A DNA stretch of 64,000 nt, from assembly GCA_963920575.1 (NCBI GenBank), contig OY986965.1, forward strand, positions 23,430,829-23,494,828, in the 5' to 3' direction. Positions 1 through 64,000 of the stretch are shown piece after piece. Position numbers and translations under genes: made by a program. Position 1 is the stretch's first letter. Each line of letters begins with the position of its first letter. Origin of the DNA: Narthecium ossifragum (lineage: Eukaryota > Streptophyta > Magnoliopsida > Dioscoreales > Nartheciaceae). The notes beneath the pieces are model-generated. The model was not told where the DNA came from. It searched no databases and saw only the letters and a program-made list of their open reading frames with translations.

Positions 1-1846
1 TGCCGGATCTTGAAAGTGATGGAGACTGAAGGTTTCTTAAAGTATTTGGGTGTTCCGATTGATGGTGGTTGACTCAAGAAGGAAGCCTTCAATGACTTGA
101 TGGAGACCTTCCAAAGATGATTGAGCGACTGGTCCTCTCTAAATAATTAGCGGGAGCAGTCCGTGTCACCCTTATCAAAACAGTGCTTCAAGCTACTCCA
201 AATCACTTGTTGTTTGCTACCCACATCCCCAAGTATGTTCTCTCTGATCTTGAATTTATTTGTAGATCCTTCTTGTGGAATGGGAAAAAGGCTGGCCGAG
301 TTGCTTGCGATATCGTCTACAAACCTTTGGAGTATGGAGGACTTGGCCTTCGTCACTTTAATACATGGCAAAACACCTTACGCATCCGACGAGCGGCAAG
401 TTTATACTTGAATCCGGATTCTCTTTGGGCAAAGATGACTTGATCGAAATACAAGTGGCACACCAATCTTCCCATTGGCAGTGTCCTAGCAAGGTCACCA
501 GGGCACTGGAGACGCACATGCGCTGCCTCAAGAAAGCTTCAGGAGGGTATTCACTGGATTTCGGCGTGCCATGGGAGGATCAATGCTTTGGATGATTGTT
601 GGTTGCTCGATCTTCCACTCTCTATGTCTCCTTCTTTGTTTTCGTGCCACATTCCATTGGATCTCAAGGTCTCGGATCTTCTCGACCAATCAACTGGATT
701 CTGGAAGGATGACATGCTGCGCACCTTCTTCCATCTAGATCTAATTGAAGCAATCCATCGAGTCCGGATCCAGGGGTGGCATGCGGACAAGCGTATATGG
801 TCCTCCGCCTCTAATGGAGAAATCTTGACGGCTTCCATTCATACTTGGCTTGCTAATGAACGAAGAGGGCATTGGGATGGGGAGGATCGCTGTGCGGGAT
901 GGCTCAATCTTTGGAAAGCTCCGGTGGGTCCGCGAGTTAAATTTTTCCTTTGGCGCTTCTTCCATGGTAAGATTCTAACTGCGGACTTCCTCTTCTCCAT
1001 CGGTCGAATTCTTGATCCTACTTGTTTAAGATGTGGGGGGGATGTTGAGACACCTGCACACCTCTTCTTTGAGTGTGGATTTTCTCAGGAAGTTTGGGAG
1101 AGAGTGTCTCATGGTCGCCCTCATCCCTCTTCTCTGGATTATTGCTGGGAATTTCTTTGTCCCTCTTTAAGATCTAGGTTGGCAGCATCTAAATCATGGG
1201 TTGGTTATACTTTATGGTGGTTGTGAAAGGATCGAAACACCGTCTTCTTCGACAATCAAGCAACTTCGGCGGACCAATTTGCAAGAATCATCATCAGGCA
1301 AGTTAGAGAATATTCAGCTTCTCACCATGCCTTGAACTCTCCTCCTCCGGCTAGCTTGGTCCAATCTCTTGTTCTTTGTTCCGACGCAGCTGTCCGAGGA
1401 GGAATAGCCAGACTTGCAGCTCTTCTATTTCCTGATGGATCTCATCCAGCCTAGACTTGGGCTACCAGAGTCCCTGTTTCTTCTGTGGTTGAGGCTGAAA
1501 TTTTAGCAATGAGGGGTGGTCTACGGGAAGCCAAGCGAAGGGGGCTACAGTCCGTCGTGGTTGAATCCGACTTGCTTCTTGGCGTCGGATTTGTGACGGG
1601 AAGGTACGCATGGCCCAATGAGCTTCGTGATCTCTTGATGTCCTTATGGCGCTTAACTTTTGAGTTCTCAGAGGTGCTTTTTGTTCATATACCTCGAGAG
1701 TTTAGTCTCGAGGCAAATGTTTTGGCAGGCTTAGTGCGTGGGAATATGCTTATTCCCTTAACTGAAGCCTATCTTTTCTTGATGTATCTTTTCTTTTCTC
1801 TTTTGTGTACCAAGCCATAGGGCTCAATTAACCAAAAAAAAAAAAA
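1..1846 (+). pseudogene. LINE retrotransposon 3' portion (RT thumb, zf-RVT, RNase H-like), decayed
   Basis: This is the 3' end of a plant L1-type LINE ORF2, broken by stops and frameshifts. The start encodes the RT tail with KYLGVPI. Positions 183-443 (another frame) encode the region with SFLWNG and GGLGLR. Positions 588-1226 encode about 200 residues ending in a zinc-binding reverse-transcriptase-associated domain: WKAPVGPRVKFFLWR, then CxxCG, an H and a C near residues 165-185. Around 1371-1820 there is an RNase H-like segment (CSDAAVRGG, then EAEILAMRGGLREA and VVVESD). A short A-run at 1832-1844 fits the LINE poly-A tail. The 5' part lies outside the window. It is not functional. Confidence 0.85.
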
Positions 1847-2439
1847 GCTACATGCTACGTAGTAGTGTTTCTTGATAAGCTGCTTGCAGTAAAGAGTGAA
1901 TAGTCCAAAGAGCCCAGCTCATTCTTCGTATAATTTTCTTTTTAAATCCATTTGTGTTTTGATTTGTGAATCGAAGGACACTTTCGTGTTTGTTTAGAAA
2001 ACATGCCAAATTCATAAATTTGTGACCAAAATTCCCCTTCCCAACTCTCTCTCGTCATTTAATGGCACCTGACACAAATACGAGAGAGAGAAATGAGAGA
2101 ATTAATGGCACCTGACAGCTAACACAAATAAGAGAGATAGAAATGAGAGAATTCCTTACTTATACGAGGATTCCTTACTTAGCATATGAATTCCTCACTT
2201 ATGAGAGGAATTCCTTACTTATCATTCCTTATTTAGCCAATGAGTTCTTACTTATGCTATCAGTGAGGCCTCACATCCATCCTCCTGGACACGAGGGTCC
2301 ATCGAAGGTGACGCGGAGCTCCAGTGATCCCCACACATATAAACCCCCGTCGCCGATCCTCAACTCCCGTCCACGAGAATAGTCGGCGGGGTCTGGTCCG
2401 GCTAGGTGAACTGGATCCGGTACGTCCTCAGGTGCCTCC
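1847..2439. other. Intergenic; short tandem GAATTCCTTACTTA-like repeat
   Basis: No gene seen. Around 2085-2260 there are two copies of a stretch with ATTAATGGCACCTGACA and AGAGAGAAATGAGAGAATT. They are followed by several degenerate copies of a unit like gaattccttacttat (about 2149-2235). Confidence 0.5.
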
Positions 2440-3399
2440 ACGGCTCTACTAGGGAGGGGGAGCCTGAGCCAGAGGGGAGGAGGCGATGGAGAAGAGAGAG
2501 AGAGAGAGAGAAACAGAGGAGAGAGGAGGAGGGGAGGAGGAGCCAGAGAAGAGGGGGGCCGGAGCTGGAGTGGAGGAGGCGACGGAGAAGAGAGAGAGAA
2601 ACAGAGGAAGAGAGCAGGAGAGGAGGAGGAGCTGAAGAAGAGGGGAGCTGGAGCCGGAGGGGAGGAGGCGATGGAAAAGAGAGAGAGAGAAACAGAGGAG
2701 AAAGTAGGAGGGGAGGAGGCGACGGAGAAGAGAGAGAGAAACAGAGGAAGAGAGACGCATCGGCTCCAACATTGACCCCCGTCGATCGTACCAGTACCTC
2801 GGCCTCCCCTGTTCCTGGAGCAGGGGCTGTAGGTGATGCCAAGCAAGGCGGCAATGATGGCGCGTTCCCTATTCCTCAGTCACCTCCTCACCATCACCAT
2901 CGCTGTATCGCGACATGAGGAAGATAGAGGAAGCTTTCCAACGGAGACGGCGCTAGATGCGGCACCGGCCGAGGGGACGGGCCTAAGAGGAGGGATGACC
3001 CCTGCTTCCCGTTGGAAATGCTCTCGTCGCCGGTAGTCGACATGAGGAACTCGAGGGAGGAAAGGCGGGGGACGAGCTCGAGACCAGGGGGTTGAGACGG
3101 CTCGGCAGGCGGGGGACGAGCTCGGGACGACAGAGGGGCGGCCGGGGATGACCTCGAGACGCTCGGATGGAAGAGATGAGGATGGAGAGAGAGTGGGAAA
3201 GGAGAGAGAGATCTCGGCTGCAGAGAGAGAGTGGGGGAGAGAGGGAGGGAGAGAGTGAGGGAGGAAGAGAGAGAGGGAGCGACGGAGAGAGAGGGTCGAT
3301 GGAGAGAGAGAGAGGGAAGGAGGGAGGGAGGGAGAGAGAGAGAGTGGATGGAGGGATCAGGTGGATGGAGAGAGGGAGGGAGACCCCTGCTTCCCGTTG
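2440..3399. repeat. Purine-rich (GA/GAG) low-complexity tract with internal duplications
   Basis: Positions 2475-2755 and 3165-3385 are almost purely GAGAGA/GGAGG on the + strand. They yield long overlapping open frames on both strands that are composition artefacts. A non-repetitive segment, CCCCTGCTTCCCGTTGGAAA followed by TGCTCTCGTCGCC, occurs near 2999-3030. It recurs at 3384-3404, where the family A solo LTR interrupts it, and continues after that LTR at 5703. Confidence 0.7.
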
Positions 3400-3404
3400 G
3401 AAAC

Positions 3405-5697
3405 TGTCGCGCCCCGGCCCAGAAAACCCATCCGGACCGGGACACGAGGGGGGGGGGGGGTGGGGGTTCCTACATCTACTAACATCAAACTAGCGGAAAC
3501 AGTTATAATAAATAATCAGAGGGCAGAAGTAAATCTAACATCTACTATTCCATCACAATCCAAAGATTGTACATACATCAGAGTTATATCTAAATTTACA
3601 TATATCAGTCCTCAAAAAGTTACGTCATCAATAGTCGCCAGAAAAACACAGCAGAAGCCTTCTTGATCCTCAAGCATGACCTGATGTCGACGCGCCGCCA
3701 TAGGACGAACAACTGGGAGCCACTGCAGAAGAGCTGGTACCTGCACCTGCAAATACCGCAGCCCAGGTAGGAATGAGCAAAAGCTCAGCAGGGTTCTACT
3801 CTACGACACACACAAGGAAGGCAACAACAACTGTACTAACTCTGTGCCAAGTACTGAGGCATGCCAAGGACCCCATAAATCCCGTCAATAACCCGAAGGT
3901 TACCTGTCCAAAGTACGTCCCTCCGACAGCCACTGTTCAAGGACGGACCTACCTCCGACAATCCTTGACACAGGGTGGACATGACGATACCAGTAGGACA
4001 CCCCTCTTCAAGCGGGATCTCCACACTTGGCGGAACAACCGTGGTTATGACAACCATCTCTCAGCACTCAAAGCAACAGAGCCAACACGACCTCTAAGCT
4101 CCAAATCAAAAGCTCAGTCCTGCCAGGGAGCCCATAAATCCCGTCAATAACCCGAAGGGTACCTGTCCAAGGTACGTCCCTCCGACAGCCCCTGTCCACG
4201 GACGGACCACCTCCGACAATCCCTGACACAGGGTGGACATGACGATACCATGCAACTAATACACAATCAATAATGCATGCTATGGACATACACATACAAG
4301 AGATAGGCATGCAACAGTATGATACATGTAGCATACAAGTCAACCGAATCGCTGCAGCGGTACTACCAACCGCTGCCAGCCAATCCACAGCGGGTCCCGG
4401 CATTACGACGGTACCATGACCATCAACCGCGGACTCTTGCAACGGGAAGCAATCCCGAAAACGCTGATGAACAGTAAAATATAATATTATAATCCGAACA
4501 TATAATATTATATTTAAAACACCAAAACATTCTCTACCTATAGCTAATTGACCCCGTCGATTCGACGTCCAAACGACGTCGGATTCGAGATCCAACTTAG
4601 ATTCCAGTAGCCCAACATGCCGGGATCAACATATCCAAAATCCAGAAACATCCAACGGCTAGATTAACGGGTAAACACTAATCAAAACCGCTAATCAAAC
4701 TAACTTACCAATTACTTGCTGCAACGCTGCCCTCCAGTAATAAATTCATAAGAAATCATAGGAAAATCAGACAATTACGAAATCAGTTGGGTTTGAAAGT
4801 AGATTCAAATATTTACCACTCTTATGTTCATTACAACCCAAGAACATGCACGTACTGATCAAAAAACTCACCGCAAACCGGCTGTTCTTCAAGAACAGCA
4901 GAAACCGGAAAATCCGAGATTAAACATGCTTAAATCCTACTAAAATCTCAGCCAAAGCTTTTGAAACTTATAAAAGAAATTATACTAAGCAAGAGGAAGC
5001 CAACAACACAAAGAACTATAAGATCTACCGGCTAGATTAAGAGAAACCCATTAAACAACTCTCGTAGGTAGGAAACCTACCGGAAACGCAATCCTTGGTT
5101 GATTCCCCGCTAATCAGTCACCAACAAGGCTCCAAACCACACCAGGGATCTTTCTCACGCCGCCACGGTTTCAACGAGCCTTCAAACGCTCAAAACGGTT
5201 GCTGGAGGAGGGAGAACGGTGGAGAAGAAGGAGCTGTCGGAAAACAGGGGAAGAAACAGAGCTCGCGGGAAGAAGAAAAAAGAAGGAAGGAGAAGGAGAA
5301 GGAGAGGAAGAAAAGAGGAAGAAAAGGCAGGGGAAAGCGGGGAAAGGAGGGGAAAAGGGGACGAGTGGAGAGAAAGTCCTCTCTCCCTCTGACAGGGGAG
5401 AGCGATGGCCGACGGTGGCCGTCCTCTCAAAAGAAACCCACCGACTCGATAGCGATCGATCGCTCCAAGGAGCGATCGGTCGCTCACGGGCCGTCAGCCG
5501 CCCAAAGACAGGCTTCTGCGTGCCCGAGCTGGGATCTTCCGATCCCGGGTCCATCTAACTATTCTGTTCAAACACATACACCAAAACAAGGCCGGTGTGT
5601 GCACACGCGGGTGTGAAACAAACCGACAAGGTGCAGTTTACCAAATTGCCCTTGTGGTCAACAATGAGCTACAGGAATAGAGGGACAGGTCCTCACA
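3405..5697 (+). mobile_element. Solo LTR, family A (copy A1), with 5-bp target duplication
   Basis: The element starts TGTCGCGCC and ends GGTCCTCACA (TG...CA) and is 2293 bp. It is flanked by perfect GAAAC duplications at 3400-3404 and 5698-5702. It carries a conserved block shared by all family A copies (about 3725-3830: ACCTGCACCTGCAAAT, then GGTAGGAATGAGCA, then TCTACTCTACG), a purine tract (5200-5380), one GATCGATC palindrome doublet (cores 5454 and 5474), and GGATCTTCCGATCCCGGGTC near 5530. No internal coding region is present, so it is a recombinant solo LTR. Its autonomous parent is unknown; a Ty3/gypsy origin is my guess. Confidence 0.85.
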
Positions 5698-5702
5698 GAA
5701 AC

Positions 5703-6260
5703 GCTCCCGTCACCCTTCTCTCAATCTCCCGCTCTCAACCATCTCTCTCTCTCCCACTCTTATTTCCGGTTTGAGGACTCGGGGTGAGACCATTTCGGCT
5801 GTGGCCGCCGGAGAAGGAGGCCGCGACAAGAGCGGGCTTGATGCCAAGGACGGTGCATCGGAAGGAGATCGTGCGGGAGAGGTGGGAAAGGTGTCGGAGT
5901 CGGACTACAGCTCCGGTGTCGTCTAACTCTCATCCTCAGGAGTTGCTGTCGGAGACGGACTACGGCTTCGGTGTCGTCATCGCGGTGATCGACACCGGCA
6001 TCCGCCCCTCTCATTGCAGATTCCATGAAAGAGGTATCGGCCCCGTGCCGGAGAAGTGGAAAGGAGCGTGCGAGACTGGGCCTAGCTTCTCTGCCTCTAG
6101 CTGCAATAACAAGCTCGTCAGCGCTCGCTTCTTTCTGGCCGGATACCAGGCGTCCGGACATGTCAGACATGCCAATGGCACGGCCGAGGTTCTGTCTCCA
6201 TACGACACCAATAGCCACGGCACCCACACCGCCTCCACCGTGGTCGGCGGGGCGGGGGCG
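5703..6260 (+). pseudogene. Subtilisin-like protease (SBT) N-terminal fragment
   Basis: Within the frame starting at 5784, about residues 56-153 match the start of a plant subtilase peptidase domain. They include the catalytic-Asp region (VIAVIDTGI), the downstream CETG and CNNKLV...ARFF signatures, and the catalytic-His motif (SHGTHTAST). The catalytic Ser region, PA domain, Fn3-like domain and signal peptide are absent. After the His motif the frame runs into a GA-rich tract (6265-6330). A segment encoding SE(S/T)DYG...GVV is duplicated at about 5893-5925 and 5946-5982. This is a captured or truncated gene fragment, not an active protease. Confidence 0.75.
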
Positions 6261-7311
6261 GCTCGATGGAGAGAGATTGGGTGGATGGAGAGGGAGGGAG
6301 GGAGGGAGAGAGAGTGTGAGAGAGAGTGCATGCAACATTACGTTGTTATATATATAGGTATCTATAATTTAGCAGCAATGCATGTTAAGTTGAGTTAATG
6401 CATGCATGCAAAGAGTACTACGTGGAAATCTTGGTCGAGGGTCGACGTGAAGTAGTCGACGATGATCCGGCGGTGGGCGGCGCTAAGATGGAGCTAGAGA
6501 ACTCATGTAGAGAAATCATATCATATCATATCATATATATATACTAGTGAATGCCTGTGCCTACGACACGGATATTTAAGGTTTCTTTCAGAAAATTTCG
6601 GCAAAATCTACCATGTAATGAGAGTTAAATGAAACAATTCTACAACATTTTTCAAATACCAGTCGACGAAGTCCCCGAGGCTTGTACAACCATTGCTCGC
6701 TTTGACGCAGGTTCAGAATATCCAACCAATCCTCCTAATTTCTCACGTTCTCGCCGTGCACGTTGTGCCAGTTGCTTATTTAAACATCCAGCTTAATTTT
6801 GTTGATTTTTTTCCCGTTCTCGCCGTGCACGTTGAGCTAACGCAGCTTTTGATGGCTTATTATTATTAACAATACAAACATTCATAATAAATTTAACACG
6901 CTCTATATGTGACATAAAATAGATCAAACTAAATGAATATTGTAATAAAAGACAAAACCAACATTCACATGCAAATGACTTACTATGCCAACGATAAGTT
7001 GATCATTATTATCATCAGCCATCATGGAGGATCTACAAAAGAAAAAGATGCAATCAATGAACACTAAACCTAGAATATACAGTCAATGAACAACATATGG
7101 CAATCCAACCCTCCACCAAAAAATCCCAAGAAACCCAAAAAAAAATGGACCAAAACCCAGACGAACAATGAAGGCATCTTCTAAGCTAAGCTTTCCATCT
7201 ACTTGGGCTTCCACCACTACTATTACATTAGAATTAGAAAACAATGAAGGCATCTTCTTCCCACTGTTGCTCAAGGTCTCCAGGTTGGACATTGTAAACA
7301 TGGCTGAGACC
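6261..7311. other. Non-coding stretch up to the assembly gap
   Basis: A GA microsatellite (about 6265-6330) is followed by AT-rich DNA with ATATC repeats (about 6518-6545). The phrase ttctcgccgtgcacgttg is duplicated near 6747 and 6816. A phrase around atgaaggcatcttct is duplicated near 7168 and 7244. A minus-strand frame runs from the gap down to 7083 but resembles nothing I know. Confidence 0.4.
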
Positions 7312-7511
7312 NNNNNNNNNNNNNNNNNNNNNNNNNNNNNNNNNNNNNNNNNNNNNNNNNNNNNNNNNNNNNNNNNNNNNNNNNNNNNNNNNNNNNNNNN
7401 NNNNNNNNNNNNNNNNNNNNNNNNNNNNNNNNNNNNNNNNNNNNNNNNNNNNNNNNNNNNNNNNNNNNNNNNNNNNNNNNNNNNNNNNNNNNNNNNNNNN
7501 NNNNNNNNNNN
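7312..7511. other. Assembly gap (200 N)
   Basis: Exactly 200 N, a conventional placeholder of unknown true length. Any open frame crossing it is meaningless. Confidence 0.99.
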
Positions 7512-8316
7512 CCTCCCTCCCCGTCCACTATCGACCTCATCCTCCATCTCGCGTTGCCGCCGTCCACCCTCCATCTCGCGCTGCCGCCCGTCCACCCTTC
7601 ATCTCGCGCTGCCGCCGTCCTCCCTTCTTCGCCGTCGCGCCGCTTCTCCGCCGACCAACGTCGGCTCCGGCAACCAACCCTTCTCCTCTCCTATCCCGAC
7701 GACCAGGTGAAGAAATACATCTTGATTTTTTTACTTGATTTTTTTTAATCTTCCAAGAGCAGAAGAAATCGTGAAGAAATGCTACCATCTGAAGAACAAG
7801 AGACCTGCATTTTGATTCCCATAAATACCTTGCAGTTCACCTTTTGAAGAACAAACACAGAGTAGGCATTTGTACATCAATAATTGCTTCATTAACAGTT
7901 TCCTAAGCTCTATGTTGTAGGAAACATACCTTGCAGTTCTAACTTTTCCTATACATACCTTGCAGTTCTATATTCATTGGTTTACCTTATTCCAAAAAAA
8001 TTAGTCTAACTTACATTTTTTTTTTTCCACTGGACCAGAGCATTTGCTTCGTTTTAATGACCTATAGTCGATACTCTTTTACTTCAAGGGTCCTTTTGAA
8101 CTTCACTAGTAGCTTTCACTAAATGGATGTTTTTTCTGTTATTTACAGACATGCATCTCTTAACTTGCTTATTTTGGCAGCTTTCTCAACATTGTTGCTG
8201 GAAATGCAACAGTGCTACCAATGCAAGCATATGCTTTTGATTAAGCTTTATGATATCTCCTTTAAGATGCTAGCGACAAGCTCTAGCACTTCTATTCTTC
8301 TGATTCAATCCTACAG
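7512..8316. other. Non-coding; CGC/CCT tandem repeat then probable intron
   Basis: A short tandem repeat (about 7540-7625) has units like CGTCCACCCTCCATCTCGCG. It is followed by AT-rich DNA with repeated ATACCTTGCAGTTC (7827, 7929, 7955). The last part probably is intron upstream of the exon at 8317. Confidence 0.4.
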
Positions 8317-8589
8317 ATTAGAAAATCTGCTGCTGATCAGACATACCTAGTCCTCTTGGAGAATACGGATGCTATTGCACAGGACAAAATGGGCAGGGCG
8401 CTCGAAATTCTTGGTGAGACATGCTGGGATGGTGATGTCGAAGAAGCAAGGCGTGGAAGGTTGCAATTATGTGAATTGGCTGGTCTGGGATCTCAGACCT
8501 CTCTGAACGTCACAACCAGGCAATTAAACAAGGGTGATAGGAGGGATTCTGTGATTGATGAAAATGAATCTTATTCCTCATTAGTTTAA
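8317..8589 (+). CDS. Probable terminal exon of an unidentified plant gene
   Basis: A pyrimidine-rich tract ending in CAG (8312-8316) gives a good acceptor. The frame then runs 90 codons to TAA at 8587-8589. The peptide begins IRKSAADQTYLVLLENTDA and later has GETCWDGDVEEARRGRLQL; it ends in a serine/acid-rich tail. Its composition is that of ordinary cytosolic or nuclear protein, not transposon, and it has no membrane segment. I do not recognise the family. Upstream exons could not be placed with confidence; a candidate near 8179 does not stay open. It may be a gene relic. Confidence 0.4.
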   Translation: MRKSAADQTYLVLLENTDAIAQDKMGRALEILGETCWDGDVEEARRGRLQLCELAGLGSQTSLNVTTRQLNKGDRRDSVIDENESYSSLV

Positions 8590-9131
8590 TCGAGTGGTTC
8601 TAACTGCATAGCTTATCTATCCCCTGTCAAGCATGTATCTATCAAATTATCTGTATAATGCCCAGTTTTGTATCAGCTAGATGTTGTTAGTCATTTAACA
8701 TTTTAAGAGAGAGATTACAGCTTAAGATCTGATCAGATCAAGATCAAGCTCTTACTCTTTTCACAACTCAAGCTCTGATTAGCTCAAGCTTAAGCGAAAG
8801 CTCAAACTCAAGCTCTTCATACGAGATTCATTTTATTTTTCTTGTACCGTACTCAAAAAATTTCAATTCTGCATGTTGTATCTGGGTTTGGAGGTCAAGT
8901 TTGATGCCCCCTCCATTGTAAACATAATACACTGGAAATACATTAGCAATTTGCAATGAAAATCACATTTTTGTTTGCATTGATTACGACCATGCACTAC
9001 AAAGCAGATAGTCAGAGATGTCCAATCTACAAAATGAGTTCATAAACTGATGAAATGTTATTCTACATATTATTTATATCACTGTAAGCTCCACATTGTC
9101 CAATCTACAAGGAGGTATGGAACTAAAGAAC
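8590..9131. other. Intergenic, AT-rich
   Basis: No gene seen. About 8710-8810 carries several degenerate AAGCTC/GATC phrases. Confidence 0.4.
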
Positions 9132-9288
9132 CTAAAAGAATGGAAACTCCAGCTCTTGTAAGTGAGTATTGCTGGCTACAGGGAGGTTTGTGTGTCCTGC
9201 AATCAACTTCTTCTTTAACTTGGTGTTCCAGTAGTTCTTCACATCATTGTCAATTCTTCCAGGGAGCTTGGAAGCAATAACAGACCAC
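9132..9288 (-). pseudogene. R2R3-MYB exon 3 fragment (end of R3 repeat)
   Basis: On the minus strand an acceptor (TTTGGATCAG) precedes GTGGTCTG at 9288. That is the position of the conserved second intron of plant R2R3-MYB genes, inside the R3 repeat. The exon encodes [28 protein letters not shown], the DNA-recognition helix of R3. The usually invariant Thr in PGRTDND is Ile here. Only about 22 residues follow before the stop, whereas family members normally have a long C-terminal regulatory tail. Exons 1 and 2 were not found upstream (9289-10500). It probably is a broken copy of a RAX/MYB36-like gene; the subgroup is uncertain. Confidence 0.65.
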
Positions 9289-10567
9289 CTGATCCAAAGA
9301 CCAAGATGGATATTTAGCACATATTAACTCATGAAGTACTACAGTAGACAGTAATGGTGATGATCAGCAGAAATTAATTAACCATATCATTGGCAGTAAT
9401 ACATAGAAAACTATGTCACCTACTGTATCTGCTGTAACTTCCTGCACAGTAATAGAGGATGTTGACTTCATTAGAGTGATTGGAAACACATTTAGAATCT
9501 ATGGCAGTAGTTATACTTTATATAGCCATTTACAGGCAAGAATCTAGTGTAAGCTCAAAAAAAATTTCATTTAATGGGAATAGATATTCACAATGCAACA
9601 TGAATTGTGACTGTTGAAAGGCGAAGATACAAAATTTCATTTAGCTAGTGACAGACCAGCCTGTGGTTTTTGGTCAAAAAGATTCATCAGTTTAGTCAAC
9701 ATAAGAAATGTAGCATCAATAAGAGGACAATTTAAGATTGCATCTGCTGAACCTGGAGGATATCATCAAAGGCTAGTCAACATAAGAAGTATTATCTACG
9801 AGTAGAACTGGAGAATCGAATCAAGCTCTAAACACCAACTGATCCAAAAAAGCGATTTATTGAACTACAGCGGGCATCTTCTTCGGAGGGGGGGGGGGGG
9901 GGGGGGACTCCGGCAACCAACCCTCCTCCGGCTCGGGGGGAGGGAGGCCGGGCCTAGGTCGTCGGCGGCGAGCTGGCGGCGAGGTCTAGGGCACGGGCGA
10001 GGGAATGGGGGGAGGATGTGCTCGGGGGGAGGGAGGTCGGGCTTAGGTCGTCGGCGGCGAGGGAGGAAGGGAGGATGGGCTCGGGGGGAGGGAGGATGGG
10101 CTCGGGGGAGGATGAATGGGTAGAAAATTATGTGAAGGAGAGAAAGCTGGACTGGCTGGATCTAGACCGTCCGATCGGACGGTCCAGATTGGAGTTTGAC
10201 ATACAAGACTTGTGAAACTAGTTTGATCTCGAAAATTCCTATATATATATATATATGTGTGTGTCAGGTTGCTAATATATCCAAAAAGTAGGCTGCTTGT
10301 TTTAGGGCTTTCGAACACGTAAAAAAGGGTTTGGATGACATGTACATGGAACATGAATTTTGCATGTGTCCTCTTCAACTCTGTAGTTGAAGACATGTAT
10401 GCAGGTGTCATCAAAGCCAGCAAAGGATAAACATGAAACGATCTCATCAGCCATCTTCTTAAAATTCAACCTCAAGATTGATTATTTTCAGATACAAGTC
10501 AAACAGAAGATAAACATATATAAGCCCATTATTGATAGATAGGGAAAGAAAAACAGAAAAGTTTGCC
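9289..10567. other. Intergenic; poly-G run, G-rich duplication, TA/TG microsatellite
   Basis: No gene is supported. A G run at 9888-9906 opens a G-rich segment (to about 10120) containing duplicated phrases such as GGTCGTCGGCGGCGAG. A (TA)n(TG)n microsatellite sits at about 10240-10263. Open frames here follow from composition. Confidence 0.5.
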
Positions 10568-11926
10568 CTAATCTACACTGTGAGATATATCACTCAGAGC
10601 CCTAGCATGCTCTTCAAGCAAGGTGACAAAAACATCCACTCCACCCTCTCCATGCAATGTAGGGATAAACATCATCAGACCTTCAAATGGCACCCATGTA
10701 GGCAAGAAAGCACAGAGCTCACCGTCCCCACCGAAGTGCACCTCCTGAAACCTAAACCCCAGCCAGCTATCAACCTCCATGTTCGGCGAAAGGATTGCGC
10801 CATCTACATCATAACATGGCACCAGGTTCTCCTTAGCATACACCTCTCCGAAATCTATGAAGGACTTGATATAGTCATCATTGATTCCATGAACTGCTTC
10901 GTGGATCAATCTTGCGGCGCCTGCTAGACCTTCGTCGTTCAGCGCCTTGGCGGTTGTGGTCGGATAGGTGTTCAAGACGAGGTTGCCGAAGAACTCGCTC
11001 GGGACCGGTGGCCGCAGCCTTGGCCGGCAGTTCACCGACACCCTCATCATGGTTTCCTGCTCGTCCCCTAACCCTCGAGCTATCGTGATCTTTCTCCACA
11101 GATGGCCTAATAGAGTTTGGAAAGTAGTGTACTTCTCCGGCAACTGAGCTTTGAGTTTGGTGGCGATGTACTCCGACGAGAAGCGCAGGACTATGTTGGT
11201 GATCTTCTCCGGAGTGGGATCGATTAGGTTGATGGGATTCTCGAATTCATCTTGTGGTGCGTCTATGGCGAAATCGGAATCCCAGTGGTCGAATTCGATT
11301 CTAGGCGGCTGCCGGGGTTTGATCCACGAACAATCATAGCTAGGAAGAGGGTCTATAGGAGCACCACGCACCGTTTTGCTCCATGCGACGAAGAAGGAGC
11401 TCATCGACTGGCCGTCGGCCACCCGGTGGTGAGCTGAGATGCCGATGACTAGGCCGCCGCACGAGAACCGGTTGAGCTGGACTTGGAGCAGGTGCACCGG
11501 GTCCTCGTCCGGCGGGTGCAACAGCTTGAAGACCGGCGACGGCACGAGAGGAAGGTGGTCCGAGAGCTTTGAGTCCACGGTGGCCTCCATTAGTAAAGCT
11601 CCACCGCCGTCGCCGCCCATGATGACGCATGGCCGGCCACAGCGGCCCTTGGCTAGGCGGCTAGTGAGGGTGGGGAAGTGGACCAGTGACTTGAGGAGGC
11701 CGTCGATGATGGCGGCGTTGGATGAGGTCGGAGGAGTGAAAGCGTAGATTATGGCAATGTGGATGTTGGTGGCGAAGCGGTCGAAGATGGTGAGAGGGAC
11801 CTCGGTTGGATCGGCGGCGGGGTCTCCTCGGCATATGACGGTGGAGCTTTGCACCTTTATGTTCATCTCTCTTTTTATGGTGCAACTAGGAAGTGCAGAG
11901 AATACTGAATGATTCAAGCTGGCCAA
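10568..11926 (-). CDS. BAHD acyltransferase, agmatine/putrescine hydroxycinnamoyltransferase-like
   Basis: This is a single-exon gene of 452 codons, full length for BAHD enzymes (about 430-460). Family members transfer an acyl group from acyl-CoA to an amine or alcohol in the cytosol. The catalytic motif HxxxD is present as HRVADG near residue 166. The second BAHD motif, usually DFGWG, is replaced by VDSWLGF near residue 395, followed by HFGGDGELCAFLP. That combination is typical of the agmatine/polyamine hydroxycinnamoyltransferase branch, whose products are antifungal phenolamides. The start is ambiguous. Met21 (codon at 11866-11864, MNIKVQSST) matches the family N-terminus. The TATA-like box at 11936-11941 would put transcription start near 11905, downstream of the first ATG, so I prefer Met21. 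Substrate is inferred, not shown. Confidence 0.88.
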   Translation of the reverse strand: MASLNHSVFSALPSCTIKREMNIKVQSSTVICRGDPAADPTEVPLTIFDRFATNIHIAIIYAFTPPTSSNAAIIDGLLKSLVHFPTLTSRLAKGRCGRPCVIMGGDGGGALLMEATVDSKLSDHLPLVPSPVFKLLHPPDEDPVHLLQVQLNRFSCGGLVIGISAHHRVADGQSMSSFFVAWSKTVRGAPIDPLPSYDCSWIKPRQPPRIEFDHWDSDFAIDAPQDEFENPINLIDPTPEKITNIVLRFSSEYIATKLKAQLPEKYTTFQTLLGHLWRKITIARGLGDEQETMMRVSVNCRPRLRPPVPSEFFGNLVLNTYPTTTAKALNDEGLAGAARLIHEAVHGINDDYIKSFIDFGEVYAKENLVPCYDVDGAILSPNMEVDSWLGFRFQEVHFGGDGELCAFLPTWVPFEGLMMFIPTLHGEGGVDVFVTLLEEHARALSDISHSVD

Positions 11927-11934
11927 AAGGCCTC

Positions 11935-11942
11935 GTATATAT
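11935..11942 (-). promoter_or_regulatory. Putative TATA box of the BAHD gene
   Basis: TATATA at 11936-11941 (minus strand ATATATAC) lies about 70-75 bp upstream of the preferred Met21 codon and only about 10 bp upstream of the first in-frame ATG. This spacing supports the downstream start. Confidence 0.45.
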
Positions 11943-11949
11943 CGAACAA

Positions 11950-13480
11950 AAATGATATATCATCAATGCACGCCCATTCTTGTGGTCACTATAGGTGGCG
12001 CCAATGTAATGACTTAGCTTGCCACATGAAGTGTTGCTCCAAGATGAGCACAGAGATAGAAGCCATGTGTTGTAGTACGAGTGATAGAAGCCAAAACAGG
12101 TTAACGGCCAATGCTCTCTAAATTAAGAGAGAGGGTAGGTGTTGAGTTAGAACGTGTATAGCTTGGTCATCGAGTTGACTTTTGAAGCTCTCTCCCATTC
12201 GTCTTCTCGTCTCAACCGTTAAACATATTAGTTCAAATGAAATTGATCTCGTATTGTAACTACTAGTTATTTTGCTTTGCGTTTTGTCAAGGGTGGTTCT
12301 ATCTACGCCGCTACAACTCCTAAGGGTATCGCAAGTAGATTTAAAATCTTATTTAAATATTATATACACCGTTATTTTTTTTCAATCTTTCCTTGATTAT
12401 CATTGGTATAAGTTTGGTTTTAAAAATCCGTAACCCGAATTTATACTGTGCGAAGTTAACAAGCCTGTAACACAAAAGATCGACTTTCTAAAACCGAACC
12501 ATTAGCATACTCATTCAGTTTTTAAAATCTGTTCATTGTCTAGGATTCCGTATATATAAAATCAGGCCAAACAACTTTGAAAACCATATCCATTCACGAT
12601 ATTTTTCGTACCTGATTTCATAACATTACAAGATCGAAATTTAAATACATAACAATATTTTAAATACACTATGCTACCAAATCATTTAATATTTCACAAG
12701 TTTGATTTTTTAAATCCGAGCATGAATCTTAAGTTTAATTTTTTAAAACCGAACATAAAACACATGTTCGATTTTTAAAAATTTAACATAAAACAAAATG
12801 TCGATTTTTTAGAACCGACCTACATATAATATTTTCGGTTTCTAAAAACAGAACTATACCAACGGGAATACGAGCAAGGACATTTTAGACATTTATAGGA
12901 AGGATATTTTCAATATTATTAAAAAAAAATGACACGGTGTAATTAACGATTGACGCGGTGTAGTTAGACGACCCTTTGTCTAATTCGGCTCGGTGTGAGA
13001 ATTATGTCCTCCTAAGTCCTAAGCTTGGTTTATAGGATCAAATATATAGAATTAAAAAAAAAATTCGATACCACTATAAATTAGAAATAACAAAGCATGC
13101 ATTTGTTCTAACTTTTACGGATTCGATTTTCACCTTCTCAAGACATATCTGATCCAATTTAAACTGCCAGCTTTTCTAACTCTTATGCAGGCAGCAGTGC
13201 TACTTATTTAGCAAGGAATGAAAATGTTAGAAGGTATAAGCACGGAAGGGTAGAAGGATGCTAGATAATAAAAAACCACATAAAAGCAATATTAAAGAAT
13301 GGGGTCATATATGATGCTCCATACAAAATATTTAACCAGAAAATACAGAATATGTCATCAGCATTTCATGTCTAGTGCTAACACTCTAGAATTAAAAAAG
13401 ACAGCAGTCCCAGTCTAAAAACAATGTCTTCACCAGAGTTCAAACGAATCAATGACCATTACACGTCTTCCACATCAATT
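11950..13480. other. Intergenic, AT-rich, contains a decayed repeat element
   Basis: No gene seen. About 12450-12860 holds a cluster of partly palindromic motifs (listed separately). The remainder is AT-rich without recognisable structure. Confidence 0.45.
12450..12860. repeat. Cluster of GGTTTTTAAAACC-like palindromic motifs
   Basis: About seven copies of a motif related to TCGGTTTTTAAAACCGA occur in both orientations (near 12485, 12518, 12700, 12735, 12768, 12802 and 12835). Sub-terminal repeats of this kind are common in CACTA-type DNA transposons. Clear CACTA ends and a 3-bp duplication were not seen, so the class is unproven. Confidence 0.4.
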
Positions 13481-16400
13481 TCATCGTTTTTGCGAGTGTT
13501 CAAAGCTCAGGGCTTGCTGGTAGAAGGGAGCCTGTGCAGCATATAGAACAATAGAATCAAATTCTGGAACTCCCAAATGTGAATGAAAAGAATCTCAGAA
13601 AAAAAAACTTGCACACACCTGGTAAACAGCATGCCTGAGATGGTCATAGGAGTGTGCATACATCATGGTAGGGCTAGGCCATTGCATGTAAACAGGATCC
13701 TGGGGAGTCTGGTTTGTTCCAAATGTGCAAAAATGGCTCAAAGCAGGATTTATAGGCCTGTAGCTCACTGAAGATGGGGTCCTCAGCAACTGAGTAAAAC
13801 CGGCCTCGTATTGCACAAATGGAGACTGAATGACATTGCACTGATTGAAACCCTGGCTAGGAGGCAGACCCCTCACATATCTGAAAGTTTGGACGCAATT
13901 ATCGGTTAAAGAATGAAATAGCAGGTTATTGACTGATATGGTAGAATGCTAAAGTAGCAGTGTACCTGTCATAACTGCGGTCATAATCAGGATCATGACG
14001 GTCCTTCTCCCTGTCCCTGAAAATAGCAACTCTGGAAGCACCATCTCTCATCCCAGTTTTCTCAATCTCATCAATAACAGATCTGCAATATTCCTGCTCA
14101 TCTCCAGTTACACACAAGCTTCTCCCTTCTGTGATAGGCACAGATGATGATCCTTCTACTTCTACACTGGTGGAACCATTGAAAATTCGAGCCCGTGCTT
14201 TATCGTATTCTTCTTTCCTCTCCTCCACAGTTCTAATTGGACTCCTTCTTGCTTCGGATTCATTTCCATCACCTGAGGAGCCCTTGCCTGGCCTTGGACG
14301 AATAGCAATCTTAACTTGTCCACTTATCTCATTTTCAGGCTGTTTAATGGGTATATCAGATAGACAGATAGATGGAAATCTACATTCGGGTGTTTTCATC
14401 ACTATAATTCTGCTACCCAGACCATCTACAGTATCTAGTGCCATTGTCTGCAGACCATAGTACTGCGCAACTCGATGCGCAGCACACCTAAGATATGAAG
14501 TTGGAAAGTGCGAGAATTCAAACTGATGCTGGTCAGGGTTCTGCACAAATATCTGGATGTCCAACTCCATCCGCAAAACTACATTTCACAAAGAGCAATT
14601 AGGTCAAATACAGTCAGACAAAGATGATCAATAAAAACTAGGACGGAAGCTCTACAGTCTCCTCAACAAGCAAATTACATTAAAACAACACATATAGATA
14701 TTTGCTAGCTTCACTACGTTGGAAGCAGATGCTATACCCTTTAGATAACAGAATAGTGCAAAATCTCTAAGGGGTCGAAATGAGAATGTCCTTATACTAC
14801 TATCATTATGAAATACATGATCGACCAATAATCTTTCAAATGTGAACAAAAACTCGTCGTAAGTTTGTTTCACCTCATGTAGGCTACCCTTAATGTTCCC
14901 ATCAAGTGCATTAAATTACAATCCAGACAGAAATTTGGGGGGAAAAATCCGAAGCCGATGGTTTATTGATCAACCATCTCGAACATAAAACAGAGAAAGG
15001 AAAAATGAATTGTATAAGGCATCCCCAAGAACTTCTGAACTCAAAAGGCACAAGAAGAGGTAGAACCTACGCTCCTCAAGCTGCTCATAAGTTTGTCTCT
15101 CATGAAAAGCTGCCTTAAATGTCCCATCAAGTACATTACATTATACTCCAGACAGAGGTCCATAAAAGCTAAAGCACGCAATACTAAATCAAGGTCTACG
15201 TTCTTGGAGGGAAGAAATATGGTCAGCAAAACATAATTGAAATTTTCAAAACATGCCTAGAGAGCATAGTGCCCTAAATAGTTTATTCGTTCAATCAGCA
15301 GCATCACAACATACCAAGGTAAAATTTGGAAACTCAAGAAACAAATTTGTATCAATGCAGAAGCATATATCTCCTATCTATGGAAGCAGCTTGAATATAA
15401 ATATGCAATTGGTACCATAGTACATCACCGGATGATTTCATTCCATAACTTCACAAACATTTCAAGTAACATTCAAATCCATTCTTTTTGCTGGAATTCA
15501 TTTATCCATAAAAAGGAAAAAATGGACCTAATTGAAAGTGCTATCTTGAGAAATTAACTACAATGAAGTCTACTGAACCATCCATAAAGAAAGAGCTATA
15601 CTGCTACTCAATCATCCAGTCACTACAGTCAAACTAGCTACAGTTCAAGACATTGCAAATGTTTAACGTAGGGCATGTTTGGTTCACATGAAGTGGCCAG
15701 AAGTCACTTTTTTGAAGTGACTTCCGAGCCACTTCAGGTGTTTGGTTGCTGGGAAGTGGGGCTGAAGTCACTTCAGCCCCACTTCCAAATAACTGTAGCC
15801 AAAGCTGTCACTTTCCATTTCGACTTCGGGTCTTTTTGGCCTGAAGTCATTTGAGTGGCATTTGAAGTGGCATTTGAAGTGGGAAATAATATTAATAATA
15901 TTATACTATAATAAAATATTAACATAAGTAGGTCTCACATATCACGTGTCATCTCGTGATTGGTCCACGTCATCTAAAATAGTATTAATAATATTATACT
16001 GTAATAAAATATTAATATAAGTAGGTCTCACATATCACGTGTCATCTCGTGATTGGTCCACGTCATCTAAAATAGTATTAATAATATTATACTATAATAA
16101 AATATTAATATAAGTTATTAAATTATTAATAGTTTAAGATTAAAATATTATTTTAATGTTTTAATTTTAATATTTTAAATGGCAAATAATGTTAATAATA
16201 TCATAATGTAATAAAATATTAATATAAATGGATCCCACATGTCACGTGGCACCTCGTGATTGGTCCACGTCATTTAAAATAGTATTATTTTTAATATTTT
16301 AATATAGGGAAATTATTAAAATATTAAATAGTTGGGGTGACCATATCCCACTTCAAACACCAACCAAACACTAAAACTCAGAAACCCCTAGAAGTCACTT

Positions 16401-19400
16401 CACTCCGCTCCACTCCCCAGAAGTCACTTCACTTCAGCTCACTTATCAGCAACCAAACAGGCCCATAATTGAAAAGAGAATTATTCCAGGTCACTTCCTC
16501 ATAAAAGCAAAATTTGTAGCCAAACTTTCATCAGAATTGCATGCCAGTAAAATGTATCTCCTTTGGATACTAGAACAAACATACAAACTAACTAATTAGA
16601 GTGCTTGAGTGAATCCACCCCCACGAAGGCTAGAACAAATCATACAACCTTGGATGGAGAGAGCTCATCCTCAAGCTGAAGTCATCAAAGATCTGCTGAC
16701 AAAGATAGATCCAAACAATTGTATCTCTATTCCACGGCCACCTTATCTCATCACACTTCTTATTTTATATTGGCTTCTCATAATATTCTCCAAGGAATGT
16801 CAAGATGATTCCGAAAAGTATCTCAAACCTAAAGGGTCATCGACAAACTCTTAGGATGACCATCTAGGAGAAGCAGCCTATGATACTAAGCCTCCAAGAA
16901 TTCCAATCTAGAGGATCGCCGGCCAATGTTGTCAAAATCGCGATTTAGATCGTAGGATCACACGATTAAACGAGTTGTGATGGAATGAACGGTTCAGATC
17001 GTTTAAAAAATCGTGCCATGGTGAGATCGAGGTAAAATCGCACATTACCTCATGAAGTCGCTGAAAACGCGGTTCCAATCACGATCCAAGTAGGCAATGT
17101 AGCTTCGGGTTTTAATGGATTTCATATCAGATTCTGATAACAATTAACTAACCTTCTTATCTTAGCATCTAAGATAAGAGCTAAGATGCTATGATAGCAA
17201 TCTCCTTTTTTCCCCTTCCGATTGCACACCTTCTTCTCTACCTCTTTTCTTCCCCACTCAGTGTGCTGCTGCTATCCATGCATGCATGTCTCCTTCTCCA
17301 TCCTCGTTTGCAGCTTTGGTAGTCTCCTAAAGGCTAATTAAAAGCCACTTACTCCCTCATTCCTCTGTTTTTATCCTAACTGTTGGATAGTTTGATGATA
17401 GACTGCTGCTTCTATGGGAGATTTCCTGCAACTTTCATCAGTTTTTAGCTTTTTCTATGTTATAAAGTACATAGACCGTATCACAACTTTGGAAGCACAC
17501 TACATAACTACACAAGTACATGTATCATTTTTTATATTAATTTATGTAGGAAGTAGGATCTTTTGGTACTACGATCCGATCTTGTGGACCCTCCACCGAT
17601 CCTAGTTAAAAAAGCGAGTTTGACAACCTTGTCGCCGGCAAATCTTAAAAATCACCATCAACAGATGTCTGCTGATTAAGTTGGTGTTGGGCATGATCTA
17701 GGAGTCTCCGCCCAAAGAATCATCCACAGACCTCAGGAATAATCACCTGAAGGGACCTTTATATGATACCAAATTCATGTGAGCTGGCCAAGGGAATCCC
17801 CCACCCAACCAACAAATCACGGCCTAGATACCTGAGGCATCCACACTAACATAAAGCACCTTTTGTATTCAAGAGCCAAAACTAAGCCCTAAGGGTCATG
17901 CAATCAGTGGAGACCTAATCGAAACTTGGAAACTATGTATATAATTCAATCTAACCAATTAAAAAATCAAATCCAAAACTTTCAAACAGGCTACCAACCC
18001 AAATAACTAAAGATGATCCTAATTAAGTAAGAAGCCAAAAATAAAATAACAGAACAAATGGAAACTGATTGAGTCAGACTTGTTTGAGCAAATCTTCTCT
18101 AGTGAAGGCTATCTCGCATGAGACAAACCATGCTAACATCCATAATTATGGTCCAAACACAATCGATGTTAGCAGCTTTAAATGCTCATCAAAAACCTTG
18201 TGAGACCTCAATTTGTAATACATATAATATCAAACCCTACACAACAAAATTTGATGAGAAGAAATAAGAATTTGAAGTTAATAGGGACCATCTATAGTGA
18301 AGATTTCGATTTGTGATCAATTTTCCCAATAACAGTGCTGAAATCTGCTCCAAAAAATTTAGGAGCTTTTATTCAGGTGGTATGGGACAAGTACCACATA
18401 TGTAATCATGAATGTAAGCATGTGCATAGTTTCTGAGCAGAATCAAGAAGCCAAGAATTGTCATCTCCTCAATAGCAATATTATCTTCCTATAGGCACGG
18501 GAAGAAAAAAAGAGGAAAAAAAAAAATCTTAAACACGCATTCCTTTCTTGGTTCCGCAACATTTTTGCGGTCTTAGGATATCTGACCTTGTAGCTGTCCC
18601 TAAAAAAGAAACACACCATTGCGCAGGCCATCATCATGAAAGATCAAAATTTTGTTGACCACCATTCTGAAAGTACAATACAGTAACTCTCAAAAACTTT
18701 CGCAAAGGAGTTCAATGATAGAAGTAGGATTTTGCGAACTCAGTTTGAGATCCTAACAAGATACCAAAACATTAGATATCCTGATACCTAGTCAAAAAGC
18801 ATGCAGCAAAGCAGCTTTGCTACCATCATCATGCAGTGTCATGAGCATAATAGAAAATGATGAATATAAAAAATCATATAAGGTTAAGGCCGTATAATCA
18901 AGCTTAGATCCTATGGAAAACATACGAACTAATCTACCAAATACTTCCAGTCAAAAGCGGATAAAGTAGGGGATAATCATCTATCCCCTTCATCAAGTTG
19001 TTAGGTGTAAACTCTCTTTTCTCAGCAATAGGAACAAACCACTCAAAAGGGAACAAAAAGCTAGCTTACAGATTAAAGAAATCAGATTTTTCTCTCAAGA
19101 TAGAAGCATAAGAGTCCACACAACCTAAACAACAAGCAAAGATTTTCAATCAAGATGAAAGTGTTGGTACAACTTGATCGCAAATTTTCCTGCCACTAGA
19201 GAGTCATAAGCAAATAAATTTAACCAAAATTAGGGAGTCAGTACAACTCAAGTGTAAATTCTCCTCCAACTAGAGTCATAAGTTCTTTTTTAAGAAGAAG
19301 AAGAGGAGCAACTATTTTTTTAATAAGAATAAGAGGACGGGGAGGAGGAGGAGGAGCGCTCTTAATTCTGGCCACTTTGGCGACACAACATTTATCAAAA

Positions 19401-20844
19401 AAGATATTAAGATGATCCTAAAACTTCTACAAGAGATCATATTATGGTACTTGCCCTGGAAAAGGATTTGGTTCTGAAGATGCTTACGAAAAGCTACTGA
19501 ATAACAATCAATTCAGACAGTACAATTTACTTTTCACCAAAATAGCATAATTGAAATTTCAATAACAAGCACTATTTGTCGACTGACCAATATATACGTC
19601 TTAAGCCTTTAACGTGAAAAATATCTAATATATAAGGATATTACTTAAAATCCTCTTGTTTCAGTCTGCAACCTTAATTCCAACTTTGCACATTTAACAT
19701 GCAATTCCCAATTTCTGAACACCAGGTTTGCAACATCATACTATTCCGGCCTGAAGAAATGGATGTAGCGTATGAATCCGTATGACAGTTTCATGTTATA
19801 TAACCCAGAAAGCCAGAAAATAACTCAAGCTGTGCTCTACAAAGAGATAAAATCCTTATCTAAGCAGATGTTTGACAAGGAATCTTCCATAAGCTTCCGC
19901 TCGTAGGCGCGTCATATTGATTAAAATATCTGGATTCGATCAATAAGAAATGACTCTAAAGGATGAGATTATGCTCCCTCAATGAGATCAATAAACAGGA
20001 ACACAATTATGGAAGGAGTAGCTGAGCAGACCAAGAACTGATCTAACACCGTGATTAAGAGTTCCCAGCTTGTAGAATATTCCCTCGAACTTAATCTTAG
20101 TTTGTGTAGCAAAGACCTATATCACGCACTCCATTAACGATAGAAAGGCTCCTTATTCCTTAAAACACATATGAAAGGATATTTTGGACCCAATCAGAAG
20201 GTCAGAAATTGACCGATTAGATGAGAAAAATCACAAAAAAACTCCATGATTCAAGATATAGGAACTAAATCCTCAACCCTAGTTCAGAATCTTAAACACT
20301 TCGTATCCAATCTATGCTCAAGCCACAACGAAATAGACAATTAAGAAGCACTCAACAAGATCTACACCGCGCGAGCAAGATAATGATATGCTCCACTAAT
20401 CCAACCCCACGCAAACAATCTAGGAGCAAAACTTTTGGTATCTAAAACAATCTCTAGTACATACTTTAATTGAACCACCTATTGCTGCAATCAACTACTC
20501 CAAAACAAAATCCAACAATTGCATCATCATAAAAATTCCAGAAACCCAGCAAAAGACCCACCAAATCACGAATCAGAACATAACCAGCAACAAAATCACA
20601 ACCATTCGAAAACACCAAATTGAAACCCTATATTTCCAATTCCCCAACCCAACAACAATCAAACCATATCACAAAATTACCAGCCAAGAAAAAAAGAATA
20701 AGCCGATAGAATAGAACCAGTTAGGCGGTGTCGCGGGTTCTGGAGAGCCTCGACGAGGAAAGGGTCCACGATGGCGGCGGCACCGCCCTCGGAATTCTCC
20801 TCCCTCACGGCGGCAACCCCAACGCTCACCGGCGATGAGTCCAT
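13481..20844 (-). CDS. R3H and SUZ domain protein, complete four-exon gene
   Basis: Exons: 20844-20718, 14578-13966, 13880-13619, 13531-13481. All junctions are GT-AG and phases agree (127+613+262+51 nt = 350 codons plus stop). Exon 1 encodes MDSSPV...VDPFLVEALQNPRHRLT. Exon 2 continues VLRMELDIQIF and holds the R3H domain (FPTSYLRCAAHRVAQYYGL to GSRIIVMKTPECRFP, residues about 66-112), then a SUZ-type segment (RKEEYDKARARIF, about 162-174). Exons 3 and 4 encode a Tyr/Pro/Gln-rich tail ending FEHSQKR. R3H and SUZ bind single-stranded nucleic acid or RNA, so a role in mRNA handling is likely; the plant proteins are little characterised. Intron 1 is about 6.1 kb and holds two MITEs. The length is normal for the family. 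Confidence 0.88.
15671..16464. mobile_element. MITE with GGGCATGTTTGGTT ends in R3H intron 1
   Basis: The ends GGGCATGTTTGGTT (15671) and AACCAAACAGGCCC (16451-16464) are imperfect terminal inverted repeats of the kind seen in many plant MITEs. Sub-terminal AAGTGACTTC / GAAGTCACTTC repeats lie inside each end. The middle (about 15885-16290) is an AT-rich unit of about 90-130 bp repeated three to four times, each with CACGTG-like phrases (TATCACGTGTCATCTCGTGATTGG). The flanks are GTA / ATA, so a 3-bp duplication is not clear and the superfamily (PIF/Harbinger or hAT) is open. Confidence 0.65.
16924..17631. mobile_element. hAT-type MITE with 8-bp target duplication in R3H intron 1
   Basis: The left end CAATGTTGTCAAAATCGCG mirrors the right end (reverse complement CAAGGTTGTCAAACTCGCT). 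TCGCCGGC is duplicated at 16916-16923 and 17632-17639, a perfect 8-bp duplication characteristic of hAT elements. It is 708 bp with no transposase. Its interior includes AT-rich DNA with a short open frame of no recognised family. Confidence 0.85.
17640..20717. other. R3H intron 1, unique-looking part
   Basis: AT-rich intronic DNA without recognisable genes. A GAAGAAG/GAGGAG purine stretch lies near 19295-19360. Confidence 0.5.
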
Positions 20845-21926
20845 CGTGACGGCGGCCGAGAGAGAGAGGAGGGACGGAGGAGAGAGATAGAAAGAGAGGG
20901 GGAGAGCGCGAGCACAACTCCCCCCGCCTTCGATCCCTTCTCGAAGAAGAAAAGACTTCAACCCTTTACCACCGTCAAAGGGATATAGAGAGAACGGCGA
21001 GGGAGAGAGAGAGAGGACGACCGGATATTAGAATATTTATTTACGGACGGCGGGGATTCGAAAGCGTTGTTTATTTGAGCCCCAGGAGGCGCGATCCTCG
21101 CCGTTGAGTGGAATCCAGATCCGTTTTGGTTTCCCACCCAGATCTCTCTGTTCGGATCTGTCTTGGTTCAGAGTGGGCCATACGGGACGTTTTGGTCCGT
21201 CTCGATCCGGAGCTGTTTTTGAAGTGGTCCGGAAGTCCGATAGCCCGACTCAACCTTGCCCGCAGCCTTCTCGTTGAAGGCATCCATTGGACGGTTGGAC
21301 CATTGGACCATTGGACCATTGGATTATGATTTTTATCGGATCCGGGTTCGGAACTCATTGTCCATGGTCCGCATTCGTTGTAGATAAAATCCTAGTCGGA
21401 CTTTGAACGCCAAGTCACTGTCATTGGAGACATGTATTCTTTTCAAGCATTTTTTGTGCATTTTGTACTAAGATGGTTGAGTTTTATTTATTTTTGTGAG
21501 CAGAGTGAAGGCCTCTTTTTTATCAGAGTCATCGAGCGTTGATTTCTTTGATCGGTAAAAATAGTGGGCCAATTGAACATGGCCTCTCAGGTAAAAAGCT
21601 TTATTTCAGCCTATTGCTTTGAACAGCGAAAAAAACTGCAGACTTTCATGCAACACATAAGAATTTCTGTTAGAATATAATTTAAATAAAAAAAATTCAA
21701 CAATCCTCCTCAGCTTAAGCTTGAGACAAGAGCGAATATAGAGAACAAAAAATTCTCGTCTTCATATCAGATCATACATTTCCTTAGAGAGAAGAAGCCC
21801 CTGTAGAGGATGAGATGATACGAAACACGATGGGGAAGACTCTGCTAGTAAAGACAACTTGCTATAATACTGTGTGATCAGATAGTGATAGTTTTCCACT
21901 CTCTGTTTTTTTTCTTTTTAATAGCT
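20845..21926. promoter_or_regulatory. Intergenic between R3H gene and PsbP-domain gene
   Basis: Minus-strand GA-rich DNA just upstream of the R3H start (20855-20910, 20990-21020) probably is 5' UTR/promoter. About 21288-21325 has a short tandem repeat of ACCATTGG. The remainder down to the PsbP-domain stop codon probably contains that gene's 3' UTR. Confidence 0.4.
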
Positions 21927-22900
21927 TTACAAGTGCTTGCTAACTTTGAAGGAGTCCAACATGGCTTTGAGAGTTTTCTGAGAAGATGGCCATTGCCTGT
22001 CACTTGCACTGGCTACAAATAGAACGACAGTGTTTCCCATGGCAGTCGCCTTTGCAAGGTTATGCGAGCCTGTCAAGGCAAATGGAGTCTCGAGCACGTA
22101 AGAGGAGTACTGCACACACGAGGAAGATTTTATCAGAAGCAGATCGTGTCCTCTTAACATCAGAAGCTCCTTGTAATAAATCTTAGCAATATAAAAACAT
22201 CAGAAGCACTGAATACCTTTAGAAATAAGAGCATATTAGAGAGTGAATCAGTCCAGCTAAATGCATTAACATTTTCAAATAAAATGAAACACGGTTTCGT
22301 ATCTGATGGCAAACAAGACAAGCAAGTTTGCAACAGTTCTCTAAATTTACAAAGCAGCAAGCATGTCTAGCAAATTCTAGGCAATGTAGCTTGAGAAGCC
22401 CCATAGTGGTAGAATACAAAAGATCCTTTCGTTTCTGTCCACTACAATTCAGTATGAAGTTGCATATATAACGGTTTAATTCTATAATTGCAGGAACTAA
22501 CAATGTTTTAAAAAGCATGGATGAGGAGGAGAAATGGATAGGAGGGAGGAACAATGAAAAGCAGCTATGAAAATGAAGAGTACCGTTTGATCACCACGTT
22601 TTTCGACTGAAGTTTCAAGAAGCTCATCTGGATCATATGTGTTCCCTGTGACAAAGGGCCCAAGAGAAGCTATCAGCTTCTCAGGGGTACCAATGTCTTC
22701 AATTGTAGCATTTGATTTGTTTGTCAGTCGTATCAGTGGAGAAGCAACCACCTGAACTTTGCCTTGTTTTTCATCTCCAAATTTTACCTCCACCCAAGGT
22801 TCAGCACACTTAGGTCGACAGTAATTTCCAGACAGGATGTTGGCAACTCGAGTCTGTTTCCAACTTGGTGGAAGAATAAACTCGTAGGGCTCCACATTGC
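21927..22900 (-). CDS. PPD6: PsbP domain-containing protein (PPD6-like), last two exons
   Basis: Exon A is 22900-22584 (acceptor CCATGCAG, donor ACG|GTACTC); exon B is 22109-21927 (acceptor GTGTGCAG) and ends in TGA. Joined, they give about 165 residues: VEPYEFILPPSWKQTRVAN, then NYCRPKCAEPWVEV, ASPLIRLTNK, LGPFVTGN, VEKRGDQT|YSSYVLETPFAL and a C-terminus KAMLDSFKVSKHL. This is the PsbP-like fold of thylakoid-lumen proteins, closest in my memory to PPD6. The cysteine pair in NYCRPKC fits a redox-active member. The N-terminal exon(s) with the plastid and lumen targeting peptide were not found up to 24.2 kb; they may lie beyond the inserted elements or be lost. Confidence 0.82.
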
Positions 22901-23356
22901 CTGCATGGAGCCTTGACGTTTACTGCACTATGAAGAGTAAACCATATGCACCCCTAATCAAACTCTATTTTACGGCCACAATGGCCAGCAGTTTCTTTAT
23001 AACTTCGTTTAAACTTTATGATATAGGAAGACTTTTGGACATTATAGTGCTCAGACTATGATGGTTCACAATGCCGAATTCTATTTGCCATTTAAGAGCA
23101 TAAAAACATGCTACGGCATCTAGCTAGTTCGGAATATTTCAGGCAGACATTAGAATCCAACAAAAATTGAACCTAGAGCACTGCATGTGTAAGACATAAC
23201 ATACATGTTCTGTTTGCACCATACTACCTATCGATATCTCTTATCGAGATACAAAATGGATAATAGTGCATTCCACATCTATGATCTATTGCCAGTCTAC
23301 CAATGTAAGGCATATCCTGGACTCAGCGAACCTATAACAACAGGTTATTCTATCTA
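22901..23356. other. Probable intron or 5' flank of the PPD6-like gene
   Basis: No exon with good splice sites recognised. Confidence 0.4.
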
Positions 23357-23935
23357 GGCCAAAAAGGAGTTTAGTACCATGTAGTTTCTCAGTTTTGTAG
23401 TTTAGTACCATGTACTTTAAAAATTATAAAAAAATGCTCCAAGTTACATAATAGTTGCAGTTTAGTACCCATCATCCGACGCCGTTACATATTTTAAAGC
23501 CAAAAAGCACTTTGGCACCTTGTAGTTTAAAATTTTTGCATTTTAGTACCATGTTATTTAAAAATTACAAAAAAATACATGAAGTTACAAAACTTGGAGC
23601 ATTTTTAACCTGGGTTTATACCTGGAGCATTTTTAACTTGAAGCATTTGTAGTTTAGTATCACGTTGTTTAAAAGTACATTGGATCCAAAATGACCAGTT
23701 TTGTAACTTCAGGCATTTTTTTGTAATTTTTAAACAACATGGTACTAAACTGCAAAAATTTTAAACTACAAGGTGCCAAAGTACTTTTTGGCCTTAAAAT
23801 ATATAACGGCGTCGGATGATGGGTACTAAACTGCAAATATTATGTAACTTGGAGCATTTTTTTTATAATTTTGAAAGTACGTGGTACTAAACTGCAAAAC
23901 TGAAAAACTACAGGATACTGAACTGCTTTTTGGCC
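23357..23935. mobile_element. Foldback Mutator-like MITE with 9-bp target duplication
   Basis: A long inverted repeat: 23357 to about 23600 and about 23695 to 23935 are reverse complements over more than 200 bp (left GGCCAAAAAG...CATCATCCGACGCCGTTA; right mirrors it). It is flanked by TTCTATCTA (23348-23356) and TTCTATTTA (23936-23944). The 9-bp length, with 8/9 match, points to Mutator. It has no transposase. If transcribed it would form a near-perfect hairpin. Confidence 0.85.
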
Positions 23936-24781
23936 TTCTATTTAAAAGAAGTCGAGAACTATCATTTGATAGTCGAGAACTTGCTACCAGCATTAGTAAT
24001 CCCATTTTTTGCAACTTGGAGAGGCTAACAAGCCACTAACCCATAGAGTTAAAGTACCAAGCCAACAAAAGGTTACAAATTCGTCAAGACTGCAACCAAT
24101 ATTATAGAGCATTACTTACATTAATCATCTATAATCTCCATCCCACTAACAATTAACACAATTATCATACCATTTCAATACGAAATATAATCTATTGACC
24201 TGTTGAACTTCTATTATTGACGTGGCATATAGTGACATTTAGATTAGATGCTTGTATAGGTTCATGCACTGCATGCATTAGAGGCATTTCAGGTTAGGCG
24301 TGGGTGATGGGTTATTCATCGATCCGAGGGCTCGGGTAGCTCAGAACTAGCTCTAGGGCCGACGATGGGTAGCAAGATCTAGGACGTGATTGTATTATTG
24401 AATCTTTATGGTTTCAATGATAATGTTTAGTTGGCTGCAATGATAATGTTATTGAGGTTTAGAGGTCGTCTCCTTTCTCCAAAGTCAAGTGCTAAGGATG
24501 GTTGTCGATGCATTCCCGACGTGGTCCCCAGGCATGCGAATCTTGCTGGGTAAGGGTGATCCTGCATGTAACTGTTCCGCTGCCTCTTGGTAACATGTTC
24601 AAGAAAGAGGTTTCATGACATGAGCTCTTGGGACATCGACGGGTTATGAGACCCATAGCATACCCTAGGCTTAGGCGGAGAAACGACACTGTTGTTGTTT
24701 CCTCCCTTTGTGTGTGACGTAGAATAGAACCCTACTGAGATTTGTTGCTCACTCCTACCTGGACTACTTTTATAGGTGCAG

Positions 24782-26733
24782 TGTCGCGCCACGACCCGCG
24801 AAAGCCCAACCAGGCCGGGGAACGCGAACCGGAACCTAACTAAATGCGAAAAATTTTGGTGAGTGTTCCCTCTAATCTACTGGTCTCCCTAAGCTATCCT
24901 CAAGCACCCTAATTAAAGGATATAATTACGGAAACCTCAATTAGATAGATACAAACCAAATAAAGATACAAGTCTCAAATTCCTCAAAGAGGGGAAATCA
25001 TTATACATCCACACTCACGTAGGAGGCTAACTATAACAAAAGGGGTCAGCTGGTGATCACCGCTCCTCAAACACCGCCAGACGCCGCCGCGCCGCCAAAC
25101 ACCTGCCCGGTAGGAGCCACAGAAGAGGAGCTAATGCCTACACCTGTAAAACACAGACCAGGTAGGAATGAGCAACTAAGCTCAACATGGAAACTACACT
25201 ACGACCCACACAAGGAAGAGGGAACACAACAGTGTCGCCCTCAAGCAAAGCCGGGGTGTATAACAGGGGCCCCATAACCCCACTGCGTGTCCCTGAGGGG
25301 CCTCAATCATGGTCTCCCAAACAAACGGGCCACATACTGGGTCACACTCAGTAAGGCAGGAAACCAACACTGTCGTCTCACAAGCAAGGAAACCGACACT
25401 GATAAGCGGGAACCGACACCGCTGAGTATGCACACCCTCTACCCAAGAGACATAGATAACTGGACCCCGGCTACATCTCAGCACCCAGCTCGAGGCCAAC
25501 ACGACCCCTCAACCTCAAATAATAGGTGTTCAAGTTAAGCCTATCATCAAGATCGACTGAACACTACCATCCAATCCTGGACCACGCTACCCAACCACGG
25601 TCCTAGGGCTAAATCCGAGCTTCCAAGACCTCGGGACAGCGACACTACGGATCGCCCACGCCCTAACATTATGCATCTAGTGCACAGTCGTATGCATTCT
25701 ATGAACACACGCAGGAAAATAAATAAGCATGCGACATATGTGATGATATAAAGCAGTGTCTACGCTCGGCACGCTGCTGGCCCGAGGTGGTGAGCAAGTA
25801 AGTCAAGAAACTGCGGCAATGGTAACACCACCAACTGCCAGCCAGCTCACAAAGGAAAAACCTACAATGAGATACAACCCCGACAAACACGGTTATCAAT
25901 ACAACATAACTATGCCCTCGACGCACGCCCGCATGTGAGGCTAAGGAAAGTATGAGGGCATCCATCCCGTTTATTCTACACATCCCGGGAGTCATCACTC
26001 TTTTGGTTCACCACTACCCGTCAATATGGGGCTAACATGCTTAACCATATATACAAGGTATAAAGCGATAAAGAAAACCCGTACATGCAAAGCCCCACAG
26101 TCAAGAATCAACGAAAACACCTTCATGTCACTAACATGATCGATCATTTCCAAGAAATGATCGATCTTCTTAGTGAACCAGAAGTTTCGTCCCAGTCAAG
26201 CTAAAAAGGATCGATCATCCGGGAGGGATGACCGGGAGAGATGATCGATCATCTTCGTGACCCGGGACCCCGTACATGCCAACCAAGAAAATGATAGATC
26301 AATCTCCACCAAATGATCGATCATGCATGGGCCAGGCATGACGTCCCAATGATGATCGATCATTCACCGCCTTATGAATTGATCCTTCATGACGAAGCAC
26401 CTTGACTTCATTGCACTAAATGATCGATCTTCGAGCAAGAAATGATCGATCATTTTCGTGCAGAAAGCTAGACTTGGGGTAGAACACAAGCCCAAGCTCG
26501 GATATTCCGATCTCGGGTCTACCTAACCGTTCTAATCAAATATTAACACAAACATGGTCAGCGTGTGCACACACGGGTGTGAAACAAACCGACAAAGCGT
26601 AATTTACCAAATTTCTCTTGCGATCCACAAAACAATATGATCCACCGGATCGTGCACTCGACGTGAAACAAGCAAACGAGCCACGGGTCGGACCCAGACG
26701 GTCGACCCAGGAGTAGAGGGATATGTCCTCACA
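24782..26733 (+). mobile_element. Solo LTR, family A (copy A2), with 5-bp target duplication
   Basis: Starts TGTCGCGCC, ends TGTCCTCACA and is 1952 bp. Perfect TGCAG duplications flank it at 24777-24781 and 26734-26738. It contains the family block at about 25130-25220 and an array of ATGATCGATCAT palindromes at 26138-26451. After the array comes GGATATTCCGATCTCGGGTC, near 26497. It inserted into an older reverse copy (A3). Confidence 0.87.
26138..26451. repeat. Palindrome array in A2 (ATGATCGATCAT type)
   Basis: GATCGATC-type cores start at 26138/26159, 26209/26243, 26293/26315, 26354/26376 and 26422/26444. Four of five doublets are spaced 21-22 bp. Successive doublets are about 61-84 bp apart. 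Flanks are often AT..AT, extending the dyad. Some cores are mutated (GATAGATC, GAATTGAT). Confidence 0.8.
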
Positions 26734-27030
26734 TGCAGACGTTAGCTCTTCTTCCGTAGTACCAGCTGGACAGACTTTCGGTGGTATAGTGACTTCAGGA
26801 GACTCTTGAGGATCCTGAGGTGTTGGTAGCTTCAACAGTTCCTTGTGTTGTAGATTACTTTGATAGATATATTAAATCTATAAATTCCCTCTTCGAGGAT
26901 TAGATGTTATGAATATGTATTCGAGGAGTAGATTGTATAATTCTGTGGTTTGTATAAGTTATGTAATCTTATTTACTCTGATGTTAATCTGGAACTGTTA
27001 TGGTTAGTAGTTTATTAGAAATTACTATGC

Positions 27031-28276
27031 TCCCCTCTGATAGAATTGTTCAAATTAATTGTATTCAAGTTTCCCAATGAGATTGATATGCACTATGTTC
27101 TCAAACAAGGACCGTGGTCGGTGAATGGCCTAATGTTGTCGTTGATATGTTGGGAGGAGGATTTCTATCATGAAGCATCGGATTTCACTAGAGCACCGGT
27201 TCGGCTTCGGATTCCCAAACTTCCATTCGAAAAGTTTGAAAGAGAGGCGGGTGTTGCAGATCATGGCGTCCATTGGCTTTCCATTGGAGTTCGATTTGGT
27301 AATGACAGATGCTACTCGAGGGAGATATGCGAGGGCCTATGTTGAAGTTGATATGAGTAAGCCTATTAGGAAGGGAGCACAGTATGTCCCCTTCATCTAT
27401 GAGCATATCACAATCTGCGAGAGATGTGTCCGAATTGGGCACCATGATAACCTGTAAGGCAAAGGTGGAGGAGATAGTTTTGCAGCAAAAGGAAAGTGTG
27501 GCTGTAGAGATGGTGGAGGATGTAGCTCCGGGGAAAGAGGTGAAGATGAATGCTGAACCAGTGAGTGAGGTGATGAAGAAAGGAGTGGATTTTTATGAAG
27601 ATTAGTGAAGAAGGGGACGACGTACCTATTGACCTCGCGGCACCGGGAGTGATTGTCCTTGTCGTCGTTGCGGACAGGTGGCACATTGTCCGGTGGGGAA
27701 GATTCAGGAATCGTGGTGGGAATCACAGTGGGTTGTGAAACGTGGGTACGCATACCCGGCATCTACGAGGCAACGCTCTGACATAGGAGGCTGGTACCAG
27801 GATAGTGGCCTGGGCGAGGTGCACACTGCGGAATCTGTTGACGAGGAGCAACGACCGTCCAAGGTTGGCGGGGGGGGGGGGGGGCGGTATGAGGACAAAG
27901 GAGGTGATCGTGGTAAGAGGCAGGCGGAGAATGAGACCAAAGAGGTGGACTGTAGTGAGGAAGGGTGGCGGCGCGACCCTAGAAAAGTGAGATGGGTGTT
28001 CTGCCCTGAGGACAGTTGTGATGTCCCTAGGCGTGGATGCGTTAGGGGGAGGGGCACCTAGAAGGCATAAGTAGTCTGGTAGTGAAGCTAGTGGCAATGG
28101 GCATGATGTGCCTAATGGGCCAGCCGAGAATAAAAAGTGGGGAATGGGCGGCCCATCTTGGGCTAGAGCAATTACGAATATGGGTCGATTTGAGCCCAGG
28201 AGAGTGGATCCTGTTATGCGGCCTAAGTTCAATGTAGTGGGGGGAGTGGTTCTCTTTAGTGAGGATGAAGTAGATG
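27031..28276 (+). pseudogene. LINE ORF1 fragment (DUF4283-like and zinc knuckle), decayed
   Basis: Frames at 27046-27345 and 27170-27457 together encode a typical plant L1 ORF1 N-terminal domain. It has FKFPNEIDMHYVLKQGPWSVNG, then WVQ-like LRIPKLPFE, YVEVDMSKPIRKGAQ, and a CxxC knuckle start (ICERCVRIGHH). At least one frameshift separates the pieces. Downstream, to about 28276, a Gly/Arg-rich region including a poly-G run (about 27877-27891) represents the decayed ORF1 C-terminus. A family A LTR (A5) cuts it at 28277. Confidence 0.75.
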
Positions 28277-28930
28277 TGTCACACCCCAACCCAGAAAACC
28301 TATTCAGTCCGGAGTGTGAGGGTTCCTAATTTATTCAATCCATTTGTGGTGCATTATATAACAATTATCACAACTGAAAAATTAAACAAATGATCTGGGG
28401 CTAAATCTGTAATATCCAATATTAAACCAAAAGTACTGATACAATATTATCAAAACTTCTCAAAGAGGGAAATTATACATTTAACATAATCCTCGAAGGA
28501 TATCTATATACAAAACTGCCAACAATACAGTAGATTTTCCAAAAACCTCAAACGCCTCTAGAAGTCGGCGCGCCATCAAAAGCTGATTCGCTAGGAGCTA
28601 CGAAAGCACTGGCGCCTGTACCTGCAAATGCGACCCGGGTAGGAGTGAGCACTAAGTTCAGCAGGATTTTGTTCTACGTCACACTGAAAGGAATGGAACA
28701 GTAAAGTCCCTGGTTCCATCTCCTCTCTATGGGAAAACACACGTTACGTCCACCGCCTACCCCTAGGGCACCCACCCTGATGACATTCATAGTCAACAGG
28801 TTTCCCCCACAAACAAAGCGCTCCAGCGCTGAAATAATAGGGGTAGGACCCAGGGTAATACGTAACTTCCCCCATCGCTATACTAAGAACATGACTGAAA
28901 CGGAACCCATGACGACCTCTATGAAGTTCT
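28277..28930 (+). mobile_element. Family A LTR, 5' part (copy A5), truncated
   Basis: Starts TGTCACACCCCAACCCAGAA with the family block at 28611-28692 (GTACCTGCAAATGCG, GGTAGGAGTGAGCA, TTCTACGTCACAC). It ends at a G run (28926-28937) next to Copia sequence. The 3' two thirds, including any palindrome array, are missing here. The 5-bp flank AGATG is not found at the end of the next family A copy, so pairing with copy A6 is unproven. Confidence 0.7.
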
Positions 28931-29380
28931 AAGAGGGGGGGGGGGGTTTCTCTTAGGCCTTGTATAATAAAATCAATTAAGGGAATCTAAATAGGAGGAG
29001 TCTAATTAAATCATATGCTTGCAAATGATAAGAGCAGAAAATACATTAAAGCAAGGATAGGAGATGAGAGTTAGAGAGATTGCACCATAATTTTTATAGT
29101 GGTTCGGCAAACATTGCCTACGTCCACTTCTCTCAAGGGCCTTCTTGAGGTTCCACTACTTGCAAGACCTCTTACAAGTTGTCCATCAATATTACGGGTG
29201 CTTGGAAACCTTACAATCTCTCCAAGCTCTATCTTGGATATTTCTCTCAAAGTCTATTTCACACTCGAAGTAGTTTTACAAAGGTTTAGCTCACTAATAA
29301 AGAGATAGAAACTTGCTAGAATATTATTACAATAATCCCTTAGCTCCCCCTAAGTCCCAACCAAGTTTGATGCAACTTCT

Positions 29381-29388
29381 CTTTTATA
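29381..29388 (-). promoter_or_regulatory. TATA box of the Copia LTR
   Basis: Minus-strand TATAAAAG, 88 bp downstream of the nearest palindrome core (29476). Confidence 0.5.
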
Positions 29389-29475
29389 GCTGAGCTTCAA
29401 AGCCCTCCAAATAGCCTCCCAACGGCTATTTTGTGCTCCTGCAATGGCTCTTTAACGGCTCTTTTCTGGGCTGGC

Positions 29476-29779
29476 GGTCGACCGTCGCATCGTCCGTGAC
29501 ATCATCCGCCAGGTTCTTCTTGAGCCACGGTCGATCCACGCATCGTCCGTGAAGCGTCACGGTCGACCGTCGCATCGACCGTGACATCGTCCGTCAGGCT
29601 CTGTTACGAAAACCGCTTCTCAGGGTAGATACCTCGTTCGACCGTCGCACCTCCAAGACATGGCCACATAGCCCACGGTCGATCGGTCCATCGACCGTCA
29701 AGCTCTTTTCCCATGAATAGCTCGTGCGGTCGATCCGTGCATCAATCGCCATAACCCACGATCGATCCATGCATCGACT
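29476..29779. repeat. Palindrome array in Copia LTR (ACGGTCGACCGT type)
   Basis: Cores of GGTCGACC/GGTCGATC followed 12 bp later by CATCGACC/CATCGTCC occur at 29476/29488/29500, 29529/29541, 29561/29573/29585, 29677/29689, 29728/29740 and 29760/29772. Between two groups lies GCTCTGTTACGAAAACCGCTT (about 29598), also found in Athila arrays. Confidence 0.8.
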
Positions 29780-29901
29780 GTCAGTACAAAAACACGTTAA
29801 TTATGATTTTAATGCTTTCCAAATTAAGGAATTCTAATATTAAACCATTGTTTTATCATCAAACATATATTGACATCATCGAAACAATATTAGGGCTAAC
29901 A

Positions 29902-30955
29902 ATGTCCCTCGTTTTGATGATTGCAACCTTTTAAATTGTGATGATAAATCTTGAAGGCTCCCTCTTAATTTATGCATCCATTTATCTCATAAAATATGTT
30001 CTAAAGTGAATTTCACTTAGGCATGCAAGTCATATGTCACTTAAAAGATATATCAGGCTTGATTATAAGTCAAAAGGTATGAAAATGCAAAATATGACAT
30101 ATGTACCTCTTGGTATATAGAAACATGAGACATGATATTTGAGCATGAATTATATTCTCATGAAATCTCCAGTAAATATAAACAAATTCTTTAAACATCA
30201 AAAGGTTTCAAGTATGTAGAATATAAAGTTTCAAGAACTTGAACTTTCAAATACAAAATGATATCACAATATTTCTCCCTCTTTGACATCGTCAAAAAGA
30301 ATTGGTGGAGGGGGAAGAAAAATCACAGATAATCATAACAATTTCTTAACAAAAGAAGGTTTTAAAATCAGAATTGATACCAATTTCAAAGTTTAAATTT
30401 AAGGTTTAAAATTTTATCAACCAAGATACCAAAAGAGGATTTACAATTAAAAGGGATGAAAAGTTATCAGTTCTTAAAATAAAGACTTTCTTAAAACATT
30501 TTAAAAACATGAATAAACAACGGTGGAATAATAAGATTTAATGGAGGACACATATAAAAAATTAAAGCATACCTCCATTTACCTTTGATAGTAAATTGTT
30601 ATCCACCTTCAAATACCTTAAGCCTCCATTTGTCAATTTTATTTTCTTTTTCTCCGAATGCAGTTAAACAAACATTTGCAGTTTCTTCTTCTTCTTCTTC
30701 TTCGGAGGTGGAGGTCAAGTCACTTTCTTCCTTGGCCTTCTTCTTCTTCTTTGAGCATTTCTTAAGCTTTGGACATTCCGACATGTAATGTCCGGGCTTC
30801 CTACACTCATAACAAGTAATTTTATTTAAGTAAGAAGAGGAGTTCCTTTTTCACCTTTGGGATTTTTCTTTCCTTGATGTTTGATGATTCGTTGGATTCT
30901 TCTTGTGATCTTTTGCATCTCCTCAACTCTATTATCATTAACAACATATCTATAT
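29902..30955 (-). pseudogene. Copia internal remnant: gag zinc knuckle and 3' untranslated region
   Basis: On the minus strand, about 30840-30770 encode a CCHC knuckle (CYECRKPGHYMSEC), followed by a Lys-rich and Ser/Glu-rich tail (KKKKKAKEESDL, EEEEEEE) to a stop near 30599. This is the Copia gag C-terminus. Upstream gag residues are frameshifted. All pro, int, RT and RNase H are missing between the gag and the 3' end, so the copy carries a large internal deletion. A pyrimidine/purine phrase CTCCCTCTTTGACATCGTC (about 30274) resembles the 3' region of SIRE elements. Confidence 0.7.
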
Positions 30956-30960
30956 GATCA

Positions 30961-31753
30961 TGTCCAGAAAGAAATACAAGTATCAAACTAGAAAAATACA
31001 GAAAAGCTACACTAAAGTTTCGTGAGATCCCTAGTACAAAATTTAGCTACTCATCTTAGAGATGGGATCGATAGAGTCGATGAAGAATGATTGGGATCCA
31101 TGCCGCATCCCCGTCTTCTCTTTTCTCCCTCAACAAACGTCCAAAAGAAAGGCCCACAATTCGGATTAAATAACCAAATATATAGGGGAACTCCAAAAAC
31201 TAGGGTTTTAGTTGAGTTGGACTCTTAATGCAGCTCGGATTTCCTGACTCAATCCTGACAGCCTTTTCCGGTCGCAACTGGTTCCAACTTGTCCAGAATT
31301 TGAAAATGCGTCCAACATAAAAGATGTAAATTAGGAAGTCTTCTATCAGATCCCAAAGATTTCGTAATATTTAGGGTTATCTGCAATATTTGGTGAATAT
31401 TCGGTTGAACATCGACGGACCAATTTCCAGCATCTGTACATCTTTATATTCTTCCAAACTGGTATTAATCTAACAGGAATTTCGTAAAGTGTTCAATATG
31501 AAAGTTGTACGTCTTGATGTCTCCTAGATGTCCTCCAAATTTTAGAATATGTGGACTTATGAAGAATATCTGGGGAATATTCTCCTGACAATTGACAAAG
31601 CAGCGTATTTCTAGCATATTAACCTTTTTCTGTAATTTCTTGCTTAAATATTCATTAAACCTGAAATCAATTAACAAACTATCAAATACAAACACTCTAG
31701 GCCTAACAAAGGTAATTTAAAGGGTTTAATTATAAATATTTAGTGACTTATCA
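30961..31753 (-). mobile_element. Athila 3' LTR, truncated (copy B6)
   Basis: Minus-strand LTR begins TGATAAGTCACTAAATATTT at 31753 directly after the polypurine tract. It shares phrases with the other Athila LTRs (GGAAGTCTTCTATCAGATCCCAAAG region, GATGAGTAGCTAA). It is only about 790 bp and is cut off near 30961 by Copia sequence. It lacks a well-formed palindrome array. Confidence 0.7.
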
Positions 31754-31772
31754 CACCCCCAAACTTACACTT
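31754..31772 (-). promoter_or_regulatory. Athila polypurine tract
   Basis: Minus-strand GTGTAAGTTTGGGGGTG immediately precedes the TGATAAG start of the LTR. This is the second-strand priming site typical of Athila elements. Confidence 0.7.
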
Positions 31773-33460
31773 TGCTAGTCCTCCAGCAAAGAAAAGATAA
31801 AAAAAAACAATAAATCTAACTAGCCTCTTTCGTAGGTCTCACGATTGCACTTAACATGTGCAACAAGCCTTTAAACCCCTGGGTTACCCCAGTGGAGGAG
31901 TAATAGTCTCCTGAGGGTTTTCAGGGATGATACCCACAAACTTCTATACATTCCCTTGAATATATCATTAGAAATCAATTGTAATATTCATCAACTCTAA
32001 TGCATGAAATAGAAATAATATCCATGAATAAACCTTTCAACTCGTAGTCACATAAAAATATAGTAAATTAAAACATGTCACAACATATTTCCAATACTTC
32101 AACATATTTAATCATGATTAGAAATAGCTTTAACACTCCTGTGTGTGGATGGGGTTTCACATGCTTCAAAGCATTAATTATATTTAAATACTTCAACTAT
32201 TTAAGATCATAATCCTATTCAAGCACATATTTTCCACTTATCACATAGCAATCTCTGCTTTTAATTTTTAATTCTTAATTTTTTTTTGTATGAGATGTGC
32301 AATATTATGATCTCTTAAGCTTTCTTCGTGGTCCATGTAACGAGGTTCAAGCTAATGACTCCCAAACCAGGTGGCTTTAGGGCAGTAAGTGTACAACACC
32401 CTTCAGACTCTAATGCTCAAATTATGAAGGCTAAAAATCATAATTAGTCATATTTTTTAGGAAATTCAACCGTTTTACACGAACACCATGTTGGTCAGGC
32501 ACACTACTCGGTTACTAAGCTGAAAATCCCTTTTTTTATACATAATATTTTATATATTCTGAAAATTGCATGTGTTCATGTATTTTCTATGACATGACAT
32601 AAAACTGTAAATCTATCATAGTATCATGCTTAGAATCTAATATCAACTCTTAACATGTGAAAGTGAATATGTGCATTAGAATATGTCAAGTTATCCTTAA
32701 ATCATAGTAAAAGTGTTAAAGTATAGAAATATATCTTGCATAGCAAAAATTTACTATCCCTTATATGACATACAAGTATTAGAGTAATTCATAAGATAAA
32801 TTTGTAAACATGCATCTTTATCAATAAATATCATAATTTCATTCTTTTGACATAATTCAAGGGATGTATAATATATACTTAAAAAAAATAAGCAGTAAAT
32901 TTAAATTCCTAGAATTCTACCCCCCAACTTTAATGTAATTGTCCCCAATTACACTAAGTTATAAAAATAAAGTAAGGAATAAATGATATAGATAACCATA
33001 ATATCGCGCCATATGTAGTTGGCTCGTATGCAATACGATCACCACACCGCCCACATAACAGAAATGTCGCCACTTTGAAGAAATTCATGTCTCTAAAGGA
33101 TACTAAAATAATAAAACCATAAAAATTGCCATCAAACATAAGAGACATATAAAAAGCAAAAATAATATTCCCTGATCGGTGTACGGATTAATCGCCCACT
33201 ACTGGTTTCCACAGGAAAACCTGCCATAAAAGGACATTTCCAAAAGATCAAATATAAGTGTATTTATTGAATATAGAAACTTTGAGGATCAGTCATCTAC
33301 ATGATTCAAAATATGCACGAAATTCCAAAAAGAAAAAAAAGAAAGACTCACTATACGAGCATCCCTACTGCAAACCATATCACCACGATAAAATAAAAGA
33401 AAACCCAGATAAGCAATATCTAATAAAATAGTCCTAAAGAAACCAATTTAGCAAAACTCC
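31773..33460. other. Athila internal 3' non-coding region
   Basis: AT-rich, without long frames. It lies between the degenerate 3' ORF and the polypurine tract of the minus-strand Athila copy. Confidence 0.55.
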
Positions 33461-33976
33461 TCATTCATCATCCAACTCGTCCTCGCTGTCGTCTTCCTCA
33501 GAATCATAGTCACTAGGCATCGGGGTCAGCGGACGGTTAGGGTCATCCGAGGCATATGGTGACTCAGGAGGCATCAGAAGAGAAGGGTCAATGAGGGAAC
33601 ATGGAGGCACTACGATTATTGAACCGCCGGGACTCTGGAAGGATACCCAAGGATCATCAAGGTCTGAAGGATGCTCAATATCATATACGATGCGGGCAAA
33701 CAAATCCGCAGGAGGTAACGGCCCGTAGAACTCAACACCAGCGGGGTATGCATAAGAGGAATCATTAGGTGCAGCGGATTCAGAAATTACTCTAGGTGGA
33801 AAGCATAAGACCGTTGGTGGCGATGGTGGTGTCGGGGAATCGGCAGTGCTCATCGAGTCATCGTCTGAGGAGAACCACGACGCCTACGACAGTGGAGATC
33901 CAGGTGTGAACTTGGACATCGGGGAGTGGGGCGGACTATCATCAGAAGAGTAGGAGGATTGGCTCGAGCGAGACAT
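33461..33976 (-). pseudogene. Athila 3' ORF (post-pol, env position), degenerate
   Basis: From ATG at 33976 the frame begins MSRSSQSSYSSDDSPPHSP. It meets a stop near 33890 after an apparent frameshift and resumes as a 130-residue frame (33853-33461). That frame is Pro/Ser-rich with an acidic tail (SDYDSEEDDSEDELDDE). It sits between pol and the polypurine tract, where Athila elements often carry an extra ORF. I see no transmembrane helix or known domain, and homology to envelope-like proteins is not evident. TATA-like DNA (34326-34337) and a palindrome array (34434-34810) lie upstream on the same strand. Confidence 0.45.
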
Positions 33977-34433
33977 ATCGAAATTTGGTGATCTGGCTAG
34001 GCCTGACGAGGGCCGCAATGCGTGTCTGTGAAGAATTGAGCGAAAACTTGTCGCAGGGCACGATAAAGGAACAGAGTGAGGCTCGGGTGGAAACAGCGAA
34101 GCACACTAGTGGCAAAAGAGAAGATGCCGAGGAGAGTAAAGGATGAGACCATAAAGTTGGAAGAGGAACGGAGTGAGGAAGGCGGTGGCCTGGGTGATGG
34201 AAGAGGTGATCGATGATGGTCGGAAGGGAGGAAGATGAAGGAATAGAGCATGAAGGAAGGAAGATACCGGTCGATCGACAGAGAGATCGAAGTGCAAGAG
34301 ATGAGATAGGAAGTCAGAAATGTGTGGATTTAAATAGAGGATGAACTAAATTTTGAGTTAGAGTAGGAAAACGAGTAGGATTAGATTTACATACAATGAT
34401 AGATGCGATCTAGCAGAAAAAAAATATCATTGG

Positions 34434-34810
34434 CGGTCGATCCGACAGTCGACCGTGGGAATGGGTGATCTTGGGAAAATAAGGCGACAGTCAATGCGAT
34501 GGTCGATCGACTGATCGACCGCGGATTACATGATTTGTTTGAGGAGGCGATGATCAATCATCGCATCGACCCTGAGAAGCATTTTTTGTGACAGAGCCTC
34601 ATGGAGAATGTGGCGGTCGATGCGACGGTCGATCGTGGTCTGCGTGATTTATTGGGGCGGTGACGGTTGATGTGGCGGTCGATGTGACGGTCGACCCTGA
34701 GAAGTTTTACTTGGGCGGTGACGGTTGATGTGACGGTCGACCCTGAGAAGTTTTATTCATGGCATAGTGTCACGGATGATGTGGTGGTCGATGTGACGGT
34801 CGACCGTGGT
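34434..34810. repeat. Palindrome array in Athila internal region (GGTCGATC/GGTCGACC type)
   Basis: Repeated GCGGTCGAT, GACGGTCGACC and CGGTCGATCG phrases occur with 12-13-bp steps (e.g. 34434 onward and 34490-34525). They include TTTTTGTGACAGAGCCTC (34585), the linker also seen in LTR arrays. At 34665-34810 a unit with GGCGGTGACGGTTGATGTG and GTCGACCCTGAGAAGTTTTA is directly repeated. Confidence 0.75.
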
Positions 34811-35732
34811 CCAAAAAAATTCAATTCTTCTAGAATTAATGATTACTATAGGAAAAAACGGGAAAATAGGAAAAATCGGAAAAAAAAACATGGAAAAAAA
34901 TCCTAAAAATTAAAGAAAATTCTGGAAAGCTAAGGAAAAAAAACATAAAACTGGGTTGCCTCCCAGGAAACGCGTAATTTTACGTCTTTCGCTAGACGCC
35001 CCTACGGGAGGTCAGTGGTAGCTTGGGTTCGTCTGTTCAACGGACTCAATCACATCGCCGTGAACGATGTCCTCCACATAATGTTTTAATCTATGCCCAT
35101 TAACAGTAAAATTTCGTTCGTGTGTGGTTTGCGAATTTCTACTGCACAATGTGTAAATACTCTATTTATAATAAAAGACCCGGACCATCTAGAACGTAAT
35201 TTACCTGGGAAAAGACGCAATTTAGCATTGACAAGCCAAACTTTCTGCCCGACGTCAAAAGTCCTCCATGAAATATGTTTATCATGGAAGGCCTTTGTTT
35301 TGTCTTTATAAAGTTTTGAATTCAAATATGCCTTATTGCGAATTTTCTCAAGTTCACATAAACTAAGGGTCCGTTTGGCTCGGATCCGCTGATGAGTGCA
35401 TGAAAGTGCACTCTAGATAGCCTTATAACCATCTCAATTGCTAGATAATTAGCCTTAATTAACATCTTTATTATTATTTTTATATTTATATGTTGCTTCA
35501 CATAGTTGTGTGGAAAATGCAGGAAAAAGGAGCAAAGAAGGTGAAAAGATTACATGGATCAACTTGAAAGATTAAACTGTACCTGCTCATGAATAACCAG
35601 ATAATGTGTCATATATGGTTGGAAAGCTCTTGAAGTCTAGATTCTGAAGAATTTGACGGTTCGTGATTCCGAGTTTTCCACGGAAAGTTACAACATTCTT
35701 CGTAACAGTGCGCAGGCTGAATGAATAGTGAC

Positions 35733-35953
35733 GGTCGACCGTCAGATCTCACGGTCGACCGTCGCGCTCAAAAATTCCCCCGAACGACCGTCGCATCGAC
35801 CGTCACATGCAAAACTTCCCACGGTCGACTGTGGCATCGACCGTCAGCCTCTGTGAAAGAAAATTCTTCTCAGGGTCGATCCGAAGATCGACCGTCGCTC
35901 TTCCGAATTATTTTGTACAGTTGACGGTCGACCGTGAGATCTCACGGTCGACC
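35733..35953. repeat. Palindrome array in B1 (ACGGTCGACCGT type)
   Basis: Doublets start at 35733/35753, 35782/35794, 35823/35835, 35874/35886 and 35926/35946, with internal spacing 12 or 20 bp. First cores are 41-52 bp apart. The two outer doublets are near-identical and enclose AGATCT. The linker CCTCTGTGAAAGAAAATTCTT lies at about 35848. Confidence 0.85.
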
Positions 35954-36005
35954 GCCAGATCAGCAGGGAGCGTATAATGAGCCGGATCTTACCCGAGTTT
36001 AGGCC

Positions 36006-36013
36006 TATAAATA
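36006..36013 (+). promoter_or_regulatory. TATA box of LTR B1
   Basis: TATAAATA, 53 bp after the last palindrome core; GGATCTTACCCGAG sits in between (about 35984). Confidence 0.65.
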
Positions 36014-37774
36014 CAATACTTAGGGTTATCAAAATGGGGCTTTTGGAGGACTTTTCTGGAGCATCTGGAGGAGAGGAAGCCGTGTTAGGGTTTTATTTTC
36101 TTCGTCTTTCTTTCTTTATTTTTCTTTGAACACTTTTGTCGTCTTCATGATGAACATGAGTGGCTAGTTTTTATTCTAAGGTACCGATGTAGCCATAACT
36201 GAATCATTCTATGTTATTGGATCATGATTATTTAATCAGTTTATATTTCTTGTTTCATTCATTATTATAACTGAGATCTTAAATACCTTTATCTGGCCAA
36301 TAGAAGTATTATAGATTGTGTTATGTGAGATTGGGCGAGGGTTCATTCCCTAATCTTGCAGGATCTATGAATGAATGAGTGTATGTCGAGGCCGGGTTCA
36401 AGCTAAGAGTATTCTTGGTTCATAATTGTTCTTCAGAGCTTAATGGATTCTTGGTTAACACTTAGTTATGGGTTCATTAGCTAGGGTTAATTGAGGGTAC
36501 TTGGTGAAGACCGCGGCCGAACGGATCATCATACCGGAAGAACGAGCCCTTGGAATTAAACTGACATCTTGATTGATTCAATGCATAGAATGAGGATGTT
36601 ATGGTGAAATCGGAACCTTAGTATTCATCCATCATATTTCCATCGTTTTCTTATTTCGTTTTTAGATCATCTATTCTCAATACTTCATATCTCTTATTTT
36701 CCCTTCTTTATTTTCTTTCTTTTCTGTTCTTTAGCGTTTCACTCTAATAATCTCTACAAATCTTTATGGGTACGATACTCGTCTTGCTACTATATTGATT
36801 GCACCGATTCGTATACTTGCGAGATACAAAATTTATTCATCATCCGCGGTATCCGCTCCTACGGATACCGTCGAAAACGGAATCCGCCGGTGAGCGAAAC
36901 GGCGGAATCCGGGAATCCAGAATCCGCAGATTCCAGGATCCGCCGGATTCACTCCCATTCCGGTGAGCCAAACAGGCCCTAAGTTTCCTATCTGTTGTGA
37001 CGGCATTGGTATCAGTATTAAGCTTTTTAATGGCCCACATAGCTCGATCTTCTAATTCAACAGGTAAATGACAAGACTTACCAAAAACTAATCGATATGG
37101 GGATTTACCAATAGGCATTTCATAAGCAGTCCTGTAAGCCCACAGTGCATCATCTAGGTTTATGGCCAAATCTGTACGGTCAATGTGAACGGTTTTCTCT
37201 AATATACGCTTTATTTCTCTATTAGAATGTTCTACTTGACCACTAGTCTGAGGATGATAGGGAGTGGGTACTTTATGTGTGATAGAATACTTTCTCTGGA
37301 GGGAAGCAAAATATTGATTATTAAAATGAGAACCACCATCGCTAATAATCGCACTAGGACAACCAAATCTAGAGAAGATATTACTTTGAAGAAATTTAAC
37401 CACAACTCTATGATCATTCGATTTGGTTGCTATAGCTTCTACCCATTTGGAAACATAGTCAACAACAACAAGGATATACTGAAAACCAAAGGAAGGTGGA
37501 AAGGGTCCCATAAAATCGATACCCCAGATATAAAAAATATCAACAACTAAAATCGGAGTCTGAGGCATCTCATTCCTACGAGAGATATTTCCAGTTTTCT
37601 GGCATCTAATGCAAGATTGGCAAAAATTATGAAAATCCTTAAAAGTTGAAGGCCAATAAAACAGGCCAATGAGATGCTACAGTGGTAACCCCACCAACTG
37701 CAGCCAGTCCGTCAAAACACAACATGCTATGGGAAGCAACCCCGACAAGAATACTAACAGTACAACATGCTATC

Positions 37775-39420
37775 TGATAAGACGTGAAAAGTGCATAAAT
37801 CACCCTTTTAACTTGGCCTTGTTAGTTTTCGAGCAAGGCTTTACTGACGAATATTACCCTATGACAGGTACAAGAGCCCTCAATGAGGATTGGATCAAGT
37901 TCCGAGCTTAAACGAAGTCATTTGGGCCAGTTTTGTATGAAGAAGATCGATCCTTTAAGGGACATGATCGATCCTTTGAAGCACATTAAGAAGGAATCAA
38001 GTTGGGACAACAAGGATCGATCCTCCATAAAGAGAAGATCGATCCCTTATGCGCATTTTTCAGTGACAGAGCGCAAGTTCTGAAGGATCGATCCTCACTA
38101 TGGGAAGGATCGATCTCTCATGTGCATTTTCCAGTGACAGAGCGCAACATTCTCTAGGATCGATCTCCATACACCATAGGATCGATCTTCATCGGGGCGC
38201 AGCTAGAACTCAAGAACAAAGATCGATCCTTTCCTATGGGAGGATCGATCCTCCACGGGACCAGCGATCACACGAAGAGGAAGATCGATCCTCTACCTTT
38301 CAAGGATCGATCCTTTTGTGCCAGCCGAGCAAAATCAATGGTCCAGATCTAATCCGAGGGGGGGAGGCTTGTTTACTAAAAATAGACCCCTTATGGGGGA
38401 TTTTAGGAGCTTCTCTTAGTCCTTTCTCCAGCCCTTCTATTTTCCTTACCCAATTGAGAGGAGGACTTCTTGGAGGGAATCCATGGGAGGAGAGCTTCAT
38501 CAACCTCCATCCATGGATCCAACCAAGATGAGTAGCTAACTTCCTTTCTCTTGGGATTTCCATGTAGTTGTAGGATTCTTTTGTAGTTTTCTTAGGATTT
38601 TTGGATGTGTAATCTTTAGGGATGATCTATTGTATGGATTTGAGCATGATTTCTTTATCTTTGTACATGGATCTTATATGTTGAATGGATGAATGCCTTT
38701 CTTTGGTATGAGCTAGAACTTGTACATGATAGATATTTGTTGTTATGCCCCAATGAGTTGGATGTGCTAGAAACGCATCCAATTACATTGGGAGGATGAA
38801 TAGCCCTAGATTAGAGATTAGGGATGCTAGAACCATCCCTATCTATCTAATTAGAGGATCCATTCTATCTTTCTCTTGCATTAGATTCGAGGTGCTAGAA
38901 CCATCTCGATCCAATGCCCGATTCCATACAATACCTTTACCTTGCGACGAATCGATCTTAATCGAGGGTTCGTTAGCGACGATAGAAGCTAATCACTCAT
39001 TCGTCGACTTTGTGAATGTGATTCCTTCCGGCGGATGATTCTAACCCGACTTCCGTTGAGCGATAAGTGAGGCTAACCACCCGCTTGTCGACTTCTTGAT
39101 TTCGATCGTCCCAATTGGATTACACACCTCAATTCCTTAGGAGGCTATATTAGAACCTACAATGAAATGGACATCCCAAGACCTCTCTATATTAGTTATA
39201 TTTCTCATCACTTAGTTAATTACTTTAATAGTCATTAATCCAAAACCCAAATCATTTTAGCTAGTTGTTTGGAGTTATCTATCGAGTACGTTAGTCAATT
39301 CTCATTTCCCTGCGGATCGACCCGGACTCCCGCTAACTACGTAGTAGTTAGTTAGGATTCGGTATAAATTGTAATCTCGACGCCCTAGTCACTTTTGCGA
39401 CGAGTGGTTTGGGCGCGTCA
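37775..39420 (+). mobile_element. Athila solo LTR (copy B2) with 5-bp target duplication
   Basis: Starts TGATAAGACGTGAAAAGTGC, ends GGGCGCGTCA and is 1646 bp. CTATC is duplicated at 37770-37774 and 39421-39425. The final part (GCTAACTACGTAGTAGTTAG, then GGTATAAATTG) is the conserved Athila LTR 3' end. It holds the most regular palindrome array of the window (37945-38312), a weak TATA-like box (38375-38385), and GATCTAATCCGAGG (38347) between them. Confidence 0.92.
37945..38312. repeat. Palindrome array in B2 (GGATCGATCC type), six doublets
   Basis: Cores start at 37945/37966, 38015/38037, 38086/38108, 38158/38180, 38221/38243 and 38283/38305. Spacing inside a doublet is 21 or 22 bp every time. 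Between doublets it is 70, 71, 72, 63 and 62 bp. CAGTGACAGAGCGCAA occurs twice between doublets (38061 and 38132). Confidence 0.92.
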
Positions 39421-40719
39421 CTATCTAAACATCCCGGGAGCCGTCACTCTCCCGGTTCACCACTACCCCTCATTATGGGGCTAACATGTTCAAAACTATG
39501 TACAAGTTATAAACCGGAAAAGAAAATCGCTTACGCGAAGCCCCGCGGGCAAATCCATTAAAACGCCTCTCAGCCACCAAAGAGATCCATCTCTCTACCA
39601 GAGAAGATCGATCTTCTTAGTGCTTGGGAAGCCTCGTCCCAGTCAACCGAAAGGGATCGATCTTCTCCACCACAAGGATCGATCTTCCTCGTGACTCGGA
39701 CCCCGCCCATGCCAGTTGTGAGGACCCGTACCTCCAACCGGGTCCGACCGCGTTAGGTCGAGGGACTGGTTTTGTGGTTTGGGTCGGTTGGCCTTGGGAT
39801 GCGATCGCATCGCTGGTTTTGTGGTTTGGTCGCATCGCTGTTTTTGACACATGGGCATTTTGGTAAATTTGCCCCATGGCGGTCGGTTTAACACCTGCGT
39901 TGCACACACTGCCTTTGATTGATGTATGTGATTGATTAGAATCTTAAAGGCGCTTCCGATCGGAAGATCGGAGCTCGATCGGGAGAGATCGAATCGAACG
40001 GCAGCAATCAATTCCAGCTTTCTATTTAAACCCTTCTCTTTTCTCTCCCTTCTCTTTCTTTCTCTTTCTCTCTTCCTCTCTCCTTCGTTGGCTGCCGGTG
40101 TGGAGCTTCTGATGCTGCTTTTTGGCGAGGATCCGTGGCGATCGGAGTTGACGATCTTGTAGATCGCCTGCACGTCTATACATGTAGATGTTTCTACCCA
40201 ATTCCTATGAGTTGGTAACCCTAGGATCGCCTTTTTGTGATTTGTGGCTGTTGTGTGTTTTGGAATGTTTTGATTTTCGGTATTCTTATTCCTTAGAATG
40301 TTTAGAAGCTAGTTGTGGTTTCATTTCTGTATTCTCTCGGACGGGTTCCGTATTTTTGTCGGTTTTTCGACGGGGTCGGACTCGGATATGATATTTCACG
40401 ATCTGAGTTTGGTTTTCATTGCATGAATGAATTCCCCACCATCAAATAGACCTTCCTGCAAAGTTTGAATGGATTCCATCACTGTTTGATAGATCAAATC
40501 CAATAAATTCAGGTTTTCGTCGGTTTCGTCGGCTTTCGAGCCATTTGATTTAATTCGGAGGTTTTGATCATCCAAAGTTGGATTTCTTAGTGTCATTAGA
40601 TTCCCCACATCCAATTTCACATGCCTACCAAGTTTGGTTTGATTTTGATACGTTTTGATAGGGTAAATCCAAGAAATTGGATCTCAGGCACTATTCACTC
40701 TTCTCTGCCGAGTATGAAG

Positions 40720-41057
40720 GATCGATCATTTGGATGAAATGATCATTTCCGTGGAAGTGTTCTGCTCCTTCTGAAGAAAATCCATCTTCTTGGGATAAGA
40801 AGATCGATCCTCTTCTTGACAGAGGGTGTGTTTGAGGAAGATCGATCCTCTAGTGCCAGAGGATCGATCCTTCTTCCCCAGACCGAACACCATCCTGAGG
40901 GAGATCGATCTTCTTTGAAGGAAGATCGATCCCTCCTTCGCAGGCAGGGAACACCCTTAAGGAGGATCGATCTTCCTTGCAAGGGAAGATCGATCACCCC
41001 TTCTTGAGTGGGATCACCCATGTAAATGATTGATCATCTTGGGTAAGATGATCTATC
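40720..41057. repeat. Palindrome array in A4, six doublets
   Basis: Cores start at 40720/40741, 40779/40802, 40840/40862, 40903/40924, 40965/40988 and 41028/41050. Internal spacing is 21-23 bp; doublet-to-doublet steps are 59, 61, 63, 62 and 63 bp. Spacers are themselves partly inverted (TTCCTTGCAAGGGAA, ATCTTGGGTAAGAT). Confidence 0.9.
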
Positions 41058-41280
41058 CTTTATATGCTGATTTGTATAATTTATCCGAATTTGATGTTTT
41101 CGGTTTCTTTTCTACCCGAATTTCTCGTGTGACTTTCCGGATGATAGGTAAGGATTATTATAATATTTTAATCGGGATTTTAATGGGTTTATCCTCGGAT
41201 TACGCCGTGATTTATATTCCGGATCGGTTTACCGATTTCTACTGGTTTTGAAGCAGTTTCCCGATAAAGCATGTTATATG

Positions 41281-41590
41281 ATAAGTCACTAAATGTTCAT
41301 GATTCAACCCCCTAACTTAGCTTTATTATACCTAGAGTAGTTGTATTTGATAGCTCGTTAGTTAATTTCAGGTTTAATCATGCTTTGAGAAGAAATGCAG
41401 GAAATTCGGCTAAAATGACTAAATAAACTGCTTCGTCGACCGTCAGTAATATATTCTCCAGATATTTTACAAAGGTCAAAATATTCTGAAACTTTGGGAT
41501 ATTGTAGAAAACTCAGAGATCTACAACGTTTCTGTTGGAGACTTTGCGAGATTCTTGATGGAAGTAATGTGAGTTTTCCTTAGAAATGAG
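41281..41590 (+). mobile_element. Athila LTR 5' fragment (B7) inside A4
   Basis: Starts TGATAAGTCACTAAATGTTC and follows the B6 LTR start (ACCTAGAGTAGTTGTATTTGATAG, then TTTCAGGTTTAAT). It fades out near 41590. No second boundary or duplication was found. Confidence 0.55.
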
Positions 41591-42873
41591 ACTGAACCTG
41601 GGACTTGTAGTTTCCCCTCTTTCCTGTGTGACGTAGAGTAGAGTAGAACTCTACTGAGTTTATTGCTCACTCCTACCCAGGCTGTGTTTGTAGGTGCAGG
41701 CGTCAGCTCTTCCTTGGTGGTTTCAGCTGGATCAGGTCTTGGCAGCGTGTTGACTTCCGGAGGCGTTTGAGGTCTCAGAGGGACAGATGTATATTTTGGC
41801 AGCTTTTGTTTAAAGTTATCCTTTGAGGATGATATATTTAACGTTTAATATATGAAATCATGTTCCCTCTTTTGATTGAGTTTTATTCCGCAATGTAATA
41901 TCTAGTTTTACCTTTATGCCTTTAGAAATCTTTAAGTTCAAATTATTTCCGCTTTGTGTATCATCGCGCCGCATCGGATGTAACTAGTGTAGGTTTCCCC
42001 TCACGTCCCGGCCCGGATGGGTTTTTTGAGTCGGGGTGTGACACCAGCCAAGCAAGGATCAACCTTCTCCAACAGAAGGATCAATCCCGCTCGGGTTGGG
42101 CATGACGTCCCACAAATGATCGATCTTTCCTCAAGAAAGATCGATCCGATTGAGGAAAGATCGATCCGAATGGGTTCACCGACGAACCGCCGGGGAGAAA
42201 TAGCACCGGAAAATTCCATCAAATCCCATAAAACCTTGGGATCTGGTAGTACGAAGGACCACGAGTTCAAAACCGAAGATTTCATTGAAAACAAACATGT
42301 ATATAATCAGATCTAAGCAAACAGAACCACAATCAAACTCAAACCTCACAAATCTGAAAAAATAAGTAGGCAGGATCCCTACCTAGACTAGAGCAGCTTC
42401 AATCCAAGCTGCTAAGCCTTGTATCATCCTAAATCTCCTTCAAATCCAGCCGGATCTCAACTCAACAACGTGGATTTGAAAAGAAATCAAGGAAGTGGAT
42501 TTCGTTCGTTCTATAGACGGATGAACCGTCTTATGAGAGATCGATCTTTCATGACGAACAAACTTAACTTTCTAGTGCTAAAAGATCGATCTCCTTAGCA
42601 AGGGAAGATCGATCTCCTTCGCAAGGGAAGATCGACCCCCTTTGCCCAGAAAGCTAGACTTGGGCTAAAACAGAAGGCCAAGCCAGGATCCTTCGATCCC
42701 GGGTCCACCTAACCATTCTAATCAAACATTTACACAAACACGGTCAGTGTGTGCACACACGAGTGTGAAAAAAACCGACAATGCATAATTTATCAAATTA
42801 CCCCTGTGGTCCACAACGAGCCACGGGCCCGACCCAAGCGGTCGACCCAGGAGTAGAGGGACAGGTCCTCACA

Positions 42874-43350
42874 TAACTACTTCTTGATACTCTCAACTTT
42901 CTATAATGCCCAATCTAATACCCTATAAAATAGAAATAATATCTTTAGAAAATTGGTTATAACACCAATTAATGAAATTTATTGCCAAAAAACCCATTAG
43001 CTAAGTTTTTAAGGTTAAAACCCCACCGCGGTATTAGTTGGCGTATTATTCAAATAGAAGACTGAAATACCTTTATCTTCCAATGCTAATGATGGCTATC
43101 TCATGCACGAGCATTAGTTGCAGTTGTCATCCTTCGACGATCTACCCCACGTGCGAGTTTTAGTTGTCGTCGTCTTCCTCCGATGATCTATTCGTCGTCT
43201 TCTTCGAGAACCCTCACATTTTATGTGTGAATTTCTCCAATGGGGGTGGATTGAGTGGATCCGACATCTTGACGGTGGTCCAAACACCCTAAGAAATAAG
43301 ATAGCAAATGAAAACAAATGAAAACAAAAGCGAACAAACTCAAACAACCT
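42874..43350. other. Non-coding spacer between A6 and the non-autonomous element
   Basis: No gene seen. Positions 43120-43205 contain a short duplicated CGTC/CGATGATCTA phrase. Confidence 0.4.
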
Positions 43351-44605
43351 GATACGAGTCGATCCGATTCGACCAACTGGACCCGAACCCAAAAGAGGAA
43401 CCAAACTGGTTCAGACTCTTTCCTAGTTTGACTTGGACTTCCCTAGTTCAAACTAGAGTATTTAATTAGTATTTATCATTAGTCTTTTATTGAGTCCTAG
43501 TTGATTGTTAGGAATTAATTAAGAGTCCCTTTAAGTTAGGAAGTTGAGTTGAGTCAGAAACCTTATTACTTGCTAATCAAGCAAGGGGGTTTTTCTAGTG
43601 GATTAGGACTCTGTCAAGGTCTCTATAAAAGGACCTTAGTAGTTTGTATTAGGTTATGCATGAGATGAATGATTAAGAGTAATTAGTAGAATATCATAGG
43701 AGTAGAATATCATAGGAGTAGAAGTAAAGTAGATTCCACCCGAAATCCACCATAGATCCACCTTCTTCCCCGTCGGTCATCTTCTCCGCAGCCGGCATCG
43801 CCTTCACCTTCATCTTCTTTCTCCCCGTCACTTTCTCTCTCCGCCACGTCAGCGACCCCACCGCCACGTCACCCGCTACTGTTCATCTTCTTCCTCCTCT
43901 CTCCTCTGTCCCGAAACCCTAGCTCACCGCCGTTCTCCCCTCTCCGGCCACCCCCGTCGCCACCTAAACCCGCCATCCTCTTCCCCTTGGCACCACGACT
44001 CCGGCCATACCCTCCATCGCCCGCGTCGTCGTCTCCGGCCTCTTCCCCCGGCAACCCGACCCTCGTCCTCACCGCCATCAACCACGCCCGATCCCTATCC
44101 CACCTCCAAAACCCCCGCCGGTGAACCCAAACCCCCGCCGTCCCCGACGCCGGTGAACCCAAACCCCCGCCGTCCATCTACCAGATCCGGCCGATCCGCC
44201 ACTTACCTCACCGATCCGAGCCGGTAGATCTCATCCCCACCTCCAGGCGACCCTTTCTGGAAGCATCCCGACCACCACCGCCGTCCCTACGCCGGCGATC
44301 CACTCCGGCGACTTCTCAGCCCTCGGATCCAGGCTGGTTCAGCCAGCCAACTTGAATCAGTTGATTCAGCCGAGCCCGTTAATCCGGATCCAGCCCAATC
44401 TAAGCCGATCAGCTTGATCCAGATCACTTCAGACTTGACCCAGTCAAGTCCCATCCAATCAGGCTCAGCCGGATCCGACACAGCTCAAGCCAGATCCGAT
44501 ATAGCTAGCCAAATCAGCCCATTGGACTGAAATCAAGTCCGATTCTGATCGATTGGAGCAGTAGAGACCCATTACGAGAGGATCACGAGTAGACCGTTCG
44601 TAACA
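43351..44605 (+). repeat. 5' LTR of the non-autonomous element
   Basis: Contains TATAAAAG near 43623, a plausible TATA box. A 20-bp duplication (AGAATATCATAGGAGT repeated near 43688-43725) is absent from the 3' LTR. A segment present in the 3' LTR at about 47311-47398 is replaced here by a shorter direct repeat of CCCGCCGGTGAACCCAAAC. Confidence 0.88.
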
Positions 44606-44608
44606 ACT

Positions 44609-44620
44609 TGGTATCAGAGC
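44609..44620 (+). promoter_or_regulatory. Primer-binding site (initiator tRNA-Met type)
   Basis: TGGTATCAGAGC, three bases after the LTR end. Confidence 0.88.
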
Positions 44621-44669
44621 TCCGTTCCACCGACTGTGCGGTTCAGACTCTACTGGAAACTTCGCCACC

Positions 44670-46493
44670 ATGTACGGAGTACCCCAGGAAATTTTGGAGC
44701 AGCAATTCAAGATTACGCAGTCCCAGTTGAAGCTCTGTTCAACTTTGATGGAACGCCAAAGCAGAAACTTGGAGCGCACCAGTAGACAGTGGGAGCAGAT
44801 TACCAGTAGATGGTCAACTGTGACTCAAACAAGTTCCATAGGGAATCAGGTTTTGAGTCAGACCCTTGCTCCAGCTGCAACCCAGATTACGGAACCTGAC
44901 CCCGAGCCAACTCGGATTAGGACTCCGACTGAGACTCCTTCTGCAACTCCGAGAGCAACCACAATTGCAACTCAGAGTTTAACTTCGCCAGACCCGGGTG
45001 AACACTTGCAACTATCTTCCCATGATTTTTCCGGAATTTTTCCTATTTTTCCAAATTTTCCCGGAAATTTCCATGGTTTTCTCTCTCTTCCCGGTTCGGC
45101 TCACCCACGGCTTAGCCACGTGGCTCGTCTGCTTCCTCGCGACCAGCTCATCGCTGGCTCAGAATGGCTGAAGAGTGTGCCGTCCCCATCCCTCCATCGG
45201 CGACCGTCGCCTGGCCGCCCTTTCATGGAAAGCCCGCCCCAGGAGCTTAGGCGACCTTCTCCGTCGCCTTCCTACCCGGTCCAGGCCTCGCCCGTCCTCT
45301 CCTCCGGCTCCGGCGACTACACTCGACAAGGACTTGGAACTCCACCGCCCTATGCCGCCGTTCCACACCACCTTGGACCTTGGAAAGACATCCAGAAGGA
45401 CCGGCGTCCTTCCCTGAAGCCACCTTGGCCTGCCGCAACCACGAAGGAAGCCTGGATCGCCGACATTCAACTCCGGCGAACTCCCCTGTTCTGGCATCCT
45501 CCAATCCGCCACTTCCCGGGAATGATCTCAAGATCAAAACCCCGGAGAAAGGTCCCAAGACCTTCACGAACCGTTTCCACCCATCCCCGGCTACCAATGA
45601 GCCCTCATTCACCGACGATCACCGGTGACGTTCTCCACCGCGCCGCCACCTTCAGATCCGGCGTGCTCGAGGCCCCATCCAGCGATCAAACCGTACGGAT
45701 GGAATTCCCTCGTCCCTACGAAGCTTCCTGTGCCGTTGCCGCTCTCCGACGAGCTCGTTTCGCCGTTGATCCAGCTCCGACAGCTTCTCAGCCGTCCGAT
45801 CAAGACTGCAACTTGATCCAACCGTTTGATCAGCATGATCTTCGATCCAGTGGTTCCGATCTTCGATCTGAACCTGATCCAAGAGTCCCCAGCAATCAGG
45901 ACCATCCAGATCAACTCCATGTGATCAAGATGCATCCTCAGCCGTTGATCAAGCATTCAAAGGTTGAGATGAGTCATGAAAGGAGCTACCCTCCTTATCC
46001 AGATTTCATCTACAATCTGATCAGATCTGATTATGATGGTAACACCGGTTTAGCTCAACTGACTCAAGTCCAGATTGACACCGATAGAGCCAACCAAGTC
46101 AGACAGGTTTGGACCAGAGTACGACTCAGCACAGCTGAAGATTCAACTTGGTTCAACCAACTTCTAGCCCAGACTAGTGCAGCAGAAGCGTGGTCCAGCC
46201 ATCTTCACTTCAGATTGGACCAAAGCCAGCTTGACCCAGATTCAAGCCAAGTCCCTGCACAGTTGATTAGACCATGGACATCAGATCCCATCCTATGGTC
46301 ATGGGCAACACTACTGATGGGACATGATGAGGATGATCCAGGAGAGCCATTGAAGATCATATTCCTGGAGCTACCTGAGCCGTTAGATCGACCGCCAGAT
46401 GCTCATCCATCACTGCCACTGCTACCACTGGACCCGACATGGGATCGACCTGGTTTCTCCCCCACCGAGTCCAGAACTATAGCAGCAAGTTGA
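44670..46493 (+). CDS. 607-residue protein of the non-autonomous LTR element, function unknown
   Basis: This uninterrupted frame fills most of the internal region. Residues 1-55 (MYGVPQEILEQQFKIT, then Gln/Arg-rich) could be helical and may be a remnant of a gag N-terminus. Residues 56-110 are Thr/Pro-rich. Residues 110-135 are Phe/Pro-rich (FPIFPNFPGNFHGF). Residues 170-380 are Pro/Ser/Arg-rich and lie in GC-rich DNA that is also open in other frames, so this part may be open by composition. Residues 400-607 are acidic with many Asp-Pro, Gln and Trp. I see no CCHC knuckle, protease or RT motif. It could be a diverged gag, a captured host segment or partly spurious. Openness over 1.8 kb argues for recent selection or recent origin. 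Confidence 0.55.
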   Translation: MYGVPQEILEQQFKITQSQLKLCSTLMERQSRNLERTSRQWEQITSRWSTVTQTSSIGNQVLSQTLAPAATQITEPDPEPTRIRTPTETPSATPRATTIATQSLTSPDPGEHLQLSSHDFSGIFPIFPNFPGNFHGFLSLPGSAHPRLSHVARLLPRDQLIAGSEWLKSVPSPSLHRRPSPGRPFMESPPQELRRPSPSPSYPVQASPVLSSGSGDYTRQGLGTPPPYAAVPHHLGPWKDIQKDRRPSLKPPWPAATTKEAWIADIQLRRTPLFWHPPIRHFPGMISRSKPRRKVPRPSRTVSTHPRLPMSPHSPTITGDVLHRAATFRSGVLEAPSSDQTVRMEFPRPYEASCAVAALRRARFAVDPAPTASQPSDQDCNLIQPFDQHDLRSSGSDLRSEPDPRVPSNQDHPDQLHVIKMHPQPLIKHSKVEMSHERSYPPYPDFIYNLIRSDYDGNTGLAQLTQVQIDTDRANQVRQVWTRVRLSTAEDSTWFNQLLAQTSAAEAWSSHLHFRLDQSQLDPDSSQVPAQLIRPWTSDPILWSWATLLMGHDEDDPGEPLKIIFLELPEPLDRPPDAHPSLPLLPLDPTWDRPGFSPTESRTIAAS

Positions 46494-46559
46494 TTCGGTC
46501 CAGCCACATGGAGCCATCCTACCTGACCTGACTCTGGCCTTGAGGACAAGGCCAATTTT

Positions 46560-46573
46560 GAAGGAAGGGGGGG
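46560..46573 (+). promoter_or_regulatory. Polypurine tract of the non-autonomous element
   Basis: GAAGGAAGGGGGGG directly before the TGATACG start of the 3' LTR. Confidence 0.85.
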
Positions 46574-47885
46574 TGATACGAGTCGATCCGACTCGACCAA
46601 CTGGACTCGAACCCAAAAGAGGAACCAAACTGGTTCAGACTCTTTCCTAATTTGACTTGGACTTCCCTAATTCAAACTAGAGTATTTAATTAGTATTTAT
46701 CATTAGTCTTTTATTGAGTCCTAGTTGATTGTTAGGAATTAATTAAGAGTCCCTTTGAGTTAGGAAGTTGAGTTGAGTCAGAAACCTTATTACTTGCTAA
46801 TCAAGCAAGGGGGTTTTTCTAGTGGATTAGGACTCTGTCAAGGTCTCTATAAAAGGACCTTAGTAGTTTGTATTAGGTTATGCATGAGATGAATGATTAA
46901 GAGTAATTAGTAGAATATCATAGGAGTAGAAGTAAAGTAGATTCCACCCGAAATCCACCATAGATCCACCTTCTTCCCCGTCGGTCATCTTCTCCGCAGC
47001 CGGCATCGCCTTCACCTTCATCTTCTTTCTCCCCGTCACTTTCTCTCTCCGCCACGTCAGCGACCCCACCGCCACGTCACCCGCTACTGTTCATCTTCTC
47101 TGCTCTGTCCCGAAACCCTAGCTCACCGCCGTTCTCCCCTCTCTGGCCACCCCCGTCGCCACCTAAACCCGCAATCCTCTTCCCCTTGGCACCACGACTC
47201 CGGCCATACCCTCCATCGCCCGCGTCGTCGTCTCCGGCCTCTTCCCCCGGCAACCCGACCCTCGTCCTCACCGCCATCAACCACGCCCGATCCCTATCCC
47301 ACCTCCAAAACATCCCTAAAGCCTTCCTCGTCTCCCCACGACCCTTTCCCGACCATCTTCCCGACGTCCCAAGCCCCAGCCGAGCTCCCTCATCGTCCCC
47401 GACGCCGGTGAACCCAAACCCCCGCCGTCCATCTCCCAAATCCGGCCGATCCGCCACTTACCTCACCGATCCGAGCCGGTAGATCTCATCCCCACATCCA
47501 GGCGACCCTTTCTGGAAGCATCCCGACCACCGCCGTCGTCCCTACGCCGGCGATCCACTCCGGCGACTTCTCAGCCCTCGGATCCAGGCTGGTTCAGCCC
47601 GCCAACTTGAATCAGACTCAGCCAAGTCTAATTGATTCAGCCGAGCCCGTTAATCCGGATCCAGCCCAATCTAAGCCGATCAGCTTGATCCAGATCACTT
47701 CAGACTTGACCTAGTCAAGTCCCATCCAATCAGGCTCAGCCAGATCCGATCCAGCTCAAGCCAGATCCTATATAGCTAGCCAAATCAGCCCATTGGACTC
47801 AAATCAAGTCCGATCAGGCCGATTTTGATCGATTGGAGCAGTAGAGACCCATTACGAGAGGATCACGAGTAGACCGCTCGTAACA
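46574..47885 (+). repeat. 3' LTR of the non-autonomous element
   Basis: Nearly identical to the 5' LTR apart from indels; ends CGCTCGTAACA and is followed by CAACC. Confidence 0.88.
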
Positions 47886-49035
47886 CAACCTAACCTAATC
47901 AAAAAGGGAAATGATAGATAGTAGAAAGATCATCCCTCGTAGACAGGGTCTATGAGAGGAACATGATGCTCATCAGTGGTCGCCTTCTCTGGGATCGGCT
48001 TCAGTCGCTGTCCATTGGCCTTGAATAGCCTCCCATCCTTCGGGTATTCAATCTCCACAGCCCCATTCTCAAATATTCTGCTAACGGTGAAGGGGCCTGT
48101 CCAGCGTGATCTCAGCTCCCCAGGATGTAAGTGTAGTCGCGCGTCATACAGGTAGACTTGCTGCCCTTCTTGAAACGGTTTTCTCAGGATCCGCTTGTCG
48201 TGGTAGGTGATGTCGCTCAAATGTGTCACGCATAGTGGTCGCGGTGCAGTACAGCATAAGAGAGGTCGAATCCACAGAGAGACAAGCAGAAAACATCCAA
48301 AACACAAATAACAATGAATTGAAGACAAACGAGAACTTAAGAATTAACTAAATTAGATCAAAGCCTTTAATGATAATTAAAGATTAACTAGAGATATCAA
48401 TGTGTTAATGTGGCTAGGCCTCGGGAATCACTTCAGATAATACTCGGTTAAGGGATTCACATCCCAATCACCTTAATCGGAAGATATGAAACTATAAACT
48501 TAACAAAATATATAAATGTCTCTTCCTACGATTGATTCTTCCTTATTAATTATAGTTCTAACTTCATCCAACTCAAACCTAAGAATACATGATACCGGCT
48601 GTCACTACAAGCAACGCGCAGCAAACGTTCATTGGGCCAAAGCCCTAACTCTATCTAACCAGATCTCTAAGAATACACAATACCAACTCTCACAATCGGA
48701 GTTGCATAGCAAAGATTTCATGAGATAAAGTAGGTAAACAATAGATAAAACTATGAGATTATAAAATCATGAAAGAAGCATAACTGGATTCATAATATTA
48801 ATCATCCACATAGGAATCTATAATCTGAAAACAATCTTTGAAGATTCAAAACATAGAAAAGAGTTTAACAATAAAGATTAAAACTATGAACCATTGTTGG
48901 AGAAGAAACCCTAGTCCTTGCTAGATCATCCGTCCGCCATGACCGCGGATTACTCGGCCATGGATGGAGATGTCTTCATCTTCTTCCTTTAGAAAACATC
49001 CAGATTAGAGCACCCAAAAACGTCCAAGAACTCCC

Positions 49036-49045
49036 CTTATATATG
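49036..49045 (-). promoter_or_regulatory. TATA box of LTR B3
   Basis: Minus-strand ATATATAAGG, downstream of the palindrome array in LTR orientation. Confidence 0.5.
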
Positions 49046-49119
49046 GACATGAAAACCTAGCTTTTATTTCAGCCTTTGGATTAAATCTGATGGCTCGTAT
49101 TCAGATCCGCCTGACAAAG

Positions 49120-49409
49120 GATCAATCCTCTGAAGGCCAAGGATCGATCTTTCTCTTCTCTAGTTCTCCGTAACCTGGGTCGCCCGAGTAAGATCGATCC
49201 TTCAATAGGTGTAAGATCGATCCTTTGATATCAACATCTTCAATTTCTGGCTACGCCCGAGTAAGATCGATCCTTTGAAAGAGGCCGGATCGATCCTTCT
49301 CAGTAGGATGGATAGTAGGATCGATCCTTCTGTGGTCATCTTAAAAGTATGTGTTCTGTTAGGTCTGTCTGCATAAAAGGATCGATTTTATTAGGGAACA
49401 TGATCGATC
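49120..49409. repeat. Palindrome array in B3
   Basis: Cores start at 49120/49142, 49192/49215, 49265/49288, 49307/49319 and 49380/49402. Spacing is 22-23 bp in four doublets and shortened in the fourth. First cores step by 72 and 73 bp at the start. Confidence 0.85.
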
Positions 49410-50890
49410 CGTCTTTCCTGAGTATTTACTGTCTTGCCATCCAGACTGCGCCATTGGTACTAAAATTGCCCTAACTTCCTTTAGAAAACTCGAAATCACG
49501 AACTGTAAAAGCTCCCGGAAACTAGACTTCCAGAGCTTTCAAACCATGTATAGCACATCAACTGGTTCATTCTGAGAAGGTACAGTTTTGGCGTTAAAGA
49601 CCGATCTTTGCTTCAATCTCTTGCATAATATAAATAACTTTGTGAAGCAACATATACGGACGAAATCATCTATATTAATCATAGAAACTAAGCAAATAAG
49701 CTGCTCTTAGTCATGCTCAGAGTGCACTTTCATGCACTCAGCAGTAGGCCTTTGTTTTTGCCTTGAATATCCTGTAACTCTCATAAGCATCATTCCTGAG
49801 TTCATCCAGCTCAGACAGCTGGAGTTTCAGTTCCTGACCTGCAGCATTCAAAGTAAAATTTAGTGATTTAATAGCCCAATATGCCCTATGTTCTAACTCA
49901 ACTGGAAGATGACATGGTTTTCCATAAACTAGGCGAAATGGCGACATCCCCAGGGAAGTCTTGTAGGCAGTGCGATATGCCCACAACGTGTCTGATAGCC
50001 TCAAGGACCAGTCTTTTCGGTTAGGACTCAATGTCTTTTCCAGGATTTGCTTTATCTGTCTATTGGCTAATTTAGCTTGATCATTCGTCTGTGGATGATA
50101 AGCAGTGGAAACCATATGTGTGACTCCATACCTGCGCATCAAAGCCTCAAGAGAGCGGTTACAAAAATGCAATCCTTGGTCACTAATAATAACCCGATGA
50201 GTATCAAATCTAGACAAAACATGCTCTTTGAGAAACTTGATGACAGTGGAATGATCATTATTCCTACATGCGATAGCCTCCACCCACTTAGACACGTATT
50301 CCACAGCAAACAATATATATAAATAGCCAAAAGAAGAAGGAAAGGGTCCCATAAAGTCTATACCCCAACAATAAAAAATTTTTACAGTTTGAATGGGGTT
50401 CAAAGGCATCATATGTCTCCTATATAAAGCTCCTAACATTAGACATCTATCACATGATCTGCAGAAAATATTAACATCATGAAATATAGTAGGCCAGTAA
50501 AAACCACATTGAAGAATTTTAGAAGCAATCTTTTTCATCGAAAAATGGCCTCCACATGCATGAGAGTGACAGAATGCAATGATACTTTCTATTTCATAAT
50601 CAGGAACACAACGACGGATGATCTAGTCAGGACAATACTTAAATAGACAAGGATCATCCCAATAAAATTTTTTTACCTTAACAAAAAATCTACGCTTATC
50701 TTGCGCACTCCAAAACGAAGGGATCTCACATGTCGCTAAGTAATTAACAATGTGCGCATACCAGGGCAGCCGTGCAACTGAAAAGAGTTGCTCATCAGGG
50801 AATTCATCCATGATCGGTGGCTCATTTTCTGCTACTTCCACCATCAATCTTGATAGGTGACCAGCGACAACATTCTCTAAGGGAAAGCGA

Positions 50891-51839
50891 GGACTGCTCG
50901 AGCACCTAAAAACAAAAGCAAAACAAACCGAAAACAAAAGCAAACATGCAAGCACACAACATAAAAATAACTCAAGCATTCTCAAGCATACAAGAAAGCA
51001 AATCAAGGAAACTAAACTACTATATACAAGACAGGGATTTTTAACCGCGCCCTTGGTGGCCGTGCCCTAGCACGATGATATGCAAAATCAGTAAGTGCCA
51101 TGACTTGAAAGGTTAACTTTAGTAATATCACCAAGGGTAATTCACCATGTGAATCCAAGTGGCATATTACAAGTGGGAGAACAAGCTTTTGCATTCTAAC
51201 ACCAATAAACAAGATAGCTGGCTCTCTTAAATAAAAATATGTGTCATCATTGTGCTCATGTTTCAGTGACTCATCCAATGACCTTTCAATAATGTCATCA
51301 TGCTCGTGGTAAAGGATGGTAAGATTACAAAATCTGAAATAAATCCGTCGAAGTCTAAAAGTATCTATCAAGGTCATGTTCTTCCTAACTATCCAAGGAA
51401 ATGAAATAAACACTGGAAATATACCTCGTGGCTTAGAAGCAATTACTTGAAGTTCAGCCGATGGAGGTTCAACAAATACATTGTCATGGTGGTCTTAGTA
51501 GTCGTCCGGATCTTCCTCACTGCTGACCTGCCCGTACTGGAGTACTTTGTCTTCTTCCAACTGATGTGTCCATCCGAGTTCGTGCACGCTGAAAGATGTG
51601 ATTACCTCGCATTGTTGACATGCCTTCTCCTCATCTTTCATAAGTAACTGCAAAATGAAAGAGTCAAAATTAGGCTTGGTTTTAGCCTCCTTAAGTAAGT
51701 CCAAAATCTCTGCCACAGAAAGTTAAGGAGAAACATGTGCATCGCCAACATCAGAGACATGAACATGTGCATTACTAACATTGGAATATGCGTCACACAC
51801 ATTAGAATTAATAGCTTGTGCATCAATAGGACTAGAATT
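50891..51839 (-). pseudogene. Athila gag-pro/linker remnant with RT deleted
   Basis: A minus-strand 133-residue frame (51413-51012) and shorter frames lie between gag and the RNase H end. None contains RT motifs (no YxDD). Athila RT needs about 1.5 kb, so a deletion is implied. Confidence 0.5.
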
Positions 51840-52583
51840 TTAAACATGCATACTAGTACTACAGTCATGAGCATATGCATCATCAACATGAACATCTTGA
51901 GCATGTGCACCATAAGCATTAAAATCATGGATGTATGCATCACAAGCACTAAAGTCATCGACACATGAATCATGCACGTTAGGCTCATCAACATGCACAT
52001 CCTGGGAAGAAGCAACATAAGTATCATAAGCACTAGGATAAGAGTAGAAAGGCTCATTGTGTTGCAAATAGATGTTGGACGTTAAGGGGACATTGGGATG
52101 CTTGTAGAATTTGGCATCGATATGATCATGATAACCATCCCAGCGCCCCGGAACCGTCTGTGTATAAGTCGTCTCAACAAGCTCATCCAAGTGCTTCATA
52201 GCTTCATCAGGATCAATCTGTAAAAACTCACCCTCGCATTTTGTTTCAAGAATTTGACATTCATGCTCAGTTAATCCATAATAAAAATAGCTAACTAAAC
52301 ACCAACTAACATAACCATGTTGAGGGCATGAAACTATTAAACTTTTAAATCGCTGCCATGCATCACATAATGTCTTATCATCCTTTTGTGAAAAGGATGA
52401 AATCTTTTTTTTCAATGCGTTAATCTTATAATTAAAAAGATACTCATTGACAGAAACATGACTCATTCTATTCTCCTCCCTCAATTCATATATACTTTTC
52501 TTACGAACTGTTGTTTGAGACATTTCATCTCTCGAATTCATAGAACATGATCTCAAATAATCTTGATATAATTCATTTTCCAT
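51840..52583 (-). CDS. Athila gag fragment with His/Asp-rich repeat tail
   Basis: A 247-residue minus-strand frame starts about 210 bp inside the 5' LTR. Residues about 75-100 carry the retrotransposon gag signature (WQRFKSLIVSCPQHGYVSW, then FYYGLT), followed by a spacer. The C-terminal 60-70 residues are a degenerate repeat rich in His, Asp, Ala and Val (DVHVD, DAYIHDF, GAHAQDVHVDDAYAHD). In normal elements gag assembles the cytoplasmic particle and packages RNA. Here pol is broken, so this is a relic even though the frame is open. Confidence 0.65.
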   Translation of the reverse strand: MENELYQDYLRSCSMNSRDEMSQTTVRKKSIYELREENRMSHVSVNEYLFNYKINALKKKISSFSQKDDKTLCDAWQRFKSLIVSCPQHGYVSWCLVSYFYYGLTEHECQILETKCEGEFLQIDPDEAMKHLDELVETTYTQTVPGRWDGYHDHIDAKFYKHPNVPLTSNIYLQHNEPFYSYPSAYDTYVASSQDVHVDEPNVHDSCVDDFSACDAYIHDFNAYGAHAQDVHVDDAYAHDCSTSMHV

Positions 52584-52773
52584 CCCCTTTTTTTTGTCAG
52601 TTTTTTTTTCAGCAAGTAAAAATAAAACTAAACATCAAAATAAAAATAAAAATAAAATAAAGAAAACTAAGGAAAAAGAAATAAAAATCCAAAGAAAAGG
52701 GAACAAAGTTACCGCCTTCGATGTCTTCAATCATCGTGATCTGATGATTCTGGCGCTTTTCTGAACCGTCTCC

Positions 52774-52789
52774 TCGGCAACGGCGCCAA
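52774..52789 (-). promoter_or_regulatory. Athila primer-binding site (tRNA-Asp type)
   Basis: Minus-strand TTGGCGCCGTTGCCGAG directly after the 5' LTR, the characteristic Athila/Tat primer-binding sequence, with one difference from TGGCGCCGTTGCCGGGG. Confidence 0.85.
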
Positions 52790-52793
52790 TTTT

Positions 52794-54470
52794 TTATATC
52801 GCTCAAATATGCCACAACACAGCGGTCGCGGTGCAGTACAACATAAGAGAGATCGAACCCACACAAAGACAAGCAGAAAACATCCAAAACGCAAATAACA
52901 ATGAATTGAAGACAAACGAGAACTTAAGAATTAACTAAATTAGATCAAACGATTAAATTATAATGTAAGGTTAACTAAAGATATCAGGATTTTGATAAGG
53001 CTAGGCATCGGGAATCACTTCACTCGGACTTAGGTTCTTCTTCTACCAACGGTTCATTCAATACTTAGTTAAGGGATTCACATCCCAATCACCTTAACCG
53101 GAAGATATGGAATTATGTACCTAACAAAATATATAAATGTCTCTTCCTACGATTGATTCTTCCTTATTATATTCTAACTTCATCCGACCCAAACCTAAGA
53201 ATATATGATACCGGCTGTCACTACAGGCAACGTATAGCAAAAATTCATTGGGACAAAGCCCTAACTCTATCTTACCATATCTCTAAGAATACACAATACC
53301 AACTCTCACAATCGGCAATGCATAGCAAAGATTTCACGAGATAAAGTAGGTAAACAATAGATATAATCCTTGAAGATTGAATACATAGAAAAGAGTTTAA
53401 CAATAAAGATTAAAACTATGAACCATGATGAAGAAGAAACCCTAATCCTCTCTAGATCATCCGTCCGCCATGCCTGCGGCTTACCCGACCATGGATGGAG
53501 ATTTCTTCATCTATAGCTCCGTAGAACCCCCCTTGGAACCAGCCAAATTTCGGATTAAATAAGCATATATATATGGGAACTCCCGAAATTAGGGTTTTAG
53601 TTGAGTTGGACTTCTGGTGCAACTCGGATTTCCTGAATTAATCCTAGCAGCCCTATTCTGGTCACAACTGGGTCCACTCCAGCCGGAATTGGGAAACATT
53701 CTCAACACAAAAGTTGTAGAATAGGAAGTCTTCCACCAGATTCCAAAGATTTCGTAATATACTGAGTTATATGAAATATTTGACGAATATTCTTCTCAGC
53801 TTCGACAGAACAATTTTCCAGCTTGTCTAACTTCATCTATTCTTCCAATCTGCTATCACACCATCCAGAATCCCACAAAATATCCAACATAAAAGTTGTA
53901 GATCTCTGAGCTTTCTATCACGTATTCCAATTGCAGAATATTTAGACTTCTAGAGAATATGTTCCGAATATTTGCCTACCAGTCGACGAAACTGTATTTC
54001 TCCTCATTTGGTGTAACCTGGGTCGCCCTGACTAAGATCGATCTTCATAGGGAAAAGGATCGATCTTCTTGAAACTAGCTCTCTATCAAATCTCTGTCAG
54101 TGTCTGAGCACAAAAACGAGATCGATCTTCTTTGGGATCCGATCGATCTTCTTCTTCCGTAGCTGCTTGCTCCTGCAACTCTCGTACTAAAAATAGTATA
54201 TCTTCCTCTACGAAACTCCAAATCCCAAACCGTAAAACCGCTCGGAAACTAGACTTTCAGACCTTTCCAGCCATATATGGCACATCATCTGGTTCATTCC
54301 TAGAAGGTACAGTTTTGGCGTTAAAGACCCATCTTTGCTTCAATTTCCTGCATAATACAAATAACTTTGTGAAGTAACATATACGGACGAAATCATCTAT
54401 ATAAATTATCAAAACTCAGCAAATAAGCTGCTCTTCGTCATGTTCAGAGTGCAATTTCATGCACTCATCA
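52794..54470 (-). mobile_element. Athila 5' LTR (copy B4)
   Basis: Minus-strand LTR starts TGATGAGTGCATGAAATTGC at 54470 and ends near 52794 next to the primer-binding site. It is 1677 bp and collinear with B3. It retains only two palindrome doublets (54036/54058 and 54120/54141, spaced 22 and 21 bp). A TATA-like run lies at 53565-53575. The matching 3' LTR with flank ATGGG was not found; the element is truncated. Confidence 0.87.
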
Positions 54471-55040
54471 ATGGGTATTTGAGATGCGTTCTTGCTTCGG
54501 ATTGTGATTTCAATGGTTTGTTTTAGATTGCAGCTACTTTGGGACTCCAATTTATTGATCTGGAAGTTTCCGACGGTGGTCTTAGCATTTGTGGCAGTAT
54601 AAGTGATGTGGGGTTTTCACACATTGATAAGGTCACTGATGACGCTAAGGTTGATATGCTTGCTGGTTTTTGTCGTCATAACAAAAGGATGTTGATGACA
54701 GTTGGTTGGGATCGATCTATCACTCACGAGGGGCAGAAATTTGAAGGCGGTGTGACGGAGTTTAGATTGTGTTTGCAAAAGCAATCACTTGCATTGGGTT
54801 ATGGGTATACATTTGTTAGAAATGAGCCTACTAGAGTCACAGCGGACTGCCCGAAGAAGAATATATAGTACTGGTTCTGATTGGATGGTACTTGCTGCTC
54901 ATGAACCGATCAATGCATTCTTTTATCTTAGAAACTTATTAACGTCCAAACATGTGGAGGAGCTTCCTGTACATATAAGCATAATCGGATGGCTCCAAGT
55001 TGGTTGCAAGTCTGATCGAAGATCAGGTGCGTGCTAAGAC
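54471..55040 (+). pseudogene. Mutator-like transposase N-terminal fragment
   Basis: The frame 54539-54868 reads MGLQFIDLEVSDGG and ends with ALGYGYTFVRNEPTRVTADCPKK. This matches the start of the MuDR DNA-binding domain, where a K/R-V-x-A-x-C zinc ligand follows. A shifted frame continues to about 55037. The 5' side is cut by the Athila LTR at 54470. No DDE catalytic domain follows. Confidence 0.6.
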
Positions 55041-55109
55041 AGCGACGCGTCCTATTGACATAGGTCAACAATTCACCACCAACTAAGGTTCGTGGTACCA
55101 TACTTTATT

Positions 55110-56163
55110 TGAAAAATATAAGTGATTTTATAGTATATTTTGATTAAAAATATGGAACATCACATGAAAATGTTAGCCACATTGAGCATTAATAATTTTT
55201 AATATTAATAGGGATTACTAACAAGCTCATGCATAAGCTGTAAAACACTCGTACACCAGTCGCCAATGATTCGTAGTAAGCATACGACGAATATGTAGTA
55301 TTGTGATACCATACTTTATTTTTAAAAAAAAAATTGATTTTAGTGTATATTTTGATTAAAAATATGGATATTTTTATTGTGATTTTATCATAAAAAATGA
55401 TAGCATGCGAGCATAAATAATCATTAATATGAACTACTAACAGACTCGTATATCAAGTAAAGCAAACTCGCGCTACAGTGGCCAATGAAGCCACTAATAA
55501 TACACTTTATTGTAACAAAACCTTGTGATTTTATAGTATATTTTATTCAAAGATTTGGAACATAACGATTTTAAAATGGTCGCCAGTGAGCATAAACAAT
55601 CACTAATACCGACTACTAACAGACTCATGTATCAGGTAAAGCAAACTCGTGTTACAGTAGCCAATGATTCGTGCTACATATAAAATGAATATGTAACTAC
55701 TCATAATACACTTTAGTGTAATAAAACATTGTGATTAATACACTTTAGTGTAATAAAACATTGTGATTTTATCGTATATTTTGTTCAAAAATATGGAACA
55801 TAACAATCATAAACTGGTAGGCAGTGAGCAGAAACAATCATTAATACATACTACTAACAAACTCGTATATTAGGTAAAGCAAACTCGTGCTACAGTGGCC
55901 AATGTTTCGTAGTACGTATACCATGAATATGTAACCACTCATAATACACTTTAGTGTAGCAAAATCTTGTGATTTTATCATATATTTTGTTCAAAAAATA
56001 TGAAACATCACATCAAAATGATAGCCACAATGCGCATCAACAATTATTAATATGGAGTATTAATAGGCTCGTACATCATTTGAAAAAGACTCGTATACCA
56101 GCAACCGGTGATTCGTGGTATATATAATACGAATATGAAAAATGCACACCATGAATCTTTGGG
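55110..56163. repeat. Tandem repeat, about 190-240-bp unit, five degenerate copies
   Basis: Copies start near 55122, 55333, 55524, 55762 and 55968 with GTGATTTTAT..TATATTTTG. Each continues with ATGGAACATCAC-like, TAATATGGACTACTAACA-like and ACTCGT..ACCAGTCGCCAATGATTCGT phrases. A sixth copy begins at about 58097, beyond the inserted LTR B5. Confidence 0.8.
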
Positions 56164-56337
56164 AGCCCTGATAAGTCACAAAATATACATAATTCACCCA
56201 TTCAACTGGGCTTTGTTAGCTCTCAAGCAATGCATTTTTAATATCTTTTCATATGGTTTCAGGTACAAGAGCTTACGAAGAGAGTTGCATTGATTTCGAG
56301 CCAAAAGACATCAATTATACAGATTCAGCTTAATTCG

Positions 56338-56683
56338 GATCGATCCGGACAATTTGGATCGATCCAAGAACAATTTGGATCGATCCAAGGACATTTTGGA
56401 TCGATCCCGATCCTTTTGCAGAAGGCCATATTTTTTATCCAATGTTGGATAGGTCCGAATTCTTAATGGATCGATCCAAATATCTTTTCCTAGAGAGCTC
56501 GGTACAAAATGGATCGATCCAAACCGTCATGGGATCGATCCATATTTCTTTTCCCAAGAGCACTTATTCTTGGGTACAAATTGGATCGATCCACATTTAA
56601 ATGGGATCGATCCATATTTCCTTCCCAGAAAGGTATGATCTTTTGCTCATCTTGGATCGATCCAATCCTACTTCGGATCGATC
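56338..56683. repeat. Palindrome array in B5 (TTGGATCGATCCAA type)
   Basis: Cores start at 56338, 56357, 56378 and 56399, then at 56448/56469, 56512/56533, 56584/56605 and 56655/56676. Spacing inside doublets is 21 bp each time (19 for the first step). Doublet steps from 56378 are 70, 64, 72 and 71 bp. The dyad is extended by TT..AA flanks in many copies. Confidence 0.92.
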
Positions 56684-56747
56684 CAAGATCGCTGACGGTT
56701 ATAAATGGACGGCTCGGATCTAATCCGAGGATCCACGACTTGGGGTC

Positions 56748-56755
56748 TATAAATA
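56748..56755 (+). promoter_or_regulatory. TATA box of LTR B5
   Basis: TATAAATA in TCTATAAATAGGGG, 65 bp after the last palindrome core. Confidence 0.75.
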
Positions 56756-57855
56756 GGGGTTTTGGCTCTAATTTTAGGGGTTTTTTTGGCTCCCTCTTGT
56801 TCCCTCTCTTGACAGCCTTCTTTTCTCCTCTATATTCTTGAGATTTCTCCTCTCATTCCTAAGGATTTAGGGTTCAAAAAGGTGGAGATCAATGGAGAAG
56901 ATGGGTGAAACCTCTCCCCCCATGGATCTTCCAACCAAGATGAGTAGCTAACTCCTCATCCTTGGGAATTCTATGATGTCTTAGGTCTTTCTTTTAGATT
57001 TCTCTTGTAATCTTTGATGTAATAACGTTTGTGAGATGGATTCTTTGTATGAATTCGGATTCAATTCCTTATTTCTTCAATAAAGTCTACTCTTGAATGA
57101 TTTGAGTATCTATATTTGCATTTAATTGCTTAAGAATTAAGTGCATGCTAGGTATTTGACGAAATCTCTCAAAGAGTAGGTTATGCTAGAACCATAGCCA
57201 ACTCTTGACCTTAGGATAGGATGTTGAGGTGCTAGAACCACCCCAAGCCAAAGCTATCCTACTTACCATTCTTGACTTAGATGGAGGATTGGATTGAGGT
57301 ATTAAACCCACCTCAATTCAAGACCTTAGTCATACAAAGCCTTGATTCCTCGCCAACAATAGGACCTTAAGCCAGCGATTGTTGAGTTATGATCGGATTA
57401 AAGCCTCGATCATGGATATTCACCTTGTAATTCACGCGATGAGATGATCTTCACCCGACGTCTCATTAGCGACGAGCGATACTAATCCTACGCTCGTCGA
57501 TACCCGATTTCGATCATCTTACTTAGATGTTATTCATCTTGATACATAGAGAATATATTTAGATCCTAATTCGGATTAGAATTCCCTAGGACTTCTTTCT
57601 TGATAAATCTCTCTTAGCTTTAATTTCTTAGCTTTAATTGCTTTTATAATACTTTAGTTTAAACAACTTTAAAATCAATCCAATTGTTTCCAACTATTGT
57701 AGAGATTATATTGCATCTACTAATTCAACCATCCAATTCTCCGAGGACTCGACCCGCACTCCCATTAACTACGTTGTAGTTAACTAGTTGTTCGGTAAAT
57801 TTGTTTTGCCAGCCTTTGATGTAATTAACGACATATTTCAAGGCGAGTCAAGCCC

Positions 57856-58560
57856 TCCAATACTTAAACCGTATCATGATCAATATTTATAATGTTCACA
57901 TCACAACAACGATCACCACTATAAAATCAAGTTCAACCATACAAGATTAACCAACAATTGCAGGTGTAAGCTGAGCGTCACAAGAGTTCAACCATCACAA
58001 CAACAATCACCACTATGAAATCGGGTTCAACCATACAAGACTAACCAACAATTGGACATGTTCGCTGAGCATGGTTCGTTCATGCTACAAAACTTTTATG
58101 ATTTTATCATATATTTTGTTCAAAAAAATATACAACATCACATCAAAATGATAGCCATAGTAAGCATAAAAAATAGAGTGATATGGAGTACTAATAGGAT
58201 CGTACATAAATTGGAATAGACTCATAAACCAGCAACCGGTGGTATATATAGCACGAATATGTGACATGCATACCACGAATCTTTGACAGCCCTCCTATAC
58301 TTACACCGGGTCATGATATCAGTCTCTGTACAACTCTTGTAATCTTCACATCACAACAACGATCACCACTAGGAAATCAGGTTCAATAATACAAGACTAA
58401 TCAACAATTAAACATGTAAGCTAAGCATTACAAGAGTTCAACCAGTATAACAACAATCACCACTATGAAATCATATTCAAGCATACAAGACTAACCAATA
58501 ATTGCATATGTAAGCTGAGCAAGATTCATTCCCGCTACATCGATAGCTACACAGCAAGAA
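57856..58560. repeat. Second tandem repeat, about 95-100-bp unit, plus one copy of the 200-bp repeat
   Basis: Units with CACAACAACGATCACCACTA, then AAATC..GTTCAACCATACAAGA and TAACCAACAATTG..TGTAAGCTGAGC occur four times (about 57900, 58000, 58345 and 58447). A copy of the 200-bp repeat lies between them (58090-58310). Confidence 0.75.
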
Positions 58561-58888
58561 GTTAAGTAAACGACTTCAACAGTTGGCTTGAATGAAATCA
58601 AGCGCAGATGTACGCTGAACATCGTTCGTTCGTTCCTTCCTCATGATATTGATAGGTACACAACAAGTTAAGCCAACATCGCTAACATTTAGATTAAATG
58701 AAATAAAGGAGAGACTTCATTCAAATAAAGACAATTAATATGAAAATTGAAAATGATATCCAGCTCATCGTCAATCCTCCCCCCTCGTACTAGGATCCCC
58801 TTCAGTACATCCAGATTGCATCTGCACATTATATAGAGTTGATTCAATCAAATCATGCCAATAAAACAAAGAGAGGTGATTTAAAAAT
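58561..58888. other. Non-coding, 3' flank of the hypothetical two-exon gene
   Basis: AT-rich; another phrase related to the neighbouring tandem repeat (GCTGAACATCGTTCGTTC) near 58612. No gene seen. Confidence 0.4.
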
Positions 58889-59270
58889 TTACTCTACAAA
58901 CATGACATGTTGCCTAACATTTAAAAGATCAATGTTACTTATATGCGCTCCAGGGGTAAAGAATGGCGAGTCTCTAGTAGCATTGCAATTTGGGTATGAA
59001 GCGGTGGGATGTCCCGAATTCCCCAGAAAATGCCTTTCATACCCATAGCACGGCGGTGGAAAATATCTAGATGCGTGATAGGGAGGTCTTTGAAACTGCA
59101 AACACTTGAAAATCACATGATAAAATTATGGGTGATGCAAATATCATACGAAAATAAAACAATGTATTTACACACAAAGATTCGAAGCTACTTACGTTTG
59201 CATTGAAGTTGTCGTAGAATGGTTGGTTCAGAGCCAATCCATACGACGACCCAACACCCGGTGCATTCAT
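58889..59270 (-). CDS. Hypothetical two-exon protein (93 residues)
   Basis: Exon 1 is 59270-59196 (MNAPGVGSSYGLALNQPFYD...NAN, donor AAC|GTAAGT). Exon 2 is 59095-58889 (acceptor TTTGCAG, FQRPPYHASRYFPPPCYGYE...) and ends in TAA. The join keeps phase 0. It is rich in Tyr, Pro, Phe and Asn, without a recognised domain. A 23-codon upstream frame (MTSIADEPAD, then DDARLSNR stop) overlaps the start region, so this could be the 3' part of a longer, broken transposon-related gene (for example a PIF/Harbinger ORF1). Low certainty. Confidence 0.35.
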
Positions 59271-59280
59271 CTATTAGAGA

Positions 59281-60000
59281 GTCGAGCATCATCCCAGTGA
59301 TCGGAGGTATCTGCCGGCTCGTCAGCAATTGAAGTCATTGCGGTCTACCTACAAGAAAACAGTAGCAAAAGCATTTTATATCCCTACACGAAGCCAACTT
59401 TCAAATGCACATATTCCGGCTTAACTAACATTTAATTGATTGGATAGACATCATAAACAAACATGACATCCATTAAAGCCATTCCTGATTGGATGTGTAA
59501 GCAAAATTCCAACAAATTCTTAAGTACTCATCACAGTAGCTTATGATTTATGATAGAAATCGACAAATCTAATACATGGGGCAACAAAACATGAATATGA
59601 CTTTTGGTAATAGTCTTTTTTTCCTTTCTTTTCATATCCTTATATATTCTAACATAAAATTGGATTGACCAAACAAAGCTTAGATAGCTGATGTCAAAAT
59701 GCAAAATTCCCCCACAAGTAAACATGGTCACAAAGTGCTTATACCTCTCCTTCACTGTAGAATGCAAATCCAATTGGGCATTTTCACAAACACTCATCAC
59801 TCACAACATACAAAAGCATGCTATTAAGTGATTCACAAATCTATCTCAAACATTTCCACTAAACACACTACAAAAACTAAATATCTAGTCACTCCAAACC
59901 CTTTCCAATCAATCCAATACTAAACCATACCATGCCATCCAACAAAAAAATAATTGGAAACACCAGAAATTCGGCAAAAAAAACAAAAAATGTTCAAACT
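59281..60000. other. Intergenic, AT-rich
   Basis: No convincing coding sequence or repeat. Confidence 0.4.
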
Positions 60001-60430
60001 GGGCTGCAAGGAGGGAGAAGAGTGAGCAAAGAGTTTCAACTTCCGGCACGGAGTTACCTTGGGCAGCTTGGAATAATGGGCGCTGCCCGGCGAATAATGG
60101 GCCGGCGTCCGGCGTATTTCCACAATCGAGGGCTCATGGAACCTTCCTTTCCTAGCTGGCCACTATTTTCGGCTAAAATTGGGCGGTGTTTGTCGAACAA
60201 TAGGCAGCGTCTGGCGGATTTCCTCGATCGAGAGCTCAAGGGAACCTTTCATGCCTAGCTGGCCAATATTTCCAGCAAAGAATGGGCGGCATCCGATGAA
60301 GAATGGGTGGCATCTGACGGATTTCCTCGATCGAGGGCTGAAAGGTTTTGGTTGGCAAATGAAGGGCTCGAGGGGTTTGGAATTGCGATGACTTGCGAAT
60401 GAAGCTTTCATGTCATCGGGTAGATTATCA
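60001..60430. repeat. Tandem repeat, about 110-bp GC-rich unit
   Basis: Three to four units contain AATGGGCGGC, a GGCG(T)ATTTC phrase, ATCGAGGGCTCA..GGAACC and CCTAGCTGGCCA. The best copies are at about 60090-60165, 60175-60265 and 60280-60345. Open frames on both strands follow from this repeat. Confidence 0.65.
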
Positions 60431-60689
60431 AAACAGGAGTCCCGTTAACCCGCAATGTATAAGCCCACATGCTATTCAACCACTCAGTCAACTCAATCTT
60501 TAAAATTATAAACAATAGTGGTGGCATGTGCATTACATATGGTAGCAGAAAATGTTTTGTGTACATGACCATGTACACTACATATGCTGACGTGGTTCAT
60601 TTAAAACATTTAAACCAAGCTATCCTCTGCTCGTCGGATTAACGGGCCGATAGTGGGATCCGATCCACTACTATCCCGATCAAACCCTA

Positions 60690-61215
60690 GTCATTGGATT
60701 CCCGTCGCCCTCTCACTCTCCCCTCTCCTGAACGCCGACCGACCTCTCCTCTCTTTAGCCTCATCGTCGCCCTCTACTCGCCGTCGATTTCGCCCTCTCA
60801 CTCTCCCCTCTCCTGAAAAGCCCTAACCTCGCCTTCGCCCTCACCCTCTCCCTCTCCTCTTCGGAAGATCATCGCCCTCTCACTCTCCCCTATCCTGAAA
60901 AGCCCTAACCTCGCCATCGCCCTCAACTCTTCGGAACACCGTCACTGTCGCCCTCTCACTCTCCTCTACTTGGCGTTGTCGTCGCCCTCGGCTTCGACTC
61001 TCCGGAACACCGTTTCCCTCGACCTCGACTCTCCAGAACACCGTCGTCATCGCCCTCTCACTCTCCTCTACTCGCCGTTGTCGTCGCCCTATCCGTCTCC
61101 TCTCTGGAACACCCCATCACTCTCCTATACTCGTCATCGCCCTCTCCCTCTCCTCTCCGAAATGCCCTCTCCTATCGTCGACGCCAACCATCGTCAACCT
61201 CGTCAGCTGTAGCCA
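60690..61215. repeat. Pyrimidine-rich tandem repeat (TCGCCCTCTCACTCTCC unit)
   Basis: Many copies of CGCCCTCTCACTCTCC, with TCCTGAAAAGCCCTAACCTCG and CTCCGGAACACCGTC variants. No coding constraint is visible. It could be the 5' UTR of a downstream gene. Confidence 0.6.
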
Positions 61216-63140
61216 CCCTCCACCAACGAGGAGTTCTTTATGCGTTTTTTGTTTTTTTTTTCCTGATTTTCCGCACGGGGCTTCTTGATGGGTTTCTGAG
61301 GAACAACTTTCTAATCATGATTGATAGGCTTCTCTCTGTCCCTCTGTGGATGAACCACAATTGAGTTGGATGCCTTTGAAAGAGGTGGCAATTGAGTTGG
61401 ATGCCTTAATTGGGCAGATTAGCATGGAGGATGTCCCTAAGTAAAATGATTCATGAACTTAAAAAGAACAACTCACAGGCTATATAGTAATTGATGTGCT
61501 TCTGACCTTCTAACATTGTGACTAGATAGTTTTCTTATGATCAGGTTTGGCCTAACCGGTAAAGAACAACTCACAAGCTATATTTTTCTTGGATAATTTT
61601 CTCCCAAAGTAAAATTTCTTCACCTTGGATCAGGTTTGGCCTAACTGTAACGAAAAGTCCCTTTTTTTTATGTTTTGTTTTTTGTTCTTTGGCTTATGCT
61701 AGTGGCTTAATAAAAATATTGCTCCATGCATAGTATTAGTAGTTGGAAAACCTGTCAAAGATCTTAGTTTTCTATGTTTTGTTTTTTGTTATTGAGTTGC
61801 ATAGATAAAAACCAGAGGTTTAGCTTATTGATACAATAATTATGATTTTATCTTTATAAATAAATGACTACTTGGATTAGTTTAATCGCAATATGCATAT
61901 GATTGCAACTACTCTCTCTTCAACCCCATGCGTGTGTCATGTTCTAAGTTCTAACATGGTTGAGCTATATACAGATCTCTTCTCCTATATTTTTTGACTT
62001 AAACATTCACCCATATATTCGCATAGATCAATAGGAAATTTTGATTCACAATGATCTAATAAACTGATTTTTAATGTTCCTATTGCCTTTGGGACATGAA
62101 TGGTGTCAAGGCTCAATGTCGGCTTCTTCGTCATCACCCTCAAACCAGCAGACTCACCATCGACCACACGAGGAACAGTTCAAGCGCATGATTTGGTTGT
62201 TGATGCAAGACTTGATGCACCGAATCTTTATGTTCAAGCATTGAGAGAGTTTGAGATCTGCATAATCATTTACGTGTTGATCATTGTTGTAATAGCTATA
62301 TTTGTTAAAGTGTTTCTGTAATTAGTAGGTGACTTATGTATTCGGTATATGGGATGATTGTCTTTTTTGTATTGTAATCTACCAATATGAATAAGATGTG
62401 TATTGCCCATGGTATTGAAGTTGCAACTTGTTTATGTTGTCAATTAGGGGCCCTTGCACTAGCACCTCAGTGGACAAGAAGGCATTTTTGTTTCTGTTTT
62501 AGAATATGGGGATGTAAAGGGTTGACAATAGGTATTTTAACTACAAATTTTTTACTTGTATTACCTACTTTTAAATCTTTGGCAGCTGTGATAAATTCCG
62601 TTGGTAGCTCAGGTTGCCTGAGGCCCACCACCCAATGGCCGATGCAATCTTGTTGTCATCAATTTAAAGAGTAGAGAGATTATTGATTGTCTTGTTTATT
62701 TTCTTCTATTTTTATTCTTTATGAATCTTGGAGTCTGGGATTAAAAGAAGCACAGGGAACAACAATATGAGAAACAACGGTGGTGATCTACTCGTTCAAG
62801 CACAATTTTTACAAGGTTAAAAGCCAAACCTGATCCGTAATTGAAAGCTAAATCTTCCATCAACAAATTAGTGGATTCTTCTTACACACTCATGAATGGT
62901 TTCAACTTTCAAGCTAGCAACCATTTTTTGAGACTTGGCAGAAACTATCATTGGGGATTGAGCAATAGGTTTAGACAGGGGAAAGTAATCGAATCCTATG
63001 TATCCACCCGTTAGCCTAGTATCCATAATATATATTAGGGGGAAGGGGCGTCAGCACCATAAAATAGACTTATCATGTTAAAAAAACACTAATCATAAGA
63101 TTTGGAGCCTTAACACCATCTACCACTTCAAAAGACACTT
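61216..63140. other. Mostly non-coding; small frames of unknown status
   Basis: A 73-codon frame at 62100-62321 (MVSRLNVGFFVITL... ending in a hydrophobic segment, IIIYVLIIVVIAIFVKVFL) could be a small membrane protein exon or chance. A 95-codon frame at 62387-62674 is Cys-rich at its start. Duplicated phrases (AAAGAACAACTCACA.GCTATAT at 61463 and 61561; GATCAGGTTTGGCCTAAC at 61541 and 61628; TCTATGTTTTGTTTTTTGTT at 61670 and 61771) indicate repetitive DNA. Confidence 0.35.
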
Positions 63141-63331
63141 ATGCCCCCCTTCTACAACAGCCTCCAAAAACCTACACCCTCCTCTCACTCCTCCTCCTCC
63201 TCTCTCCTCGCCTCCTCACCGTCACCCATCCACCTCCTCTCTCCTTCAAACGCCATGAACGCCCTCCTCTCAATCCTCAACCTCTCCTTCAAACACCATG
63301 AACGCGCCTTAGAAGCTCCAAACGCTAGGCC

Positions 63332-63571
63332 ATGTCGATGGATCCGCATCGCTCCAAGAAGAACGGCTGCGATGGCGGCGGCGAGGAGAACGACACGGCA
63401 GTCAAGAAGATGCGACCGTCGCCGACTATCACCGTCGACGAGATCATCGAGGAGTTCTCCCACCACGCCCCCGGCATTGCCCGGATCAACAGTGACAGCT
63501 TCGGGAGCTGCCCCACCTCTGTTCTTGCTGCCCATTCGCGGTGGCATCGGTTGTTCCTTGCGCAGCCTTAA
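63332..63571 (+). CDS. Hypothetical protein, possible first exon
   Basis: A 79-codon frame starts MSMDPHRSKKNGCDGGGEENDTAVKKMRPSPTI (shown in part), then has TVDEIIEEFSHHAPGIARIN, and ends at TAA 63569-63571. A basic/acidic N-terminus followed by a compact helical-looking segment is more protein-like than the surrounding GC-rich frames. The neighbouring DNA (63572-64000) has CTGTCGTC/ATCCTCC phrases but no clear continuing exon before the window ends. Family not recognised. Confidence 0.35.
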   Translation: MSMDPHRSKKNGCDGGGEENDTAVKKMRPSPTITVDEIIEEFSHHAPGIARINSDSFGSCPTSVLAAHSRWHRLFLAQP

Positions 63572-64000
63572 GACTTCTACTTCCACGGCCTCTAGCCCTC
63601 GATCCTCCGATCACAGAAATTTATCCACAATGTAATCAACCCTGACAAGAGACCTCGTTGACAATGCCACAACGGCAGCAACAGTCATCCTCCATCATGC
63701 AAAAAGGGCGTTCCGCGAGGGTCCCTTCTCCCCTGTCAATGAGGTCTCCCCTGACAAGTTCGTCGTCGTCGCCGCCCATCACCATTGCTGTCGTCAGGGC
63801 AGGATCTCCACGCCACCGTCATCCACCAGTGCGCAGCATGGGATGCAAGAAGCGGCTGTCTGAATCCACATTGAAAAGAGAAAGGAGAAAACTGAAACAT
63901 ACCTGTAAGCAGCTGCCGTTTTCGCCGCCTTTCCTCGCTCATCACCCCAATCACGAGGACGATTTCATCAAGAGTCCAAGCGGAGCTGCAGGAAGCGGCT

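What the first reader, a model, noticed from the sequence alone, without database searches (positions are those of the whole stretch)
35733..56755. CG-centred palindrome arrays sit just upstream of the TATA box in unrelated LTR retrotransposons
Seen: arrays of GATCGATC or GGTCGACC cores occur in Athila LTRs B1 (35733-35953), B2 (37945-38312), B3 (49120-49409), B4 (54036-54148) and B5 (56338-56683), and in the Copia LTR at 29476-29779. In LTR orientation the last core lies 53 bp (B1), 63 bp (B2, weak box), 75 bp (B3), 65 bp (B5) and 88 bp (Copia) before a TATA-like box. B4, which kept only two doublets, is about 460 bp away. Known: U3 enhancers of LTR elements lie at this position. Inference: this is a modular enhancer or regulator-binding array, possibly for a host factor or an element-encoded anti-silencing protein (as VANC proteins recognise short motif arrays in VANDAL Mutator elements). 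Symmetric CpGs at each core would make binding methylation-sensitive. Athila (Ty3) and SIRE-type (Copia) have no common LTR ancestry, so transfer or convergence is needed.
Basis: partly seen in the sequence, partly recalled or inferred. Interest (0 to 1): 0.88.

Follow-up and report, generated by a model that had tools for sequence, protein, structure and literature searches.

The report
Shared palindrome arrays before retrotransposon promoters
In this plant genome many retrotransposons of different lineages carry, just before their start-of-transcription signal, rows of the same short mirror-image DNA word spaced by whole turns of the helix, which looks like a shared docking array for a DNA-binding protein.

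Summary
GATCGATC occurs 61 times in 24-60 kb of the window (0.85 expected) and 155 times in an evenly spaced 200-kb sample of the same genome. Doublets 18-24 bp apart occur 77,693 times in the 379-Mb genome; the pattern read backwards, 17 times. GATCGATC followed by CTATAAA at 41-71 bp occurs 10,547 times, the opposite arrangement 461 times. Core-to-core distances follow the DNA helix (best period 10.35 bp; 34 of 40 arrays in phase). Cores differ at 3.5% of sites, spacers at 14.3% (19 of 19 pairs kept). Arrays occur in Athila-type and chromovirus-type Ty3 LTRs, in Sirevirus-type Copia LTRs (8 of 10 picked) and in one internal linker. Best reading: a modular U3 array of sites for a dimeric, probably host-encoded DNA-binding protein, perhaps partly passed between lineages. 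The precedent is the Sirevirus repeated motif (PMC2829016), called Sirevirus-specific there; its Vitis version CGGTCGACCG is the core seen here in Copia and in Athila-type B1. The factor, its activity and methylation are untested.

The parts
35733..35953 (+). B1 array: 6 cores (4 GGTCGACC, 1 GGTCGATC, 1 GATCGACC) in a solo Athila-type LTR 35390-36842 (target duplication TCCGC by eye); TATAAATA 52 bp downstream
37945..38312 (+). B2 array: 12 GATCGATC in six doublets, solo Athila-type LTR 37775-39420 (target duplication CTATC by eye)
49120..49409 (-). B3 array: 7 exact GATCGATC plus decayed GATCAATC (49120) and GATCGATT (49380); 3' LTR about 49740-48206 of an Athila-type element
54036..54148 (-). 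B4 array: two doublets in the partner 5' LTR about 54470-52794
53543..54001 (-). stretch homologous to array-less LTR 31154-31612 (73%), between the B4 array and its TATA
56338..56683 (+). B5 array: 11 GATCGATC, solo Athila-type LTR 56169-57850 (target duplication AGCCC by eye); TATAAATA 64 bp downstream
29476..29767 (-). Copia (Sirevirus-type) LTR array: 6 GRTCGAYC cores; LTR starts about 29901 on the minus strand; TATAAAA 87 bp downstream; gag-type zinc knuckle ORF 30599-30850 behind it
26138..26451 (-). T26 array: 8 GATCGATC in a TGTGAGGAC-type LTR; TATATATG 84 bp downstream (not in the finding)
42539..42637 (-). T42 array, first part; LTR interrupted by T40, further parts 42118-42166 and 39606-39684
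40720..40995 (+). T40 array: 8 GATCGATC in a nested solo LTR 39717-42043 (target duplication CCAGT/CCAGC by eye, 4 of 5 bases)
34435..34805 (-). A34 array: 7 GRTCGAYC in the linker of an Athila-type element, between its integrase C-terminus (ORF 35412-35086 and on) and an extra ORF (from about 33976); weak TATTTAAAT about 100 bp after the array (score 5.0)
34573..34598 (-). accessory spacer element shared with the Copia LTR (29598-29622) and B1 (35848-35872)
31186..31756 (-). X31: U3 of the LTR that follows a polypurine tract at about 31766, read as the 3' LTR of the A34 element; no array

Best explanation
The arrays are cis-regulatory modules in the U3 of LTR retrotransposons: rows of sites for a DNA-binding protein that recognises a dyad (octamer GRTCGAYC with family-specific flanks), binds as pairs about two helical turns apart on one face of the duplex, and acts on the TATA box some 20-100 bp downstream. 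SHOWN: motif excess, position and polarity relative to TATA, helical phase, core conservation, presence in several lineages. INFERRED: that a protein binds, that it is a host transcription factor, that it activates. The array behaves as a module: B3 has GATCGATC where the related B1 has GGTCGACC, a neighbouring LTR segment has been exchanged in B4, and one spacer element is shared by Copia and Athila-type elements. The internal array before an extra ORF may serve a second promoter, as proposed for Sirevirus ENV genes.
For: Genome: 77,693 doublets, backward control 17; array-to-TATA 10,547 (backward control 59), TATA-to-array 461 (backward control 48). Sample outside the window: 12 of 27 arrays have a strong TATA within 150 bp pointing away, 2 of 27 pointing toward. 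Helix: 616 distances in 40 arrays, best period 10.35 bp, R 0.41 against jitter maximum 0.134; 34 of 40 arrays and 6 of 6 coarse sequence groups positive. Conservation: core differences 32 of 910 sites, spacers 355 of 2,486; 19 of 19 kept pairs. Lineages: Ty3 gag and rve ORFs between B3 and B4; an ORF with H2C2 and SH3_Tf2-1 above cut-off and rve below it ends 75 bp before a TGTGAGGACC LTR (L036); zinc knuckle by the Copia LTR and 8 of 10 picked Sirevirus-signature LTRs with three or more cores. Flanks pair more than a shuffle across families (p 1e-4).
Against: No binding, expression or methylation data. Flank pairing vanishes in shuffles within families (p 0.86), so it rests on few families; in 89 doublets the flanks facing each other across the spacer exceed the 97.5% null at 4 of 4 positions, single-core flanks at 3 (core 1) and 2 (core 2) of 4, which also fits hairpins. 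Phase of TATA to array: p 0.0006 for 17 arrays, 0.17 after collapsing like values. Arrays are related to one another: 6 single-linkage groups, which do not match lineages. Listed rows of the TATA pattern are largely related Athila-type promoters. 2 of 10 Copia LTRs and three LTR types of the window have no array; the 87-bp TATA distance was seen in 3 of the 8 Copia LTRs with arrays. The arrays fold strongly as RNA (z -4.3 to -11.6).
Confidence: 0.7

Rival explanations
1. The palindromes matter as RNA or hairpins: U3 at the RNA 3' end folds and feeds host small-RNA silencing, or serves packaging or template switching.
For: Strong RNA folds: z -7.3 (B2), -11.6 (B5), -4.3 (B3), -5.3 (Copia). Flanks facing each other inside doublets pair above null at 4 of 4 positions. 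Small RNAs in excess on Sirevirus palindrome clusters in maize (Bousios 2016, known only through passages of PMC10760457).
Against: Helical phase of cores and polarity to TATA are not expected of an RNA role; a pure cost to the element would not conserve cores. May be a by-product of the same arrays.
Confidence: 0.15
2. An element-encoded factor (VANC-like anti-silencing protein or a transactivator from an extra ORF) binds the arrays.
For: Motif arrays with coordinated turnover resemble VANC targets, and VANC6 motifs also occur in a TE unrelated to VANDAL (AT9TSD1) (PMC5735166, passages). One array lies before an extra ORF (33976-33461).
Against: Several lineages with different proteins share the motif. 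VANC motifs are directional, without a known TATA rule. ORF piece 33461-33883: no Pfam match, no homolog at E 0.001.
Confidence: 0.07
3. Assembly artefact: GATCGATC is the junction sequence of Chicago proximity-ligation libraries (text of PMC5288721).
For: Exact identity of the octamer.
Against: Same array in diverged copies (Copia LTR region of L023 against window 82% over 2,091 bp); 18-24 bp doublets; GGTCGACC, GATCGACC and GGTCGATC forms, which such a junction would not give; polarity to TATA.
Confidence: 0.01
4. Neutral tandem duplication and shared ancestry only: a few families amplified and carried their LTR repeats along.
For: Many arrays are homologous; 71-bp units in B2.
Against: Cores 3.5% against spacers 14.3% divergent; spacers within an array only 0.54-0.61 identical while cores are intact; phase rule in all 6 coarse groups.
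Confidence: 0.05
5. The arrays act on chromatin (nucleosome exclusion, insulator or centromere-type binding) rather than on transcription.
For: Very many sites; helical phase fits any duplex-binding protein.
Against: Polarity to TATA and recurrent TATA distances point to the promoter.
Confidence: 0.07

Closest known systems
Sirevirus repeated motif (RM), Bousios et al. 2010, PMC2829016 (passages and sections 9, 10, 19 read)
   Same: Palindromic motif in many copies, clustered in the LTR upstream of a TATA box, with further copies upstream of the ENV gene in ENV-bearing elements; Vitis RM CGGTCGACCG is the core of this Copia LTR and of Athila-type B1.
   Different: Called Sirevirus-specific and absent from classic Ty1/copia; here also in Ty3 LTRs of two kinds. 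The main core GATCGATC lacks the CGG-CCG signature. Helical phasing and cross-lineage sharing are not in the parts I read.
VANDAL/VANC target arrays, PMC5735166 (passages read)
   Same: Short-motif arrays in non-coding parts of a plant TE, turning over together.
   Different: VANC motifs are directional and bound by a TE-encoded protein; here a dyad motif tied to a TATA, no factor known.
GATCGATC in upstream regions of rice sperm-expressed genes, PMC3224587 (one passage read)
   Same: The same octamer reported as a repeated motif (15 genes, 54 duplications).
   Different: Host genes, no LTR context, no factor identified.
Maize palindrome in structured regions of Copia elements and Helitrons, PMC10760457 (passages read)
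   Same: One palindrome found in two TE superfamilies.
   Different: Different motif; whether Helitrons captured Copia pieces was not looked at here.

Membership tests
Sirevirus RM | palindromic motif with dyad symmetry | tested here: met
   GATCGATC and GGTCGACC are exact palindromes
Sirevirus RM | at least eight copies per element | tested here: inconclusive
   B2 12, B5 11, T26 and T40 8, B3 7, B1 6, Copia LTR 6; decayed copies not counted, most elements are solo LTRs or broken
Sirevirus RM | CGG-CCG signature | tested here: inconclusive
   met by CGGTCGACCG in Copia and B1; not met by the GATCGATC arrays, which are the majority here
Sirevirus RM | cluster upstream of a TATA box in the LTR | tested here: met
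Sirevirus RM | extra copies between pol and an ENV gene | tested here: inconclusive
   A34 array lies between integrase and an extra ORF, in an Athila-type element; the ORF is not shown to be an ENV gene
Sirevirus RM | restricted to Sireviruses (Ty1/copia) | tested here: not met
   Ty3 elements carry arrays
Sirevirus RM | RM cluster forms a CpG island | not tested
   only CpG o/e of LTRs outside cores was computed, 0.73-0.91
VANC target array | TE-encoded DNA-binding protein | tested here: inconclusive
   no candidate; the ORF piece tried has no Pfam match or homolog
VANC target array | directional motifs arrayed in one orientation | tested here: not met
   the motif is a palindrome
Athila-type Ty3 element (B3/B4, A34) | Ty3 gag and integrase domains | tested here: met
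   Retrotrans_gag, rve, H2C2; named top hits of the integrase are mostly plant proteins (best 120 of 7,921 listed). The name Athila is recalled; no classified reference was compared

The most novel reading that the evidence does not exclude
One host DNA-binding protein has become the common promoter factor of many retrotransposons of this genome: Ty3 Athila-type, Ty3 chromovirus-type and Ty1/copia Sirevirus-type LTRs have all acquired helix-phased arrays of its dyad site, partly by passing the array as a module between lineages, so that its site is the commonest palindromic 8-mer of the genome sample and unrelated elements hang on a single switch.
Probability: 0.4. Interest if true: 0.87.

Novelty: new variant of a known kind. 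Interest (0 to 1): 0.74.

Why it matters
Arrays described as a Sirevirus speciality are, in this genome, shared by Ty3 and Ty1/copia elements with common spacing rules. That makes an old question testable: which factor drives plant LTR retrotransposons, and do unrelated elements converge on it or trade enhancer modules? One pulldown with one short probe could name it, and a single factor would link the control of many elements of a genome.

Tried and rejected
Rejected: chance; random placement near promoters; hairpin as sole explanation (helical phase); proximity-ligation artefact.

Led nowhere: homolog searches with the extra-ORF piece and the Copia gag piece; Pfam for several ORF pieces; viral contigs (8 contigs with a three-core pattern, not studied; none confirmed). 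Genome contigs gave L009/L010, one plant-like Ty3 element in two bacterial assemblies, without this motif. Phase of TATA to array not significant after collapsing. TGACAGAG is 17-fold denser in arrays, but its 5 array hits are all in the window. Searches for GGTCGACC doublets and for TGACAGAG beside GATCGATC did not complete (109, 123).

Literature: none of the rows listed is, by title and opening, a report of such arrays in Athila or chromovirus LTRs; several lists were capped (20 of 3,475, 15 of 17, 10 of 19, 10 of 39), most subscription papers are not held, and Bousios 2016 is not held.

Dropped before counts: one search kept the best alignment per pair, 76-97% identity and at least 120 bp; the wider set (34 alignments) gave 5.0% (79 of 1,593) for cores and 19.6% (1,197 of 6,102) for the rest. 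One search dropped arrays of fewer than 3 cores, of fewer than 4.

Recalled, from no call: the name Athila, the Sirevirus signature word used, the primer-site type.
Full report
WHAT IS THERE. The window lies at C3:23430829-23494828 of a 379,400,290-bp genome in 150 contigs. GATCGATC occurs 62 times in the window, 61 of them in 24-60 kb, and is its commonest 8-mer on the strand as given; GGTCGACC occurs 11 times. A first-order Markov model of 24-60 kb predicts 0.85 and 0.29. With the hybrids the motif is GRTCGAYC, 88 occurrences, 79 of them in 12 clusters of 3 to 12 cores. Spacing is mostly a doublet of 19-23 bp, then 38-51 or 62-83 bp.

THE ELEMENTS. B1 to B5 are Athila-type LTRs by their ends (recalled type) and by Ty3 gag and integrase ORFs between B3 and B4. 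B1, B2, B5 and the nested T40 look like solo LTRs with target duplications read by eye. B1/B3/B4 and B2/B5 form two related groups. T26, T42 and T40 begin TGTGAGGAC. In the genome sample an ORF with H2C2 and SH3_Tf2-1 domains above cut-off and rve below it ends 75 bp before such an LTR (L036), so I read this as a Ty3 chromovirus-type lineage. The Copia LTR is followed by a CCHC-knuckle ORF and carries a signature I recall as Sirevirus-type. The array at 34435-34805 is not in an LTR: it lies after the integrase C-terminus of an Athila-type element and before an extra acidic ORF; the LTR behind that ORF (X31) has no array.

GENOME SCALE. GATCGATC-N10-16-GATCGATC: 77,693 places, backward control 17. 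In 20 stretches of 10 kb at even steps on contigs C1-C4, GATCGATC occurs 155 times, the top 8-mer on the strand as given and the top palindromic one; A-runs and T-runs taken together are commoner (89+99). It is absent from 8 of 20 stretches, all in the first 1-13 Mb of their contigs. The sample covers four contigs and is richer in doublets than the genome average, so I give no genome total of cores.

POSITION. GATCGATC-N41-71-CTATAAA: 5,496+5,051 places, backward control 22+37. CTATAAA-N41-71-GATCGATC: 225+236, backward control 30+18. Among the listed rows of the first pattern many have the TATA about 63 bp after the core, in visibly related promoters, and one array can count more than once, so these are not thousands of independent cases. 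In the sample, 12 of 27 arrays have a strong TATA pointing away within 150 bp, 2 of 27 one pointing toward; with the window 17 and 3 of 37. The Sirevirus-type signature has 608 places. I took about every tenth of the 100 listed rows, ten in all: 8 have three or more cores, though in L043 and L046 they are sparse; in L039, L042 and L045 a TATA lies 87 bp after the last core, as in the window; the other five show none there; L044 and L047 have no core.

HELIX. The core-core distances of 15-160 bp in 40 arrays (28 sample, 12 window; 616 distances) have their best period at 10.35 bp, phase -0.06 bp at 10.45, that is whole turns; R is 0.41 against a maximum of 0.134 in 400 jittered sets; 34 of 40 arrays agree. 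With two more loci, 6 of 6 coarse sequence groups agree (p 0.03); single linkage puts Copia, linker and chromovirus-type arrays in one group, so groups are not lineages.

SELECTION. In 19 homologous array pairs, cores differ at 32 of 910 sites, the next 6 bp at 250 of 1,262, spacers at 355 of 2,486; in 19 of 19 cores are the more conserved. CpGs are lost in 29 of 299 core cases and 118 of 458 others. A core was counted if intact in at least one partner. In nine window array zones 59 cores are exact and 9 have one mismatch, 7 of these at the CpG.

DYAD. Flank pairing beside single cores exceeds a shuffle across families (p 1e-4) and not one within families (p 0.86). In 89 doublets of sample plus window, single-core flanks exceed the 97.5% null at 3 of 4 positions for the first core and 2 of 4 for the second; flanks facing each other across the spacer do so at 4 of 4. 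Family-specific longer palindromes explain the first; hairpin-like doublets would also explain the last.

SHARED MODULE. With exact cores masked (half-sites left), the linker array and the Copia LTR share 94 bp at 74% (E 3e-14), B1 and Copia 49 bp at 78% (E 4e-7). With half-sites also masked, linker and Copia share 24 bp with score 16 against a null maximum of 15; one other cross-family pair (linker-B5) also reached 16. With wider masking and more copies, linker-Copia scored 18 and linker-B1 16 against a null maximum of 14 in 100 shuffles, while the linker against the second Copia copy reached only 14 and B1-Copia 11. Unmasked, the second Copia copy matches the linker array over 209 bp at 72%. 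The module is inverted in Copia relative to the element. So transfer is favoured, not proven, for the GGTCGACC subtype; for the GATCGATC arrays of different lineages convergence stays open.

MECHANISM. I take the arrays as U3 binding arrays for a dimeric duplex-binding protein, most likely host-encoded because several lineages use it. Shown: excess, polarity, phase, conservation. Inferred: protein, host origin, activation. An RNA or silencing effect through hairpins is compatible as a side effect.

KNOWN. The Sirevirus repeated motif is the direct precedent. Membership fails on the restriction to Sireviruses and, for GATCGATC, on the CGG-CCG signature; it may well work like one.

Noticed in passing
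window 43340-47885: LTR pair about 90% identical (43350-44605 / 46574-47885) around a 629-aa ORF (44604-46493, +) without Pfam match; no array of the motif.
   Followed up: partly
window 33461-33976 (-): Extra acidic, Ser/Pro-rich ORF after pol of an Athila-type element, behind an array and a weak TATTTAAAT; interrupted by a stop; the piece searched has no homolog.
   Followed up: partly
window 41279-41990: Fragment resembling the start of an array-less Athila-type LTR (75% to 31474-31753) inside solo LTR T40.
   Followed up: no
L009, L010: A plant-like Ty3 element of about 9 kb, 99.6% identical, sits in assemblies of two different bacteria (contamination, by inference).
   Followed up: partly
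L023:4443-4625: A GGTCGACC array lies about 250 bp before an ORF with Pfam Transposase_32 (4876-6051): a second array in front of an internal ORF.
   Followed up: partly
L001-L008: Eight viral contigs hold the three-core GATCGATC pattern; not studied.
   Followed up: no
window 23356-23936: 590-bp inverted self-match (85%), a possible foldback element.
   Followed up: no
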